NCBI GenBank assembly: GCA_036925085.1
Contig: JAUPFP010000067.1
Coordinates: 186,001-250,000, forward strand
DNA length: 64,000 bases
Source: Brachycybe producta
Taxonomy: Eukaryota > Arthropoda > Diplopoda > Playtdesmida > Andrognathidae
Reading direction: 5' to 3'
Part shown: positions 1-64,000 of the stretch, in pieces
Layout: each line of letters opens with the position of its first letter
How positions within the stretch are numbered: the first letter of the stretch is position 1
Notes under the pieces: generated by a model
What the model was told of the DNA's origin: nothing
Database searches by the model: none
Seen by the model: the letters and a program-made list of their open reading frames with translations, nothing else
Position numbers and translations under genes: made by a program

Positions 1-170
1 TTATCCAGCTCAACTCAGCTGTTTTCCAGCTCAACTCAGCTGTTTTCCCGCTCAACTCAGCTGTTTTCCAGCTCAATTCAGCTGTTTTCCAGCTCAATTC
101 AGCTGTTTTCCAGCTCTTGTCCAGCTCAATTCAGCTCTTGTCCAGCTCAATTCAGCTCTAGTCGACTTCA
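1..170. repeat. Tandem array, about 21-bp unit
   Basis: Repeats of a unit built on CAGCTCAACTCAGCTGTTTT, about seven copies, continuing left of the window. The right side decays into shorter CAGCTC variants up to about 240. Confidence 0.9.
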
Positions 171-1442
171 TCTCTGGTTCAGCTAAGCATTTATCGAGTT
201 CAACTTGAATGATAGCCAGTTCAGATCAAGCCCAGCTCAATTCGTGTCAGTTTTTTTCTAGTTTTACAAAGTTCCATGTCCAGTTTAACTGTTAGTAGTT
301 TCTGCAAACACTTTAGCATTTATTCAACCAATAAAATATCCTATACATATCTGAATCTTTTTCTAATGCTTCAATGATTGCTAATTTGCTACAAATACAA
401 AACAGGCCAAAATATAAAGATCTTTCTTTGATATAAAAAAAAACAACAACCTCAACACGCAATTCTTTGAAATGCTCCATTGACCACATTGAAAGTTATT
501 GGATTCTTCTGAATCTGATATCAAAAACAACTGGCCCCCCTTTTCTTTTGCAAGAAGAACAAAAAGGAGGCCACATGTGAGCTTTCTTCCCTGAGACAGA
601 TAGAGATTAACAGCAGGTGTTGAATGAGAAAGAGGCGACAGCTTAAAAACTTCAGTTGGCTGGCTGGCCACAACAACAGAAGGTCCTCATCATCCTCATT
701 CAAAGTTCATGAACCCTCTAAACTAGAAAGGCCAGACGTTATAATAGCTGACTATATAGGATAGAGAATGAATTGAGGGAGACCTGATGGTGATGGTGGT
801 ACCCATGTAACCCCCCCCCCCTTTCTATTCCCTATTTTTGCACCTTATGCATTTAACATCATTGGCTACTATTTAGCCCTTTTATTGAAAAAAATATAGG
901 CCTATATATACATTTTTATATTTAGCAACTAAACTAACCGAATAAAAGGTTTAAACTAAACAAAAGGTTAAATACTGACAAAAGCAAAGAATAAAAATCT
1001 GTTGTTGCCAAATTATATCAAACATCTGGATGACGTGTGTGTGTCATGAAGTGACGTCAGCCACGTACGGTTTAAACCTCATATTATACAGTTATGATTA
1101 TCATAGGAAAGGGGGGGGGAATTGAAAAAAAAAGGACAACTGTCATATTTACTGACATGCGAAATGTCAAAATTCACAATAGGCTATTAATGGACAAAAA
1201 TCACGATATGATTGGCTTTTAAATAGTCAGCTTTTTAAGGATATACACAGATGCTCAGAATATTAAAATTGAATATTAAATAAATATAACCCCCCCCCTC
1301 TCTATAAATATGAAGTTCCAGATTTGAGTAACTGAAAAGTGAAAAAAACAAAACACAACAAGTCCTTTATCTTGACAGACCCTCCCCCCCCCTCTCAGGG
1401 CCCTGGGAGGGTCCACATTTTGGTCTAAAAGGTGTATTTGTG
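171..1442. other. Non-coding AT-rich block
   Basis: No gene signal seen. Short frames around 381-703 lack splice support and are low in complexity. A poly(C) run is near 820 and an isolated TGACGTCA near 1,052. Confidence 0.6.
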
Positions 1443-1650
1443 ACAGGCAATTAGAAATCGGAGAGAACTTAAGTTGGCTCCGCCCATATTATGACGACCG
1501 GCAATTTCTAATTGGTTTGTTATGTGGTTCGACGTTGAAAAGGGCGGAGCATGTGACGTCAGACTACATAACCAACCAATTAGAAGTTGCCGGTCGTCAT
1601 AACAAAGGGCGGAACCAACTGAAGTTCTCTCCGATTTCTAACTGTCTGTT
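1443..1650. mobile_element. MITE family A, copy 1
   Basis: Ends in ACAGGCAATTAGAAATCGG and the reverse complement of a slightly diverged version. A nested inner inverted repeat (CTTCTAATTGG / CCAATTAGAAG), GC boxes (CTCCGCC, GGGCGGAG) and a TGACGTCA are present. No protein is encoded. Confidence 0.9.
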
Positions 1651-1849
1651 ATTTGTAAGGTCGGAGTTGAGCAATTTAAAATGAGAAAATTATATACCAA
1701 AAATTATTCTTGTCAACTTTGTGTCCAAAAAATATATAAATTTTTATCAAAAAATGCAATAAAAAGTTCATTTTAAAATATATTATCAGCATGAAAACAT
1801 ACTTTTAAGTTAAGCAGTTAATTACTCTTACTAGTTTCAAAAACACCTT

Positions 1850-2157
1850 TATACGTTGTACACACATGAGTTAAATGAATTCCAAATTAAATGTGTTTAG
1901 GTGAATTTATACGGAATCCAGTTAAGGACATGAACACCAAATAAAAATTGACTTTAATTATTAATATTTTAAATTGAAATACTAAATCAATATTTTAATG
2001 TCAATAGTTTATATAAATTATATTTAAGTATTAACTCCATATTTTCAAGATTATTAACTGAATAAATTGAATTCGACATATTGGTTGTTTGTCCTTCACA
2101 GGGCTCTGTAGAACACGTTTATTGCATTTAAATTATCACGTGTGTACTAGGTATTAG
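1850..2157 (+). mobile_element. MITE family C, copy 1
   Basis: About 305 bp, AT-rich. One end holds a CATGAGTTAAATGAATTC-like block. The other reads GGGCTCTGTAGAACACGTTT followed by a TTTAAATTATCA block. Five other copies occur at 30.4, 32.9, 45.7, 46.0 and 61.7 kb. Confidence 0.85.
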
Positions 2158-2460
2158 GGAGTCAAAACTCTTGGCGTCCTTATGACTTCATTAACCTCTC
2201 GTATTCACTATGTGAAGATCACTAGTGTTAATATTATTGTATCCCTTTGAGAAGACCATTCAGAAAAAAAGGGTAGATTTAAAGGAAGGTGGCGTGGGTG
2301 TAGAAGAGGAGGAGGAGGTTTGTTCCCAATTTCAGAAACCGTTTACCTGAACGTTTCATGCAGAAAATACCTTTTGCCAATACAATTGACACGCTAGGAA
2401 ACATTTAAATTCGTATTCCCCCCACCCCTTACTGACCACCAACCCAACTAATGTACCATG

Positions 2461-2628
2461 TTACAGTCAATCTGCGGAATCAGTCAATCTGCAGATTGCC
2501 AAGGCAATATGCAAAATTCAATACAGTTTAGGGGTGTTGAATTTTGCAGATTCAATAGCAGTTTGGTGGTCTTGCAGATTCCCTAAGGCAATCTACAGAT
2601 TGACTGATTCCACAGATTGACATTATAT
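2461..2628. mobile_element. MITE family E, copy 1
   Basis: Terminal inverted repeats of about 40 bp containing GGAATCAGTCAATCTGCAGA at one end and its near complement at the other. The interior is about 90 bp. Confidence 0.85.
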
Positions 2629-2639
2629 AGCAAAATATA

Positions 2640-3780
2640 TAATATAGCAATAAAGACAAACACACTGACATATGTAACATCCCTATCAAAGATTGTCATC
2701 ATTTTAAATTCTAAAAAATAATGGTGAGGAGTTGAATTCATGGAGATTCAACCAAGTGAAACTTTTGTGTTTTAGGATGTTTTTGGCCTTTCAAGACAAG
2801 ATAGGAAACAGGTGATGTTTTTTTTGGGGGGTTGTTTCTAGTAAAAAAGACACAATCAAATGCATTGCAAATGAATGGACATTGATGAGAGACTCCCACA
2901 TTAAAAAAGACCGCCATCTTTTAAATGGTTACCCTTTCATGTGATGAGTCTATCAAGTATTTTGCATTTTTTGAAATGCATTCATTCCATTGATTTCTTA
3001 ATTTCTAACCAAAAAAAATATTAACTGGCTCAATATTCAAAGTCTAGACCTTTGGACACTTACTGTCTATTTAGTGCAACACTCAGTGCAATCATCATCA
3101 TTTTTAAGAAGAAATCGAATGTTTTAAAAACTAGAAGAGTAAATGAATCTCTTGTCATAAATTAGTAAAATCACCTTTTTTATGGCCATGGCCCCTCCTT
3201 CCATAGAAATGTACTGAAGACACTCTTCAACCCCTATGACTCACCTTCTTCCTTATTTCTGCACGTGGCAAACTTTTAATTGCGTCATCGCTATTTCTCT
3301 ACACGTGCTCTCTTCTTCACTTATATTATGTTCTGGGGGTAAGTTCGTGCACGTTCTCTGATAATTAAGGTTGTTGTGGACGCTTTTAGAGCTAAAAGGC
3401 CTGCATTCGATTTCAACTAATTGGTGGCGAGTGTAGTTTGCCACCTATGGAAGGTTGCAAGCGCCATCTACCTTGCATTTACCCACAAGTATTTTTTTTT
3501 CTCTTAAGTTTTCAGAACCAATATTCAATTCAAATTGGAAGTCGAAATGGCTTCCCTTTTTTTGTTTGTTATATGACAAGTAATTTTCCTTTTGCACCCC
3601 TGACATACTTTTCACAGACTTTTTAATCAGAATTGCCAATCTCATCATATTTTTTTTTTGTTTGATTTTTTTGTCTTCAAAAGTTTCTTATTCAATTGGG
3701 AACTTATCCTAAAGCATTCAATTTAGTTGCATGTTGACACTATATATATATACAAAAATACACACGCAACCAATAAATAA
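2640..3780. other. Non-coding block
   Basis: No exon or repeat family recognised. Short open frames at 3,253-3,648 on both strands overlap each other and lack splice sites or similarity. Confidence 0.5.
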
Positions 3781-3787
3781 GGCTTTT

Positions 3788-3789
<2 letters not shown>

Positions 3790-3861
<72 letters not shown>
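3790..3861. repeat. (TA)n microsatellite
   Basis: About 35 TA units directly abutting the left end of a family E MITE. Frames reading Tyr-Ile across it are spurious. Confidence 0.95.
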
Positions 3862-3864
<3 letters not shown>

Positions 3865-4072
3865 ACTGTCAATGTGTGAAATCAGCCAATCTGCAGATTG
3901 CCTAAGCAATTTGCAAAACAACAATCAACCTGCTAGTGAATCTGCAAAATTCTCAACAACTAAAATTTATTGACTGTTGCAGATTCACTGGCAGGTTTGG
4001 TTGGTTGTTTTGCGGATTGCCTAGGCAATCTGTAGATTGACTGATTCCGCATATTGACAGTAACATATACAT
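3858..4072. mobile_element. MITE family E, copy 2
   Basis: Near-perfect terminal inverted repeats of about 60 bp, outer end ATGTTACTGTCAAT. The (TA)n tract on its left suggests insertion at a TA-rich site. Confidence 0.88.
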
Positions 4073-4079
4073 AACCATA

Positions 4080-5640
4080 CAGAGTGATAATAAAAATCTA
4101 GTTATGTATAAATTGCATATCATTAAGATTTTTATATGTGAAATTTGTGATATTGACATTTATAACTCACCCTGTATACATCAGTATATATCTAATAATA
4201 ATAATAATAAAAATAATAAAAACTCCCCGCTGAAATTACTGAGAGTTTTTCTCTCAAACGATCAAAATTACAGGAGACATTTTTTTTTGATCAGAATCTC
4301 TTGTTTAAAAAAAAACAAACGTCCTTCGTATTTATTTAAATATAGATTTTGTGAGAACATTTTTCTATTACTTTTCAATGATAACATGAAAAAGATGGCC
4401 GCCAAAAAGAAATTCCCCGTTTTTCTTGAAGTTGTTGCTGGGCAATTCCAATTTAAGACTTTCTTTTATATAAAAACAAAGTTGAGGCCCAGCCCACAAA
4501 ACTTTATAGTGTGCCCATGAGTTCCACTAGGTCCAGACAGCACAACAGATCCGTGAGACCCACAAAACCAATCGGTTTGACTTTCATAAGAGACCATCAG
4601 GACAATTTATTCTAGCCCATAAAACTTTATAGTGAGCTCAGCCCACAAAGCTCATGAGGCCCACCAGGCCCAGACAGTCCACTAGGTCCATGTGATCCAT
4701 ATAAACCATAAGCTTGGCTTTCAGACATTAAAACATTTTAGTCCAAAATAAAGTGCAAAATGAAAATGGATAACTTGAAATTGTCATAGAAGAGTTATAT
4801 TATTAATTAACATTAATAATATTAATTATTAATTTTAATTAATAATCTAACTTCTAAAACACGCAAAATAAAACATAGTTTTAGGCCAAGATCGCACATG
4901 CAGAAAATGCTAACTGAAAATGTGACGTGAAAATATAGAATTTATCGAATTTGAAATGAAAGTTGAAACTAATTTCAAGCTTTTTTTTTTCTGCCAAAAA
5001 AATATATACCAACTGAATTATTTTCAGTTGGCGGTTTTTTTTTCTGCATGTAGGATTTTGGTCTTAAGCCCCAATGTTTTTTTGGTTTCATTTAGTATAT
5101 TTTAGAATTTTTTTCTGCCTAATAAACCTTTTATATGTCTGTAAGTTAAATCTTAAAGGACACTTTAGTCACTTAAAACAGAAAAATCTCACAGAAATTA
5201 AATTAAATGAAGAAATAATCAACAGAAACTCCGATTGAATTCTTAATTTCTCAACTTTTTAAAGGCGGAGTTTTTGTTGTTGTTGTTGATTATTAAATCT
5301 GAAGGTGGACAAGTAAACTAAATACACAAATAACATATATTGAAACAACCTTCTAGTTAATAATAAATAATACTTTAAAAAGATATCTTTTAAAATTCAA
5401 GTTTTGTATATCAAAAGTGTAATTTCTTCTTATAAAACTTGGCTACAAGTTCTATCAATTTGGTAAAATGTCTAATTAAGATTTTTCATATTAGATATAA
5501 ATTTGCTTTGCTATACACTACAACCTTGTTCCTATAATTTTTTTAACCAGTTTTAATTTACTTGGTTATATTACCTTGTTACCTAGTTTAGCACTTAAAT
5601 ATTTATATATTATTTGTTGCTTTTTATAATAATATTATGT
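4080..5640. other. Non-coding block with a family I inverted repeat
   Basis: Holds an imperfect inverted repeat at about 4,885-5,070 (CACATGCAGAAAATGC at one end, TTTCTGCATGTAGGATTTTGG at the other), related to 54.35-54.55 kb. A small set of AGCCCACAAAACTTTATAGT direct repeats is at 4,490-4,640. No gene. Confidence 0.55.
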
Positions 5641-5689
5641 TCTTATTCAAATTTTGCACCGTTTGTATAGCGGTTACTAAAAATTTTGG

Positions 5690-6375
5690 TATTTGCCCAC
5701 TTTAGCACTTATTCTTAACTCCCTTGTATATAGTTAAGTGGTGCTAAACTTAAGTTATCGGCCAGGTTAGCACCGTATTTTTTATACTTATTATTCAATT
5801 TTAGCATCTTTTTTTATTTAAATTTGGACTTTTCTATAGCTTTTGTTTAATTTAGCACTTATTCAATTTTAGCGTCTTTTTTTATTTAGAATTAGAAATC
5901 TTCTATAGCTTTTGTTCAGTTTAGCACTTAATTTTCTATACTTAATATTCAATTTTAGCATCTTTTATTTAGATTTGGACTTTTCTATAGCTTTTGTCCA
6001 GTTTAGCACTTATTCAATTTTAGCATCTTTTTTATTTGGAATTAGAAATTTTCTATAGCTTTTGTTCAGTTTAGCACTTAATTTTCTATACTTATTATTC
6101 AATTTTAGCATCTTTTATTTAGATTTGGACTTTTCTATAGCTTTTGTCCAGTTTAGCACTTATTCAATTTTAGCATCTTTTTTATTTAGGATTAGAAATT
6201 TTCTATACCTTTTGTTCAGTTTAGCACTTATTCAGATTTAGACTTTTTATAAATGTTGTTCAGGTTTAGCACTTATTTTCGATACTTATTCAATTTTAGC
6301 ATCTTTTTTATTTAGATTTGGACTTTTCTATAACTTTTGTTCCGTTTAGCACTTGTTTTCAATTTAGCACCATTT
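5690..6375. repeat. Minisatellite, about 65/130-bp units
   Basis: Multiple diverged copies of a unit with TTTAGCACTTATTCAATTTT, AGCATCTTTTTTATTTAG and TTTCTATAGCTTTTGTTCAG. Alternating variants give a higher-order period near 130 bp. Confidence 0.85.
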
Positions 6376-6570
6376 TAGGCCAACCCACAAATTAGATTCC
6401 CTGCAGTTTTTTTTTGTTTCTCTCCTAAAAAAAAGTATGCACTAGTGACCCACTCAATAAAGCAAACATTAAATTACGTGAAAATTACTTTTAAGAAAGA
6501 AAAAAAAAAACAGCTAAAATCTAGCCTAATAATTAAGCATTTTTTTCTTCTTGTTATATATTTTTTTTAG

Positions 6571-6672
6571 CTGTCTCAATTCAAAGATGAACTCCTTACA
6601 GTCGTAAGCAGCAGCAGTAAAAGAAAACCGCCACCGCCGAGTTTCCTTGAAGAGACAGGTGCCACTGCAAAG
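6571..6672 (+). CDS. Fibrinogen-domain gene, upstream exon (polar linker)
   Basis: A T-rich acceptor ending TTTTTTTTAG precedes 102 bp open in one frame, followed by a consensus GTAAGT donor. It encodes 34 residues including a serine run, a short basic patch and four prolines (KRKPPPP). Phase 0 at both ends matches the next exon. Membership of this gene is inferred from strand, phase and proximity. Confidence 0.6.
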
Positions 6673-9600
6673 GTAAGTTAATTCACCTTCCTCCTCCTCC
6701 TCCTCCTCCACCCAGTCCCGTCCAGTCCAGTCCCTTCTCCCCCCCCCCCCTTTCACTCTCCCAACACAACAGAACAGAAAAAAATAACCAAACAAATAGT
6801 CTCAACCAATGACTATCTTTAGAAATGGCAGGTGTTTATCATCATCATCATCACGCAAAAAGAATTCAACTGAGAAAAAAACAATGAAGAATTTTGACCA
6901 AAAAAAAAATATATATAAATTCATATTATTAAGGTCATTGATTGAATGACATTTTTTATTCTACTTACAAAAAAAAAACCGAAATTCCTGACAGGCTAAA
7001 AGGGACCCCATTTTTCGCGCCAAAATTTATCAAGCTTTTGAGGTTTCATTACTATAAGCCTCAGATTTTTATGAAATATCTAACAAATGTTTCTCAATCT
7101 TTGGTTTAACAGCCAAATCTCGTTTAGATCAACCAACAATTACGGTTTTTTTTAAATCAAAAACACTGGTTAGAGGCTAAAATTCTTGTTGATAACTGAT
7201 AGTAACTATAGACATCTAGCCTCTAACCAGCCTTTATTGATTAGAAAAAGCATAATTGTAGTTGTGATGATGATGATTATGATTTACTTCACAATTGGCA
7301 CTTGGGGCCACAAATTGAGAAACATCTGCTTGAAATCTGCATAAAAATCCGAGCTCTACACATTACAGGCAAAATAAATCATACTGTACACCAGTCATAA
7401 AAATATGATACACTTATGACAGGAATTTGTCATTTAATATGCTTTTTTTGTGATTGTTAAGTCGGGTATTTTACCAAAAGAGCGAGCAAGAGCAAACATA
7501 CTCCTTAAAAATGCTCACAATTGCGTCCATATACCGGAGCGAATATAGTTCTTGTTCGCAGTTGATCCACCGTTTACAGCGAGCATTCTCGAACTCATAA
7601 TTTGCACAAGCATTTCAACAATACACCTTGCACACTAAACAAGCACAAATAAGTATTTTCTTTGATGTATCGCCATCTGCCCGATCGTTTTTTTTTTAAC
7701 ACGAGCGAGCGAATGTTTGCTTGCCTCGCTAACCGGTACTTCACCAGACACCTGAAGGAGAATGCTCGCTCGCTATTGCTCGCTCTTTTCGTATACTAGT
7801 ATACTAATTATCAACATGAAACTACCATTAAGCGATTCAAATTTTTACTCTTCTAGTTTCTAAAACGTTCAAAGTTTTTCTGATGCAAACCCCGATTAAA
7901 AAACCGATCCAAAACCTCTCTCGTTTGTCAGTTACGACAACCAAATTCAAAAATCTAAAAACATTTCCTTTTAAAAAAAAATTTCAGAAACCGCAAAAGA
8001 GCTCCAAGGATTCGTCAGAATTTCAAGACACAAACGCAGATGTTTTCACAGTCGATCTTCGTAGTTTCTTCAACCGTAAGTACCAAAAAAAAAATACAAT
8101 AATCTCTTAATTAAATCAAAAAACGTTGACAATTTTATGTTTTTCTTTTATAAAAGCCGTAACTCATCATCGAATACGTCATCACGGTAAAATCCGCGAA
8201 GAACTCGAAGAAGTCAAATCTGCTCTTAAGGCCGTCTACAAACGCCAGACACTAATGGAAGCTCAGCTCCGCAAGACCCGACATAACCATAGCGTGATTG
8301 CCAGTGACGTTCATCACCTACGAGGCCGTATCGGAGATCTACTTAACAACACCCGCTTTAAAGTAGCTCACGAAGCGTCTGTAGATCGTTCCATAAACGA
8401 ACTCCGAGCAGATATGTCCACGTTGGTGCGAGCCGTATCGCAGAACACGAGAGCTCTCGGTAATCTGTCGGAATCCGTGACCGGCATCGACAAATTACAT
8501 TCGTCGACCGTTCAACTCTTCGAAGCATTGGAAGGCCTCGAAGACGAATACGGACAACGCATCGGAGACCTCCAAAAGGAAGTATCCAAATACGAATTCA
8601 ACATGGCTCAACTTTCGTCGTCGGTCGCCATTCTAAAAGAAGACGAAAGTAACCACTACAACGCCATCAAAACCATGAGATCCGATGTGTCGGCACTCCG
8701 TCAGGAATCCGACAACGCAAAGTATAAGATGGCCGCATTACGAAGTGAGATTCTTAGCGAAGAAGCTCAAAAAATCATACAATTGGCCAACGCGAAACAA
8801 GAAACTTCGTTAAATAATGGAGAACCCATTGATGATGTCAATGGTGTCATTCTACATTTGGAAACGGCAGTGGCACGTCTCGATGCACGGCTCATCGAAC
8901 AGAGTCACGTTATTAACGAGACTGCCGAGAAATTAAATCATAAAGCCGATTTGGAACATGCTGCACATTGGGCCACGAGTGCCGACATGCTCGACGACAA
9001 AATAACGACAGTGGCCAAGAAGATGGAACTTCTCGAAAGTCGAATGACGAGAGAGGAAGAAGGTCTCAACAGCGTCTATCGTCAATTTCCAAACGGTAAA
9101 GTATTTCTCGTAAAAAAAAATCCAACAGTCAAGAAGAAGAAACTAACCGTTCGTTAAATTTAAACAGATTGCAGTTCGATGCACGGTAAGCCATCCGGAG
9201 TTTACCAGATCTTTCCAGTGGGTTCAGAGTCACCGTTAACGGTCTTTTGCGACATGGAAACCGAAGGCGGTGGCTGGACAACCGTACAACGTCATCAAGA
9301 CAACGACATTGACTTCAACCGTGATTGGACTGACTACAAACATGGTTTCGGTCAAGTGTCTTCAGATGGACATTCAAACAATGGTAATTTCTGGCTTGGT
9401 AACGATAACTTACATCGCTTGACTACCGCAGCCGATCATCCGATGGTCGTTCGCTTTGACCTCTGGGATAAAGACGGTCGATATCGCTACGCACAATACG
9501 AAACGTTTAGCATCGACGACGAAGCACGGCTTTACCGCCTTCATGTCGGAAATCAATTCAGCGGTAACATCAGCGACGCATTGCATTATCACGACGGCAT

Positions 9601-9814
9601 GCAGTTCAGTACTCGTGATGCCGATCACGATGGAAGCAGCCTTCAGTGCGCAAAACAATACGAAGGTGGCTGGTGGTACGATCACTGCCAACACGTCAAC
9701 GTTAACGGACAATATAACATTGGTTTGGCATGGTACGACGTGGACAACAATTCTTGGGTCGAGTTATCGAGAGTTGAAATGAAAATCAGGCCTTCGAAAG
9801 ACTTTCGACGATAG
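6571..9814 (+). CDS. Coiled-coil protein with C-terminal fibrinogen-related domain, 5' incomplete, four exons
   Basis: Exons 6571-6672, 7988-8075, 8157-9095 and 9168-9814 join in phase (0, 0, 1, 1) and give about 590 residues ending at a TAG. The first two exons encode a polar, proline- and serine-rich stretch. The third encodes about 310 residues of heptad-like coiled coil. The fourth is a complete fibrinogen-related domain (FReD) of about 215 residues. No signal peptide or membrane segment is seen, so the true first exon(s) lie upstream and were not found. FReD proteins with a coiled coil are usually secreted or type II membrane oligomers that bind sugars or receptors (ficolin, angiopoietin, FIBCD1, insect Scabrous). 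The long coiled coil before the FReD would suit a Scabrous-like or angiopoietin-like protein, but I cannot choose between them. The domain call is secure; the ligand and role are unknown. A gap of about 5.2 kb separates it from the convergent TBC1D2 exon 16. Confidence 0.88.
7056..7357. mobile_element. MITE family B, copy 1
   Basis: Ends resemble GCTCGGATTTTTATGCA and its complement. The internal GGTTAGAGGCTA / TAGCCTCTAACC inverted repeat and the (ATG)n-like spot are retained. Confidence 0.8.
7478..7795. mobile_element. Inverted-repeat element built on GAGCGAGC
   Basis: Imperfect arms: AAAGAGCGAGCAAGAGCAAA on the left and TATTGCTCGCTCTTTT on the right, with additional GAGCGAGCG motifs inside. 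It is single copy in this window and lies between the first two visible exons of the fibrinogen gene. Confidence 0.55.
7988..8075 (+). CDS. Fibrinogen-domain gene, second visible exon
   Basis: The acceptor TTTCAG is followed by 88 bp and a GTAAGT donor. It encodes 29 residues including FTVDLRSFFN and leaves one base to be completed by the coiled-coil exon. The intron after it is only 81 bp. Confidence 0.7.
8157..9095 (+). CDS. Fibrinogen-domain gene, coiled-coil exon
   Basis: This 939-bp exon is far richer in G+C and CpG than its surroundings and is open throughout. It encodes about 313 residues with regular spacing of Leu, Val, Ile and Ala (for example IREELEEVKSALKAV), typical of a parallel coiled-coil rod. 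Possible N-glycosylation sites (NNT, NLS, NET) are present, which would suit an extracellular protein. It ends at a GTAAAG donor in phase 1. Confidence 0.88.
9168..9814 (+). CDS. Fibrinogen-related domain, terminal exon
   Basis: The exon opens with the DCSS motif that usually starts a FReD. FCDMETEGGGWTTVQR, FWLGNDNLHRLT and the late GGWWYDHC block follow in the family order, and all are hallmark segments. Acidic residues before the late cysteine (DADHDG) occupy the position of the FReD calcium site. Four cysteines lie at the expected places for two disulfides. The frame ends at TAG with no truncation. An antisense frame in this exon is a shadow. Confidence 0.93.
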
Positions 9815-10517
9815 CCTTCCGAGACAAGTTTTCTTTGACATTTTTTTTTTCTCTTCTACCAAAATTAACAACACAGTTGTGTCTGTTACAAGTGTGAGGC
9901 TGAGAACAGAACCGAGTCCACAAACTTTTGAGCTGTTTTACAGTGCCATTAATGAGAGATCGAATGGAATCTGAACATTCTCGACTCTTTCGAAAAGTCG
10001 TAATGTCATGAAGAATGTTGTTTTGTGATCATTTTTGAATTGTACAGTTAAGAGGAGGAACCTATTCTTGTCATGAAATGTTGTTTTATCATCATTTATC
10101 GTTATGATCCACAAAATTTTCTATTATTATTTTTTTTTTAAAAACTCATTTCGCATTTAGTCACAAGATGGTGTTGTTTTCTTGTTTACGAAAAGGTTCT
10201 TACAGATTACGGAGTTCTTTACCTGTGAAAATTAGCCATGAAGCTATTTTTTCCCACAGGTAGCCAAAGAATCTCATTTCATTGTCTTTGGAGAATAGAA
10301 TCATATTTATTACAAAATTCATCTCCATAACACTTGGGTGGCCACAAGAGTCCCCCCCCCCCCGCCCTCCTCTCCCGAATTGCCCATTTATCTCGAGATT
10401 CCATACACTTGTTACCCTGGTTGACCATTGGTCAGTTTATTTTTTGGCAACTATATGTGTGCCCCTCTCCCCCCCTCCAATCGAATCAAATAAACATTGA
10501 TCTGTACAGTAGTACTG
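9815..10517. other. 3' flank of the fibrinogen gene
   Basis: Presumed 3' UTR and flank. No clear AATAAA at a convincing distance was seen. A poly(C) run at about 10,354 and a CT-rich stretch follow. Confidence 0.5.
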
Positions 10518-10834
10518 TAGGGGTTCGGATTTTCATGCAATATCAAGCAAATGTTTCTCAATCTATGGCCCAAATGCCAATAATTGTGAAGTAATCATTA
10601 TCACAATTACAGCAACTTCACTTATGCTTGTTCTAATAAAAAAAGGCTGGTTAGAGGCTATAGACATCTGATTACTATCAGTTGTTAATTTTAGCCTCTA
10701 ATCAAGTGTTTTTTAATTGAAAAAAAAGCATAATTGTTGGTTGATCTAAAGGCGGAATTGTTACTTCACAATTGGCACTTGAGCCACAGATTGAGAAACA
10801 TTAGTTTGATATTGCATTAAAATCCGAGCCCTTA
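10518..10834. mobile_element. MITE family B, copy 2
   Basis: Complete element with both ends (TAGGGGTTCGGATTTT ... AAAATCCGAGCCC), about 317 bp. The central GGTTAGAGGCTA arms are intact. Confidence 0.88.
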
Positions 10835-12150
10835 ATAAGTAGCTACTTTATTACAAAATATGTAAATAAATGAAGAACAAAATTTGGAACTAGAATATCT
10901 AATTATTCTGCATTTTAGGAAGTAACATGAAGAAGTTTTTTCTTAGAAACTAGAAGAGTACTTGAGTAAATAAATCACTTATAAGAGGGAATTTTCAGGT
11001 TAGGAAATTTTAAGTTTAAGTTTTAATGGCAAATTTACATTAAAATCATGTTTTTCGTTTTTCACTTCAAGCTGGACAACAAAAAAACCCCCTAAAAATT
11101 TCAAATTTTATTTTCAAAATACCATAAAAAAGTTTATTTTAAAAGATATCTTTGTGGGATTCAAGTTAATCTAATTTAGTTTCTAAAACATTTTCAACTT
11201 TTTTAACTTAAAAAGTTAATTTTCAAAACGCAGAATAACCAAATTTCATAATATTTTCGGGTTTATTTCACCATTTCGAGGTTCACCACAACCTGAAAAC
11301 CCCTCATAAAAATCATATAAAAACACGCCATTGTGGCTTTTATCGAATGGAAGGGGCTTTTTGGCCCTTCACCTCAACATAATCAATATACTGCCACAAA
11401 GAAACAAAAAAAAACCAATAGTGCCAATAAATCACCAAATAAAATGCTAAGTTTTGCATATTTCCCCCGACACCCCCCCCCCCCCCCCCCCCACCACCAC
11501 AAAAGTGCCTTAGACATTTTCGAAAACATGGACACCTTAACCACCTTTTGTTTATTGTAGTTATTAATTATGAATAGAAAATATTTGTTACGAGCCAATT
11601 TTACTGGGAAAAAAAATCTTGTCAAATATTGTCAGATACTTTAAATTTTCTTTTATATATAAAATATCAAAGAGTAAAACAAATTCCCCCCTAAAATATT
11701 TGAATTGTTTTATATTATATTAAAAAAATCCCCCCCCCCAACCAAAAAAATATATATATCTTAAATGGAACCTACTTAAAAAAAATTAATCCTTCTCTAG
11801 TCGACTTTATATTTGAAAATTATATAATTAATTAAAACAAATAATTATTTCTTCTTCTTTTCTATTATTAGATATTCTTAACAATTATTAAGGTTTCGAC
11901 CAAACGACATTTACCATAGCTGTATTAAGACCCCCCGCTGTTATGCTACGTTATAAATTGCAAGACATTTGAGGATTTTATAAAGTTTTAGTTGCTTGGC
12001 TTTTTTTTAAATTAAGAGCCTAGATACAGTGTTTAATTCAAAATTTCTCCGAAAGTAGACGCTGCGATCGTTTTTGGTATAAAAATGTTTTTTTGTCAAT
12101 AAGTATGACGTCACATACAAATTTATAGAAAAATAACTGCACGTGCTAAG
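10835..12150. other. Non-coding block with a long poly(C) run
   Basis: No gene seen. About 22 consecutive C at 11,468-11,492 and further C runs near 11,730. Scattered fragments resemble family D (TTTCTAAAACA, AAGTTTATTTT). Confidence 0.55.
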
Positions 12151-12156
12151 CTTATA

Positions 12157-12545
12157 AAAAGCAATCAGCGTGATGCCTATGCATCAATGCACGTGCTAAT
12201 TAATTTGTTAATTGTTCTAAATCATTTTTAACGAGAGTTCTTCAAATTTTTGTGAGACGGTTTTTTTGGGTCTATGAGATTTAACATGAAGTTTAAAAAA
12301 TGTGATATTTTAAACATTATTTAAAAATAGAAATACCTTTTCAAAATTTATATAAAGCAATCAGCGTGAAGCCAACACGTCAATGCACGTGCTAATTTTG
12401 TTGTTATTGCTCTAAATCATTTTTAACGAGAATTCTTCAAACTTTTGTTGAAGGGCTTTTTGGGTCTATGGGATTTAACATGGGAATTATAAAAAAATGT
12501 ACGATTATTACGATTATACATTATTTAAAAATAGAAGGACCTTTT
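12157..12545. repeat. Two-copy direct repeat, about 195-bp unit
   Basis: Copy 1 (about 12,157-12,345) and copy 2 (about 12,353-12,545) share AAAGCAATCAGCGTG, CAATGCACGTGCTAA, TCTAAATCATTTTTAACGAG and TTGGGTCTATG in order. Confidence 0.85.
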
Positions 12546-12984
12546 TTCTATTGCATTTTGGCGCTTTAATGTATCTTCATTGAACGATTGTCAGACTATT
12601 TCTTGAAATTTTAGTCTTATTTGTCGATGATTGTCGTCTGCTCAAAAGAAAAAGATGGAGGACGTGTATCTAGGCTCTTAAAAACTAGAAACAGCAAACA
12701 AATGATGCTATCTTTTAAAATAAAATGTTTTGTTGTAAATTTTAAAATATTACGATCGAAGATTTTCGACCGATATTTACAAAAATATTTTGTAATATAA
12801 TCGCAAGAGAAAAAATATCTGTTCAAAATGCAACTTTTGAAATTTCTTTTGTCCTCTGCACGTCGTAAGCAAGAACTCTTTATTTTTAAGTAATTTTACC
12901 TTTAAAATATTTCAATCTTAAATTGTGTTCAATATATTAAGCCATTTATAAAATCTAAGCTACCCCCCCACACATTCTCATAAC

Positions 12985-13310
12985 TAGATCTCGGATTTTT
13001 ATGCAAATATCAAGCAAAATGTTTCTCAATCTGTGGCCCAAGTGCCAATTGTGAAGTAATCATCATTAGAGCAACAGCAATTATGTTTTTTTTTCTAATA
13101 AAAAAAGCTGGTTAGAGGCTAGATGTCTGGTTGCTATTAGTTGTCAACTAGAAAGTTCTAGCCTCTAACCAGTGTTTTTTTATTAGAAAAAAAAACCATA
13201 ATTGCAAGTTACTCTAATGATGATGATGATGATGATTACTTCACAATTGGCACTTGGGCCACAGATTGAGAAACATTTGCTTTGTTATTTGCATAAAAAT
13301 CCGAGCCCTA
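12985..13310. mobile_element. MITE family B, copy 3
   Basis: Full length. The left end is slightly diverged (GATCTCGGATTTTTATGCA); the right end is ATAAAAATCCGAGCCCTA. A (GAT)n run lies in the right arm. Confidence 0.9.
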
Positions 13311-13564
13311 CTCATAACCCTAGAAAACCAAAAATGGTTTTCTTACTAATTTTCATAAAACGAACATAAATAAATTTAACCCTCCATTGTAAATAAATCT
13401 TCCCACAAAAAAAATGTTTATCATATCGTGAATTTTTTTATAGTTAAAAATTACAAAATATAATATATTATTTCTAGTGACATTTTTTTATATACAAAAA
13501 ACGATTGTTTTGTATTTCATTTTTGACCCCAAGAACTATGAAAAATAATTCTGTAGTGAATTTT

Positions 13565-13578
13565 GTGTTTTGTGTGTG

Positions 13579-13605
<27 letters not shown>
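13565..13605. repeat. (TC)n microsatellite
   Basis: About 15 TC units after a (TG)n-like stretch. Confidence 0.9.
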
Positions 13606-13609
<4 letters not shown>

Positions 13610-13947
13610 TATCACTTAAATAGTTGTATTTTTTATATGAATCATTAATAAATTATATGAATTCTATCTCATAATTTATCAGTTTGTCATATTATTTCTA
13701 AAGTTATAAAATACTTATTAAAATAATAAATGAAAAACAGATTTATGAGGAGGTTTTTCAAGCTTTAAATTTGTGTATATTTTTCTAGGATGTTTAAAAA
13801 ACAACAACAACACTGAAATTCAGTGAAATTGGGGGCAGCAAAAAAAAAAACCTGAAATAGTTTGTAGTCAATGACTACATTTTCTGTTCCAACACAACTA
13901 ATGAAAAATTGCTAAATCTCAGTAAGGGTGGGGGGCTCTGCAGATAT

Positions 13948-14462
13948 TCATTTTGCTTCTTTTCCCCCTCTGGACGGCTCGACTGCAGTGGCTAATATTA
14001 GCCACTTTTTACAAAAAAAACGTTTACTTGTCGTTTTTGGAATGCAAAAACGACAAGTAAACGTTTTTTTTTTTAAAAAAACATTACGAAAAAAATTCAT
14101 TGCTTTCGAAACTAGAATGGCAAAAAAATATGTTAACATTTTTTTTATGTCAGTATCTTAAAAAATAAACATTTTATAGTTTAGTTTGAAAAATAACCCG
14201 TTTTTTTTTTCCATTGACATATTTCATGAAAACCTATTTTCGCCTAATTTAAAAAAAATACCTTTAGCATTATCACCAACTATTCTAGTTTCTAAAACAC
14301 TTTGAATTTTGTTCGTAATATTTTTCCTAAAAACGTTTGCGTGAAAAATATAATTTTTCTGAAGAGGAAGAGACCTCTCCTATAGAACATAACAGCAACT
14401 GCAAGGCGCGCCATCTGGAAGGACAAAAACAAAATAAATATTTAAAAAGCCACCTATCTTAA
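13948..14462. mobile_element. MITE family G, copy 1
   Basis: About 515 bp fold-back element. The left part has CTGCAGTGGCT; the right part has GGCGCGCCATC and ends in AAAAAGCCACCTATCTTA. It contains a near-perfect hairpin at 14,013-14,074 (ACGTTTACTTGTCGTTTTTG and complement). Confidence 0.75.
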
Positions 14463-15014
14463 CGATAGAAATCCGTTCCAAAAAGTCATATATTCAACCG
14501 AATCATCAATAACAAGAGAGGTAAGAGTAACCAGGAAACTGTACCTAGTGGCAAGGGCAAATCGGGAAACGCCGTCTGCACCAATATATTCCTAGGCCTC
14601 GGTGTGCCAAACATTCATTTTTATACAAAACTGAAATCTAACTTTACCTTTAATATACTTTCAGACAGTGCGAACTTCCCAAACTACAACTCCAAACCTA
14701 AACAACAACCAAGTCTTTCATTCAGCCAAAGATGAGTTCACAAAAAACTCCAATTCCAAGTTCTCGTCGGAATAAAGGCGCGCGAAGTGCAAACAATACA
14801 CACCGCAGCTTTCAAAGAGACCACAAAAGTAAAAAAACTTTCGCAATTTTCCATGCAATTACTTATTAATTTGTAATTCTCTTTACTAATTCTTCATTAT
14901 CACTGAAATTTCTTCAAAAAAACGACCTAAAATTCGGTTAGATGACCAAAGTCTCAACAAAAAACAACTTAATGTAACGAAATAATAGTAAAAAAAAAAG
15001 ATATTTTTTCCTAC

Positions 15015-15225
15015 CTCAAGCGGCACCGAGTCAAAGAAGATGGCCAGAAACCAATTGAGAGTGACAGTACTCAGTTCGATGTCGCTGGACCGAAAATGTT
15101 GTGACAAATTCGGCATCTTCAACGCCAACAGATTCTTGAGAACATCTTGATCAGCCTGAGCTCCCATAAGGTTCTGATCGAAGTAATGAGGTGGAAAGTA
15201 TCGTTCCGTAATGGCCACCAGAAAC
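15015..15225 (-). CDS. TBC1D2: TBC1D2 exon 16 (TBC domain, last exon found)
   Basis: The 211 bp exon encodes FPPHYFDQNLMGAQADQDVL and later LNWFLAIFFDSVPLE, both standard TBC helices. It ends at a GTAGGA donor in phase 0. The next expected segment (Leu-Arg-Ile-Trp-Asp ... Glu-Gly ... Phe-Arg) was not found on the minus strand down to position 1. Confidence 0.94.
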
Positions 15226-18200
15226 CTGATTGATCAAAAATCGGAAGAAAAAAAAAGAATTAACTATCGAACGGACAACAAAATACGACGTGTTCGTAAT
15301 CTCGACGATTTTGTTGTTGTTACCAGAAAGCATCGTCGGGCTTCATGAATAACAGAGCCATTCCAACTATAAAATTCATTCCTTGGCAGTAACCAACTTC
15401 GGGATTGTGTAAACAAAAAACTTGCAAAACCTCTTGCATCTTTTTAACCTACGAAGAGAATTAAACAAGATAAGAGGTTTTCAATCGTATTTTCGACAAC
15501 TACGAATCCACTCGTAATGTCGTTACTCCGTCAGAATTGGCCTCGTTGAAGTGAACGTTCGAAGGCATCGTACGTAACAAGTCGAGCGAAATTTGTCGAC
15601 GATTGTGAGCGACCGTCTGAAAAAAAAAACCTAAACTGTGAATCTCAAGTCTACTACACGTTAGAAGCTTTTAAGTATAGAGACCTCCGAATCAGAAATG
15701 AGGCTGCAAAGTTGGTTATAGTAAAGTTGCCCTTTGTTCTCTCGAATGTCTCGAACTTTCTCGTGAATGAGGAGGCCCCAGACACGAGCTCGAAAGTGGC
15801 TCGGAATGCCACTTCGAACCAGTTTCTTTACTTCTTTCTATAAAGACAAAATTAAGAAGCTCGTCGGTCATATGATCATTTCTAGAACGTAGCCATTTGA
15901 TTAACAAGTTTTTTTTTATAATTAACTTAAGAGTCTCCCCTTTAAATGCTAAACTACGATTTCGAGCATTTCATCTTTGAAAACGAACTCAACTTTAAGC
16001 AGATGGCATTTGTTTTATTTATGTTTATAAAAGGTTTATTTTGAAAGATATCAAACATGAAAGTGAATCTTTAAGTGATTGAACTACCCTTCTAGTTTGT
16101 AAAACACTTTCTAGTTTTTCATAATTCTGCTCCCCGAAAGACAAAATAATCACAGTTTGAAAATCAACTGTTCACAAAACAAATTTAATAAAAAAATCAT
16201 CGTAATTTAAAACTCAACTGTTCTGGGAATGACATTCCCAGGATGTTGCAATATCTCCTTCCACCTCCTCTGATTTTTCTCCGAACTGACCAATTGAAAA
16301 GCATAGTGTTGATGTAACTGACCACACAGGTAATGTAACATGAGACCCTCATTCACATAACAATGTTTAAAGCCGTAAGAATCGACATGACAACCAGATT
16401 TGGCCATTCTGGAAAAGATGAAAACAATTCAATGAATCTGTCAAATGAAATTAAACATGAACTTGGAATTTTTTTGTTTTTTACCCTTCGAGAGACGGAA
16501 GACTCGGATTAACTTTACGAGCATCGTCCAAAAGCCGCGTGATTCTGTCTTTATGCTAAAATATGTTGAAGAAAAAAGAGTTTATCCGATAATGTTAATT
16601 TTGCATCATAACTCAGAAAAATGTTTATAGCTTTTTTTTAAAAAAAAATGCAATTTCATGCAATGTTTAAACAATTGCATAAAACTATGCTAAGCATCAT
16701 GTCATTTAAAATACCATTTTTTTACACTACAGGTAACATTGCTGAAAACACATGTTATTAACAATGTTTTTAACAAATATTAAAAATCGGCCTATAGAAT
16801 GTTATTCATTAACTTTTGTTATCAACATTTATTGATAGAATTTGCTATATTAATTTAGTTAAAAGTCTATAAATTATATACATAAGTCTGTTAATAACAT
16901 TTTTCTATTAACTTTTGTCAATTTCATTTATTTTTTTCCATATCGATAATATTGTTGCTAACTTTGTTAATAACAGAAATTTAGCGACCGTTCTGGAGAC
17001 GGTGGTCCTGATCAAAAGATGTTGATAACAAAATGTTACTAGCAAGTTAATTTCTGTTGTCAACACTATTAATAACATTATATTCATGGATCAGGATTCA
17101 TGGATCATTTTGTTATTGACATTTACCAAACTAGTAAAAAAAAATGGTTAATTAACATATTTGTTATCAACATTTTGTCATTTAAAAGTTGTCGGTTTTT
17201 GCTCGTCACATTAAAGGATGTTTGTGTTCGGACTTCTCGGCGAACATTTCTCCGACCATCCAGTCATTTGGCGATTCTGACAGCAGAATTAAACACGTTG
17301 GGAACATGTTCTGTTCAAATTCGGACACTCGGGCCACATCGAACAGAACAACGAACATGTTCTTTGAAAAAGTTCGCGAACAGTTTTCGTTTCGTTGTTC
17401 TGTTCTAGTCTGCACCCGGCTTAAAGTACATTTTTAAGTGAATATCTTTAAAAATACAACTTTCTGTAAAAACTTTCCAAACCGTCCCCCACAAATGTAA
17501 AATTTAAGTCATTTTACAAAACTGCCATAAAAAGCCTACTGGTGCTCTTTTGTCACATTTATATTAGTACTAAAAATAATATTTTCATATTAAAAAGTAC
17601 ACAAAAGGTCATAAAAAAAGCCCATTTGACTAAAAACTAAAAGCTGAAATACGCTCGTATCGCATTTAGAAAAGTCATTCATTGTCTACACGAATGTCCT
17701 CATGTAACTTCTTCCTTCCTCATTGCCTAGGCCAAATAAAAATATACCAAAGTGGTTGGTGATTTACATAATATGATAATACATATCCATTATTATTTCA
17801 CATATGGATATAACCTTCAGCTTCAACCTCATCCATCTTTTTCCCTCCTTACATTAAACGTCAAAAAAATATCAAAATATGCAAAGTCGAGACCTTGCTA
17901 CATACGAGACTACAACTCACTTTTCAGTAACTAAACAATATTTTACTGCCGTGAAAAGAATCTCTACGACAATTCTTTAAAAGAAAAGTATTTCCGGATT
18001 TGCTTTATTTTGCCTTTTTTTTCTTTCTCAAATATGAGGCCACACACAGAAAAGGTTCGCATGAGCCAGGCCATAATGCACATAATGCAAATATGACACT
18101 TCGTACAGACATTCTTTAATGTCACCGAATTAAGGTCACCATCAGACAAAGCAAGAAAGTTGGATTTTAGATGCTTGCTTTCTTGAGAAAGGTGGAACTA

Positions 18201-20848
18201 GCATGGTTCTCGAAAACGTTTTCTTTATAGACACCTTTCCGGATGCTACTTTTCTGTTTTTTTTTTTTTTACAAATAATAGCTTTTTTTCTTCTCATTTT
18301 AGCCATTATTTCTTTTTCAGAATTCCCATGAATGCAAATTTTCATCAAACACAAAATTTGCATATTTCTATTTACAGAAAGAGAGCAACAACAAAACTAA
18401 AAACTTTCCAGAAAGGCCTACATCTATTTGTATGCAAATAAGACTCTACGTATTTTTTTTTACCTTTCTTCTAAAGTTTTCTAAATTTTCTAAATATTTC
18501 TTTTTACTGTCAATCTCGATTTGTGTCAACAAAACACAATAATCCTATATTGAACCAGAGTATTCAAATAAGAGAAATTCTGAGCTAAAATTAATTAAGT
18601 CTTAAGTAAACACACGACAAAATTAATTAAGTCTTAAGTAAACAAGCCAACATAATAATTAATATAATTTCTAATTAAGGGTTTGTACATTTAAGATCCT
18701 TTCATTTCATAATATGGCGTTAAAAAAAATTCAATATAAAAATAGGATAACCACCTTGGCACCACCATAGATGGGAACTTCAATAAAATCAGGTCCATCA
18801 CCTCCGGCAGTTCGAATTGAAGATTGTAACAAGAAAACATAATCCTTCTTTAGATGGTCCAACTCCACTTCCAATTCTCGTATACGTCTATATATCAAAA
18901 AAAGCAGAAGTAGCACATCAAAAGGCTGCTTCGGATATTCAAAAAAAAACCTGATTAATGCGTTCTTTTTTGGAATTTATTACATAAAATCTACTTAATT
19001 AGTAAAGCCGAACGTTTAACATAAAATGCACAAAACGCCATGAATGACACTTCCAACCCAGTTTTGGCAGACTATAAAAAGTACAAATTGCATCATTTTT
19101 GGAAATTGGCATAATATAGCTTATTTTTTTGGAGAATTTGCATAAAGTAGCATATTTTATTGGAAATTTGCATAAAGTAGCATACTTTATTGACAATTTG
19201 CATAAAGTAGCATACTTTATTGACAATTTGCATAAAGTAGCATATTTTATAGGAAATTTGCATAAAGTAGCATATTTTATAGGAAATTTGCATAAAGTAG
19301 CATATTTTATAGGAAATTTGCATAAAGTAGCATATTTTATAGGAAATTTGCATAAAGTAACATATTTTATTGGAAATTTGCATAAAGTAGCATATTTTAT
19401 TGGCAATTTGCATAAAGTAGCATATTTTATTGGAAATTTGCATAAAGTAGCATATTTTATTGGAAATCTGCATAAAGTAACATATTTTATTGGAAATTTG
19501 CATAAAGTAGCATATTTTATTGGCAATTTGCATAAAGTAGCATACTTTATTGACAATTTGCATAAAGTAGCATATTTTATAGGAAATTTGCATAAAGTAG
19601 CATATTTTATAGGAAATTTGCATAAAGTAGCATATTTTATAGGAAATTTGCATAAAGTAGCATATTTTATAGGAAATTTGCATAAAGTAACATATTTTAT
19701 TGGAAATTTGCATAAAGTAGCATATTTTATTGGCAATTTGCATAAAGTAGCATACTTTATTGACAATTTGCATAAAGTAGCATATTTTATTGACAATTTG
19801 CATAAAGTAGCATATTTTATAGGAAATTTGCATAAAGTAGCATATTTTATAGGAAATTTGCATAAAGTAGCATATTTTATAGGAAATTTGCATAAAGTAG
19901 CATATTTTATAGGAAATTTGCATAAAGTAGCGTATTTATTGGAAATTTGCATAAAGTAGCATATTTTATTGACAATTTGCATAAAGTAGCATATTTTATT
20001 GGCAATTTGCATAAAGTAGCATATATTATTGGCAATTTGCATAAAGTAGCATATTTTATTGGAAATTTGCATAAAATAGCATTTTTGGGGAAATTTACAT
20101 GAAGTAGCCTTTTTTTTTTTGAAAATTTGCATAAAGTAGCTTAATTTCAGTTATTTCTTAAGAAAAAAACTGAACAAAAGATTTTTATAGAACCGAAATG
20201 CGTTAATTATGTATTTTTTGTAATTGCTTCTCACGATTGTAGCCATTAATTGCTTCAAATAATTAATTTGACCTTTTGTTATACAACTTAAAAAATGTTA
20301 TGATATTTTTTTTCTAAAATAAACTTATGACTATTTGTTAAATTAGTCAATAATCAACCGTTCGTAAAACATCTTAAATTATTCTTTCAGCATTTTCTTG
20401 ATCACCTCGTAGTTAGATTATGTCTTACGTATATTTAAATATTTCGACATGCAGAAATATTTATATCCATGAAATTTATATCCACCTTCATAGATTCGAG
20501 CTTCAACATTGTAAAAAAACAACCACATTAGAATTTTATGAATTTTTGTTAAATGAAAAAAAAAAACAAGCTTAGGAAAATGTACGAGAAAAAATGTGTT
20601 TTCCATACATTTTCCTAAGCTTGCTTTTTTTTATATCAAAATTCATAAAATTCTAATGTTTTCTAAGCCTATTTCTTTTTTCCTTGCTTTTTCAAAAAAA
20701 AAAACTGATAAGAAGAAAAAAAAATAGGCTAAATTCCTAATGCAAATATTATGCAAGATACAATAACAACAGCTGTAACTTCGATTTGAAGTTTGCCGAA
20801 CATTTCCATAATGTCGCGAGGATCTCACTCTGTCTCTCTCTCTCTTTC

Positions 20849-20926
<78 letters not shown>

Positions 20927-23900
20927 ACAAACACAAAAACATTTTCGTTATCGAGTCGCAATAGATGAACGGATACACGAAAAGCACTTACTGGCTTTGC
21001 TGTAAAAAATTCATCTTTTCCTGTTGCCACATGCGTGACAATTTTAAAACTTCCTCATTCAGAAATCGGTTTTGATTCTGCAAGATCCGACATTTCTCCT
21101 GAGAACCACTCGAAGAGGCCAAATTACAACCACTACCACCACCACCACAAACGCCACTTGTTCCGTTCATTGAATCCGTGTTGCTATAAAAAAAAATAGA
21201 ACGGCAAACAAAGATAATGAAATTTGAGAAGGTTTCGGTTCGCATTCAATTCTACGAGAAAAGACGACTCCTTCGAACTCAACTGTTTCTTTTCTTCGGT
21301 TTCTTTCAGAAATATTTCTAATTGTTTGATGATTTGGTCTTTTTCTTCCAGAGCCAACTGAAGAGATGATTCTCGGCTTAAAGATTTTTCCAATTCCATT
21401 TTGGAAGACCTTTAGAAAAAAAAATTAATTAAAAACAAATGCAATTATTTGAAATTTAATTTATATAATTATTTTTTTGTAATCATCTTGAAAACAATTT
21501 GACTTTTTTTTTCCTTTCGTAATTTTGTTTCTAAAGAAGTTTGCTTGACGTTTTTGCGTCCAACTTTTACGAAAAAAAGTCTATGAAACCCGGATGAGGA
21601 GGGGGGCGTGGACGAAAGCGAAATAAATACCTATTCAGCCACCTTAAATAACTTCTAACCTAATTTCTTTTATTTCTTCGTAAAGTTGTCTATACAAAAT
21701 AAGCTCAGTAAATTTAACTTTAGAGTTACTTTATCAAATTATAATAATAGAGCTTTATTTTTAATAATTCCATTGTTTTCCACCTTTTTTCTTCTTACAA
21801 TTTTCTACGATAAACAACAATATTGACTTTAAAGTTGATTGATGTATTTCGGCTTAAAAAAAAATTATAACTTTCGAAACGTGGGAGTTAAAAAAAGTGC
21901 ATTATCGTTATTTTTTATGACGTTATTTTAGTCATAAGAGGGTCCCCCCATACATACAACAGGCATTAATACATTTATTTTATGCTTCAATTTTGATGGA
22001 ATAATTTTAATGGAGCAAAGCGGCTCGTTCCCTTCCACCCTCACTCATATAACACAAAATATGCATTAAAAACTTACTATAAAAGTCACTCTTTCTCTCT
22101 CTTTTCCTCTCTTACCGCCATGTAAATCTAATACAATTTCTAGCTATAATAAATGTGCAAAATCATGTAAATCTTCATAATCCATTATTCACTTTTCAAT
22201 ATCACAAAGATTTATTTTTTTAAAAAGAAAAAAAAGGCTTTGAAGGAAAAATTCAAAAAATAACAGGAAACGGGTTAAGAGCAGAAGCCTCTCTCTCGGC
22301 TTCCAACTTAGGATTTCAATACATTTTTTGTACAAATTTCAGAATTCTCGTCAAAAAAATTTCTTAAAAAAAACCGTTAATCCAGTTTCATGTCTCAGCT
22401 TTTCAGAAGCGACAAATTTAATTGGTAATTTAAACATTTTTTTTAAAAAATACTTTTTTTGGGGATGAATTTCGAAGAAAAACTAAACGTTCAATCAATT
22501 TTTTTATATAAAAAAATATCAACATGAAAGTTTCCTCACCTTTTACTCAATATTTCCAGTTATATGCTTTAAATTTTATCTAAACGCCTGTTTAGGCAAA
22601 AATTAGATGTTTGCGAACCGCTTCCGAACTGTTCTGAGAGCTGCTCGCGAGCATAACATATACAACAAAACATTAGCGTGATCGCGTTCGCATGGCGAAC
22701 AGCTCTCAAGGCTATTTTTTTTAGTTCGTCACGAGTTCGCGTTGTTGAATTTGTTCGTAATAATTTTGAACAAATTGTTTTAATAAGTATAAACTAGCGA
22801 GACGAGCTTGCTCGCGTCTAGACCAGGTTCTCGCACAAAAACAAGCTTATTTTTAAAGGTGTCAACATGAGAATAATCTTTAAGTGATTGAGCTACCCTT
22901 CTAGTTTCTAAAACACAGTCAAGTATCTGTTAGTTTTTTGTTACTGAAATAATCAAGAGTTCCAGAGGCGATTTCACTTTAAGAAAACAACCTTAACCGG
23001 CTTACACTTACTTCAACATCACTTCCAACTCTTTTGTTGTAATATTTTTATCACTCTGATCGATATCCTCCTTTTCGGAACATAAATAATCGCATGATCC
23101 CATACTGAAAAACAAAACAACAAATTTCAATTTTATAAATTACAATAAAGTACGGATTGGGGGGGGGGGGGGCATTCGAATCCTCGAATCCCGCGAATCT
23201 TGAAAAATATACGAGATTCGAAAACTCAAATCTTCGCGCTTTTTTTGGCTTTCGAATCTTTCGAATCCTAACTTTAAAAAAAAAACTGTTGAAAACTTTG
23301 GTAAAATTAGTTTTAACTCCATTGAAGTCCAACAGAAGCGTCCACTAACAAAAAAAACAGGCGATTGTTGCAATTTCGGTGGTGGTATCCGGATCACCAA
23401 TACATCACCTTGTGGTGACCCTGAGTGACACACTTATGTTTTATTTAAATTATTAATAATTTAATATTATTTCATTGATTTGTATCTTCTTAATGAATAA
23501 TATAGGATTCTTATATGAAGGATTCGAGAGATTCGAGAACCTTTTAGGATTCGGATTCGAGAAAATTTAGGATTCGTCCCACCTGTAACAATAAGTATAA
23601 AATAATATGTTAAAAGTCCTTTAAAGAAAATACAATAACCATTGTTCTCTTTCATTGATAAACTTTACAAATGGTCGACACTTGAAAAGCGGAAAACTCA
23701 CTTTTCAATTAAATGGTCATCTTGACTGAAAGTAGTGGACCTTGAGGTCTGATGCAATGGAAAATAATCCTCTCCATCAGTTTCAACGGCATCGGCGCGT
23801 CGAAGTGGTGAAAGAAGAGCAGGAGCTGAAATACCACCAAACCGAAGACCGTTCTCGTCGTACTTTGTGGTCGGAACTCTGACGGACAAGGAAGACGACG

Positions 23901-26900
23901 TTCCGACAAAAACCTCGGGGTCGTCCGAGTCCGTAGTGCCCAACGAACCGGCACTACGTGTACGAGAATCCAGCATTTCCATAGGAAATAAACCTATAAA
24001 TTTAATCACAAATAAAATTAAAAAGTATATTATCTTCCTGCTGTTTTTTTGTTTATTTTTCTTAGACGTCATTTTTTTTTGTAAAAAAGAAGATTTTTTA
24101 ATTTTCAAATAAACAAGTAAAATCCAAATTTATTTATTACTCTTTTCAATTTGCAGCTTTTACAGCTTATACACCTTATTTCGCGCGCCTTCTGCACAAG
24201 AAATAACTGAAATGCGCATCCTTCTTTATGGTGCTTTTTTTAAGTGTACTCCGAACTGTGATTTTAGGTACAAAATAAAAATAATCATAAAAATCATGAG
24301 AATCTTGAAAAATATTCGAGATTCGAAAACGTGAATCTTAGCGCTTTATTCATCTTTCGAATCTTTCGATTCCTAACCTTTAAAAAAACCGTTAAAAACT
24401 TTGGTAAAATTAGTTTTAACTCCATTGACGTTCAATAGAAGCATTCACTAACAAAAAAAAACCAGCGATTGTTGCAATTTCGGTGGTATCCGGATCACTA
24501 ATGGAATCACCTTGTGGCAGTGACCCTGAGTGAAGCCACGCTTGTTTTGTATTATTAATAATTTAATATTTAATATTATTTCATTTATTTGTACCTTCTT
24601 AATGAATAATATAGGATTCGTATATGAAAGATTCGAGAGATTCGAAAGATTCGAGAACCTTTTAGGATTCGGATTCGGTTGGGCCCACCTACAAAAATAA
24701 TCTCAAATGTGTTTCGAAACTACAAGAATTGCTTAATCACTCAATGAAATTTTCATGTTGATATCTTTCAAAATAAGCTTTTTATTTCAGTTTGAAAACG
24801 ACTTTACGACATAAAAAGTTTATTTTAAAAGATATCAAAAACATGAAAATACCCCCTCATATGTGATTGAAGCTATCCTTCTAGTTTCCATCACACTTTC
24901 TAGTTTCTTTTAAGTTTGCTCTCGACAGAAGTTAAGTTTGGAAATCACCTGTTCATAATCAACCACCATAATTTGCTCTTTGGATGGCCCAGGTCTCACT
25001 GTAACTGATATTTTTCTAATAAGGATCCCCACATTTTAATAATGCATTTTGTCTGCAGCTAGCAAACGTTCAAGAAGGGCAAAGCCTTTGCTCAGCTCTT
25101 CGGTTTGCCAGTGATTCCCTCCCCCCCCCCCCTCCTTCCTTAAGTTCATCTAACAAGACAGTTACTCTTGTCAGAAAACACGTTTTTACCATTTGTAAAG
25201 CATGCAGCCCTATCGTTTCTATTTCATGTATTAAATTAACTTTAAAAGGATTCCAAATTGGAGAACAATATTCTATTAAGAAGTCTGACGATCTTGAGAG
25301 TGAAATATCAGACCTCTTTTGCATTTCGTACCTCGGCTGGAAGAGTGGCACAATTCCAAACACTTTCTTGGGAAAATGAGTTGAAAGTTGCATTTTTTTT
25401 CTTTCTATCTCAGTCTATTGTAGGGGAGCCAAATAAACGGATATTGCGAATAGTTAAAACGGTTTTTGCACTTGAAAAGCTCAGTAAAGTAAGCCGTGAA
25501 TCTGCTCTTAACTTTAAACTCATTTTCCCAAAAAAGTGTTTGGAATTGTGCCACTCTTCCAGCCGAGGTGCGATTTTCTGTACAACATTTTAATGTTCGC
25601 TGTACGAACCGCAGCAATTGATTGGATTTGCCGTCACAACTAAGGGACTTAGCACACAGGCGACTTTTGAAACGACGAGTGAAAAAAGTCGAATTGTCAT
25701 CAAAACCGAACCCTTTCAAAACAGCGCGGTGCTTTTGAAGTGTTTGAAATGTGGTTGAAATTGGCGACAAAACAAAAGAATCTCTCAAAAGAAGTCTCAG
25801 TATCGAAAGAATCCATCTGGTTCATATGAAGCATGGCCCGCATATAAAGTGCTGTGCACCGAGAACAACATCAAAAAGCTCCCTTCGCCATGTCGCCGGA
25901 GGCGAAGATCGAACACCTTCCGAACACAGAAGTTGGAAAATGTTCAAAAAAGTCGCCTGTGTGCCAAAGTAGGCGTTTTTCCAGAGAAGAAACACTTGCG
26001 ACGACAGTTCGGCCACCTTCGACATCATTTTGCAATCAAAAAGTGTTTCAAAAGTCGCCTGTGCGCCACGGTTGGCATCATTCCATAGAACAAACATTGC
26101 GACGCCAGTTCAGCCACCTTCGAGTTTATTTTGCAATCGAAAAGTGTTTCGATTTGCGGAAAGTCGCCTGTGTACCAAGGGCCTAAAGAAGAAAATCTCT
26201 CTACACCCAAAAGAAAATCCGATAGAGCTTATATATTTGCATTGAAAACCGATTATTCGGGCTCCGATTTTTATGCAGTATCAAGCAAATGTTTCTCATT
26301 TTGCGGCCCAAGTGCCAATTGTGAAATAATCATCATTAGAACAACTGCAATTAAGCTTTTTTCTAATCAAAAACGCTCGTTAGAGGTTAGCTAGGTCCTA
26401 TGTCTGGTTACTATTAGTTGTCAGCTAGAGTTTTTAGCCTCTAACTAGCCTCTTTGATTAGAAAAATCATAATAAAAATTATTTTAGTTCCTCTATATTG
26501 ACCCTAATGATTATTACTTCACTACAGTGCCATCTTAATGGGGGCAACTGGGCTCTGGTTCAGGGCCTCCGTCTAAACTAGGGCCTCAGTCAGTTAATTA
26601 TCACTATTTTCTGTATTTTTAAATCATTAATTTCAATTTATCCGACATGAAAAACATTTTACTATTTTTTAAAAAATAGGCCTATTCACTTATGTGATTT
26701 ACACTTCATAAAAGTCCTGTTCCAATAAATACAATGGAAATCATCATGGAATCATCAATACTTTTTATATATAGAACACTGGTTCCTTGGGGGGGGTGAG
26801 TTTATTTGTAAGGCATGGTTGATGGGGGGCCTCAAATAAATCTTGTGCCAGGGGCCACAAAAGACTTAAAGACGGCCCTGCTTCACTATTGGCTTTTGGG

Positions 26901-29900
26901 CCACAGATATGCTTGATATTGCATAAAAATCCGATCCCTACAGATTATAATAAACCAATTTTTCGCAAACAAAAAACCTGTTAATTAAAGTCTCAAAACA
27001 TCTTCAAAATTTCATACTTACCAACTTTGAAATTGAAAAATACAATAATCCTTTTTGTTGTACGAATGTTATTCTTCTTCACTTAACAAAATATGTTATT
27101 TTCTTGCTATAATTTGAGCTTAAGATTAAATTGTTTGTATTCTACAAGATTGGGTTCCATTATTGAACATATGTTTCTCCAATAAACTACGAAGAAAAAA
27201 AACCATCGAAACATATGGAAAGAGAGAGAAAAAACCGAAAATAAGTCACTCGCCGGACCTCTCCAAAAGGAACACACTTTCGGAACTAACAATTAAGTGA
27301 CACTTTCCAATTGAGGTGGCATATACCTCATCATGCAACTTCAACAAAATGGGACACTTTAATTGTCAACTATAGCTAGAATTTGGAATATATTTACACA
27401 GGTGGGGAGAAGAGGAATCAAATGTTTGTCGTCAAATGTTGCAACGTCACCACCCATCACCAGTCATCTAAAGGACAACTGCAGTATTACATAACAATAA
27501 TTACAGAAATACTAACTAATCAAGACTTACTGGCGACAGACATTTCAGGCCCCTGACAAAACCTGTCTGTCTGTCTCTAAGCCAATTTCAATTTCAGCGT
27601 TTTTGTGTTTTTTTTTTCTTCTTCAGCTCCATAAATGCCGCGTTTATAGTCAAGTTTTTGTTACGATGTCGACCTTGTTGAATTTAGGGAAGAAAGAACC
27701 TAAATTCACACCTGAAGATCAAATTATATACAAATTTGAACCCAAATTCATAACATAGGATATGAAATGGATTGAAGGTCAAAGGGTGTCAAATACGAAA
27801 TTCAGGAGGACAATCCGATTATTCCCGACTTTCCATTCGGTTTAGTGGATATTTCTTTGTTTTAGGCTGTTTAAAAGTTAGTTCATTTGAAAATGTGGTC
27901 TTGTAATGTTGGTGATGATAATGCTGAAAACATTTTCATGGTGATATCTTTCAAAATAAACTTTTTATAACAGTTTGCAAAAAGGCAAAAATAGTTTTTT
28001 TTTAGAGGTGGGACGAATCCGAATCCTAAAAGGTTCTCGAATCCCTCGAATCTCCGAAATCCTTCATATATGAATCCTGTATTATTCATTAAGAAGATAC
28101 AAATAAATGAAATAATATTAAATATTAAATTATTAATAATTATAAAAAACAAGTGTGGCTTCACTCAGGTTCAGACCACAAGTTGATCCATTGGTGATCC
28201 GGATACAGCACCGAAATTGCAACAATCGCCGGTTTTTTTTTTGTTAGTGAACAGCTTCTATTGGACGTCAATGGAGTTAAAACTGATTTTACCAAAGTTT
28301 TTAACAGGTTTTTTTAAAGGTTAGGATTCGTAAGATTCGAAAGACGAAAAAAAGCGCGAAGATTCGAGTTTTCGTATCTCGAATATTTTTCAAGATTTGA
28401 GGATTCGAATTCCTAGTTTTTTTTCATGAAATGTCAATGGAAAAAAAAAACCTAAAAACACGTCATTTTTTCAAACTGAACTATAAAATGTTTTATTTTT
28501 TAAGATATTGCAATGAAAACACTTTTCAAAAACACTGTTTTCAAAAAACGTTCACTTGACGTTTTTGCGTTCAAATTTTCCAAAAAAAAAACGTCCATGG
28601 AGACCATGGTCCATTTTTCGTAATTGTTTTTTTCTGAAAAAACGTTCGCTTGAAAAAATATTAATTTTCTCAAAACCTCCAATAGAACATAATCGCTACA
28701 ACAGTGGCGCCATCTGAGAGGGCAAAATCAAAATAAATATCTATAAAGCCATCTTAACATTCACAGTTCCAACAATCGAAAAAAAAAATAAAGACCCACG
28801 TTTTGAATAAAAAAAATCAACTTACCAGAGACACGGCCGAGATCAATACTCTGACGATGAACAACGGCCGCACGAGAAGAACACAAAGACGAAGAAGAAC
28901 CGTTCTGTTGTTGTAACATTCGCCTCTTAAGGTGCGAATTCGGTCCGACCGAACGCCGTTCTCGCCGTTCCGACTGTGAACGAAGAAGACTTAGAGGACC
29001 ACCATCTTCGGCACACATTGCACGATGGATCATCTGACGAAGTTCGTGGTCACTCTGACGTCATCAAAGAAACAAAACAAAAAAAATCGCAATTTTAACC
29101 TTTTTTTTTTCTAAAAAAAATTTAAAAAAAAGGCCGCCTTAATTGGCGCAACATGAAAACCATCCTCTTTACCGGAAGTGACTCCTTCCTTTTTAATTCT
29201 TCTCTCTCCTTGTAATCAATTGGCGTTCGATCCGTGTAAATCGTTACGCGATTATTAAATGCGTCTCGCTTAGACTGAAAAAAACAAACGCGCTCATTAG
29301 AAAAACGTCAGCCATTGCTAAATATGCAAATGAATGACAACAATAGAATTAGGTTATTTCCGCCATTTCAGAATCAATATTAAGATAATTTATGAAAAAT
29401 CGATTTTCGAACTCTGATATAAAAGAAGCAAACCTAGTGTTTTAGAAACTAGAAGGGTAACCGAATCACTTGGTAGTATTTTCTTGTTGATATATTTTAA
29501 AATAAACTTTTTACAGACTAAAATTAAAAAAAAATGTTAGCCATTAGCCAGTGGGCCGTCCTATGGGCCAAAAGCAAAATAAATATCTATTGAGCCACTG
29601 AGAAGGATTTTAGCTCTAAACAAGGATTTAAGTAGAGGTAGATACCACATCTACCGTAGGCCTACTGGGCCCACCTTCAGGCCCTGCCACGGAACGCTCC
29701 ATTAGGCAAAGCTCTAAGTTAAGCTATCTCTACGTATTAATCTTCCTTTAGCTTCTTTTATTTTTGAATGCCATAAATGCAATGCATAATTGAGGCGTGC
29801 ATTTTCAAAACGTTGTAAATGCCACATAATGGTGGGTGAAATACGATTTTAATCGAAAATGGAGTGTAAACGCCATGTTTTTTGCAGAGGAATTTGCTTG

Positions 29901-32900
29901 TCACTAAAGTGCTGTTCCTAGCGGTAAAAAAAAAACCTGAAGTAGAACTGTTGTGCAAGTCATAACGTTGTAACAGCCAATAGCAGCAATTCCGAGTCGC
30001 AACCTGGCCAGTCACTCAGTGACTATAGTCACGTTGTAAAACGCCAACAATATCACTATATAGTGACAACTACAGGCATCTGTAGACAGCTTCAGAATTT
30101 CTTTTCGGCTCCGCCCTTTTATGAGTGTCATCAATTTCTAATTGGTTTGTTACAGGGTCTGATGTCAAATGTCCCGCCCCTTTTTATTTCTAATTGGTTA
30201 ATATTTGGTCTGACACTCATACAAGAGCGGATCAAAAAAAAATTCTGAAGCTGTCTACAGATGCCTGCAGTGACAACTTGTCAGCATATGTTGTGATGTT
30301 GGCATTTACAACGTTTTATAAAACTTTTAACATTTTTTTTTTAAAAAAATATTTTAATTACTGATTAATAATTTTGAATACATTTCTCTTCTAGTTCACA
30401 CACCTGATAATTTAAATGCATTTAAATGCAATAAACGTGTTCTACAGAGCCCTGTGAAGGACAAACAAAACAATATATCGAATTCAATTTATTCAGTTAA
30501 TTAATCTGAAAATATTGAGTTAATTTACTTAAATATAATTTATATAAAATATTGATTTAGTATTTCAATTTAAAATATTAATAATAAAGTCAATTTTTAT
30601 TTGGTGTTCATGTCCTTAACTGGATTCCGTATAATTCACACCTAAAGACATTTAATTTGAATTCATTTAACTCATGTAAGTGTACAAGGTATTAGTTTAA
30701 TGTAAAATTGTATTACAATATGTCTTTAATTTAAGTAATTTGGTTAAGTAGAACATTTGTTTTTTTTTTCTATCTCCTGGAAAAATTTAAATGTTGGCAT
30801 TTACAACGTTTTTTGAAAATGCAATGCATAATTGTGGTTGATCTCTCCTCATTCTTTATTCTGAAAGTGTTTACATAATAAAGAGCCGTCGTCGTCCCTC
30901 AGAAAAAAAGGGGGGGGGGGGAGAACTCATTTCTCCAGAAGACTTGGCTCCAGTTTCGAAAAAATTTTCTAATCTGAATAAATCCCAAAAGCGGACCCGT
31001 CATCAGAATCCCACTTAATGCACCATTTCCGTTTCTTGAATGGCAAAAGACACCACACACCAAAGTAGTTAAATGCCAATGACCCAACCACCACCTAACC
31101 TCAAAATGTTAGTTTGAGCTCGGGTTTTTTTTTTCTGTTTTCCCTTTTCTTTCTTTATATCTAAGTTGAATAATAACGTGATCATTTTTGATTGGATTGG
31201 ACCAGAAGAAACAAAAAAAAAAGTAATAACAAAATAAATATGAAACGTGTGCCGAATAAAAAAGCATAAAACAACCAATCAGAATGAAGTAATTTTTTTT
31301 TTTTTAGAAATACACATTATAAAAACACCTACCTGCAATGCAAGGAGCCAAATCATGGTAGATTCATGTGTTTCAGCCGTTAAAATGTATTCTTTGCCCA
31401 GAGAACTTTTAACGAGAACAAAAATAATAATAAAATAATTGAAAATAAATTAAAATTTCACTTCGAAATGATGAAGCCAGTTTCAATTTCTTAGCGCACT
31501 TGGAAAGCGAACTAGAAAAATTTGCTTAAATTTGTGAAATTATATATAAAAAAATAATAAACCAAATGTTTATATCATTAATTGCAATCTTTGAACAAAT
31601 ACTGAAATATTGACATGAACGGCGCCTCATACATAATACACCATGATAACAAGTCAGCTTCTAAGCGCTTTCGAAGCAGCTCGAAATGCGCGCACCATCT
31701 GTATGAATAAATCATAAAGAAATAAGCTAAAATTTTATATAATTCAATTGTTAACGAATTCAGATTTTTAACGAATCCAATTTTTTTAACGAATTCAGAT
31801 TTTTAACGAATCCAATTTTTTTAACGAATTCAGATTTTTAACGAATTCAATTTTTTAACGAATTCAATTTTTAACGAATTCATATTTTTAACGAATTCAA
31901 TTTTTAACGAATTCCTATTTTTAACGAATTCATATTTTTAACAAATTCAATTTTTTAACGAATTCAATTTTTAACGAATTCATATTTTGAACGAATTCAA
32001 TTTTGAACGAATTCAATTTTGAACGAATTCAATTTTTAACGAATTCAATTTTTAATAAATTCAGTTATTACATTGTTAAAATGTTGACATGAACGGAGTC
32101 TCATACATAACACAACAGAGCGCATTCAGCTTCTGGCGCCTCATAACTCATGAGTAGCAAAAGCTTCTCGAGTCCGTTTTAAAAGCGCTTAAAAATTGAA
32201 CGCATCCACTGTGAAGCGAATGGTGTTTTTTTATTTTTCAATATCAACTTTTATCAAGAGGTGTTTGATTTAATTAAATCAATAATCGATTTAAATCGAT
32301 ATAATATTTATAAATTGAACTAAATTAAACCTAAAATGCGGATGAAAGCAGTTTCTAATAATTAGAGCTCGGACTTTTATGCAAAATATTAAGCAATTAT
32401 TTCTCAATCTGTGGCCTAAGAGCTAATTGTAAAGTATCAATCTTATTTAGATCAACCAACTATTTATTTTTTCAATCAAAAACATTGGTTAGAGGCTAGA
32501 ACTATACATGATAACTAAGGCTCGGATTTTTATGCAATATTAACCAAATGTTTCTCAATCTGTGGCCCAATAGTCAATTGTGAAGTAACAATCCCATTTA
32601 TATAAACCAACAATTGTTTTTTTTTCAATCAAAAACACTGGTTAGAGGCTAGAACTCTTGCTTGACAACTATTAGTACGTAGACAGCTAGCCTCTAACCA
32701 ACCTTTTGGATTAGAAAGAATATAATTGCAGTTGCTCTAATGATGATGATGATGATTTCATAATTGGCATTTGAGCCACAGATTGGGAAACATTTGCTTG
32801 ATATTGCATAAAAATCCGAGCCCTAATGATAACTGATAGTCAACACATATCTAGCCTCTAACCAGCCTTTTCTTTAATAGAAAAAGTACAATCGCAGGTT

Positions 32901-35900
32901 GCTCTAATACCTATTACATACACCTGATAATTTAAATGCATTTAAATGCAATAAACGTGTTCTACAGAGCCCTGTGAAGGACAATCAAACAGTATGTCGA
33001 ATTCAATTTATTCAGTAAATAATCTGAAAATATTGAATTCATTTACTTAAATATAATTTATATAAACTATTGACATTTAAATATTGATTTAGTATTTCAA
33101 TTTTTAAAATATTAATAATAAAAGTCAATTTTTATTTGGTGTTCATGTCCTTAACTGGATTCCGTATAAATTCACCTAAACACATTTAATTTGAATTCAT
33201 TTAACTCATGACTGTGTGTAGAAGGTATTAGGATGATGATGATGATGATTACTTCAGAATTGACACTTGGGCCACAAATTGAGAAACATCTGCTTGATAT
33301 TTGCATAAAAGTCCGAGCCTTACCTAATAATTTAGATTCAAGTTCAATGTTTATTCAACAAAAAAAATTTTTGTAAACAAATGAACTCATGTGAAATATT
33401 TAATGAGTTTTTGAAATTTAATCCAAATTATTTCAACCATGGTGTATAATAAACAACCAGCTTCAAATCCCCTTTCTTTCGAGAAAAAAGAAAAACACAA
33501 CAAAAATCCAACGGTTGTTTACAAACAGATGAATATCCATTTCTACTAATTAATCTAATAAATAAATTAGTTGAACCGACCGACCGACCGACCGACCGAC
33601 CGACCCCCTGACCGTAACCCTATATAGCTAATACTGTGATTGGCTATTTACTGCGAGAATACGTCATGCTCGATCCCGAAATAAAATTCAAGGTTTTAGA
33701 CCAAAATTTTATACAATTTTATACACACGGACCACATTTTGAACAATTTTCGACTGCAAAATTAAGCTAGGTTGTCACCGACCACATCGACCCTGAGCAC
33801 ACGTGGCACATTTGGAACACAGATTTCATCCAACCACAAAAGTGGGAACTTGAAGTCGTCGTTCTTTTTGGTGACAACCCCAACCTTCATTTTGCAGTCG
33901 AAAAGTGGTCCGGTATGCCAAGAACCTTAAAACCAAACCGATTTCATTCTGCCATTTTCTGTAATTCTTTCTGAGAAAATTATAGAGCTTATTTATTACT
34001 GGACACAATTAATTGTGCTTTTGATAATTTAATATATACTAGTATTTTTTTTTTTGCATAAAATTTGCAAAATTTGCATAATTTCATTAAAAAAACAATT
34101 TGCATATTTCTGAATTTTAATTTGCATATTTCTGATAGTTTATTTGCATATTTTTGAATTTTAATTTGCATATTTTTGAATTTTAATTTGCATATTTTTG
34201 AATTTTTATTTGCATATTTTTGAATTTTAATTTGCATATTTTTGCATATTTATTTTAATATTTCTGATATTTTATTTGCATATTTCTAAAATTTAATTTG
34301 CATATTTTTTAATTTTTATTTGCATATTTCTAAAATTTTATTTGCATATTTCTGATATTTTATTTGCATATTTCTAAATTTTAATTTGCATACTTTTCAG
34401 AATTTTTATTTGCATATATTTTAGAATTTTTATTTGCATAGAAATCTTTTACCTGACAATCAATAAACTAAAATATGTTTGCAACCTAGAAAAAGTCAAA
34501 ACATGTGTTTTCCACAATAAGTCTGTTTTCAATAAACCATGTGAAAATAAAAACTCCCTGAAGTGAAGTAAAATTTAAAAAAAAAACCTCGATGTTCCGT
34601 TACCATGGTAACGGATATGAAGAAGTAACAGATTATCCCATATATATTTATTTCAGTCGGATAACTGAAGCATCATTATTTTTTGTTGAAAAAAATGGAA
34701 GAAAAAAACAAAGTTCTCTTGAGAAAAGAAACTGAAATTAGAGCAAAAAAAATATAATATATATAAAGATGAATTTGAGACAGAGGGCCAACCGAAAAAA
34801 ACAAACAAACAAACATGGCTCCCTTGTATGGAGTCCTGTAAAGGACACGCGAGATTTTTTTTTTAAATCTCGACATTTCGACTTTTAATCTCTTTTATTC
34901 GGCTATGTTAATTATGCCATGTTGCGCACACCATACTCTTAATAATTAAATTATTATCAGCGCCCTCTAGTAGCAGCAATAATTTACTTATTAAGAGTAT
35001 GGCGCGCACAACATGGCATAATTAACATATGAGAATAAAGCCTTGTTTTCACGATGATAGTAGTTGTCACGATAGTTGCTGTCATGAGAGCAGCAACTAT
35101 CGTCGTGAAAACTACATGATAGTCACTATCACACTGTTGCGAGATAGCACTCTCACAACTATCTTGTTTGACTAGATAGTTGATAGTACTTTCAAGCAAT
35201 AGTAATAGTTGTTGTGTGACCGGCGCTTGTAGGGAAAAATCACCACTTTGTAGGGAAATTTGGCTTCAGGAGGAAGAGAGAGGCAACACTGTTGTTGACT
35301 CAATGATATCTATGAAGTAGACGTCACACTGTCATGTGACAGAACTATCACGTTATACTTCAAGACGTGTAAACAGTTGCTATCGTGAAAGAGTGAACTA
35401 ACACAACTTTCATATGACAGCTACTCTCACGATAGAACTATCGCCACCGTGAAAACGAGGCTTAAAAGAGATTAAAAATCGAAATTTCATAATTAAAGTC
35501 GAAATGTCGAGATTTAAAAAAAAATCTCTCATGTCCATTACAGGGCTCCGTACCATTGAGTTTGTGTTTTTTTTTTTAGAAATCTGAGATTGAAAATGTC
35601 AATAATATTAATAAAACAAATCAAAATTGCTGATTCTGTTATTCGTTATTGACTTCCAAACATTCTTTTTTCTTGTTTTGTTTTTTTTCTTCAAAAATTA
35701 CAAAGAAATTTTCTTGAAAAAATGTTGAAAAAAACATGTTTTTTTTTTCTATATTTAGGCAATCAATGATGACACCATTGTTAGCAGTGATTGCCTTACG
35801 TCAGGGGGGCGAAGGGGGTTGAAAGAATAAAAGTGAAAATTCAAAGGAAATGACAAATCCAGTGTCTTCTAAAAACACAATAAAACAATCACTTTTATAA

Positions 35901-38900
35901 GGTGGCTGAATAGATATTTCTGTTTTTATCTCCACCTTGAATGTCTCCACTGCAGTGGCTCTATGCTAAGTTCTATAGATGTTTTTTTGGGAAAATTTAA
36001 ACGCAAAAACGTCAAGCGAACGTTTTTTTTTTTTAGAAAACAACATTATGAAGAAAAAAATCAAATTGTTGTCAAAACTAGAATGGTAAAAGTTTTTTCA
36101 TTGCAATATCTTAACAAATAAACAGTTTATATTAGTTTGAAATTTAGGTTTTTTCATTGAAAATTTCATGAAAAACTATATTCGCTTTTTTTTTCAAACT
36201 GCCATAAAAAGTTTATTTTGAAAGATATCATCATTGAAAAAACTTCCAACTATTCTAGTTTCTAAAACACTTCGAATTTTTATCGTAATTTGTTTCTGCT
36301 AAAAAAACGTTTGCTTGAAAATATAAATTTTCTTCTCAAAAACCGCGTGTCAGAGAGAACATGACAGCCACACAGGCGCGCCATCCGGAGGAACAAAAAA
36401 AATATCTATTCAGCCACCTTAAATGATTTATTTACTCTTCTAGTCTTTGAAACACTTTCAAGTCTCTTCAATGTTTGCTTCTAAAAGAATTCCTATTTCC
36501 TATTTATGATTATGTTCTGTAATTAGGGTCCCTGGATTCTTGAACTGCTTGAACAAGAAAAGTCTCAAGGCCCCAAATTCAAGAAATACAACTTGACACT
36601 TGAACTTTCAACTCTTGAACCCTCTGAGGAAGTTTTCAATATAGAAAAACCACAGGCAGTTAGAAATAGGAGAGAACTTCAGTTGGCTCCGCCCTTGTTA
36701 TGATGACGAGCAACTTCTAATTGGCTGGTTATGAAGTCTGACGTCACATGCTCCGCCCTTTTCAACGTCAGACTACATAACCAGCCAATTAGAAATTGCC
36801 AGTCGTCATAACAAACGCGGAGCCACCTGAAGTTTCGACCTATTTCTAACTGCCTGTAGAAAAACCTTATTTTCTATGTTAAACCCTTTTTTGAGGTAAC
36901 CTCGTTTGAGCTTTTTCAGTTCTCGTCAGAGGCGTAGCTGGAGACTTGCGAGGTCGCCACTAGAGGGCGCAACCAAACCTATCTATCCCATTGGTTCTCG
37001 TGCAATGAACTTCCATTGACGTTGCATTGTTATAAACAACAGGAAGTCCAGTTTACATTAGCATAACTTTTAAATCGGATATTGCTAATCGGAAATGAAG
37101 ACATTGTTGTCTTGAAAACTTCACTGAGAATTTATTGCACCCGAAAATATCGGAAGCACTCTGACTGCTACCGAATCGCATAAAAAATTTCCTTTTTTTT
37201 CTTCTTAACATTGTTAGTAGTTTATGTCTATTGATTTCATTCTGTTTACTCCTCTAGTTATTATCGTAGTTTTTTCTTCTAAAATGTTCAAAGCTGTTCT
37301 TGTGTCTTCTTCCAATATGGCTGTGCTTTTGACATTCTAGTTTATAGTGTTGTGATGATGCAGTTTAAAGCTCTCTTCTCTTTATTCAATTCATTGCTTT
37401 CAATCAACTTGCTTTATTTACTGTAAAAAAAGTCTAGAAAGACAATCATCACAGTTTCTCTGCTAACAATAATTGTGTACATTCAGCCAGGGTTGAAATA
37501 GGAAACTCTTCTTCTAGTGAACGAATTAAGGTTAAGATCACACATGCAGAAAGAAGAAAAAAACTTCAAACTGAAAAAGAAATTTATCTATTTTTGAATA
37601 AATACGCACATTTCTATGTGTTTGGCTGAAACCACAGAAGAAAAAAAAAACAAGCCAATAAGAAAGCGTCCTTTATACAAAACATTCTTTATAGCTCCTC
37701 CTCATTTGAGACAAACTGAATAAGCACCAAACTGAACAAATGCCAAACTGAATAAGCGCCAATTTAAACAAACTGAATAAGTGCCAAACTGAATAAGCAC
37801 CAAACTGAACAAACGCCAAACTGAATAAGCGCCAAACTGCACAAATGCTAAAATAAGCGCTAAATTGAACAAACAACAAACTAAATAAGCGCCAAACTGA
37901 ATAAGCCTCACACTGAACAAGCGCCAAATTGAACAAATGCCAAACTGACTAAGCACCAAACTGAACAAACGCCAAACTGAATAAGCGCCAATTTGAACAA
38001 ACTGAATAAGTGCCAAACTGAATAAGCACCGAACTGAACAAGCACTAAACTGAAGAAACACCAAACTGAATAAGCGCCAAATTGCACAAACGCTAAACTA
38101 AATAAGTGCTAAATTGAACAAACAACAAACTAAAAAAGCGCCAAACTGAATAAGCCTCACGCTGAACAAGCGCCAAATTGAACAAATGTTAAACTGAATA
38201 AGAAACAAACTGAATAAGAACCAATTTGAACAAACACCACACTGAATAAGTGCCAATTTCAACAAACTAAATAAGCGCCAAACTGAATAAGTGCCAAATT
38301 GAACAAGCACTAAATTGAACAAACGCCAAACTGAATAAGCGCCAAATTTTTGGCTTTTATTGTTTGGCGTTTGTTCCAATTGGCACTTATTCAGCACCAA
38401 GCCTCTTAAACTTGATTCTGAATTTCTATTTTCTGCTCGTTTTTACTCATACGATGTATGTGGGGATCTTTATTGTTCTTTTAAAACAATGAATAAACTT
38501 TGATAAAAACCAAATAGGAGGAGGGGAGTATGGAACATTTTTCAGCGTGTGTGGGGACGGAATGTGGAAATATATGTGCGGCGTGGGGTGAGGATGGATG
38601 TTTTGTCTTTTTTTCTGCCAGCGGGTGGTCTGTGCGAGGGTATTTTTTTTTCTCCTGTAATAACTTCTCCACGAGTTATTTCATTTTAAATAAATGTTAC
38701 TGGAAATTCTTGGTTAGAATTCTGGATTTTCATTTAAAAACTTCAAGAAAAACTTTAAATCGGGTTTTTTTTTTTTTTGCTTCGAAACTAGAAGAGAAAT
38801 CGAATTACGAAAAGAGATTTTTCATGTCGATAAATAACACTTCAAAAATAAACATTTATAGTATTTTGAAGAAAAAAAATATATAAATTTGAGATTTCTT

Positions 38901-41900
38901 AAGAAAATAAAACTCCTAAATCAAGAATTTCAAAATATCATAAAAATAAACTAAAAATTTATATATTATATTATATATATAATATCCCAGGTCTGTGTGT
39001 GTGTGTGGAGTAACAAAAACCATTGAAGCACGTCGGAATTTATATAAATTTGAATAAATGAACCGTTGTTGAACTCATGTTGAACTCTTCCTTTGGAAAG
39101 TGTAGAAGGGGGGGGGGGGAGAAAAGTGGGAGGGGGTGAGGGGAAAAGTTTGGAAAGTGTAGAAGGGAAAGAGAGAGAGAAAAGTGGGAGGAGGTGACTG
39201 AAATTGAAATGAAAGGAGTAAAAAAAGAACACACGACGCGCATGCGCACACCACAGAAAATTAAAAACTCATTTTCTCTTTCAAATATAAAAAGGGGAGG
39301 GGATAATAATAGCAAAATTAAACTACAGTTTATCACAGGCAATTGTGCCCAGCATTAGAATTTCTTTTGCTCAGCCCTTTTATGAACGTCATCAATTTCT
39401 AATTGGGTTTGTTACTTGGTCTGACGTCATAAAAGGGCGGTGGAAAAGAAATTCTAATGCTGGGTACAATTGCCTGTGAATTTTGCTCCCGTCATTTATG
39501 ACGGGTTACCCTACGAGTACTTAAATGATTCATTTATCCTTTCTAGTTTCTAAATGTTAAATAGCAACGCAAACTTCAAGATGTTGCTGCTTGTCGAGAG
39601 GGAAAACTGTGCAGAAAACAGGCAATTAGAAAACGAGATAAACAGACGTTGGCTCCGCCCTTTTATGATGAAAGGCAACTTCTAATTGGTTTGTTGGGTG
39701 GTTCGACGTTGAAAAGGGCGGAGCATGTGACGTAAGACTACACAACAAACCAACTAGAAGCTGCCGGTCGTCACAAAAGGGGCGGAGCAAACGTCTGCTT
39801 GTCCCGTTTTCTAATTGCTTGTAACTCTTCAAGACAAAAATGTCCAAAAGATAATTTCTTGGCAAACATTCAGACGTCAAATTACAGAAATTACAGACAA
39901 ATCTTTATGACAGAAAATCAATTCTTCCGTTTGTTCTGTTTTGATTCTTATTAAATCTTGAATTGTAGCTTTCAGTGTGATGAACTGGACTCAACCCACA
40001 TAAAAATATGAAAATGGAAGAAAACAATCCCCACAGGCAATTAGAATTCGGGACGAACTTCAGTTGGCTCCGCCTTTTGTATAAAGACCGGCAACTTCTA
40101 ATTGGTTTGTTGTGTGGTTCGACGTTGAAAAGGGTGGAGGTTGTGACGTCAGACTACATAACCAACCAATTAGAAGTTGCCGGTCGTCATAAAAAGGGCG
40201 GAGCCAACTGAAGTTCGTCCCGATTTCTAATTGCCTGTACAATCCACTAGAACTATCTATGGTTGTTCTGCATCTTTAGTAGACAGTCAATTAGAAAACG
40301 GGACAAACAGAAGTTGGCTCCGCCCTTGTTATGACGACCGGCAACTTCTAATTGGCTGGTTATGTAGTCTGGCGTCACATGCTCCGCCCTTTTCAACGTC
40401 GAACCTCACAACAAACCAATTAGAAGTTGCCAGTCGTCATAAAAGGGGCGGAGCCAACTTCTGTTTGTCCTGATTTCTAATTGCCTGTCTTCAGTAGAGA
40501 CATTACCAGTATAAAACCGGTCTGCCAATTACTGGAATTGATAGAACCGGTTCTGATCAACTACTTAAATCTTGGTTTATTGAGTGGTTCGACGTTGAAA
40601 AGGGCGGAGTATGTGACGTCAGAATACATAACCAGCCAATTAGAAGTTGCCGGTCGTCATAACAAGGGCGGAGCCAACTGAAGTTCTGACCGATTTCTAA
40701 CTGCCTGTAGAGGCTAGAACACTAGTTGGCATGGCAACTGATAGTAACCCGGCATCTGTAGCCTCTAACCGACCATTTTGCACAGAAATAAGCATATAAT
40801 TGTATTTGCTCTAATGATGATGACGATAAGAATTTACTTCACACTTGGCACTTGGGCCACAAATTGAGAAACATTTGCTTTTGATATTTGCATAAAAATC
40901 CGAACCCTAATGATAAACTTTTTTATATTAAATTTTATTAATTCTTCTTCTTGAAACCCCCTGTTCAGAGGTTTCAAGTTGAAGTTCAAGTGCCAAGTTT
41001 TCTTCTTTACTTGAAATGACCTCCTTTTTTTTTTCATACTCCACCCCATTAACAAGAAGAACCCCATTTAAGTGAATGAAAAACGAGTTCTGTTTACACG
41101 AAAAGAAGAGTAATGATGATGATGATGATGATGAATTGGTTTAACCTAATATTTAACACTTGAATGAATAAATAATAATAAAAAAAATCCGATTTTATGC
41201 TGGACACAAACAGAGAGACAGACAGACAGACATCTGTTAGATGAACTCGTTTTAGTAATCTCAATTAAGACGAGACAGACAGACACATTTAAAAAAGGAA
41301 ATTAATTTACAAATAGAAAATTAAGTCTGCTTCTCATTTGCAGAAACAGCAAATCAATAAACTGATAATAATATTTAGGCCGCGCCAAAATTGAAATAAA
41401 AATTTGTGACGTATTTTAACCAACTATTAACCAACGAAACGTGGTGATTGGCCTTAATTTTAGTTGATGCTCCAATTAATGAAGGCACATTTTATATTTT
41501 CTGTCCATAAAAGCTTTGTCGCAGTCGTTTGCCCCGCCCCCTTTTATGAGGACCGACAACTTCTAATTGGTTTGTTATGTGGTTTGACGTCACATGTCCA
41601 GCCCTTTTCAATTTCCAATTGGTTGATATTTGGTCTGACGTTCCTAAAAGGGCGGGGCAAACGACTGTATCTCTCTGTCTTTACATGCCTGTATCGCACA
41701 CTACATCGGATCGGATCGGAACCCTAATGGAAATATTTTGATGACAAAGCATTTCAATAGAGCTTGCCGCCGCATCCGATCGAAGCAAGTGTGGCGGGAG
41801 GTCCATTGAAATGCTTTGTTATCAAAATATTGTGATTCGTTCCCGTTTAGAGATGTCAATTACTGGAACTGATAGAACCGGCTCGCCAGTATAGGTCGAA

Positions 41901-44900
41901 CTGATAAGAACTGTAATATGTAAGGAGAGAAGCACACACAAGCGCTGAAAAACCACCAGAAAATAAAAATAGAAATGGAAATGGAAAATTCTGTGTTCCT
42001 TTCTACTGAAGGATATTATGGCGCTTCTGTTAAATTCGTTAGAAAATCCATACAATTTTATTATGTGTGAATTTTTCCCCAACGCTTAAAAAAAAACAGA
42101 AATGCAGCTGAATCAGAAACGTCGGTTATTAGAACCGTCGGTTATCGGAACCGTCGAATATTATTACTGAGTTGAATTATCGGAACCGTCGAATATTATT
42201 ACTGAGTTGAATTATCGGAACCGTCGGTTATCGGAACCGTCAATTATCGGAACCGTCAATTATCGGAACCGTCGGGTATCGGAACTGTCGAATATTATTA
42301 CCGAGTTGAATTATCTGAACCGTCGGTTATCGAAACCGTCAATTATCGGAACCGTCGGTTATCGAAACCGTCAATTATCGGAACCGTCGGTTATTATTAC
42401 TGAGTTGAATTATCGGAACCGTCGGTTACCGGAACCGGAACCGTCGGTTATAGAAACCGTCAATTATCGGAACCGTCGGTTATCGAAACCGTCAATTATC
42501 GGAACCGTCGGGTATCGGAACCGTCGTATATTATTACTGAGTTGAATTATCGGAACCGTCGGTTATCGGAACCGTCGGTTATCGGAACCGTCGGTTATCG
42601 AAACCGTCAATTATCGGAACCGTCGGGTATCGGAACCGTCGTATATTATTACTGAGTTGAATTATCGGAACCGTCGGTTATCGGAACCGTCGGTTATCGG
42701 AACCGTCGGTTATCGAAACCGTCAATTATCGAAACCGTCGGTTATTATTACTGAGTTGAATTATCGGAACCGTCGGTTACCGGAACCGGAACCGTCGGTT
42801 ATAGAAACCGTCGGTTATCGAAACCGTCAATTATCGGAACCGGAACCGTCGGTTATCAGAACCGTCGATTATTATTACTGAGTTGAATTATCGGAACCGT
42901 CGGTTATCGAAACTATTATTTTATTTACTTGTTCTTATGGAAATAAAAAAAATTTCTTTGCAACCGGTTTTTTCTTACTTTTCTCCACTTTTTTTTAATT
43001 GGAGATCGATTATATGAACTTTCGATTATCGAAACAATGCATGTCCGACAATAGTTCCGACAATCGACGTTCTTAAAGCTGTATCTGGAATTCTGCTGAC
43101 GTTATTTACTCATGAGTAAATATGTTTAGATGACAATTTTCTTCTATTTATTTTTTTCATTTGTGAAAATGCCAACAATGAAGAAATCTCAAATGTTCAA
43201 ATAACATCAATATTTGGTTGAAAAGATAAAAATATCCGAAATGACAATAAAACTCCCCCCCCCCCCTCTCTCTCTCTCTGGGTTTCCATGGTTAAGTTAA
43301 ACGCGTAACAATTCCATCTAAAATAGTTCTGTTTTTTAAGATTTTGAAAAGTATTTTTGGCTAAATTTCATTTGAAAAGCATTTCCTCCTTTCATAAATA
43401 TAATTAGCATCATTTTAAGCAAATTTTCACACCTTTTTTTAAAGCTGTTTTTAAAAGTGCAAAACGCCCCCCTCGAATACGTGACAAAATGAATAGAAAC
43501 TTCAACGTGTTTTAAGAAAGTAGAAGGGTAAGATCAATCACTTAATAGTATCTTCAGGGTTGACAAACCGATAGAAAAAATTTATTTTGAAAGATATCTT
43601 TAAAAATAAACTTTTTATGTCAGTTTGAAATATTGTTGTCTATAAAATGTTTATTTTGAAAGATATTAGGCATAAAAAATAGTAAGGGCCAGTAAGCTGT
43701 CATTCTAGTATTTTAACACACTTCCAATGCCTCCTTAGGCCTTGTTTCCATTGGGTCAAAAATTTTCGACTTGTAAAAATTTCAACTGTCGAAAAAATAA
43801 CAAGTGTTTCCTATGGAGAAGTGAGTCTAATGCGCATGTCTATTAGCTGGCCTAATATAACATCACCAATAGGAGAAAAGCCATTCAATAAAACGCCCTC
43901 AATTCCAACAAACCACAAATATTCGCCAGAAAGAGGTTGAAAAAAGTTGAAATTGATTCAACTTTTGTTGAAATCTTCTTTTTGGTGAACATTTGTACTT
44001 TTTGCGGTTTATTGAGCCACCATCTTTCTTTTCTCGTCGTTTTTGATGGCTGTTTTTTCATCGATTTTTCTTTAATTTCTCATCATTTCAGGTAAATTAA
44101 TGTATTTTAATTAGTTGTAGAATATATTTAACTACAGTTTTACAGTAAAATAACACCGTTTTCGATGTAAACATTGATGAGAAACGGCAAATTTATGGTT
44201 TAGTTAAAGTGGTAGAGCGAATGTGGTTTTCTCACTTCAATTGGCCTAACATAATGAACCAAACCATAATAGTGAATAAGCGGGGACCCCGTTTGTTCTG
44301 TTATTAGTCACGCTGTATCGAATTTCTTTTCTCCTCCTAATAGAAATTGCATTAACACATTTTCACCATAGGAAACACTTATTTTTCAACAGGAAACAAG
44401 GCCTAAGTGTTTTTTTTTTCTGAAACTGCAGATTAAACAGAGTTTAAAATCAGCTGTTCACAAAACATCTAAAGGTGGTTTTAAAGTTTCAATGCGCCTC
44501 TGGAACTCTTGGTTATTCTGTCTCTCAGAAGCAAAATGATAATAAACTTGTATGTGTTTTAGAAACTAGAAGTGGTAGCACAATCACTTGGTGTGTTCCC
44601 TTTCGGTCGACATTTTTTCGGTCGACAGGCCTCAGGGATTGGATTGGAGGCTAACAGTGACGTCAATAAAAAGTAATAGGGAGCGGTGAGGAGCGAAATA
44701 GTTAGGTTCGGTTCGGATAGGGTTTAGGTTAGGTTAGGGAGAAAGGGTTATATTTTTTGGTAGCTCTTTCATTCACCGCTCCCTATTACGTTTTATTGAC
44801 GTCACTGTTAGCCTCCAATCCAATCCCTGAGGCTTGTCGACCGAAAGGGATCACTTTAAGGGTATTTTCATGTTGATATCTTTCAAAATAAGCTTTTTTT

Positions 44901-47900
44901 TATGCTAGTTTAAAAAAATAACTTTAAAAAGACGATGGCTTATTTCCCCCTTGCTGTTTTAAACTAAATTTAAAACACCCTGAAGATTCCATGTTTTCTA
45001 AGGAGAAAAAATAATAAACACAAAAAGCTTCCGAAGTTTTCCACACACTTTAAAAAAAAACTCTCCATTATTATGTCGTTTACTAAATTACAAGAAAATT
45101 TGTGTCACACGTAAAACTGTTTGCACGACAAATAATCCTACTTATGTTTGTCCAAATTGAGAACAATCACAAACAACAATCTGGTGCGAAACAAAAAAAA
45201 AGTGACCACAAAAACACAATAACAACAAACAGAAAATGTAGATTAAGTTATTTTCACAAGTGTGTTCCCTGTTTGTTTTATCAAATGTCATTAAGATCAA
45301 CCAACAACACCTGTGAATAAATGGGGGGCTCCCCCATTTCATAAATAAGAAGAACATTAAAAATTTGGAACACTTACTGAATGACGAACTGGTTCGGATC
45401 GTCCACATTGAGAGCAATTGCGGCCGAACGCATTTCGATCACACCCGTAGCCGGTTTCGAACCACAACCGGCTTCAACTTCACTTTTGTAGAACAAAAGC
45501 TGACAATTGCTTTCGTCGAAAACAAACCAAAGGCGCTTCTTGCCCTTAAGACGACCCAAAGCTGGAAGAAAAAAACAATTAAAATACTTTTACAATTGAT
45601 CTTAGGCCGGCCCTAGACGTAATGTTTAACTGCACACGTGTCTACCGTTCTAACTCGGCCCGTTCATGTCAAAAATACTCAGAATTATTACCTTTGTACA
45701 CACATGAGTTAAATGAATTCAAATTAAATGTGTTTAGGTGAATTATACGGAATCCAGTTAAGGACACATGAACCAAATATAAATTGACTTCAATTATTAA
45801 TATTTTAAATTGAAATACTTAATCAACAATATTTTAATGTCAATAGTTTCTATATCTTATTTAAGTATTAACTCAATCTTTTCAGATTATTAACTGAATA
45901 AATTGAATTCGACATATTGTTTATTTGTCCTTCACAGGGCTCTGTAGAACACGTTTATTGCATTTAAATGCATTTAAATTATCAGGTGTGTAATACCTTT
46001 GACACACATACACAGTTAAATGCATTTAAATATTTAACACGTTCTACAGAGCACTGTGAAGGGCAAACGGACATAATGTCGAATTCAGTTTATTCAATTA
46101 ATAATCTGAAAATATTGAGTTAATACTTAAATAGTAATATATAAACTATTGAAAAAATATTGATTTCGTATTTCAATTTAAAATATTAATAATTGAAGTC
46201 AATTTTTATTTGGTTCATGTCCTTAACTGGATTCCGTATAATTCACCTAAACAAATTCAATTTGAATTCATTTAACTCATGTGTGTGTGTGTGTGTACAA
46301 GGTATAACTAAGTATAAGTGACATCACTAATTCCATTTATGACTCACTAATTCAAATAGTGATATCAGTAATTCGGAGTCTTTTTGACGTGAACGGCGCG
46401 GCATATAGACGGTTGACATGCGCCGTTAAATGTTACGTCTAGGGCCGACCTTATTTTTGCTAAATTATTTTTAAAGTTTTCTAAAACCAAACTTTGAGCT
46501 TTTATTTCAAAGTTATTCTAAAAAAACTGAGTAATTTTTCTATTCCCGCCATTTTTTTCTGAATATAACCTCTGTTGACCTTCACGTTTATTCTTTCCCC
46601 TCCTCTCTCACACCCTGTATTTAAATATATTTATTGATATTTTACAACACATAGGAAGTCCATTGTTGAAATGGCCTTCAAGTATATAGTTTTTCAATAC
46701 AAAATTCATTCATAAATTCAAATAACTTCAATTATTTGAAATTATTTTTATGACAAAAATAGATTTCAACAAAATAAATAATTTTTTTTTACGATGATTT
46801 GATATTTTTCATTAAACCTTTACACAAAAATAAATCATTTTTATTTTAAATTGCAAACATAAATCTGATTATTCTGTCTTCGAGATGCAAAATTAAAAAG
46901 AAACCAGAAAGCGTTTTAGAAACTAGAAGGGTAACTGAATCACTTAAGGATATTTTCATGTTGATCTTTTTTTCAAATATGCTTTTTAATTGAGTTTAAA
47001 AATGACGAGTAGACGATATTTTATAATTTTTGTCTACATAAAGTTTATTTTTGAAAGATGTCAACATAAAAATACCCTTAAAATGATTGAGCTACCCTTC
47101 TAGTTTCTAAAAACATTTTCTAGTTTCCCTTCCTTTTGCATCTGAAAGACAAAATAATCAAGAGTTCGAAAACCTGCTGCTGATAAACCATCTTAAGGTG
47201 GTTTTAAAGCTGTAAACGGTTATTCCGTGCAAAAGGAAACGAAACTAGAAAGTGTTTTAGAAACTAGAAGGGTAGCTCAATCACTTTAAGGGTATTTCCA
47301 TGTTGTCATCTTTCAAAATGAGCTTTTATTAAAAAAAAATGAGCCAACATTAGGCAGATAATGCGTAGCAGACAATATATTTTAATTATATTTTAATATT
47401 TTTACTAATATTTTTTAATATGTTTTAACAATATTTTTTTTACAATATTTTTTAATATTTTAACAATATTTTTAGTAATATTTTTAGTAATATTTTTAGT
47501 AATATTTTTAGTAATATTTTTAGTAATATTTTTAGTAATATTTTTAGTAATATTTTTAGTAATATTTTTAGTAATATTTTTAGTAATATTTTTAGTAATA
47601 TTTTTAGTAATATTTTTAGTAATATTTTTAGTAATATTTTTAGTAATATTTTTAATAATTTTTTAATGTTTTTTTTTTATTTTTGTCTTTAAAAAGTTTA
47701 TTTTGAAAGATATGAACATGAAAATAGAATTAAATGATTGAGTTTATCTTTCTACTTTTCTAAAACACTTTCTAGTTTTTCTTGACTTTTTGCTCCAATA
47801 AAGGCCTTGTTTCCATTGGAAGTGAAAATTTGAACTTTTTGAGAATTCACAAAACTGTCGAAAAATAGAAGAACCGTGGCCCGGCCCGCCCATTCACAAT

Positions 47901-48449
47901 CACAGGCAAAAAGGTCACATTTGTTCAATTTTTCACCAGTTGGTGAAATTTTCAAAAAAAGTTCAAATTTTTCGCCCCAAATGGAAACAAGGCCTTAAAA
48001 AAAAAAGAATAATCAAAAGAGTTTTAAAATCATAAACTCTGTTCATAAATCAACTTCAAGCAATTTTTGTTTCGATTAGCAACTGCTTAGCCTCCTCCTT
48101 CCTCTCCATGATTACGATTTTTCAGCTTTATCCACTTTATTATGCCGCTTACAATTCAACCTATATAAGAACTCCACACGCTTAGATTGGAGGCTAGCGG
48201 CTCCTATTCGAAACAACACCCGAATTTTTTTTTTTAAAAAACCCACCACATATGAAAAATTCAAAAAAAAAAATGGACAAGCCAGAATTGATCGTATGTA
48301 CCCAGCTACCCAGCATTAGCAAATGCCAAGTTTTCATGAAAATATTTTTTTTTCTCTAAAAAAAGCCTAATTTTTATAAGAAAATAAGAAATTTTACCTC
48401 CACTTGATCTGTAACCGAGATATCCTTGCAAACTATGCCAACCAGACAT
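15015..48449 (-). CDS. TBC1D2: TBC1D2/TBC1D2B-type Rab GTPase-activating protein, 16 exons, 3' end not found
   Basis: Sixteen exons, listed separately, join in frame into about 780 residues with the architecture of vertebrate TBC1D2 (Armus), TBC1D2B and worm TBC-2. There is a PH domain (about residues 5-103), a low-complexity linker (104-310), a coiled coil (about 310-490) and a TBC domain from about 590. The family inactivates Rab7 (and Rab5 in worms) on endosomes and links Rac signalling to membrane traffic. Both catalytic fingers are present: the arginine in ISLDLLRT (about residue 650) and the glutamine in GYCQGMN (about residue 692). The product stops after DSVPLE, so the C-terminal 120-150 residues expected for the family are missing from what I found between 15.0 kb and the window start. 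The start ATG at 48449 lies only a few residues before the first PH strand, so an upstream coding exon is possible. Introns range from 63 bp to about 14 kb and are full of MITEs. Confidence 0.9.
15324..15448 (-). CDS. TBC1D2: TBC1D2 exon 15 (glutamine finger)
   Basis: The 125 bp exon encodes NPEVGYCQGMNFIVGMALLF, the Y-x-Q motif carrying the catalytic glutamine, then DDAFW with the Trp split by the intron. Both catalytic fingers are present, so the protein should be an active Rab GAP. Confidence 0.94.
15512..15616 (-). CDS. TBC1D2: TBC1D2 exon 14 (arginine finger)
   Basis: This 35-codon exon encodes QISLDLLRTMPSNVHF, the I-x-x-D-x-x-R motif carrying the catalytic arginine finger. All key residues are intact. 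Introns on both sides are under 70 bp. Confidence 0.93.
15685..15837 (-). CDS. TBC1D2: TBC1D2 exon 13 (TBC motif 1)
   Basis: This 51-codon exon encodes KKLVRSGIPSHFRARVWGLL, the R-x-G-I-P-x-x-x-R-x-x-x-W motif that opens every TBC domain. Phase 0 at both ends, with a GTCTCT donor. Confidence 0.93.
16020..16165. mobile_element. MITE family D fragment
   Basis: Right half: GTTTATTTTGAAAGATATC, AAGTGATTGAACTACCCTTC, TAGTTT..AAAACACTTTCTAG. In intron 12 of TBC1D2. Confidence 0.75.
16219..16408 (-). CDS. TBC1D2: TBC1D2 exon 12 (pre-TBC segment)
   Basis: It encodes VDSYGFKHCYVNEGLMLHYL and then a QLHQHY...RRWKEIL block, a conserved region just upstream of the TBC domain in TBC1D2 family members. 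The donor used here (GTTGAG) is weak. Reading on gives a stop 12 bases later, so the exon must end near this point. Confidence 0.85.
16485..16555 (-). CDS. TBC1D2: TBC1D2 exon 11
   Basis: The 71 bp exon encodes LLDDARKVNPSLPSLE, resembling the segment that precedes the TBC domain in TBC1D2B. A TTTTAG acceptor and a GTAAAA donor flank it. Only 76 bp of intron separates it from exon 12. Confidence 0.85.
16720..17424. other. Repeat-like block rich in TTGTTAACA-type motifs
   Basis: Many short GTTAATAACA / TGTTATTAACA words, then a GC-richer stretch (GAACATGTTC-like palindromes) ending in GTCTGCACCCGGCTTAA. That end matches the terminal motif of the inverted repeat at 51.4-52.0 kb, so this may be a related element. 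The left border was not defined. Confidence 0.4.
18755..18887 (-). CDS. TBC1D2: TBC1D2 exon 10 (end of coiled coil)
   Basis: The 133 bp exon encodes a last coiled-coil helix (RELEVELDHLKKDYVFLLQS), followed by a glycine-containing turn and a short beta-like stretch. The K-x-D-Y-x-x-L-x-Q-S pattern is shared with the family. Phase 2 in, 0 out. Confidence 0.88.
19129..20140. repeat. 30-bp minisatellite, about 34 copies, in TBC1D2 intron 9
   Basis: Unit AATTTGCATAAAGTAGCATA plus TTTTATAGGA (or TTTTATTGGA, TTTTATTGGC, CTTTATTGAC). The length is a multiple of three and free of stops in several frames, so both strands show open frames of 270-380 codons. These encode monotonous 10-residue repeats and are not credible genes. 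Variants recur in blocks, giving a higher-order pattern of about 7-8 units. Confidence 0.97.
20525..20660. repeat. Hairpin-forming inverted repeat
   Basis: Arms TTAGAATTTTATGAATTTT and complement, with an inner pair AGCTTAGGAAAATGTA / TACATTTTCCTAAGCTT, around a loop of about 20 bp. Confidence 0.8.
20828..20923. repeat. (TC)n microsatellite
   Basis: About 45 TC units with a few interruptions, next to TBC1D2 exon 9. The Arg-Glu and Ser-Leu frames across it are spurious. Confidence 0.97.
20992..21183 (-). CDS. TBC1D2: TBC1D2 exon 9 (coiled coil with family signature)
   Basis: The 192 bp exon begins with a glycine/serine-rich spacer. It continues with LQNQNRFLNEEVLKL, close to the QNRFLN coiled-coil signature of TBC1D2 proteins, and ends at GTAAGT. 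A (TC)n microsatellite starts about 70 bp beyond the donor. Confidence 0.9.
21269..21409 (-). CDS. TBC1D2: TBC1D2 exon 8 (coiled coil), donor uncertain
   Basis: The acceptor TCTAAAG opens a strongly coiled-coil stretch (LEEKDQIIKQLEIFLKETEE). The 3' boundary is not certain. The best-looking GT site (near 21255) breaks the phase with exon 9. Weaker sites that keep phase 2 end the exon at 21266, 21269 or 21284. An RNA read across this junction would settle it. Confidence 0.7.
21500..21652. mobile_element. MITE family G fragment
   Basis: Contains GCTTGACGTTTTTGCGTCCA and ends in AAATACCTATTCAGCCACCTT, the family's right end. Confidence 0.65.
22855..22965. mobile_element. MITE family D fragment
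   Basis: GTCAACATGAGAATAATC, AAGTGATTGAGCTACCCTTC and TAGTTTCTAAAACAC are all present. In intron 7 of TBC1D2. Confidence 0.75.
23012..23104 (-). CDS. TBC1D2: TBC1D2 exon 7 (start of coiled coil)
   Basis: A TTTTTCAG acceptor, 93 bp and a GTAAGT donor. It encodes a hydrophilic stretch running into NITTKELEVMLK, where the heptad pattern begins. Phase 2 at both ends. Confidence 0.83.
23150..23583 (+). mobile_element. MITE family F, copy 1
   Basis: About 430 bp. It begins with GATTCG/CGAATC-rich inverted motifs. The middle has TTGTTGCAATTTCGGTGGT and GGATCAC; it ends in GAACCTTTTAGGATTCGG. Next to a poly(G) run. Confidence 0.85.
23702..23993 (-). CDS. TBC1D2: TBC1D2 exon 6 (linker)
   Basis: The 292 bp exon is open in the expected phase, with a TTTATAG acceptor and a GTGAGT donor. 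It encodes an acidic, Ser/Thr-rich segment (for example GTTDSDDPEVFVG) that is probably disordered and may be phosphorylated. A shadow frame exists on the other strand. Confidence 0.83.
24285..24695 (+). mobile_element. MITE family F, copy 2
   Basis: Same order of blocks as copy 1, same orientation, with a few indels. Its right end reads GGATTCGGATTCGG. Confidence 0.85.
24750..24960. mobile_element. MITE family D copy
   Basis: Both arms are seen (ATGTTGATATCTTTCAAAAT and complement AAAGATATC...ACATGA), followed by TAGTTTCCATCACACTTTCT. Confidence 0.75.
25070..25285 (-). pseudogene. Degraded non-LTR retrotransposon fragment (reverse transcriptase C-terminal part)
   Basis: The minus-strand frame contains FLIEYCSPIWNPFKVNLI, then about 25 residues on a run ending LDELKEGGG, then ESLANRRAEQRL. 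The LEYxSPxWxPxxxxxIxxLExxQ and LxxLxxRR spacing is typical of the end of LINE (Jockey/CR1/Rex-like) reverse transcriptases. Only the final segment survives, it is interrupted by a poly(C) run, and no other LINE domain is nearby. It lies in intron 5 of TBC1D2 in the same orientation as that gene. It is clearly inactive. Confidence 0.6.
25315..25580. repeat. Inverted repeat next to the LINE fragment
   Basis: Left arm CCTCGGCTGGAAGAGTGGCA plus CAATTCCAAACACTTTCTTG; right arm is its close complement (AGTGTTTGGAATTGTGCCAC). The spacer is about 130 bp. It overlaps the 5' side of the retrotransposon relic, as if two copies were joined head to head. Confidence 0.75.
25639..26190. repeat. Element with about 105-bp tandem units and CACAGGCGACTTT termini
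   Basis: CACAGGCGACTTTTGAAAC (left) and AAAGTCGCCTGTGTACCAAG (right) frame the block. Inside, the same motif recurs about every 105 bp with CGAAGGTGGC and TGCAATC motifs. On the minus strand this makes a repeated 35-residue phrase (SKVAELSSQ / SKVAELASQ), frame-shifted once. A similar short piece is at 33,840-33,935. Confidence 0.7.
26256..26940. mobile_element. MITE family B, copy 4, interrupted
   Basis: The left part (CGGGCTCCGATTTTTATGCA) is at 26,256-26,524. The right part ends CATAAAAATCCGATCCCTA at 26,940. Between them lies a separate transposon (26,525-26,880). Confidence 0.88.
26525..26880. mobile_element. hAT-type non-autonomous element inserted in a family B MITE
   Basis: Ends CAGTGCCATCTTAA and CTTAAAGACGGCCCTG are imperfect inverted repeats beginning CAG and ending CTG. 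They are flanked by perfect 8-bp direct repeats CTTCACTA (26517-26524 and 26881-26888). This combination is the hallmark of hAT transposons. 356 bp, no transposase. Confidence 0.88.
27998..28412 (-). mobile_element. MITE family F, copy 3 (inverted)
   Basis: Reverse orientation of copies 1 and 2, with CCGAATCCTAAAAGGTTCTC at the left and AAGATTTGAGGATTCGAATT at the right. Confidence 0.85.
28415..28760. mobile_element. MITE family G, copy 2
   Basis: Contains TTCACTTGACGTTTTTGCG with its inverted partner, GGCGCCATCTGAGAGG and the end ATATCTATAAAGCCATCTTA. Confidence 0.7.
28826..29054 (-). CDS. TBC1D2: TBC1D2 exon 5 (linker)
   Basis: The 229 bp exon follows exon 4 after a 118 bp intron, in phase 0, and ends at GTAAG in phase 1. 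It encodes a Ser/Arg/Gln-rich disordered linker (for example NGSSSSLCSS). It is CpG-rich compared with the flanking introns, as are the other exons. Confidence 0.8.
29173..29274 (-). CDS. TBC1D2: TBC1D2 exon 4 (linker)
   Basis: A TTTCAG acceptor precedes 102 bp (34 codons, phase 0) and a GTAAAG donor. The encoded stretch is charged (for example YKEREELKRKESLP) and has no recognised motif. It is placed by phase and order. Confidence 0.78.
29425..29606. mobile_element. Family D fragment joined to family G end
   Basis: GTGTTTTAGAAACTAGAAGG through TAAAATAAACTTTTT is family D. AAATATCTATTGAGCCACT is the family G end. Confidence 0.6.
30072..30268. mobile_element. MITE family A variant, copy 2
   Basis: Ends ACAGGCATCTGTAGACAGCT and its complement, interior of the A type (GGCTCCGCCC, TCTAATTGGTTTG). 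Both flanks read AGTGACAACT, consistent with a 9-10 bp target duplication. Confidence 0.85.
30401..30694 (-). mobile_element. MITE family C, copy 2
   Basis: CACACCTGATAATTTAAATG at the left through TTAACTCATGTAAGTGTACA at the right, with AGAGCCCTGTGAAGGACAAA inside. Confidence 0.88.
31333..31405 (-). CDS. TBC1D2: TBC1D2 exon 3 (end of PH domain)
   Basis: The 73 bp exon encodes SLGKEYILTAETHESTMIWL and then LALQ, the C-terminal PH helix that in this family reads M-x-x-W-L-x-x-L-Q. The donor is GTAGGT. The intron between this exon and exon 2 is about 14 kb. Confidence 0.9.
31610..32160. repeat. 16-bp array (TTAACGAATTCAATTT) between direct repeats
   Basis: About 20 copies of a TTTTTAACGAATTCA-like unit at 31,750-32,065. 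The array is flanked on both sides by direct repeats TGACATGAACGGCGCCTCAT / TGACATGAACGGAGTCTCAT and a CAGCTTCT...GCGC tract. Confidence 0.85.
32518..32827. mobile_element. MITE family B, copy 6, inserted in copy 5
   Basis: Complete 310 bp element (TAAGGCTCGGATTTTTATGC ... ATAAAAATCCGAGCCCTA) between perfect 8-bp repeats ATGATAAC. An 8-bp duplication and short ends suggest hAT-type mobilisation. Confidence 0.9.
32919..33232 (-). mobile_element. MITE family C, copy 3, inserted in family B copy 5
   Basis: TAATACCT-like left edge, CACCTGATAATTTAAATGCA, and right edge AAGGTATTA. Removing it restores the CTCTAATGATGATG sequence seen in intact B copies. Confidence 0.88.
33575..33606. repeat. (CCGA)n microsatellite
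   Basis: About seven and a half CCGA units. Confidence 0.95.
34040..34445. repeat. 22-bp minisatellite with ATTTGCAT, in TBC1D2 intron 2
   Basis: About 17 diverged copies of TTTGCATATTTCTGAATTTT. Most hold the octamer ATTTGCAT. Not similar in sequence to the 19.1-kb array apart from this core. Confidence 0.9.
34828..35556. mobile_element. Three inverted-repeat elements nested or abutting
   Basis: Outer arms: GGAGTCCTGTAAAGGACACG on the left, GTCCATTACAGGGCTCCGTA on the right. Within them lie a second inverted repeat at about 34,900-35,036 (CATGTTGCGC... and complement) and a third at about 35,038-35,463 (TTGTTTTCACGATGATAG ... CCACCGTGAAAACGAGGCTT). Confidence 0.8.
35897..36423. mobile_element. 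MITE family G, copy 3, full length
   Basis: Near-perfect outer ends AAGGTGGCTGAATAGATATT and AATATCTATTCAGCCACCTT. Interior inverted arms include AACGTCAAGCGAACG and AACGTTTGCTTG. This copy defines the family borders. Confidence 0.88.
36652..36857. mobile_element. MITE family A, copy 3, with 9-bp target duplication
   Basis: Ends ACAGGCAGTTAGAAATAGG and complement. Perfect direct repeats AGAAAAACC at 36643-36651 and 36858-36866 give a 9-bp target site duplication, as in Mutator-like elements. Confidence 0.93.
37690..38400. repeat. 16-bp minisatellite (AAACTGAATAAGCGCC)
   Basis: About 44 units alternating AAACTGAATAAGCGCC and AAACTGAACAAACGCC forms. Two long blocks (37,700-38,030 and 38,040-38,340) resemble each other, so there is a higher-order repeat of about 340 bp. 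Minus-strand frames with repeated FSLALIQFG phrases are by-products. Confidence 0.93.
39335..39477. mobile_element. MITE family A short variant, copy 4
   Basis: Ends ACAGGCAATTGTGCCCAGCA and complement, with only one core and a CTGACGTCATAA. About 143 bp. Confidence 0.85.
39618..39822. mobile_element. MITE family A, copy 5
   Basis: Full 205-bp structure. The CRE is mutated to TGACGTAA. Confidence 0.92.
40033..40238. mobile_element. MITE family A, copy 6, with target duplication
   Basis: Direct repeats ACAATCCCC / ACAATCCAC (one mismatch) flank it. Carries TGACGTCA. Confidence 0.93.
40283..40488. mobile_element. MITE family A, copy 7, with target duplication
   Basis: Direct repeats CTTTAGTAG / CTTCAGTAG (one mismatch) flank the element. 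Orientation of the core is opposite to copy 6. Confidence 0.93.
40575..40908. mobile_element. MITE family A right part (copy 8) abutting family B right half (copy 7)
   Basis: 40,575-40,708 is the A core and TGCCTGT end. 40,709-40,908 runs from AGAGGCTAGAACAC to AAAATCCGAACCCTA, the right half of a B element. The left halves of both are missing, so the junction arose by deletion or by insertion into B. Confidence 0.8.
41110..41135. repeat. (GAT)n microsatellite
   Basis: Eight GAT/ATG units. A GACAGACA tract is about 80 bp further on. Confidence 0.9.
41522..41667. mobile_element. MITE family A variant, copy 9
   Basis: Inner ends CAGTCGTTTGCCCCGCCC and complement, A-type core, and a TTGACGTCACATG. 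ATGCCTGTA follows at about 41,690. Confidence 0.75.
41700..41845. mobile_element. Single-copy inverted-repeat element
   Basis: Arms AATATTTTGATGACAAAGCA / TGCTTTGTTATCAAAATATT with CATTTCAATAGA and complement. The loop is GC-rich (GCCGCCGCATCCGATCG). Confidence 0.7.
42112..42912. repeat. 16-bp minisatellite (CGGTTATCGGAACCGT)
   Basis: About 48 units, mostly TTATCGGAACCGTCGG and TTATCGAAACCGTCAA. They are punctuated about every 90-130 bp by ATTATTACTGAGTTGAATTA, giving a higher-order pattern. Plus-strand frames with a YRNRRLSEPS phrase are by-products. Confidence 0.95.
43480..44480. mobile_element. Family D copy interrupted by a 670-bp inverted-repeat element
   Basis: Family D arms at 43,480-43,735 and 44,410-44,480. 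Between them is an element with ends TTAGGCCTTGTTTCCATTGG and GGAAACAAGGCCTAA (about 43,735-44,405), also found at 47.8 kb. Confidence 0.7.
44606..44850. mobile_element. Inverted-repeat element inserted in a family D copy
   Basis: Ends CCCTTTCGGTCGACA and GTCGACCGAAAGGG, with arms of about 95 bp (GGATTGGAGGCTAACAGTGA). Each arm has a TGACGTCA. The flanking ATCACTT on both sides looks like a 7-bp target duplication, and family D sequence resumes on each side. Confidence 0.88.
44854..45377. other. Family D right half, then unassigned intron 2 sequence
   Basis: 44,854-44,930 is family D (CATGTTGATATCTTTCAAAA). From there to exon 2 nothing is recognised. Confidence 0.5.
45378..45561 (-). CDS. 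TBC1D2: TBC1D2 exon 2 (core of PH domain)
   Basis: The 184 bp exon encodes the PH core, including KKRLWFVFDESNCQLLFYKS, which matches the Trp-Phe-Val-Phe-Asp and Leu-Tyr-Tyr strands of TBC1D2 PH domains. A GTAAGT donor follows. The phase (1 in, 2 out) fits exons 1 and 3. Confidence 0.92.
45692..45999 (+). mobile_element. MITE family C, copy 4
   Basis: Full element in the orientation CATGAGTTAAATG to TTTAAATTATCAGGTGTG. Confidence 0.9.
46000..46306 (-). mobile_element. MITE family C, copy 5, inverted next to copy 4
   Basis: Begins ATACCTTTGACACACATA and ends AACTCATGTGTGTGTGTGTG. Head-to-head with copy 4, so the pair could form a 300-bp-armed hairpin. Confidence 0.9.
46865..47215. mobile_element. 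MITE family D, full copy
   Basis: Defines the family. ATTCTGTCTT...AGATGCAAAAT and GTGTTTTAGAAACTAGAAGG at the left mirror TAGTTTCTAAAA...CATCTGAAAGACAAAATAAT at the right. The inner arms are TTGATCTTTTTTTCAAATA and complement. Confidence 0.85.
47216..48070. mobile_element. Family D copy with a 12-bp array in its loop and an inserted element
   Basis: Left arm 47,216-47,345; array of TAATATTTTTAG (about 17 copies, 47,455-47,655); right arm 47,690-47,800. A 196-bp element with TTGTTTCCATTGG ends is inserted at 47,801-47,996, then the D tail to 48,070. Confidence 0.8.
48398..48449 (-). CDS. TBC1D2: TBC1D2 exon 1 (start, PH strand 1)
   Basis: The ATG opens MSGWHSLQGYLGYRSSG, with the QGYL turn typical of PH strand 1. 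A GTAAAA donor follows after 52 bp in phase 1. The chosen ATG is the first in the exon; no in-frame upstream extension was established. Confidence 0.72.
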
Positions 48450-49070
48450 GATGATGTTGATGATAATTATAATTAATTATAACTAATTAACTCCCAGAGT
48501 AGTGATAACATTATCATCATCATCATCATCAATATAAAAATATATTTAAAGTTCTCTCGGGGTTTTTTGCATCCGTACGTAGAAAACACATCCACTCACA
48601 CCGTGTCACGTCACACAACACTTGCAAAAGTGACGAAAGATATCTGTAACAGACACAAAACAGAAGAGAGAAAAAAATATCACTAGAGACAAATTTTTTT
48701 TTAAAATGAAAAAAAATTGGGGAGGGGAAGAGGAGGGGTCACACACACTCACACCACCCACTCTCACTTTCATGATGGAGTTCGTGACGTCACATATGGT
48801 CTCTCTCTCTCTCGTAAAGAGATCAATGAATTCAACTGAAGAGAAGAAGAAGAAAAAAACCAATCATTGAACGCGCTCCACTTTTTTTTTTTATTTCGTA
48901 GAAACGAGGGCGGATTTTTCGTTCTTTTTCGTTCGTTTTTTTCAGTTCGGTTAAACGTAGCAGTCGATTATTACAATGCTCTGGCTAACTATCCTATAAA
49001 CCTATATATTGAATGCCGCTTCACACGAGACACTTGAGTGTCGCCACTTTGTGAAATCACACAGTGGTAG
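48450..49070 (-). promoter_or_regulatory. 5' flank of TBC1D2, probable promoter region
   Basis: Upstream of the ATG at 48449. It has an ATCATCATC repeat just upstream, a CGTGACGTCACAT (CRE) at about 48,783 and a TC-rich tract next to it. No TATA box was assigned. The transcription start is not known. Confidence 0.4.
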
Positions 49071-49073
49071 AGT

Positions 49074-49507
49074 ACAGGCATTTAGAAATCGGGACGAACA
49101 CAAGTTGGCTCCGCCCTTTTTTATGACGACCGGCAACTTCTAATTGGTTTGTTGTGTAGTTCGACGTTGAAAAGAGGCGGAGCATGTGACGTCAGACTAC
49201 ATAACCAACCAATTAGAAGTTGCCGTTCGTCATAAAAAGGGCGGAGCCAACTTTTAATTGGTTTGTTGTGTGGTTCCACGTTGAAAAGGGCGGAGCATGT
49301 GACGTTAGACTACATAACCAACCAATTAGAAGTTGCCGTTCGTCATAAAAAGGGCGGAGCCAACTTTTAATTGGTTTGTTGTGTGGTTCCACGTTGAAAA
49401 GGGCGGAGCATGTGACGTTAGACTACATAACCAACCAATTAGAAGTTGCCGGTCGTCATAAAGATGGCGGAGCAAACTTCTGTTCGTCCCGATTTCTAAT
49501 TGCCTGT
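49074..49507. mobile_element. MITE family A composite with tandemly amplified core, copy 10
   Basis: One pair of A ends (ACAGGCATTTAGAAATCGG ... CTAATTGCCTGT) encloses three copies of the inner core. The second and third are near-identical 111-bp tandem units sharing GTGGTTCCACGTTGAAAAGG and TGACGTTAG. Confidence 0.9.
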
Positions 49508-49514
49508 CAATAAT

Positions 49515-50600
49515 ACTTAGGAAGGAATTTTGTGCTTTAGAAACTAGAAGGGCAGCTCAATAACTTAAGGGTATTTCCATATTACAGTAATCTTTTTTTG
49601 TAAAATAAAACACAAAAATATTAAAGAAAAATACGATCTGCTTAAAAGTTGGATCATTTTCAAACTCAGATAAAAAGTTTATTTTGAAAAATATCAACGT
49701 AATACATGGTGTCGCCCTTAGACTAAAAAAGCTTGTGACGTCATAGGAATTGTACAAAAATTTAGGGTTGCGTGATTGACAGGCATCTCTGCCCAGCAGT
49801 AAAATTTTGTTTGCCTCGCCCCTTTTACGAGCGTCATCAATTTCTAATTGGTTTGTTACTTGGCCTGAGATCACATGCTCCGCCCTTTTCAATTTCTAAT
49901 TGGTTGATATTTGGCGTGACGCTCATAAAAGGGCGGGGCAAACAACATTTTACTGCTGGGCAGAGATGCCTGTGTGTGAATTTATCTAATACACTTATAA
50001 AAAAGGGCTAATAACTAGGGCTGGCAAAATTTTCGATATATCGATATTTTTTAAATTCGTACTCGATATATAGAAAAATCGGAAAAATCGAAAAAAATCG
50101 AGAAAATCGATGACATCGAAAAAATTAAAAAAAATCGAAAAAAAAAAAAACTAAAAAAAATCGAAAAATATTGAAAAAAATCGAAAAAAAAATTGAAAAA
50201 AAATAAAAATATTGAAATATTCAACAAAAAAAATATCGAAATAACACAAAATATGAAAAAAATGTTTGAATAGACCTAGGAAACGTTACTTCATGCATAA
50301 TAAGATTGGTATTTACTATTTAGTAATTCAAGTTTTACAATATTTCAATTTTTAAGAATTTTTCGATTCTTCTTCATTTTTTCGATATAATATCGATAAA
50401 AATGACACAAATCCTAAAGTTTTTTTTGACAATTCCTCTGACGTCACAAACTTCGTCTAAGGGCGATACAAGTATATAAAAAAATACGCTAAAGTGATAG
50501 AGCTACCCTTCTAGTTTCTAAAACACATTCCAGTTTCTCTGCATTTTGCATCAGAAAGATAGAATAATCAAGTGTTCCGAGAGCTCTTTTTTTTTACAGG
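49515..50600. mobile_element. Family D copy interrupted by family H element, which holds a family A variant
   Basis: D arms at 49,515-49,708 and 50,475-50,600. H arms TCGCCCTTAGACTAAAAAAG / complement near 50,450-50,474, each with TGACGTCA. Inside H: A variant 49,779-49,973 and an AAAAATCGAAAA-rich tract at 50,020-50,420. Confidence 0.75.
49779..49973. mobile_element. MITE family A variant, copy 11
   Basis: Ends ACAGGCATCTCTGCCCAGCA and complement, with CCCCTTTTACGAGCG and AAAAGGGCGGGGC inner arms. Confidence 0.88.
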
Positions 50601-51115
50601 TAGGTTTTCAGGACTGCGAGAAGAATATATGAAAAACACCTGATTGTCAAAAGACTAGAAGTGTAATTTTGTTAACAAGTAGGCGTGGCTCAAATCCTCA
50701 TCTAAATAATTCTAATTTAAATAATCATTTGCAAACAAGCCGTGTGTATCGAAAAAGCTCGACAAACGTTTTTTTATTCCACCCTATTTTCTATCATTGA
50801 AGTTATTGTATTTTTCCAATATATGGCAACCCACGCTCAATCATATCTAATATATAGACTTCAATATCAATATCCGCTTATGACGTCACTAACAGCCGCA
50901 CATGTTCTCTCTTCAAAAGTACTAATCCCATTCACATACATACAAACACCCAGACATACATACCACTAACACAGACATGAATGAATGGCTAAAGAAGCGC
51001 CACCTACTGACTGAATTAGTTAAAATAAACGTGGCTTACCTACTAAAACAAATGGGTTAACAAACATTGGCTCGCGAGCCAATTCAATACAGGTCTGCTT
51101 GCCTCATTGCAAAAA

Positions 51116-51285
51116 AAAAAAAGTCTTGTGACGTCAGAAGGGATCAAAGCAAACGTTTCTCAACAATTTAAAACAAAAGGGTTTTTGTATTCTTTCGTTA
51201 TTGTCCCCTTTTTTATCAGATAAATTAGCACAATTATAATTTTTTTCGTCAACCCCTCTGACGTCATAAGCTTATTCTTACGATT
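51116..51285. mobile_element. Family H short copy
   Basis: Arms TTGTGACGTCAGAAGGGAT and GTCAACCCCTCTGACGTCAT around about 100 bp. Confidence 0.7.
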
Positions 51286-51295
51286 AAATGACCAA

Positions 51296-51352
51296 GAGTC
51301 TTCGTGGCCGAAAATTTCTTAACTTACGAAATTTTCGACCACGAAGACTATG
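51296..51352. repeat. Perfect short hairpin
   Basis: AGTCTTCGTGGCCGAAAATT and its complement AATTTTCG(A)CCACGAAGACT around a loop of about 12 bp. Confidence 0.85.
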
Positions 51353-51368
51353 GTTATTTCTGCGTTTC

Positions 51369-52043
51369 ATAATTCTTTACTAATTGCTGATTTTGTCATC
51401 ATTGTAAAATTCATTACAATTTGAACAATATTGACAAGTCAGAATTGACTGCCTGTACCCGGCCTAAGGGTTTTTTCTTTTTGATATTTTTTTAAAATAA
51501 ACTTTTTTGAAAATGGCGGAAATATTTTGTCTTTTTCAAAACTTTTATGTTTTAGCAATTTTTTTTTTTTGAAAAACATTCCTTGAACTTTGGTTATTCT
51601 GTTTTTCACGTGCAAAATGAAGAGAAACTTGAAAGTGTTTTAGAAACTAGAAGGATGGCTGAACCACTTAATTTGTTTTTCATGTTGATATCTTTCAAAA
51701 TAAGCTTTTTATGTAAGTTTGAAAATGACCCAAGTTTAAGCAGACAATATTTTAATTTTTTATTCCAATTTATTCTAAAACACTTTCAAGTTTCCCTTCA
51801 TTTTTGCACCTGAAAAACAGAATAACCAAAGTTCAAGGAACGTTTTTCAAAATAAACATTGCGAAAACATCAAAGTTTTGAAAAAGGCAAAATATTTCCG
51901 CCATTTTCAAAAAGTTTATTTTAAAAAAATATCAAAAAGAAAATCCTTAGGCCGGGTGCAGACAGTCAATTCTGACTTGTCAATATTGTTCAAATTGTCA
52001 TGTTTTACAATGATGACAAAATCAGCAATTAGTAAAGAAGTGC
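51369..52043. mobile_element. Large fold-back (arms about 320 bp), outer element around a family D copy
   Basis: The arms match over most of their length: TTTACTAATTGCTGATTTTG and TGACAAGTCAGAATTGACTG outside, a CCGGCCTAAGG joint, then GGCGGAAATATTTTG and the family D arm inside, mirrored on the other side. Confidence 0.88.
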
Positions 52044-52419
52044 GAACACGCCCACATAACCCCATACCCCCCCCCCCCCCCCAAAAAAAATGTACAAGCC
52101 AGAATTGATCGTGTGTATCCAGCTTTCCGCTTGCTTGTTTGTTTTCTTTAAGAAGCAACCCCTAGAATTAGGCAATCACTCACATGTTTTCTTGATCTTT
52201 GAAATTTCTTTAGAAGAAGAGTATATGGCATTTTGTTACCAGACATGATTGTGTGCGTTTAAGTGACCTTTTATTTGCAATTTAATTCGGGGTCAAAGGT
52301 CAAAGGCTGCTCTTTATAATGTTTATAATATTATGTGTGTGAGAGTGTGCAATGAAATGAGTTTCTTGTCTGATTTTATGTGTCAAAAGTGAGTGTTTTC
52401 GCGCTTCCTTTTACAATTT

Positions 52420-53035
52420 TTTTCTGTGTCTGTGTCTAGGTCTCTTGTGTCGCGTCTCAACATATAAAGATATGTTGTGTGTGTCTTGTCTCTTTGTGAA
52501 TGTTTGGATCTGTCTTTACTGACTGACACTGTGTCGTTTGCGTCTTTCGCTGTGTCTCTGTATGTCTCATGTTTGTCTCTGTGTCGCTCTGGTTGTCTCA
52601 TATATTCTCTGTGTTGTCGTTCTGTCTCAGTTTTATGTGTCCGTCTCTTATCTCTGTATTTTATGTGTTTGATGTGTTGCTCTTATCTGTTTCGTATAGT
52701 TTCCTCACCGTAAGAGGAAGTTTGTGACGTCAGAAGGGTTGCCAAGCTATTAAAGCTTATGTCAGTTTGTCAGTTAAAAATAGGGGAATAATAACAAAAG
52801 AATGCAAAAACTCTTTGTTTAAATTGTTGAGAACATTTGATTATCATTATTTTTTTAAAAAAAAAACAGACTAAACGACACAATCCTTTTGTCAACCCCT
52901 CTGACGTCACAAGCTTCATTTTACAGTGTTGTCGATCTGTCTCTGTTTTGTTTGACTTTCACTTTTGTCTCTCTCTGTCTCTGCGTGTCTCTTGTTTGTT
53001 CTTGTGTCTCTGTGTCGCTCTGTCATGTTTGCTTG
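52420..53035. repeat. TCTCTGTG-rich low-complexity tracts around a family H copy
   Basis: Degenerate TGTCTCTGTGTC repeats at 52,420-52,640 and 52,925-53,035. Between them are TTTGTGACGTCAGAAGGGTT (52,720) and CAACCCCTCTGACGTCACAA (52,893), the arms of a family H element at 52,710-52,925. Confidence 0.75.
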
Positions 53036-53249
53036 CGCGTGCGCATTTGCGTAGAAAGTGCATTGACCCAAACATAACCAAATAGACACTGATTTTCACC
53101 CCCCCCCCCCCAAAAAAAAGATGTAAAAACTCATTTTTTTTTCTCCTCCCTAATTTTAACCCTCTCTATACACAATACATGTATCACGTGCGACATCCAC
53201 CTGTTCTCTCCTCCTATTCCACCTGGGCGACGCAAACCCCTCCCCTTCC

Positions 53250-53456
53250 ACAGGCATTTAGAAATCGGAACAAACAGAAGTTGGCTCCGCCCTTTTTTAT
53301 GACGAACGGCAACTTCTAATTGGTTGGTTATGTAGTCTGACGTCACATGCTCCGCCCTTTTCAATGTCGAACCACACAACAAACCAATTAGAAGTTGCAG
53401 GTCGTCATAAAAAGGGCGGAGCTAACTTCTGTTTGTCCCGATTTCTAAATGCCTGT
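53250..53456. mobile_element. MITE family A, copy 12
   Basis: Full 207-bp element with TGACGTCACATGC. The flanks do not show a clear duplication. Confidence 0.92.
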
Positions 53457-53534
53457 CTCCCGGGATCCCTCCTCTCCAGCACCCTCTGTCGTTAAACTCT
53501 TAAAGAAACAGAAAAGGATGATGATGATGATATT

Positions 53535-53562
53535 TACAAAGGTCTGTCTGTCTGTCTGTCTG
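53535..53562. repeat. (GTCT)n microsatellite
   Basis: Five to six GTCT units preceded by a (GAT)n run. Confidence 0.9.
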
Positions 53563-54101
53563 TGCGTGTGTTTGTATTCAATCAAAAGTAAACATTAAAA
53601 TCCTCTTTTTTTCCAATTGTCAACTTAATTAAAATGGTATTAAAACGATACAAAAATAGAATGAATACTAGAAATGCTTTTTTCCACATCTGCTTCCGCC
53701 AAAGTGAGAAGAAGAAAAAAAGTTAATTTTCAAAATCACTAGTCAATCTATAAAACTGTCAATGTGTGTACATTTGAACCTTTTAGAAAAATGGCGCAGA
53801 TCTTTTTTTTTTTTAAAAAAACTTGCTAATTTAAACTGGATTCATGCGTCAGGCATTCTGCATATTGTCTAAAAAATAAAGTAAAAAACGTGAAGTTATA
53901 TAGTGAGATTGATATGAGTGTTGTAGCTTGCCTAGTCATTGTGTTTATTGACTGCCAAACTTAAGATAACGCCAATGCTAACGCAGAAAACGCTTTAAAA
54001 AAATTTTACCCTTATACCAGATTTTGCAAATTGTCTAGTGATTGTACGAAATGACTTGATTCTCCAAATAAACCATTTGTAACTTATACATATAAAATGC
54101 C

Positions 54102-54279
54102 AGGTTTAGACCATGAAGTTAATGAAAGTTAAGGTAAGGGCGTTTTCTACTGCGCATGTGCATTTTTCAAAATGCAACAAATGAAGTAAGATTCTTCAGC
54201 GACTGCATTCTGCACATGCGCAGTAGAAAACGACTTTACTTTAATTGGCATTAACTTCACGGTCTGAGTCTGAACCATG
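54102..54279. mobile_element. Inverted-repeat element with CTACTGCGCATG arms
   Basis: Arms of about 60 bp: TTTTCTACTGCGCATGTGCA and complement, outer TTTAGACCATGAAGTTAATG. The TGCGCATG core resembles an NRF1-type motif, which may be chance. Confidence 0.75.
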
Positions 54280-54344
54280 GATTTTCATTTTTACAAAAAA
54301 GACCAACTTAAAAAAAATTCTGCTAAAAGTGAATGAACTTAAGA

Positions 54345-54560
54345 AGGGCCAGGTCCCACATGCAGATAATGCCAACAGGAAAATAGAATTTATCTTATTT
54401 GAAACACAACGTTTTAACAAATTCAGCTTTTTTTTTTTTCAGCATACTTTCTACCAAATAAATAGAATTACAATTATTTAAATTACATAATATTCCGTTT
54501 TCAGTCGCATTTTCAGCTTTCATTTTCCTGCATGTGGAATCGTGGCATAAGAAAAGAATC
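54345..54560. mobile_element. Family I inverted-repeat element
   Basis: CACATGCAGATAATGCCAAC at the left and TTTTCCTGCATGTGGAATCG at the right. Partial relatives at 4.9, 37.5 and 54.83 kb. Confidence 0.65.
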
Positions 54561-55829
54561 ACAAACGCACTGAATAAAATTCCACTTTCTAAGGAATTTA
54601 CCAGATTTATTATCTTTGAACGCAAATTTCTAATTCTGTTTTCTGATGATTTTTCAGCGTGTGTGATTCTTCCCCTAGGCAAAAGGGGAAGAAAAAAACC
54701 CACACATGCTGAAAAACCAACAGTAATTGGAATATCTCTAATGAATCCATGATGCTTTTTGCTTCTTGTAAATTCCTTACAAATTGAAAATTCTGTGGAA
54801 ATTTAAAAATTCAGCATGTGTGATTCTTCCCTAAGATGCTACACAATGCAGAAAACACCAACTGAAAAACTGAATTTATCTAATTTTATACAGAAATGTA
54901 GTAACAAATTTAGCTGGGTTTTTTGTTGTTGTTGTTGTTGTTGTTGTTCTCCCTATTACAATTATTTAATCTCCTTAAAGAGTTTTATCAGAGAAACTAT
55001 TTTAACAAAAAAAAATAAGATAAAATACGTACACAAATTAGATGATTTTTCCATTAAAAGAATTCTCAAGCCTTTTTTTTTACACCTTAAAATTAGAAAA
55101 CACTTTCTTAAAAACACTTTTAAGAAGAAAAAAATGAATCCTCCCCCCAAAAAAAGTTGTTTTTTTAAAAAGTTTTTAGAAGTTTTGTTTTTCCTTCAGA
55201 CATTCTAATAAAACACGTCGTCTAGAATTGAAGTCCCTGGATGCAGGTAGCAGCAAAGCCCATAAATGCAATTGCAATAATAATAATAATAAAAGGATTC
55301 CAAAGATACTCTCTCTCTCTCCCTCTCTCTATCTCTCATAACTAACACAAACAAACATACAAACAATTGTCAATAATTTCCATCTCTCTATCTATTCCCC
55401 ATAGACACAACATGAGAAAGATAGAGAGACAGAGAGATAAAAGACACACACAGCTGCAAAGTATTCAAAGAAAAAAACACACACACAATACACTGAAAAG
55501 ACACGCCCCCTTTCCTCCCCTCCCCCCTCTCTCTCTCTTTTTTTTAATCGTCATCGTCATCATTTGATTGACATACAAACAATTGCTAAAACTCCGCCCA
55601 CTTCTCTTTTTTTTTCAGATCTTGTACATTATTATACATTGAAATCATCGTCATCATCACTCTTGAGTCATTGGTCAAAAGACGTATGACGTCACATACA
55701 AGAAGCTTCGTCATTTTATCATCGCCCTCCTCCTCCTCCTCCTCCTCCACGTGAACGGCTTGAGTAATAATTTAAAAATCTTTCTAACGGCGGCGGCGAT
55801 TCTGCGCCGATCAGCTGTTTTGTGGTGTT

Positions 55830-56330
55830 GATTATTCTGTCTTTTCAGATAAGAGCAAAATTAAAGAGAAACTTAAATGTGTTTTAAAAAACTAGAAGGG
55901 TAACTTAATCACTTAATAGTATTTTCATGTTGACATCTTTCAAAATAAACTTTTTATAGACCAAAAAAAAGCTTATTTTAAAAGATAACAACATGGAAAT
56001 ATCTTTAAGTAATTGAGCTACCCTTCTAGTTTCTAAAACATATTCAAGTTTCTCTTCCTTTTGCATCTGAAAGACAGAATAAACACACGCAATTAGAAAT
56101 CGGGACAAACAGAAGTTGGCTCCGCCCTTTTTATGACGCCCGGCAACTTCTAATTGGTTTGTTGTGTGGTTCGACGTTGAAAAAGGCGGAGCATGTGACG
56201 TCACACGACATAACCAACCAATTAGAAGTTGCCGGTCGTCATAAAAAGGGCGGAGCCAACTTCTGTTTGTCCCGATTTCTAATTGCATGTGAATAAACCA
56301 TCCTAAGCATCTTTCTAAAGAAAACGAAGC
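55830..56330. mobile_element. Family D copy split by family A copy 13
   Basis: D arms at 55,830-56,084. The D tail resumes at 56,291 after the A element. Confidence 0.85.
56085..56290. mobile_element. MITE family A, copy 13, with target duplication
   Basis: Ends ACACGCAATTAGAAATCGGG and complement, between perfect GAATAAAC repeats (56077-56084, 56291-56298). Inserted in the tail of a family D element. Confidence 0.94.
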
Positions 56331-56822
56331 GACGGCGACTAAAAAAAATTAGCAGCCGCCGTTACGGTCACATGACTAAACTAGGGGGCGGGTTTTTAGC
56401 GACCTTTATGCAAATATTAACATTCAATTGAGGTGATGAACTGAATAGCAAAAAAAAAAGCTCATTAATCCTATGAAACGATGACATCACTAATATCTAT
56501 TTCACTTCCTATTTACGTTCTTCCTTTACAATAAAACATAATTTAATTTCAATTTTGTAGTCCATTTATCTATTATATAAGCTAAAAACAAGCAAAATTG
56601 TACGCTAAAAGGGTAAAAGCATCGCAAATTCACTTAGAAATCAAATAGAAGGCATGCAATTTCGCTAATAAACGTGGGTGGAAAAACCCCAAAGAAAAAA
56701 AAAATTATTACATCGTCGCCTATGACGCAATCGATAGTATTTTTTATGATATACTGGCGCCATCTATTGGCAATTATAGTTGCGGCGGATTTAAAGCGTA
56801 AACCACCTATGAAACTAATGAT

Positions 56823-57140
56823 TAGGGCTCGGATTTTGATGCAACATCAACCGGAATGTTTCTCAATATGTGGCCCAAGTGCCAATTGTAAAGTAACAAT
56901 CTCGTTTAGATAAAAAAAATTGTTCTTTCTAATTAAAAAAAAAAGTTAGAGGCTAGAACTCTAGTTGACAACTGATAGTAACCAGATATCTAGCCTCTCT
57001 AACCAGCATTTTATGATTAGAAAAAGCATAATTGCATTTGCTCTGATGATGTTAATGATGATGGTTACTTCACAATTGGCACTTGGGCCACAAATTGAGA
57101 AACATTCCGGTTGATATTTTGCATCAAGATCCGAGCTTTA
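56823..57140. mobile_element. MITE family B, copy 8, with 8-bp target duplication
   Basis: TAGGGCTCGGATTTTGATGC ... ATCCGAGCTTTA between perfect CTAATGAT repeats (56815-56822, 57141-57148). Confidence 0.94.
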
Positions 57141-57149
57141 CTAATGATT

Positions 57150-57490
57150 ATTCTGTCGTTCAGGAGAAAAATTAAAATTAACTAGAATTTTGTTTTTAGA
57201 AACTAGAAGAGTAGTCCAATCACTTAAGATTACTTTCACGTTGATATCTTTCAAAATAAGCTTTTTATGTCAGTTTAAAAATGACCCAACTGATAAGATT
57301 TATGTCTATTAAAAAGTTTATTTTGAAAGATATCAACATGAAAATACTTTTAAATGATTGAGCTACCCTTCTAGTTTCTAAAACATTTTCTAGTCTCTTT
57401 TAATTTTACTTCTGAAAGACAGAATAATTAAAAAGTTAAAAAATCAGCTTTCAAAAAATTCTTTAAGCTGCTTTATAAAAAGCTGAATAA
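57150..57490. mobile_element. MITE family D, full copy
   Basis: Both arms and both ends as in the 46.9-kb copy. The right end reads CTGAAAGACAGAATAATTA. Confidence 0.85.
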
Positions 57491-57529
57491 CTGAACGCGC
57501 TCAATATTCATCAAGGGGTCTGTTTCTAC

Positions 57530-57642
57530 GGAACCCTGTAAAGGACATATGCATAGCAAATTCACAATTTATTACGAATTGTTAACTCGTAATAAATTGT
57601 GAATTTGCTACGCATGTCCTTTACAGGGCTCTGTAGAATTCA
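57530..57642. mobile_element. Palindromic element with GGAACCCTGTAAAGGACAT ends
   Basis: Near-perfect palindrome of about 110 bp: GCAAATTCACAATTTATTAC and complement meeting at GAATTGTTAACTCG. Confidence 0.9.
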
Positions 57643-57939
57643 CTTGTTTTTACAAGACTTGTACTTTTGAGGAACAGGCCTCAGAACGTCACTGTACTAG
57701 TGACGTAATCGTGCCCTAAAAATGATGACTCATGAGCCAACTGTTGCCTAACCTTATTTACTCTTTGTCACAAAATAAATAACAAAAGGGAAATTCCATT
57801 AGGAGATACTTAGCCTCTATGAACGAGCTCATACAGCTCTTTTTGCCTAACTAATTAGGCCTTAATTAGCTTGGAGGCTAGAGTCTCCTAATCGGAATAA
57901 TAACAGTCTTAAATATCTATTGCCTCAGAAGAAAAAAAA

Positions 57940-58402
57940 GATTGTCATATGACGGTAAATTGTTATATCTAGCTCATCATCTGGTAACAGTCACAAAAGC
58001 AAATTACAACATATTATTGACAACTGTTATCATATGACTGTCATTACGTGGAGATATTGAATAACATGACAGTCATAAAATTATTACTGCATAAAGAATG
58101 GCATCATAACGTATGACTGTCACAATTTTATGACTTTTGTCTGCGTTGTGTCTTCGTTGAAATCATAGACCTCATTAGAGAAATTAAACAAAACTGTTAT
58201 ATGACAGTAAATTGTCATATAATGCTCATATAACATTGTAACAGTTGCAAAAGCAAATTGCAAAATATTAGTATGACAAATATATTGTCATATGAGTGTC
58301 ATTGACTGGTGTACAACATAATATAATCATAGTGCCATAAAGTAAATGCGTACAAGCAGTGACATAATAAGGCATGAATCACAATTTTATGACTTTTTTT
58401 TC
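57940..58402. repeat. Two-copy direct repeat, about 250-bp period
   Basis: Copies 57,940-58,145 and 58,190-58,402 share CAAAAGCAAATT, CATATGA, TGTCATT and end with CACAATTTTATGACTTTT. Many TCATATGAC palindromes inside. Confidence 0.8.
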
Positions 58403-58615
58403 TGTAAAGAGAACCTGTTTTGTAAACGGTTTCAGGTGTAAATGGGTGTCAAATGTGCAAGGATCGTCTGGAACCGGCTTTTGGCTTAGAAGGTGTATAA
58501 AGTTGGCGCCAAATGAACTTTTGACAAAATTTCTTAATTTTTCTGTTTCTTCTTCGATATTTCCGTATCTTTTTTGCATACAAATTAAAAAATACATACA
58601 TAATAGAAAATGCAT
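58379..58615 (-). other. Unidentified 78-residue open frame with CpG-rich upstream block
   Basis: On the minus strand an ATG opens a hydrophobic start (MHFLLCMYFLICM), followed by a charged stretch and a phrase rich in Pro/Asp/Thr/His (for example KPVPDDPCTFDTHLHLKP). The composition is less AT-biased than its surroundings. Immediately upstream, 58,640-58,890 is unusually CpG-rich for this window and carries a GTAAGT donor-like site. I do not recognise the product. It could be a real short gene or exon, or part of a transposon. A plus-strand frame overlaps it. Confidence 0.2.
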
Positions 58616-58885
58616 TGCAATTCATACAAAAAACTTACCAAAAATTCGTGCGAAACTTCCAATAAAATGACGTTTAAACGTAACCCAATCGACACCGGTC
58701 ACGCATCAAATGAACAAATTATCTCCATAGCAGGTGCCGAGCGGATACGTTTTCCGTGACGGTAAACACCGTATCTGAACGTACTACATGCTATTCAATG
58801 GCGAGATCCGATGCTTACGAGCTGTTAACACTCACCGCAAACGCAAATATATGCATTTCTGTAGAGTCAGTCTAAAAAAAATGAC

Positions 58886-59340
58886 ATGAGAAACAAAACG
58901 TATAATGATATTATGAGGCACAACTCATTACCACCATATGTCATTAAGATGAATGACAGGGTGTACGAACATGGCGTCCTGCTATCACAATTTATAATGA
59001 AATACGACGCATTAAGGACAGCCAATTCGAAACCAAATATAATATGTCATGTCTATAATAATTATTAACGAAACTACACAATAAAATCAGCGGAAATGTG
59101 GTCAAAATAAATACAACTCACGTCCATTTTATGTCCATTGTGCCACCCTATGTGCCGATTTATTTTATAATAAAATGATTCTAAAACATTACATTACTAA
59201 TTATTCATATATTGTTCGTAACCAAATTCATGATTTTGCATACATTAGTGCTATTTTAAATATTTTCACCAAGCAAAATCAATCTAAATAGACACAAAAT
59301 GGCCACCGATGAGCAAGATGTAAGGGAAAAGAGATAAGAA
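58886..59340. other. Unassigned block
   Basis: A 60-codon plus-strand frame at 58,886-59,068 has a fairly protein-like composition but no recognised similarity or splice context. Nothing else seen. Confidence 0.35.
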
Positions 59341-59348
59341 AAAAAGAG

Positions 59349-59545
59349 TGTACGGAGCCCTTTTTAGGACATGCACGAAACAATTTCAGCCGTTTAATCG
59401 AGTTATTATCCCAATATAACGAGTTCTTATCTCATTATATCAAGTTATTATCTAGTTATATTGAGATATTATCTCTTTATATAGAAATAATAACTCGGCA
59501 TAACGAGCTAAAATTGTTTCACGCATGTCCTAAAAGAGTCTCCGT
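59349..59545. mobile_element. Inverted-repeat element with TACGGAGCCCTTTTTAGGAC ends
   Basis: Arms TAGGACATGCACGAAACAAT and complement. The interior has repeated GTTATTATCTC words. Confidence 0.82.
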
Positions 59546-59989
59546 AGGAATAAGCCGCTCACATAATCTGATAAATAAAAAATCGATACGTATCGATACA
59601 AGATTTATATATCGAAATAAATATTCGGAAATTTAAACCGAGTGGCTGCCGATAAGCGCCATCTAGTGAAATTTATGAAAACTAATTAATAAATTTTGAT
59701 TATTATAATTTATAAATAAAGAAAATAATAAATGATTATCAAAATAAACAAATAAAATAATTATCTCGCAATCATTTCTTATTAAGCTTATGCAATTTAA
59801 TAATTGCAAATAAAAATAGCTTATGAAATGCTGAAATCAATTCAATTTTCTTGCCAACATGCGAGCAGTAATTAATGATTACATTGTTGTTTTACATTAA
59901 TTACAGCATAAATTTCACGTAGCAGTAGACTGCTATCAAAGTTGGCTGCGAGAGATCAGATCAATAATGCAATTTTTATGCAAAGCAGA

Positions 59990-60500
59990 TGGAAACATGA
60001 AATATTTTCTAACAAAACTAAACCACTCTGTAGGAATAAATAATTTCTTTAAAAAAAACTAGAAAACACTTCTTCAGATATACCCCTGAGTACCTTCTAG
60101 TTTTTAAATAGAAAATTAAAAACCGAGCATCTCAACTCCCTAAAGAAGAGCAAAACCCAAAATATTTTATAAAATCGAAACAGCTCAGTAAAAATGAATG
60201 AAATAATAAAAGAAACTAGAAAACATATATTAAAACATAACTCTAAAAAAAATATCCGTGCACCTTCTAGTTTTTAAATCGGAAATTAAAAACCAAGCAT
60301 TTCAACTCGACATAAAACTCAAGAAGCTCTAAATATGAGATATTTTATAAAAAACTAAACAGTTGTTACTCTATAGAAATTAATGAAATTTTAAAAGATA
60401 CTAGAAAACATTAATTATCTAGAAACATAATCATAAAAAAATTATGCAAAATCTAGTTTTTAGATAGAAAATTAAAAACTACCCACGTCAACTCTTATTT
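59990..60500. repeat. About 180-bp tandem repeat, nearly three copies
   Basis: Each unit has ACTAGAAAACA, then CTAGTTTTTA..TAGAAAATTAAAAAC, then an AACTC and an AATATTTTATAAAA block, at about 60,005, 60,185 and 60,360. Confidence 0.8.
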
Positions 60501-60544
60501 AAATTAAAGGGTAGATTCGAAACATGTACAATGAAAACACAAAA

Positions 60545-60655
60545 TCGAGGCCGGATTTAAAGACGTCTAAGCCCCGGGCAACTACAATTTTTTTAGGGCC
60601 CAGGTGATGGCCACCATTCCCCCTCCCCCTCTAAAATTCAGCCCTTAAGGTGATT
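60545..60655. mobile_element. hAT-like end fragment
   Basis: GGCCGGATTTAAAGACGTCT and CCCCGGGCAACTAC resemble the terminal region of the element at 26.5 kb. Only one end is seen. Confidence 0.45.
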
Positions 60656-61175
60656 TTAAAGTGTAAACAGGGCCTCATTCAGGTGCAAAATGAAGAGCAA
60701 CTTGAATGTATTTTAGAAACTAGAAGGGTAGCTCAATCACTTCAAAGATATTTTTTATGTTGATATCTTTCAAAATAAACTTTTTATGCGAATTTCAAAA
60801 TGACACAATTTTAAACAGACGTTAGTTTTTTTAATTTTTGTCTAAAAATATTTTGAAAGATAACAACATGAAAATATACCCTTCTAGTTACTAAAATACC
60901 TTCTAGTTTCTTTTCATTTTGCACTTCTGAAAGACAGAATAATAATCAAGAGTCCGAGCGACGTTTACACTTTGAATTCAAGAGTTTGATTTAAAAGTTT
61001 GATAAAAAGTTTATTTTGAAAGATGTCAAACATGAAAATACCCTTTAGTGATTGAGTTACTCTTCTAGTTTCTAAAACACTTTCTAGTTTCCCTTAACTT
61101 TGCTCTACTGAAAGATAGAATAATAATCAAAAGTTCGAAAAATCAGCTGTTCATAAACCATTCATTAATCTTTGA
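60655..61175. mobile_element. Two family D copies in tandem
   Basis: First copy 60,655-60,965 has both arms. The second (60,985-61,175) is a right half with GAAAGATGTCAAACATGAAA and TAGTTTCTAAAACACTTTC. Confidence 0.75.
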
Positions 61176-61552
61176 ATAAAAACTAAGCAAAAAAAAAAAA
61201 GGAAAATGGAAAAAATATTTGTAAAAGTTCAAAAGAGGTCAACGATGGCCTCATATATTTTCTATATGTTCTAAGTCCATTGTCCAGCCTTGAATTGCAA
61301 TTTTTAGCACAAAAAAATTAAGTGGCAATATGCCACGTCCTCCTAAATTTCATCAGCCTTTTAAAGGGCCTCCCCCACTCTGTAAACCCCTAACCCCTCA
61401 ATTAACTTCCTGCATCATAATCATCATCATCATCGTAAATATAAATAAGACTAGAATAACACAAGAAACAAAATTCTCTGTAGTTTTAAACAACTGCAAA
61501 ATTTCTGTACATATTTCTTTTTTTTTTTAAAAAATTAATTATATTAATTAAC

Positions 61553-61696
61553 ATGTCATACAAAGTGGTAATTGTAAGCCTTTTAATGTTAATTTTCCAC
61601 TTAGGTTTGAGCCTAGGCTACAAACCAGTGGTTATTATCCATGGAGTTCTGGATAAAGCAGGAGGATTGGATCAATTTGCAGGATTTATTGAGAAA
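61553..61696 (+). CDS. PPT2: PPT2 exon 1 (signal peptide, first hydrolase strand)
   Basis: 48 codons ending at [26 protein letters not shown] is the signal peptide. [15 protein letters not shown] carries the His-Gly oxyanion segment. Stops and A-rich sequence precede the ATG. Confidence 0.93.
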
Positions 61697-64000
61697 GTGA
61701 GTCGAACTTATACCTATAGTAGAAACACCTAAATAATTTAAATGCATTTTAATGTAATAAATGTGTTCTACAGAGCCCTCTGAAGGACAAACAAACAATA
61801 TGTCGAATTCAATTTATTCAGTTAATAATCTTGAAAATATTGAGTTAATTAACTTAAATATAATTATAGAAACTTTTGACAAAATATTAATTTAGTATTT
61901 CAATTTAAAATATTAATAATTAAAGTCAATTTTTATTTGGTGTTCATGTGTCCTTAACTGGATTCCGTATAATTCACACCTAAACACATTTAAATTTGAA
62001 CTCTTAACTCATGTGTGTGTGCGCAAGGTATTACTCTTTCAACTTCTTCATTATTCTTGTCTTTCAGGTGCAAAATAAGAGAAACTTTAATGTGTTTTAG
62101 AAACTAGAAGGGTAGCTCTCAATCACTTACTAGTACTTTCGTGTTAGTTAACTTGTTATCTTTCAAAATAAACTAGGGCATTTTCAAACGAACATAAAAT
62201 GCTTATTTTAAAAGATAACAACATGAAAATATCTTTAAGTAAGTGAGCTACCCTTCTAGTTTCTAAAACATATTTAAGTTTTCCTTCCTTGTGCACATGA
62301 AAGATAGAATTTTATGTTGATATCTTTCAAAATAAACTTTTTTATTTCAGTGTGAAAATGGCCCAACTTTTAACAGGCGATATTTTTTTTAAATTTTTGT
62401 CTATAAAAGGTTTATTTTGTACTATATCAACATGAAGAAAAAAAAACCCTAAGAAATTGAAAGTGTGTTAGAAACTAGAATAGTAGCTGAATCAATCACT
62501 CAATGGTATTTTTATGTTGGTATCTTTCAAAATAAGCTTTTTATTTGAGTTTGAAAATGGCTCAATTTTAAGTAGACAATATTTTTTTTTTAAATTTTTC
62601 GTCTATAAAAAGTTTATTTTGAAAGATATCAACATGAGAAAAATAACTAGGAAGAAACTGAAATATATATTTTTTAAAAAATATATGTAATTATAAATAT
62701 TTTTAATATATATTTCAAAATAAACAAATAGTTTTTAAAAAAAAATATTGTCTGCTTAAAGTTCAGTCATTTTCATACTGACATAAAAAGCTTATTTTAA
62801 AAGATATTAACATAAAAAATACCCTTGAGTGATTAAGCTACCCTTCTAGTTTCTAAAACACTTTTCTACTTTGTGTTAATTTCGAAAATCAGCTGTTCCT
62901 AAACCCCGATCTTAATTGTATTCTAAATACAGTATCACCCTGGTACAAATGTGACAATAGTGGACATTTACGACGGGTGGCGAAGTTTAACCCCCTTATG
63001 GGCCCAGGTCAAAAAATTCAGTCTCAGTGTGTCCGAAATTAGTCAAAGTAGTGACAATGGCATCCACCTGATTGGATATTCTCAAGGTATATTCAAAATA
63101 ACAAATTAATCTCCATTTTGTTTGTTGTTCACAAATATATTAATTAAAATTATTTTAAAGGTGGTTTAATATCGAGAGGAATTTTATGTTCACTGAGTGA
63201 CCACAATGTGGACACCTTCATCTCATTAAGCGCACCTCAGATGGGACAATACGGAGGTTTATAATTAACAAATTATGCAAATTACTCGTTTTGATCTTCA
63301 ATTAATTTCCAATTTTTTTTTCTTCTTCTTACAGATACTTCCTATTTAAAATGGTTATTTCCAAATAACGTTAAAACTAATCTCTACAAGTGAGTTTTCT
63401 AATTAGTAATATTTTTTTAATTATAATTATACAGGGTGTGCCAATAAGACCCTATTCATTGGAGTAGAAATCGGATTTTTATGCAAATATAGCAAGCAAA
63501 TGTTTCTCAACCTGTGGCTCAAAGTGCCAGTTGTAACTTGTTAGATAAACGAACAATTATAATTTTTTTCAATCAAAAAACACTGGTTAGAGGCTAGAAG
63601 TCTAGTTGACAATTGATAGTAACCAAACATCTAGCTTCTAACCAGCTTTTTTTGTTTTTAGAAAAAGCATAATTGCAGATCCTCTATAATGATGATGTAA
63701 TTACTTCACAATTTGGCACTTGGGCCACAAAATGAGAAACATCTGATCGATATATATTTGCATAAAAATCCGATTCCCTTAGTAATGAGTCTAAGAGACT
63801 TATGGGACACTCGGTATATAATGTTACAGTATCTTAAAATCTTTAAATCCATCTTACTTTAGGGTTCTGTACACAAACTACGGACAAAGAATCTCCATTG
63901 GAAACTATTGGAATGGTTAATTAAAATTAGAAAATAATTGTTTTCAAAAATGTTTTTTGCATAAAACTAATTGCAATCATTTAACTAATAGTTCAAGAGG
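61553..64000 (+). CDS. PPT2: Palmitoyl-protein thioesterase 2, 3' end outside window
   Basis: Five exons (61553-61696, 62933-63086, 63161-63256, 63335-63389, 63863-63915) join in phase into about 167 residues; a possible sixth exon starts at 63992. Residues 1-21 form a hydrophobic signal peptide. [12 protein letters not shown] (first beta strand and oxyanion region of the alpha/beta hydrolase) follows, then [16 protein letters not shown], then HLIGYSQGG with the nucleophile Ser at about residue 98. [18 protein letters not shown] and YLKWLFP complete the visible part; these are diagnostic of PPT2 rather than PPT1. The enzyme is a lysosomal thioesterase that removes fatty-acyl groups from CoA-like or lipid substrates. 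The catalytic Asp and His are in the part beyond the window. Intron 1 (1.2 kb) and intron 4 are filled with MITEs. Confidence 0.93.
61722..62033 (-). mobile_element. MITE family C, copy 6, in PPT2 intron 1
   Basis: ACACCTAAATAATTTAAATG to TTAACTCATGTGTGTGTGCG, with AGAGCCCTCTGAAGGACAAA. Confidence 0.88.
62055..62900. mobile_element. Two or three family D copies in PPT2 intron 1
   Basis: Arms at 62,060-62,310, 62,310-62,440 and 62,460-62,870, with repeated GATATCTTTCAAAATAA / complement. It fills nearly the whole intron. Confidence 0.75.
62933..63086 (+). CDS. PPT2: PPT2 exon 2 (catalytic serine)
   Basis: The acceptor AATACAG opens [20 protein letters not shown]. The exon ends within the nucleophile elbow IGYSQ|G, in phase 1. 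The match to vertebrate PPT2 is continuous over the exon. Confidence 0.95.
63161..63256 (+). CDS. PPT2: PPT2 exon 3
   Basis: Completes [20 protein letters not shown] and encodes [12 protein letters not shown], the most conserved PPT2 block. Introns on both sides are under 80 bp. Confidence 0.95.
63335..63389 (+). CDS. PPT2: PPT2 exon 4
   Basis: A short exon encoding [19 protein letters not shown] after a strong pyrimidine tract and ACAG acceptor; GTGAGT donor. The next intron carries a family B MITE. Confidence 0.93.
63463..63781. mobile_element. MITE family B, copy 9, in PPT2 intron 4
   Basis: AATCGGATTTTTATGCAAAT ... ATAAAAATCCGATTCCC, central GGTTAGAGGCTAGAA arms kept. It has not disturbed the splice sites of exons 4 and 5. 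Confidence 0.88.
63863..63915 (+). CDS. PPT2: PPT2 exon 5
   Basis: Encodes [17 protein letters not shown], matching the G-Q-x-x-S-I-x-N-Y-W block of PPT2. The donor is GTTAAT, weaker than the others. The next acceptor candidate is at 63990-63991, so exon 6 may begin at 63992. Confidence 0.9.

Follow-up and report, generated by a model that had tools for sequence, protein, structure and literature searches.

The CRE palindrome is carried by at least three MITE families in an animal genome and is unusually well kept in one of them

Why does one eight-base regulatory word recur so often in a single stretch of an animal genome? The window (the whole stretch that was analyzed, 64,000 nucleotides) contains 23 exact copies of the CRE palindrome, TGACGTCA, as compared to 0.45 expected by chance, and none of 100 shuffles reached 23. 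The original prediction that the word is strongly over-represented is therefore correct: all 19 of the positions that it named match a true CRE to within 8 bp, and four more sites (at 12106, 29056, 39422, and 50881) were absent from its list. It also proposed a genome-wide count, which gave 35,739 sites in 295.3 Mb versus 7,349 for the reversed word (a 4.9-fold excess). The count is about 12 times the dinucleotide expectation (scaled from a sample of eighteen 10-kb segments). Words with at most one mismatch to TGACGTCA sum to 137,102 occurrences across the genome, and the 24 one-mismatch neighbors average about 4,220 each.

Most of the CREs in the window (17 of 23) lie inside MITEs: nine in family A, six in family H, and two in family E, which is the element near 44.6 kb. 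Copies of family A are at 1443–1649 (+ strand; CRE at 1554–1561), 36652–36857 (− strand; CRE at 36739–36746), 40033–40238 (+ strand; CRE at 40144–40151; this copy served as the query), 40558–40708 (+ strand; CRE at 40614–40621), 49074–49252 (+ strand; CRE at 49187–49194), 53250–53456 (− strand; CRE at 53338–53345), and 56085–56289 (+ strand; CRE at 56196–56203), along with a diverged copy at 41527–41692 (CRE at 41585–41592) and a fragment at 39366–39444 (CRE at 39422–39429). The family E element, at 44590–44853 (+ strand), has one CRE per inverted arm (44658–44665 and 44797–44804). Family H is represented by two MITEs, at 51097–51286 (CREs at 51129–51136 and 51259–51266) and 52695–52936 (+ strand; CREs at 52725–52732 and 52902–52909), and by arms at 49717–49777 (CRE at 49736–49743) and 50385–50475 (CRE at 50439–50446). 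All three families have the hallmarks of MITEs. They are short (206, 240, and 293 aligned columns for A, H, and E, all under 600 bp), they have terminal inverted repeats (copies give inverted matches to the query), and they are present in many dispersed copies (40 scored places per family, spread over many contigs). The CRE occurs in both inverted arms of H (columns 31 and 203 of 240) and of E (columns 69 and 219 of 293), and once, near the center, in A (column 112).

The claim that unrelated families carry the word also stands, as A, E, and H differ in their target-site duplications. In family A, the duplication is 9 bp (exact in 6 of 20 copies and with at most one mismatch in 10 of 20; three others repeat exactly 8 bp), and this length may point to the Mutator-like superfamily. 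In family E, relatives of the copy in the window show an 8-bp duplication (exact in 8 of 12 copies and with at most one mismatch in 10 of 12). Family H has TA ends in five of five copies, which is weak evidence since full ends were a condition of selection; such ends may link it to Tc1/mariner-type elements. TGACGTCA is thus carried by no fewer than three MITE families that differ in their target-site duplications, and their copying has multiplied it. We also considered whether elements might prefer to insert into TGACGTCA, and we rejected this because the word lies at fixed positions inside the elements and the duplications are other sequences.

At matched expectation, few words recur across repeats in this way. 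Among 12,397 8-mers whose expectation is at most 1.5 times that of TGACGTCA, only TGACGTCA and CCCCCCCC, which is a simple run, recur in at least four repeat contexts; a threshold of three contexts admits 12 words, counting these two. This count takes the two arms of H separately, so the four contexts of TGACGTCA correspond to three families. (If the contexts are instead grouped more coarsely, by chaining 50-bp bins, all of those of TGACGTCA fall in one block because adjacent insertions chain together, so this grouping cannot separate the families.) Overall, TGACGTCA is a candidate transcription factor site dispersed by transposable elements: it is enriched and lies largely within repeat families.

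The MITE origin that was originally proposed accounts for the 17 sites in the window but is incomplete. The other six sites are still an excess, with 0.48 expected outside of A, H, and E, and in the sample of eighteen 10-kb segments, 12 of 26 CREs were inside these families and 14 were outside. Because those 14 remain after masking the three families, versus 1.74 expected, the excess does not come from a single MITE. Furthermore, the sites outside belong mostly to another flank class. In a census of 158 CREs, 57 of 61 MITE sites were flanked by R..R or Y..Y, whereas the 97 other sites comprised 63 R..Y, 9 Y..R, and 25 R..R or Y..Y. Genome-wide, RTGACGTCAY occurs 12,385 times and YTGACGTCAR 1,681 times; for the R..R or Y..Y class typical of the MITE sites, TCTGACGTCACA alone accounts for 10,281 sites, versus 17 for its reversed control. 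A second source of CREs thus exists, namely the RTGACGTCAY set outside of A, H, and E. These sites are clustered (13 of 99 successive gaps are at most 80 bp, versus 0.7 expected) and have a CpG observed/expected ratio of 1.02 versus 0.84. Given this composition and clustering, they may be ordinary host CREs. For 11 of the 14 R..Y flanks that we tested, none of the 40 scored places was a further copy. The population is mixed, since at least 3 of the 14 are in repeats, as are several other groups of R..Y sites, and some sites look coding by eye. In the window, the R..Y sites at 48785–48792, 50881–50888, and 55687–55694 (all + strand) had no second copy among 40 scored candidates, and the one at 12106–12113 (+ strand) lies in a further repeat (matches begin near 12012), with 39 other scored places at 82–90% identity. 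The remaining two have R..R flanks (1052–1059, + strand) and Y..Y flanks (29056–29063, + strand). Motif counts in such genomes blend transposon copies with other sites, and the flank class largely separates them.

The original prediction counted a lack of conservation of the site relative to neighboring MITE bases against itself. Family H does not show such a lack: the CRE there is better kept than the neighboring bases. In our first set of 41 loci, it was intact in 37 of 43 and 34 of 41 cases (for the two arms), versus 27% for the median window. The query for this set included both CREs, which might bias the result, and we therefore used an inner query that ends roughly 21 bases before reaching either CRE (it still includes the inner parts of the arms). 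The first 24 places listed gave 20 new copies; the other four were already in the first set. In these 20 copies, the CRE was intact in 14 and 11 cases, versus 20%, and its mismatch rate was 0.084 versus 0.236, a low that none of 1,369 control window pairs matched. In each arm of H, inner-query copies included, the CRE outranks all other 8-mers in conservation, and arm bases beside it are also kept above average. The two sets were pooled (57 distinct rows, each with at least 180 columns). The tree of H is star-like, and none of 197 windows shows as few terminal-branch changes as the CRE. Variation at CpG columns was 0.062 within the CRE and 0.322 at the six other CpG columns. Clustering into subfamilies gave one large cluster, which carries no information.

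We withdrew a reading of the H variants under which only source lineages kept the CRE. It was drawn from singletons (21/906 in the CRE and 169/11,997 elsewhere) and shared variants (14 and 1,658, respectively), but with about eight changed copies per ordinary column, most variants will be shared by chance, and H is star-like. In the same test, singletons in the CRE numbered 2/328 in A and 2/336 in E, neither of which is significant. Nor did the CRE show significant excess conservation by terminal changes in these families (28 of 184 windows in A and 53 of 245 in E had as few), so for A and E, conservation no different from that of the neighboring bases is not rejected.

We favor a joint reading, with a probability of roughly 0.68: MITE copying and the separate R..Y set together cause the excess, CREB/ATF-type binding is likely, and the H site changes slowly. 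Under this reading, the MITE-borne CREs would most likely serve as binding sites for host bZIP factors of the CREB/ATF/CREM type. Binding may aid the transcription or accessibility of the parent transposons in germ cells. In the old family H, the CRE changes at a rate about 2.6- to 2.8-fold below that of the bases around it, which would mean that it is still occupied or useful often enough to be kept. We think it improbable that transposons of three or more target-site duplication types gained or kept the CRE independently, that the oldest family maintains it after insertion in most copies, and that a genome-wide CREB/ATF-responsive set was thereby seeded in parallel.

Alternatively, the CRE might have been present by chance in three families and multiplied with their copy number while unbound, with the pattern in H reflecting rate heterogeneity along the element. 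As expected under such hitch-hiking, the CREs of A and E are unexceptional in their conservation, other words outdo the CRE in A (the best-kept, CCAATTAG, is intact in 27 of 28 copies and the CRE in 18 of 28), and 259 of 7,098 repeat-borne 8-mers reach four contexts if expectation is ignored. However, at matched expectation just one other word, the simple run, reaches four contexts, and the CRE is extreme in both arms of H, low CpG variation included, so we view hitch-hiking as possible but on the unlikely side. We also think it unlikely that the CRE is part of a contact for the transposase or transposition complex, kept in source copies for mobility rather than for host transcription. Its presence in both arms of H and E and the above-average conservation of the adjoining arm bases in H would fit such a contact, but the different duplications would imply different transposases, and these should not recognize a common contact, whereas a host factor would be common to all three families. 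Also, A has a single CRE near its center and not at its ends, and because H is star-like, most of its changes are on terminal branches.

The scarcity of CRE changes on those terminal branches could instead mean that the host has put many H copies to use in gene regulation and that host selection keeps the site. This would require selection on a large share of the copies, the pattern is absent from A and E, and shielding by germline occupancy or evolution during the source phase would yield the same pattern; we consider co-option very doubtful.

How does the favored reading, MITE copying plus a separate R..Y set, compare with known systems? In Brassicaceae, an E2F site was amplified by MITEs (Henaff et al. 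2014, cited in PMC12595863). As in that case, the motif of a single factor has multiplied across the genome, for the most part inside MITEs that represent several superfamilies (there hAT, PIF/Harbinger, and MULE; PMC12595863). Here, in contrast, the genome is that of an animal and the word is a CREB/ATF palindrome; about half of the CREs in our sample fall outside of A, H, and E, and in one old family (H) the motif is conserved beyond its surroundings. For E2F, binding was tested in Brassicaceae (PMC12595863), whereas the CRE case is known from sequence. In Caenorhabditis, ChIP, reporters, and editing demonstrated both binding and promoter activity for CERP2/CELE2 MITEs, which carry HIM-17 motifs. 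There too, MITE inverted repeats bear host-factor motifs and are dispersed over the genome, but HIM-17 is transposase-related (PMC9757741), while for the CRE we presume a host factor of the bZIP class. In mammals, the same TGACGTCA is the CREB/CREM consensus, or full CRE, and no transposon source is given in the passages covered (PMC3091680). In our searches of open-licence literature, we found no report of CREs in MITEs; one paper on transposable elements, in the parts covered, mentions CREB just as one entry among listed predicted sites. Since the spread of motifs by MITEs has already been reported (E2F and HIM-17), the CRE case would be a real new instance, with H as the interesting part. 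It provides an example from animals, involving a textbook regulator, in which several unrelated transposons spread one predicted binding word. Family H, with its star-like tree and two internal sites per copy, offers a clean handle on how host factors might shield or select transposon-borne sites.

The original remark that one CRE lies in the 5′ flank of TBC1D2 was not confirmed; on visual inspection, pieces of TBC-like exons could be made out near 15.6–15.8 kb of the window, on the minus strand.

The CREB/ATF palindrome TGACGTCA (CRE) occurs 23 times in the window, while shuffling predicts 0.45 occurrences, so the over-representation claimed in the original prediction is real. All 19 of the positions it listed are correct to within 8 bp, and we found another four sites at 12106, 29056, 39422, and 50881. 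The genome-wide count that it had proposed (295.3 Mb in 442 contigs, including the window) gave 35,739 occurrences, or 4.9-fold more than the reversed word that served as a control (7,349). This is also about 12-fold above a dinucleotide-based expectation of about 3,000, which was scaled up from 1.78 expected sites per 175,000 bases in 18 sampled 10-kb pieces. Words with at most one mismatch to the CRE total 137,102 in the genome, so the neighboring words average about 4,220 each, 8.5-fold below the CRE itself. The density of CREs is 23 per 64 kb in the window versus about 7.7 per 64 kb in the genome.

The CREs form two populations that can largely be separated by their flanking bases. There are 12,385 RTGACGTCAY (RY) sites, compared with 2,926 for the reversed control, and 1,681 YTGACGTCAR (YR) sites, compared with 2,427 for theirs; the remaining 21,673 CREs are flanked by two purines or two pyrimidines (RR/YY). 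The 12-mer TCTGACGTCACA by itself accounts for 10,281 occurrences (5,182 plus 5,099; reversed control 17). Relative to expectations scaled from the 18 sampled pieces (about 590 RY, 930 YR, and 1,480 RR/YY), RY sites are 21 times as common, RR/YY sites 15 times, and YR sites 1.8 times. We then classified 158 CREs in 317,414 bases, a non-random census in that many loci were chosen because they contain a CRE, with overlapping loci (L002, L005, and L007) and loci fetched as family copies excluded. The 61 sites inside the MITE families A, H, and E comprised 57 RR/YY and 4 RY sites; the 97 sites outside them comprised 63 RY, 25 RR/YY, and 9 YR. In the 18 pieces, each taken at base 100,001 of its contig, 12 of 26 CREs were within these families and 14 were outside (1.74 expected). 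Near base 201 of loci L162 and L163, YTGACGTCAR lies within what appears by eye to be a piece of a retrotransposon reverse transcriptase, and such pieces may be the source of some YR sites.

The three families have different structures. Family A (206 columns) is a near-palindrome with ends ACAGGC...GCCTGT and a single CRE at 112; E (293 columns) has CREs at 69 and 219; and H (240 columns), whose arms span about 75 bases as judged by eye, has CREs at 31 and 203 and ends TATAGTTGCC...GGCAACTATA. The 12 bases TGTGACGTCAGA are common to A and H and absent from E. The target-site duplication of A is 9 bases (exact in 6 of 20 copies, at most one mismatch in 10), and three further copies of the 20 have an exact 8-base flank repeat. 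For E, it is 8 bp (exact in 8 of 12, at most one mismatch in 10 of 12). All five H copies that reach both ends have a TA duplication, which is weak evidence because matching ends were a condition of selection. The initial searches found 1,957 candidate places for A, 1,074 for H, and 375 for E. Among 40 scored per family (window copies aside), identity to the window copy was 93–95% for A, 88–95% for E, and 72–79% for H, which makes H the oldest. The mean identity of unselected A copies to their consensus is 87%. Four consecutive A copies lie at 4085–5042 of locus L014, and three of these are very similar, with a spacing of about 256 bp.

In H, the CREs are unusually well kept. Across 43 hits at 41 loci, the left CRE was intact in 34 of 41 and the right in 37 of 43. 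By comparison, the median 8-mer was intact in 27% of copies, and no window away from the CREs exceeded 25 of 41. Because this query included both CREs, we also used an inner query of 122 bases, ending about 21 bases before each CRE, which retrieved 20 additional copies. Among these, the CREs were intact in 11 and 14 of 20 (the median over the 110 windows that lie outside the query was 20%, and the best window other than a CRE reached 11 of 20). Mismatches per cell were 0.084 in the CREs versus 0.236 in the remaining arm columns outside the query; none of 1,369 control window pairs was as low (taken singly, 0 of 37 on the left and 1 of 37 on the right). The few H copies in the window and sample had intact CREs in 4 of 4 and 4 of 5.

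When we pooled both copy sets (57 distinct rows), the H family was star-like: the spread of pairwise distances was 0.0290 (0.0265 ± 0.0019 after shuffling columns), and internal branches made up 9% of the tree's length. The two CREs had 15 and 18 changes on terminal branches (median 43; 0 of 197 windows as low). Given the star-like family and these few terminal changes, the alignments suggest that the H CREs, once inserted, were resistant to change; alternatively, source lineages that were long-lived may account for their retention. The CREs of A and E are unexceptional, since 28 of 184 windows in A and 53 of 245 in E change equally little on terminal branches; in the window and sample, A kept its CRE in 18 of 28 copies (median window 46%; rank 31 of 199). 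Conservation relative to neighboring MITE bases, the lack of which the original prediction listed among its refuters, is seen in H and is not significant in A or E.

How unusual is it for one word to be in three families? In 264 kb (the window and loci L009–L028), we linked identical 8-mers via repeat alignments. TGACGTCA occupies four repeat contexts: one each in A and E, and one in each H arm. If expectation is ignored, 259 of 7,098 words match this; if the comparison is confined to the 12,397 canonical words whose expectation is no more than 1.5 times that of the CRE, only TGACGTCA and CCCCCCCC reach four contexts, and 12 reach at least three. Such sharing is rare, albeit a post hoc observation. 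Some of the other multi-context words on this list resemble promoter or insulator motifs. AGATGGCG is in three separate repeat contexts (window 3460, 14409, and 28708; L010 1231; L014 8646 and 9747); it resembles a CTCF-type core and is possibly a second binding word borne by repeats. In another repeat, CACATGCGCAGTAG or a near variant forms an inverted pair about 65 bp apart (window 54151/54215; L025 9575/9640); the word is NRF1-like (CATGCGCA).

Beyond the word itself, its families and positions, and its conservation in H, all of which we observed directly, CREB/ATF/CREM-type proteins would be predicted to bind the MITE CREs. As the families' duplications differ, a single shared transposase is unlikely, and a host factor common to A, E, and H would fit better. 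Mouse haploid spermatids express CREM-tau, and PMC3091680 counts about 622 occupied full CREs in round spermatids; a transposon promoter could therefore plausibly use the CRE in the germline. Two precedents are of the same kind as the present case: Brassicaceae E2F motifs were amplified largely within hAT, PIF/Harbinger, and MULE-type MITEs (review PMC12595863), and in C. elegans, two related MITE families under HIM-17 gave rise to about one-third of germline-specific promoters (PMC9757741).

Outside of A, H, and E, the 63 RY flanks (some of which overlap each other) had a CpG observed/expected ratio of 1.02 versus 0.84 in the background. Per kb, they were enriched for CACGTG (0.49 versus 0.15) and TTACGTCA/TGACGTAA (0.33 versus 0.03), with small differences for CCGGAA and an NRF1-like pattern (each 0.27 versus 0.18). 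The first 100 RY places of contig C1 leave 99 successive gaps; 13 of these were at most 80 bp (0.7 expected), and four of the 13 came from a single five-site array. In a joint search with 14 RY flanks, three had other copies and 11 matched only themselves among 40 scored of 1,022 candidates. One of the three, around the CRE at 12106, has at least 39 other places (82–90% identity among those scored). This repeat (12012–12545) is itself internally periodic, at about 195 bp, and many of the 40 scored places lie on a small number of contigs, C1 and C32 among them. Further small groups of related CRE-bearing flanks (L037/L039, L012/L161/L165, and L136/L154) make it likely that more CRE-bearing repeats exist.

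The window also contains a fibrinogen C-terminal domain at 9164–9811 (Pfam PF00147, E = 3.5e-59), consistent with an animal genome and preceded by a coiled-coil-like open frame at 8111–9154. At 19005–20150 is a tandem array of more than 30 units of 30 bp, with frames open on both strands. Tandem arrays at 37633–38364 and 42113–42913 are built on 16-bp units, and the latter has higher-order spacing.
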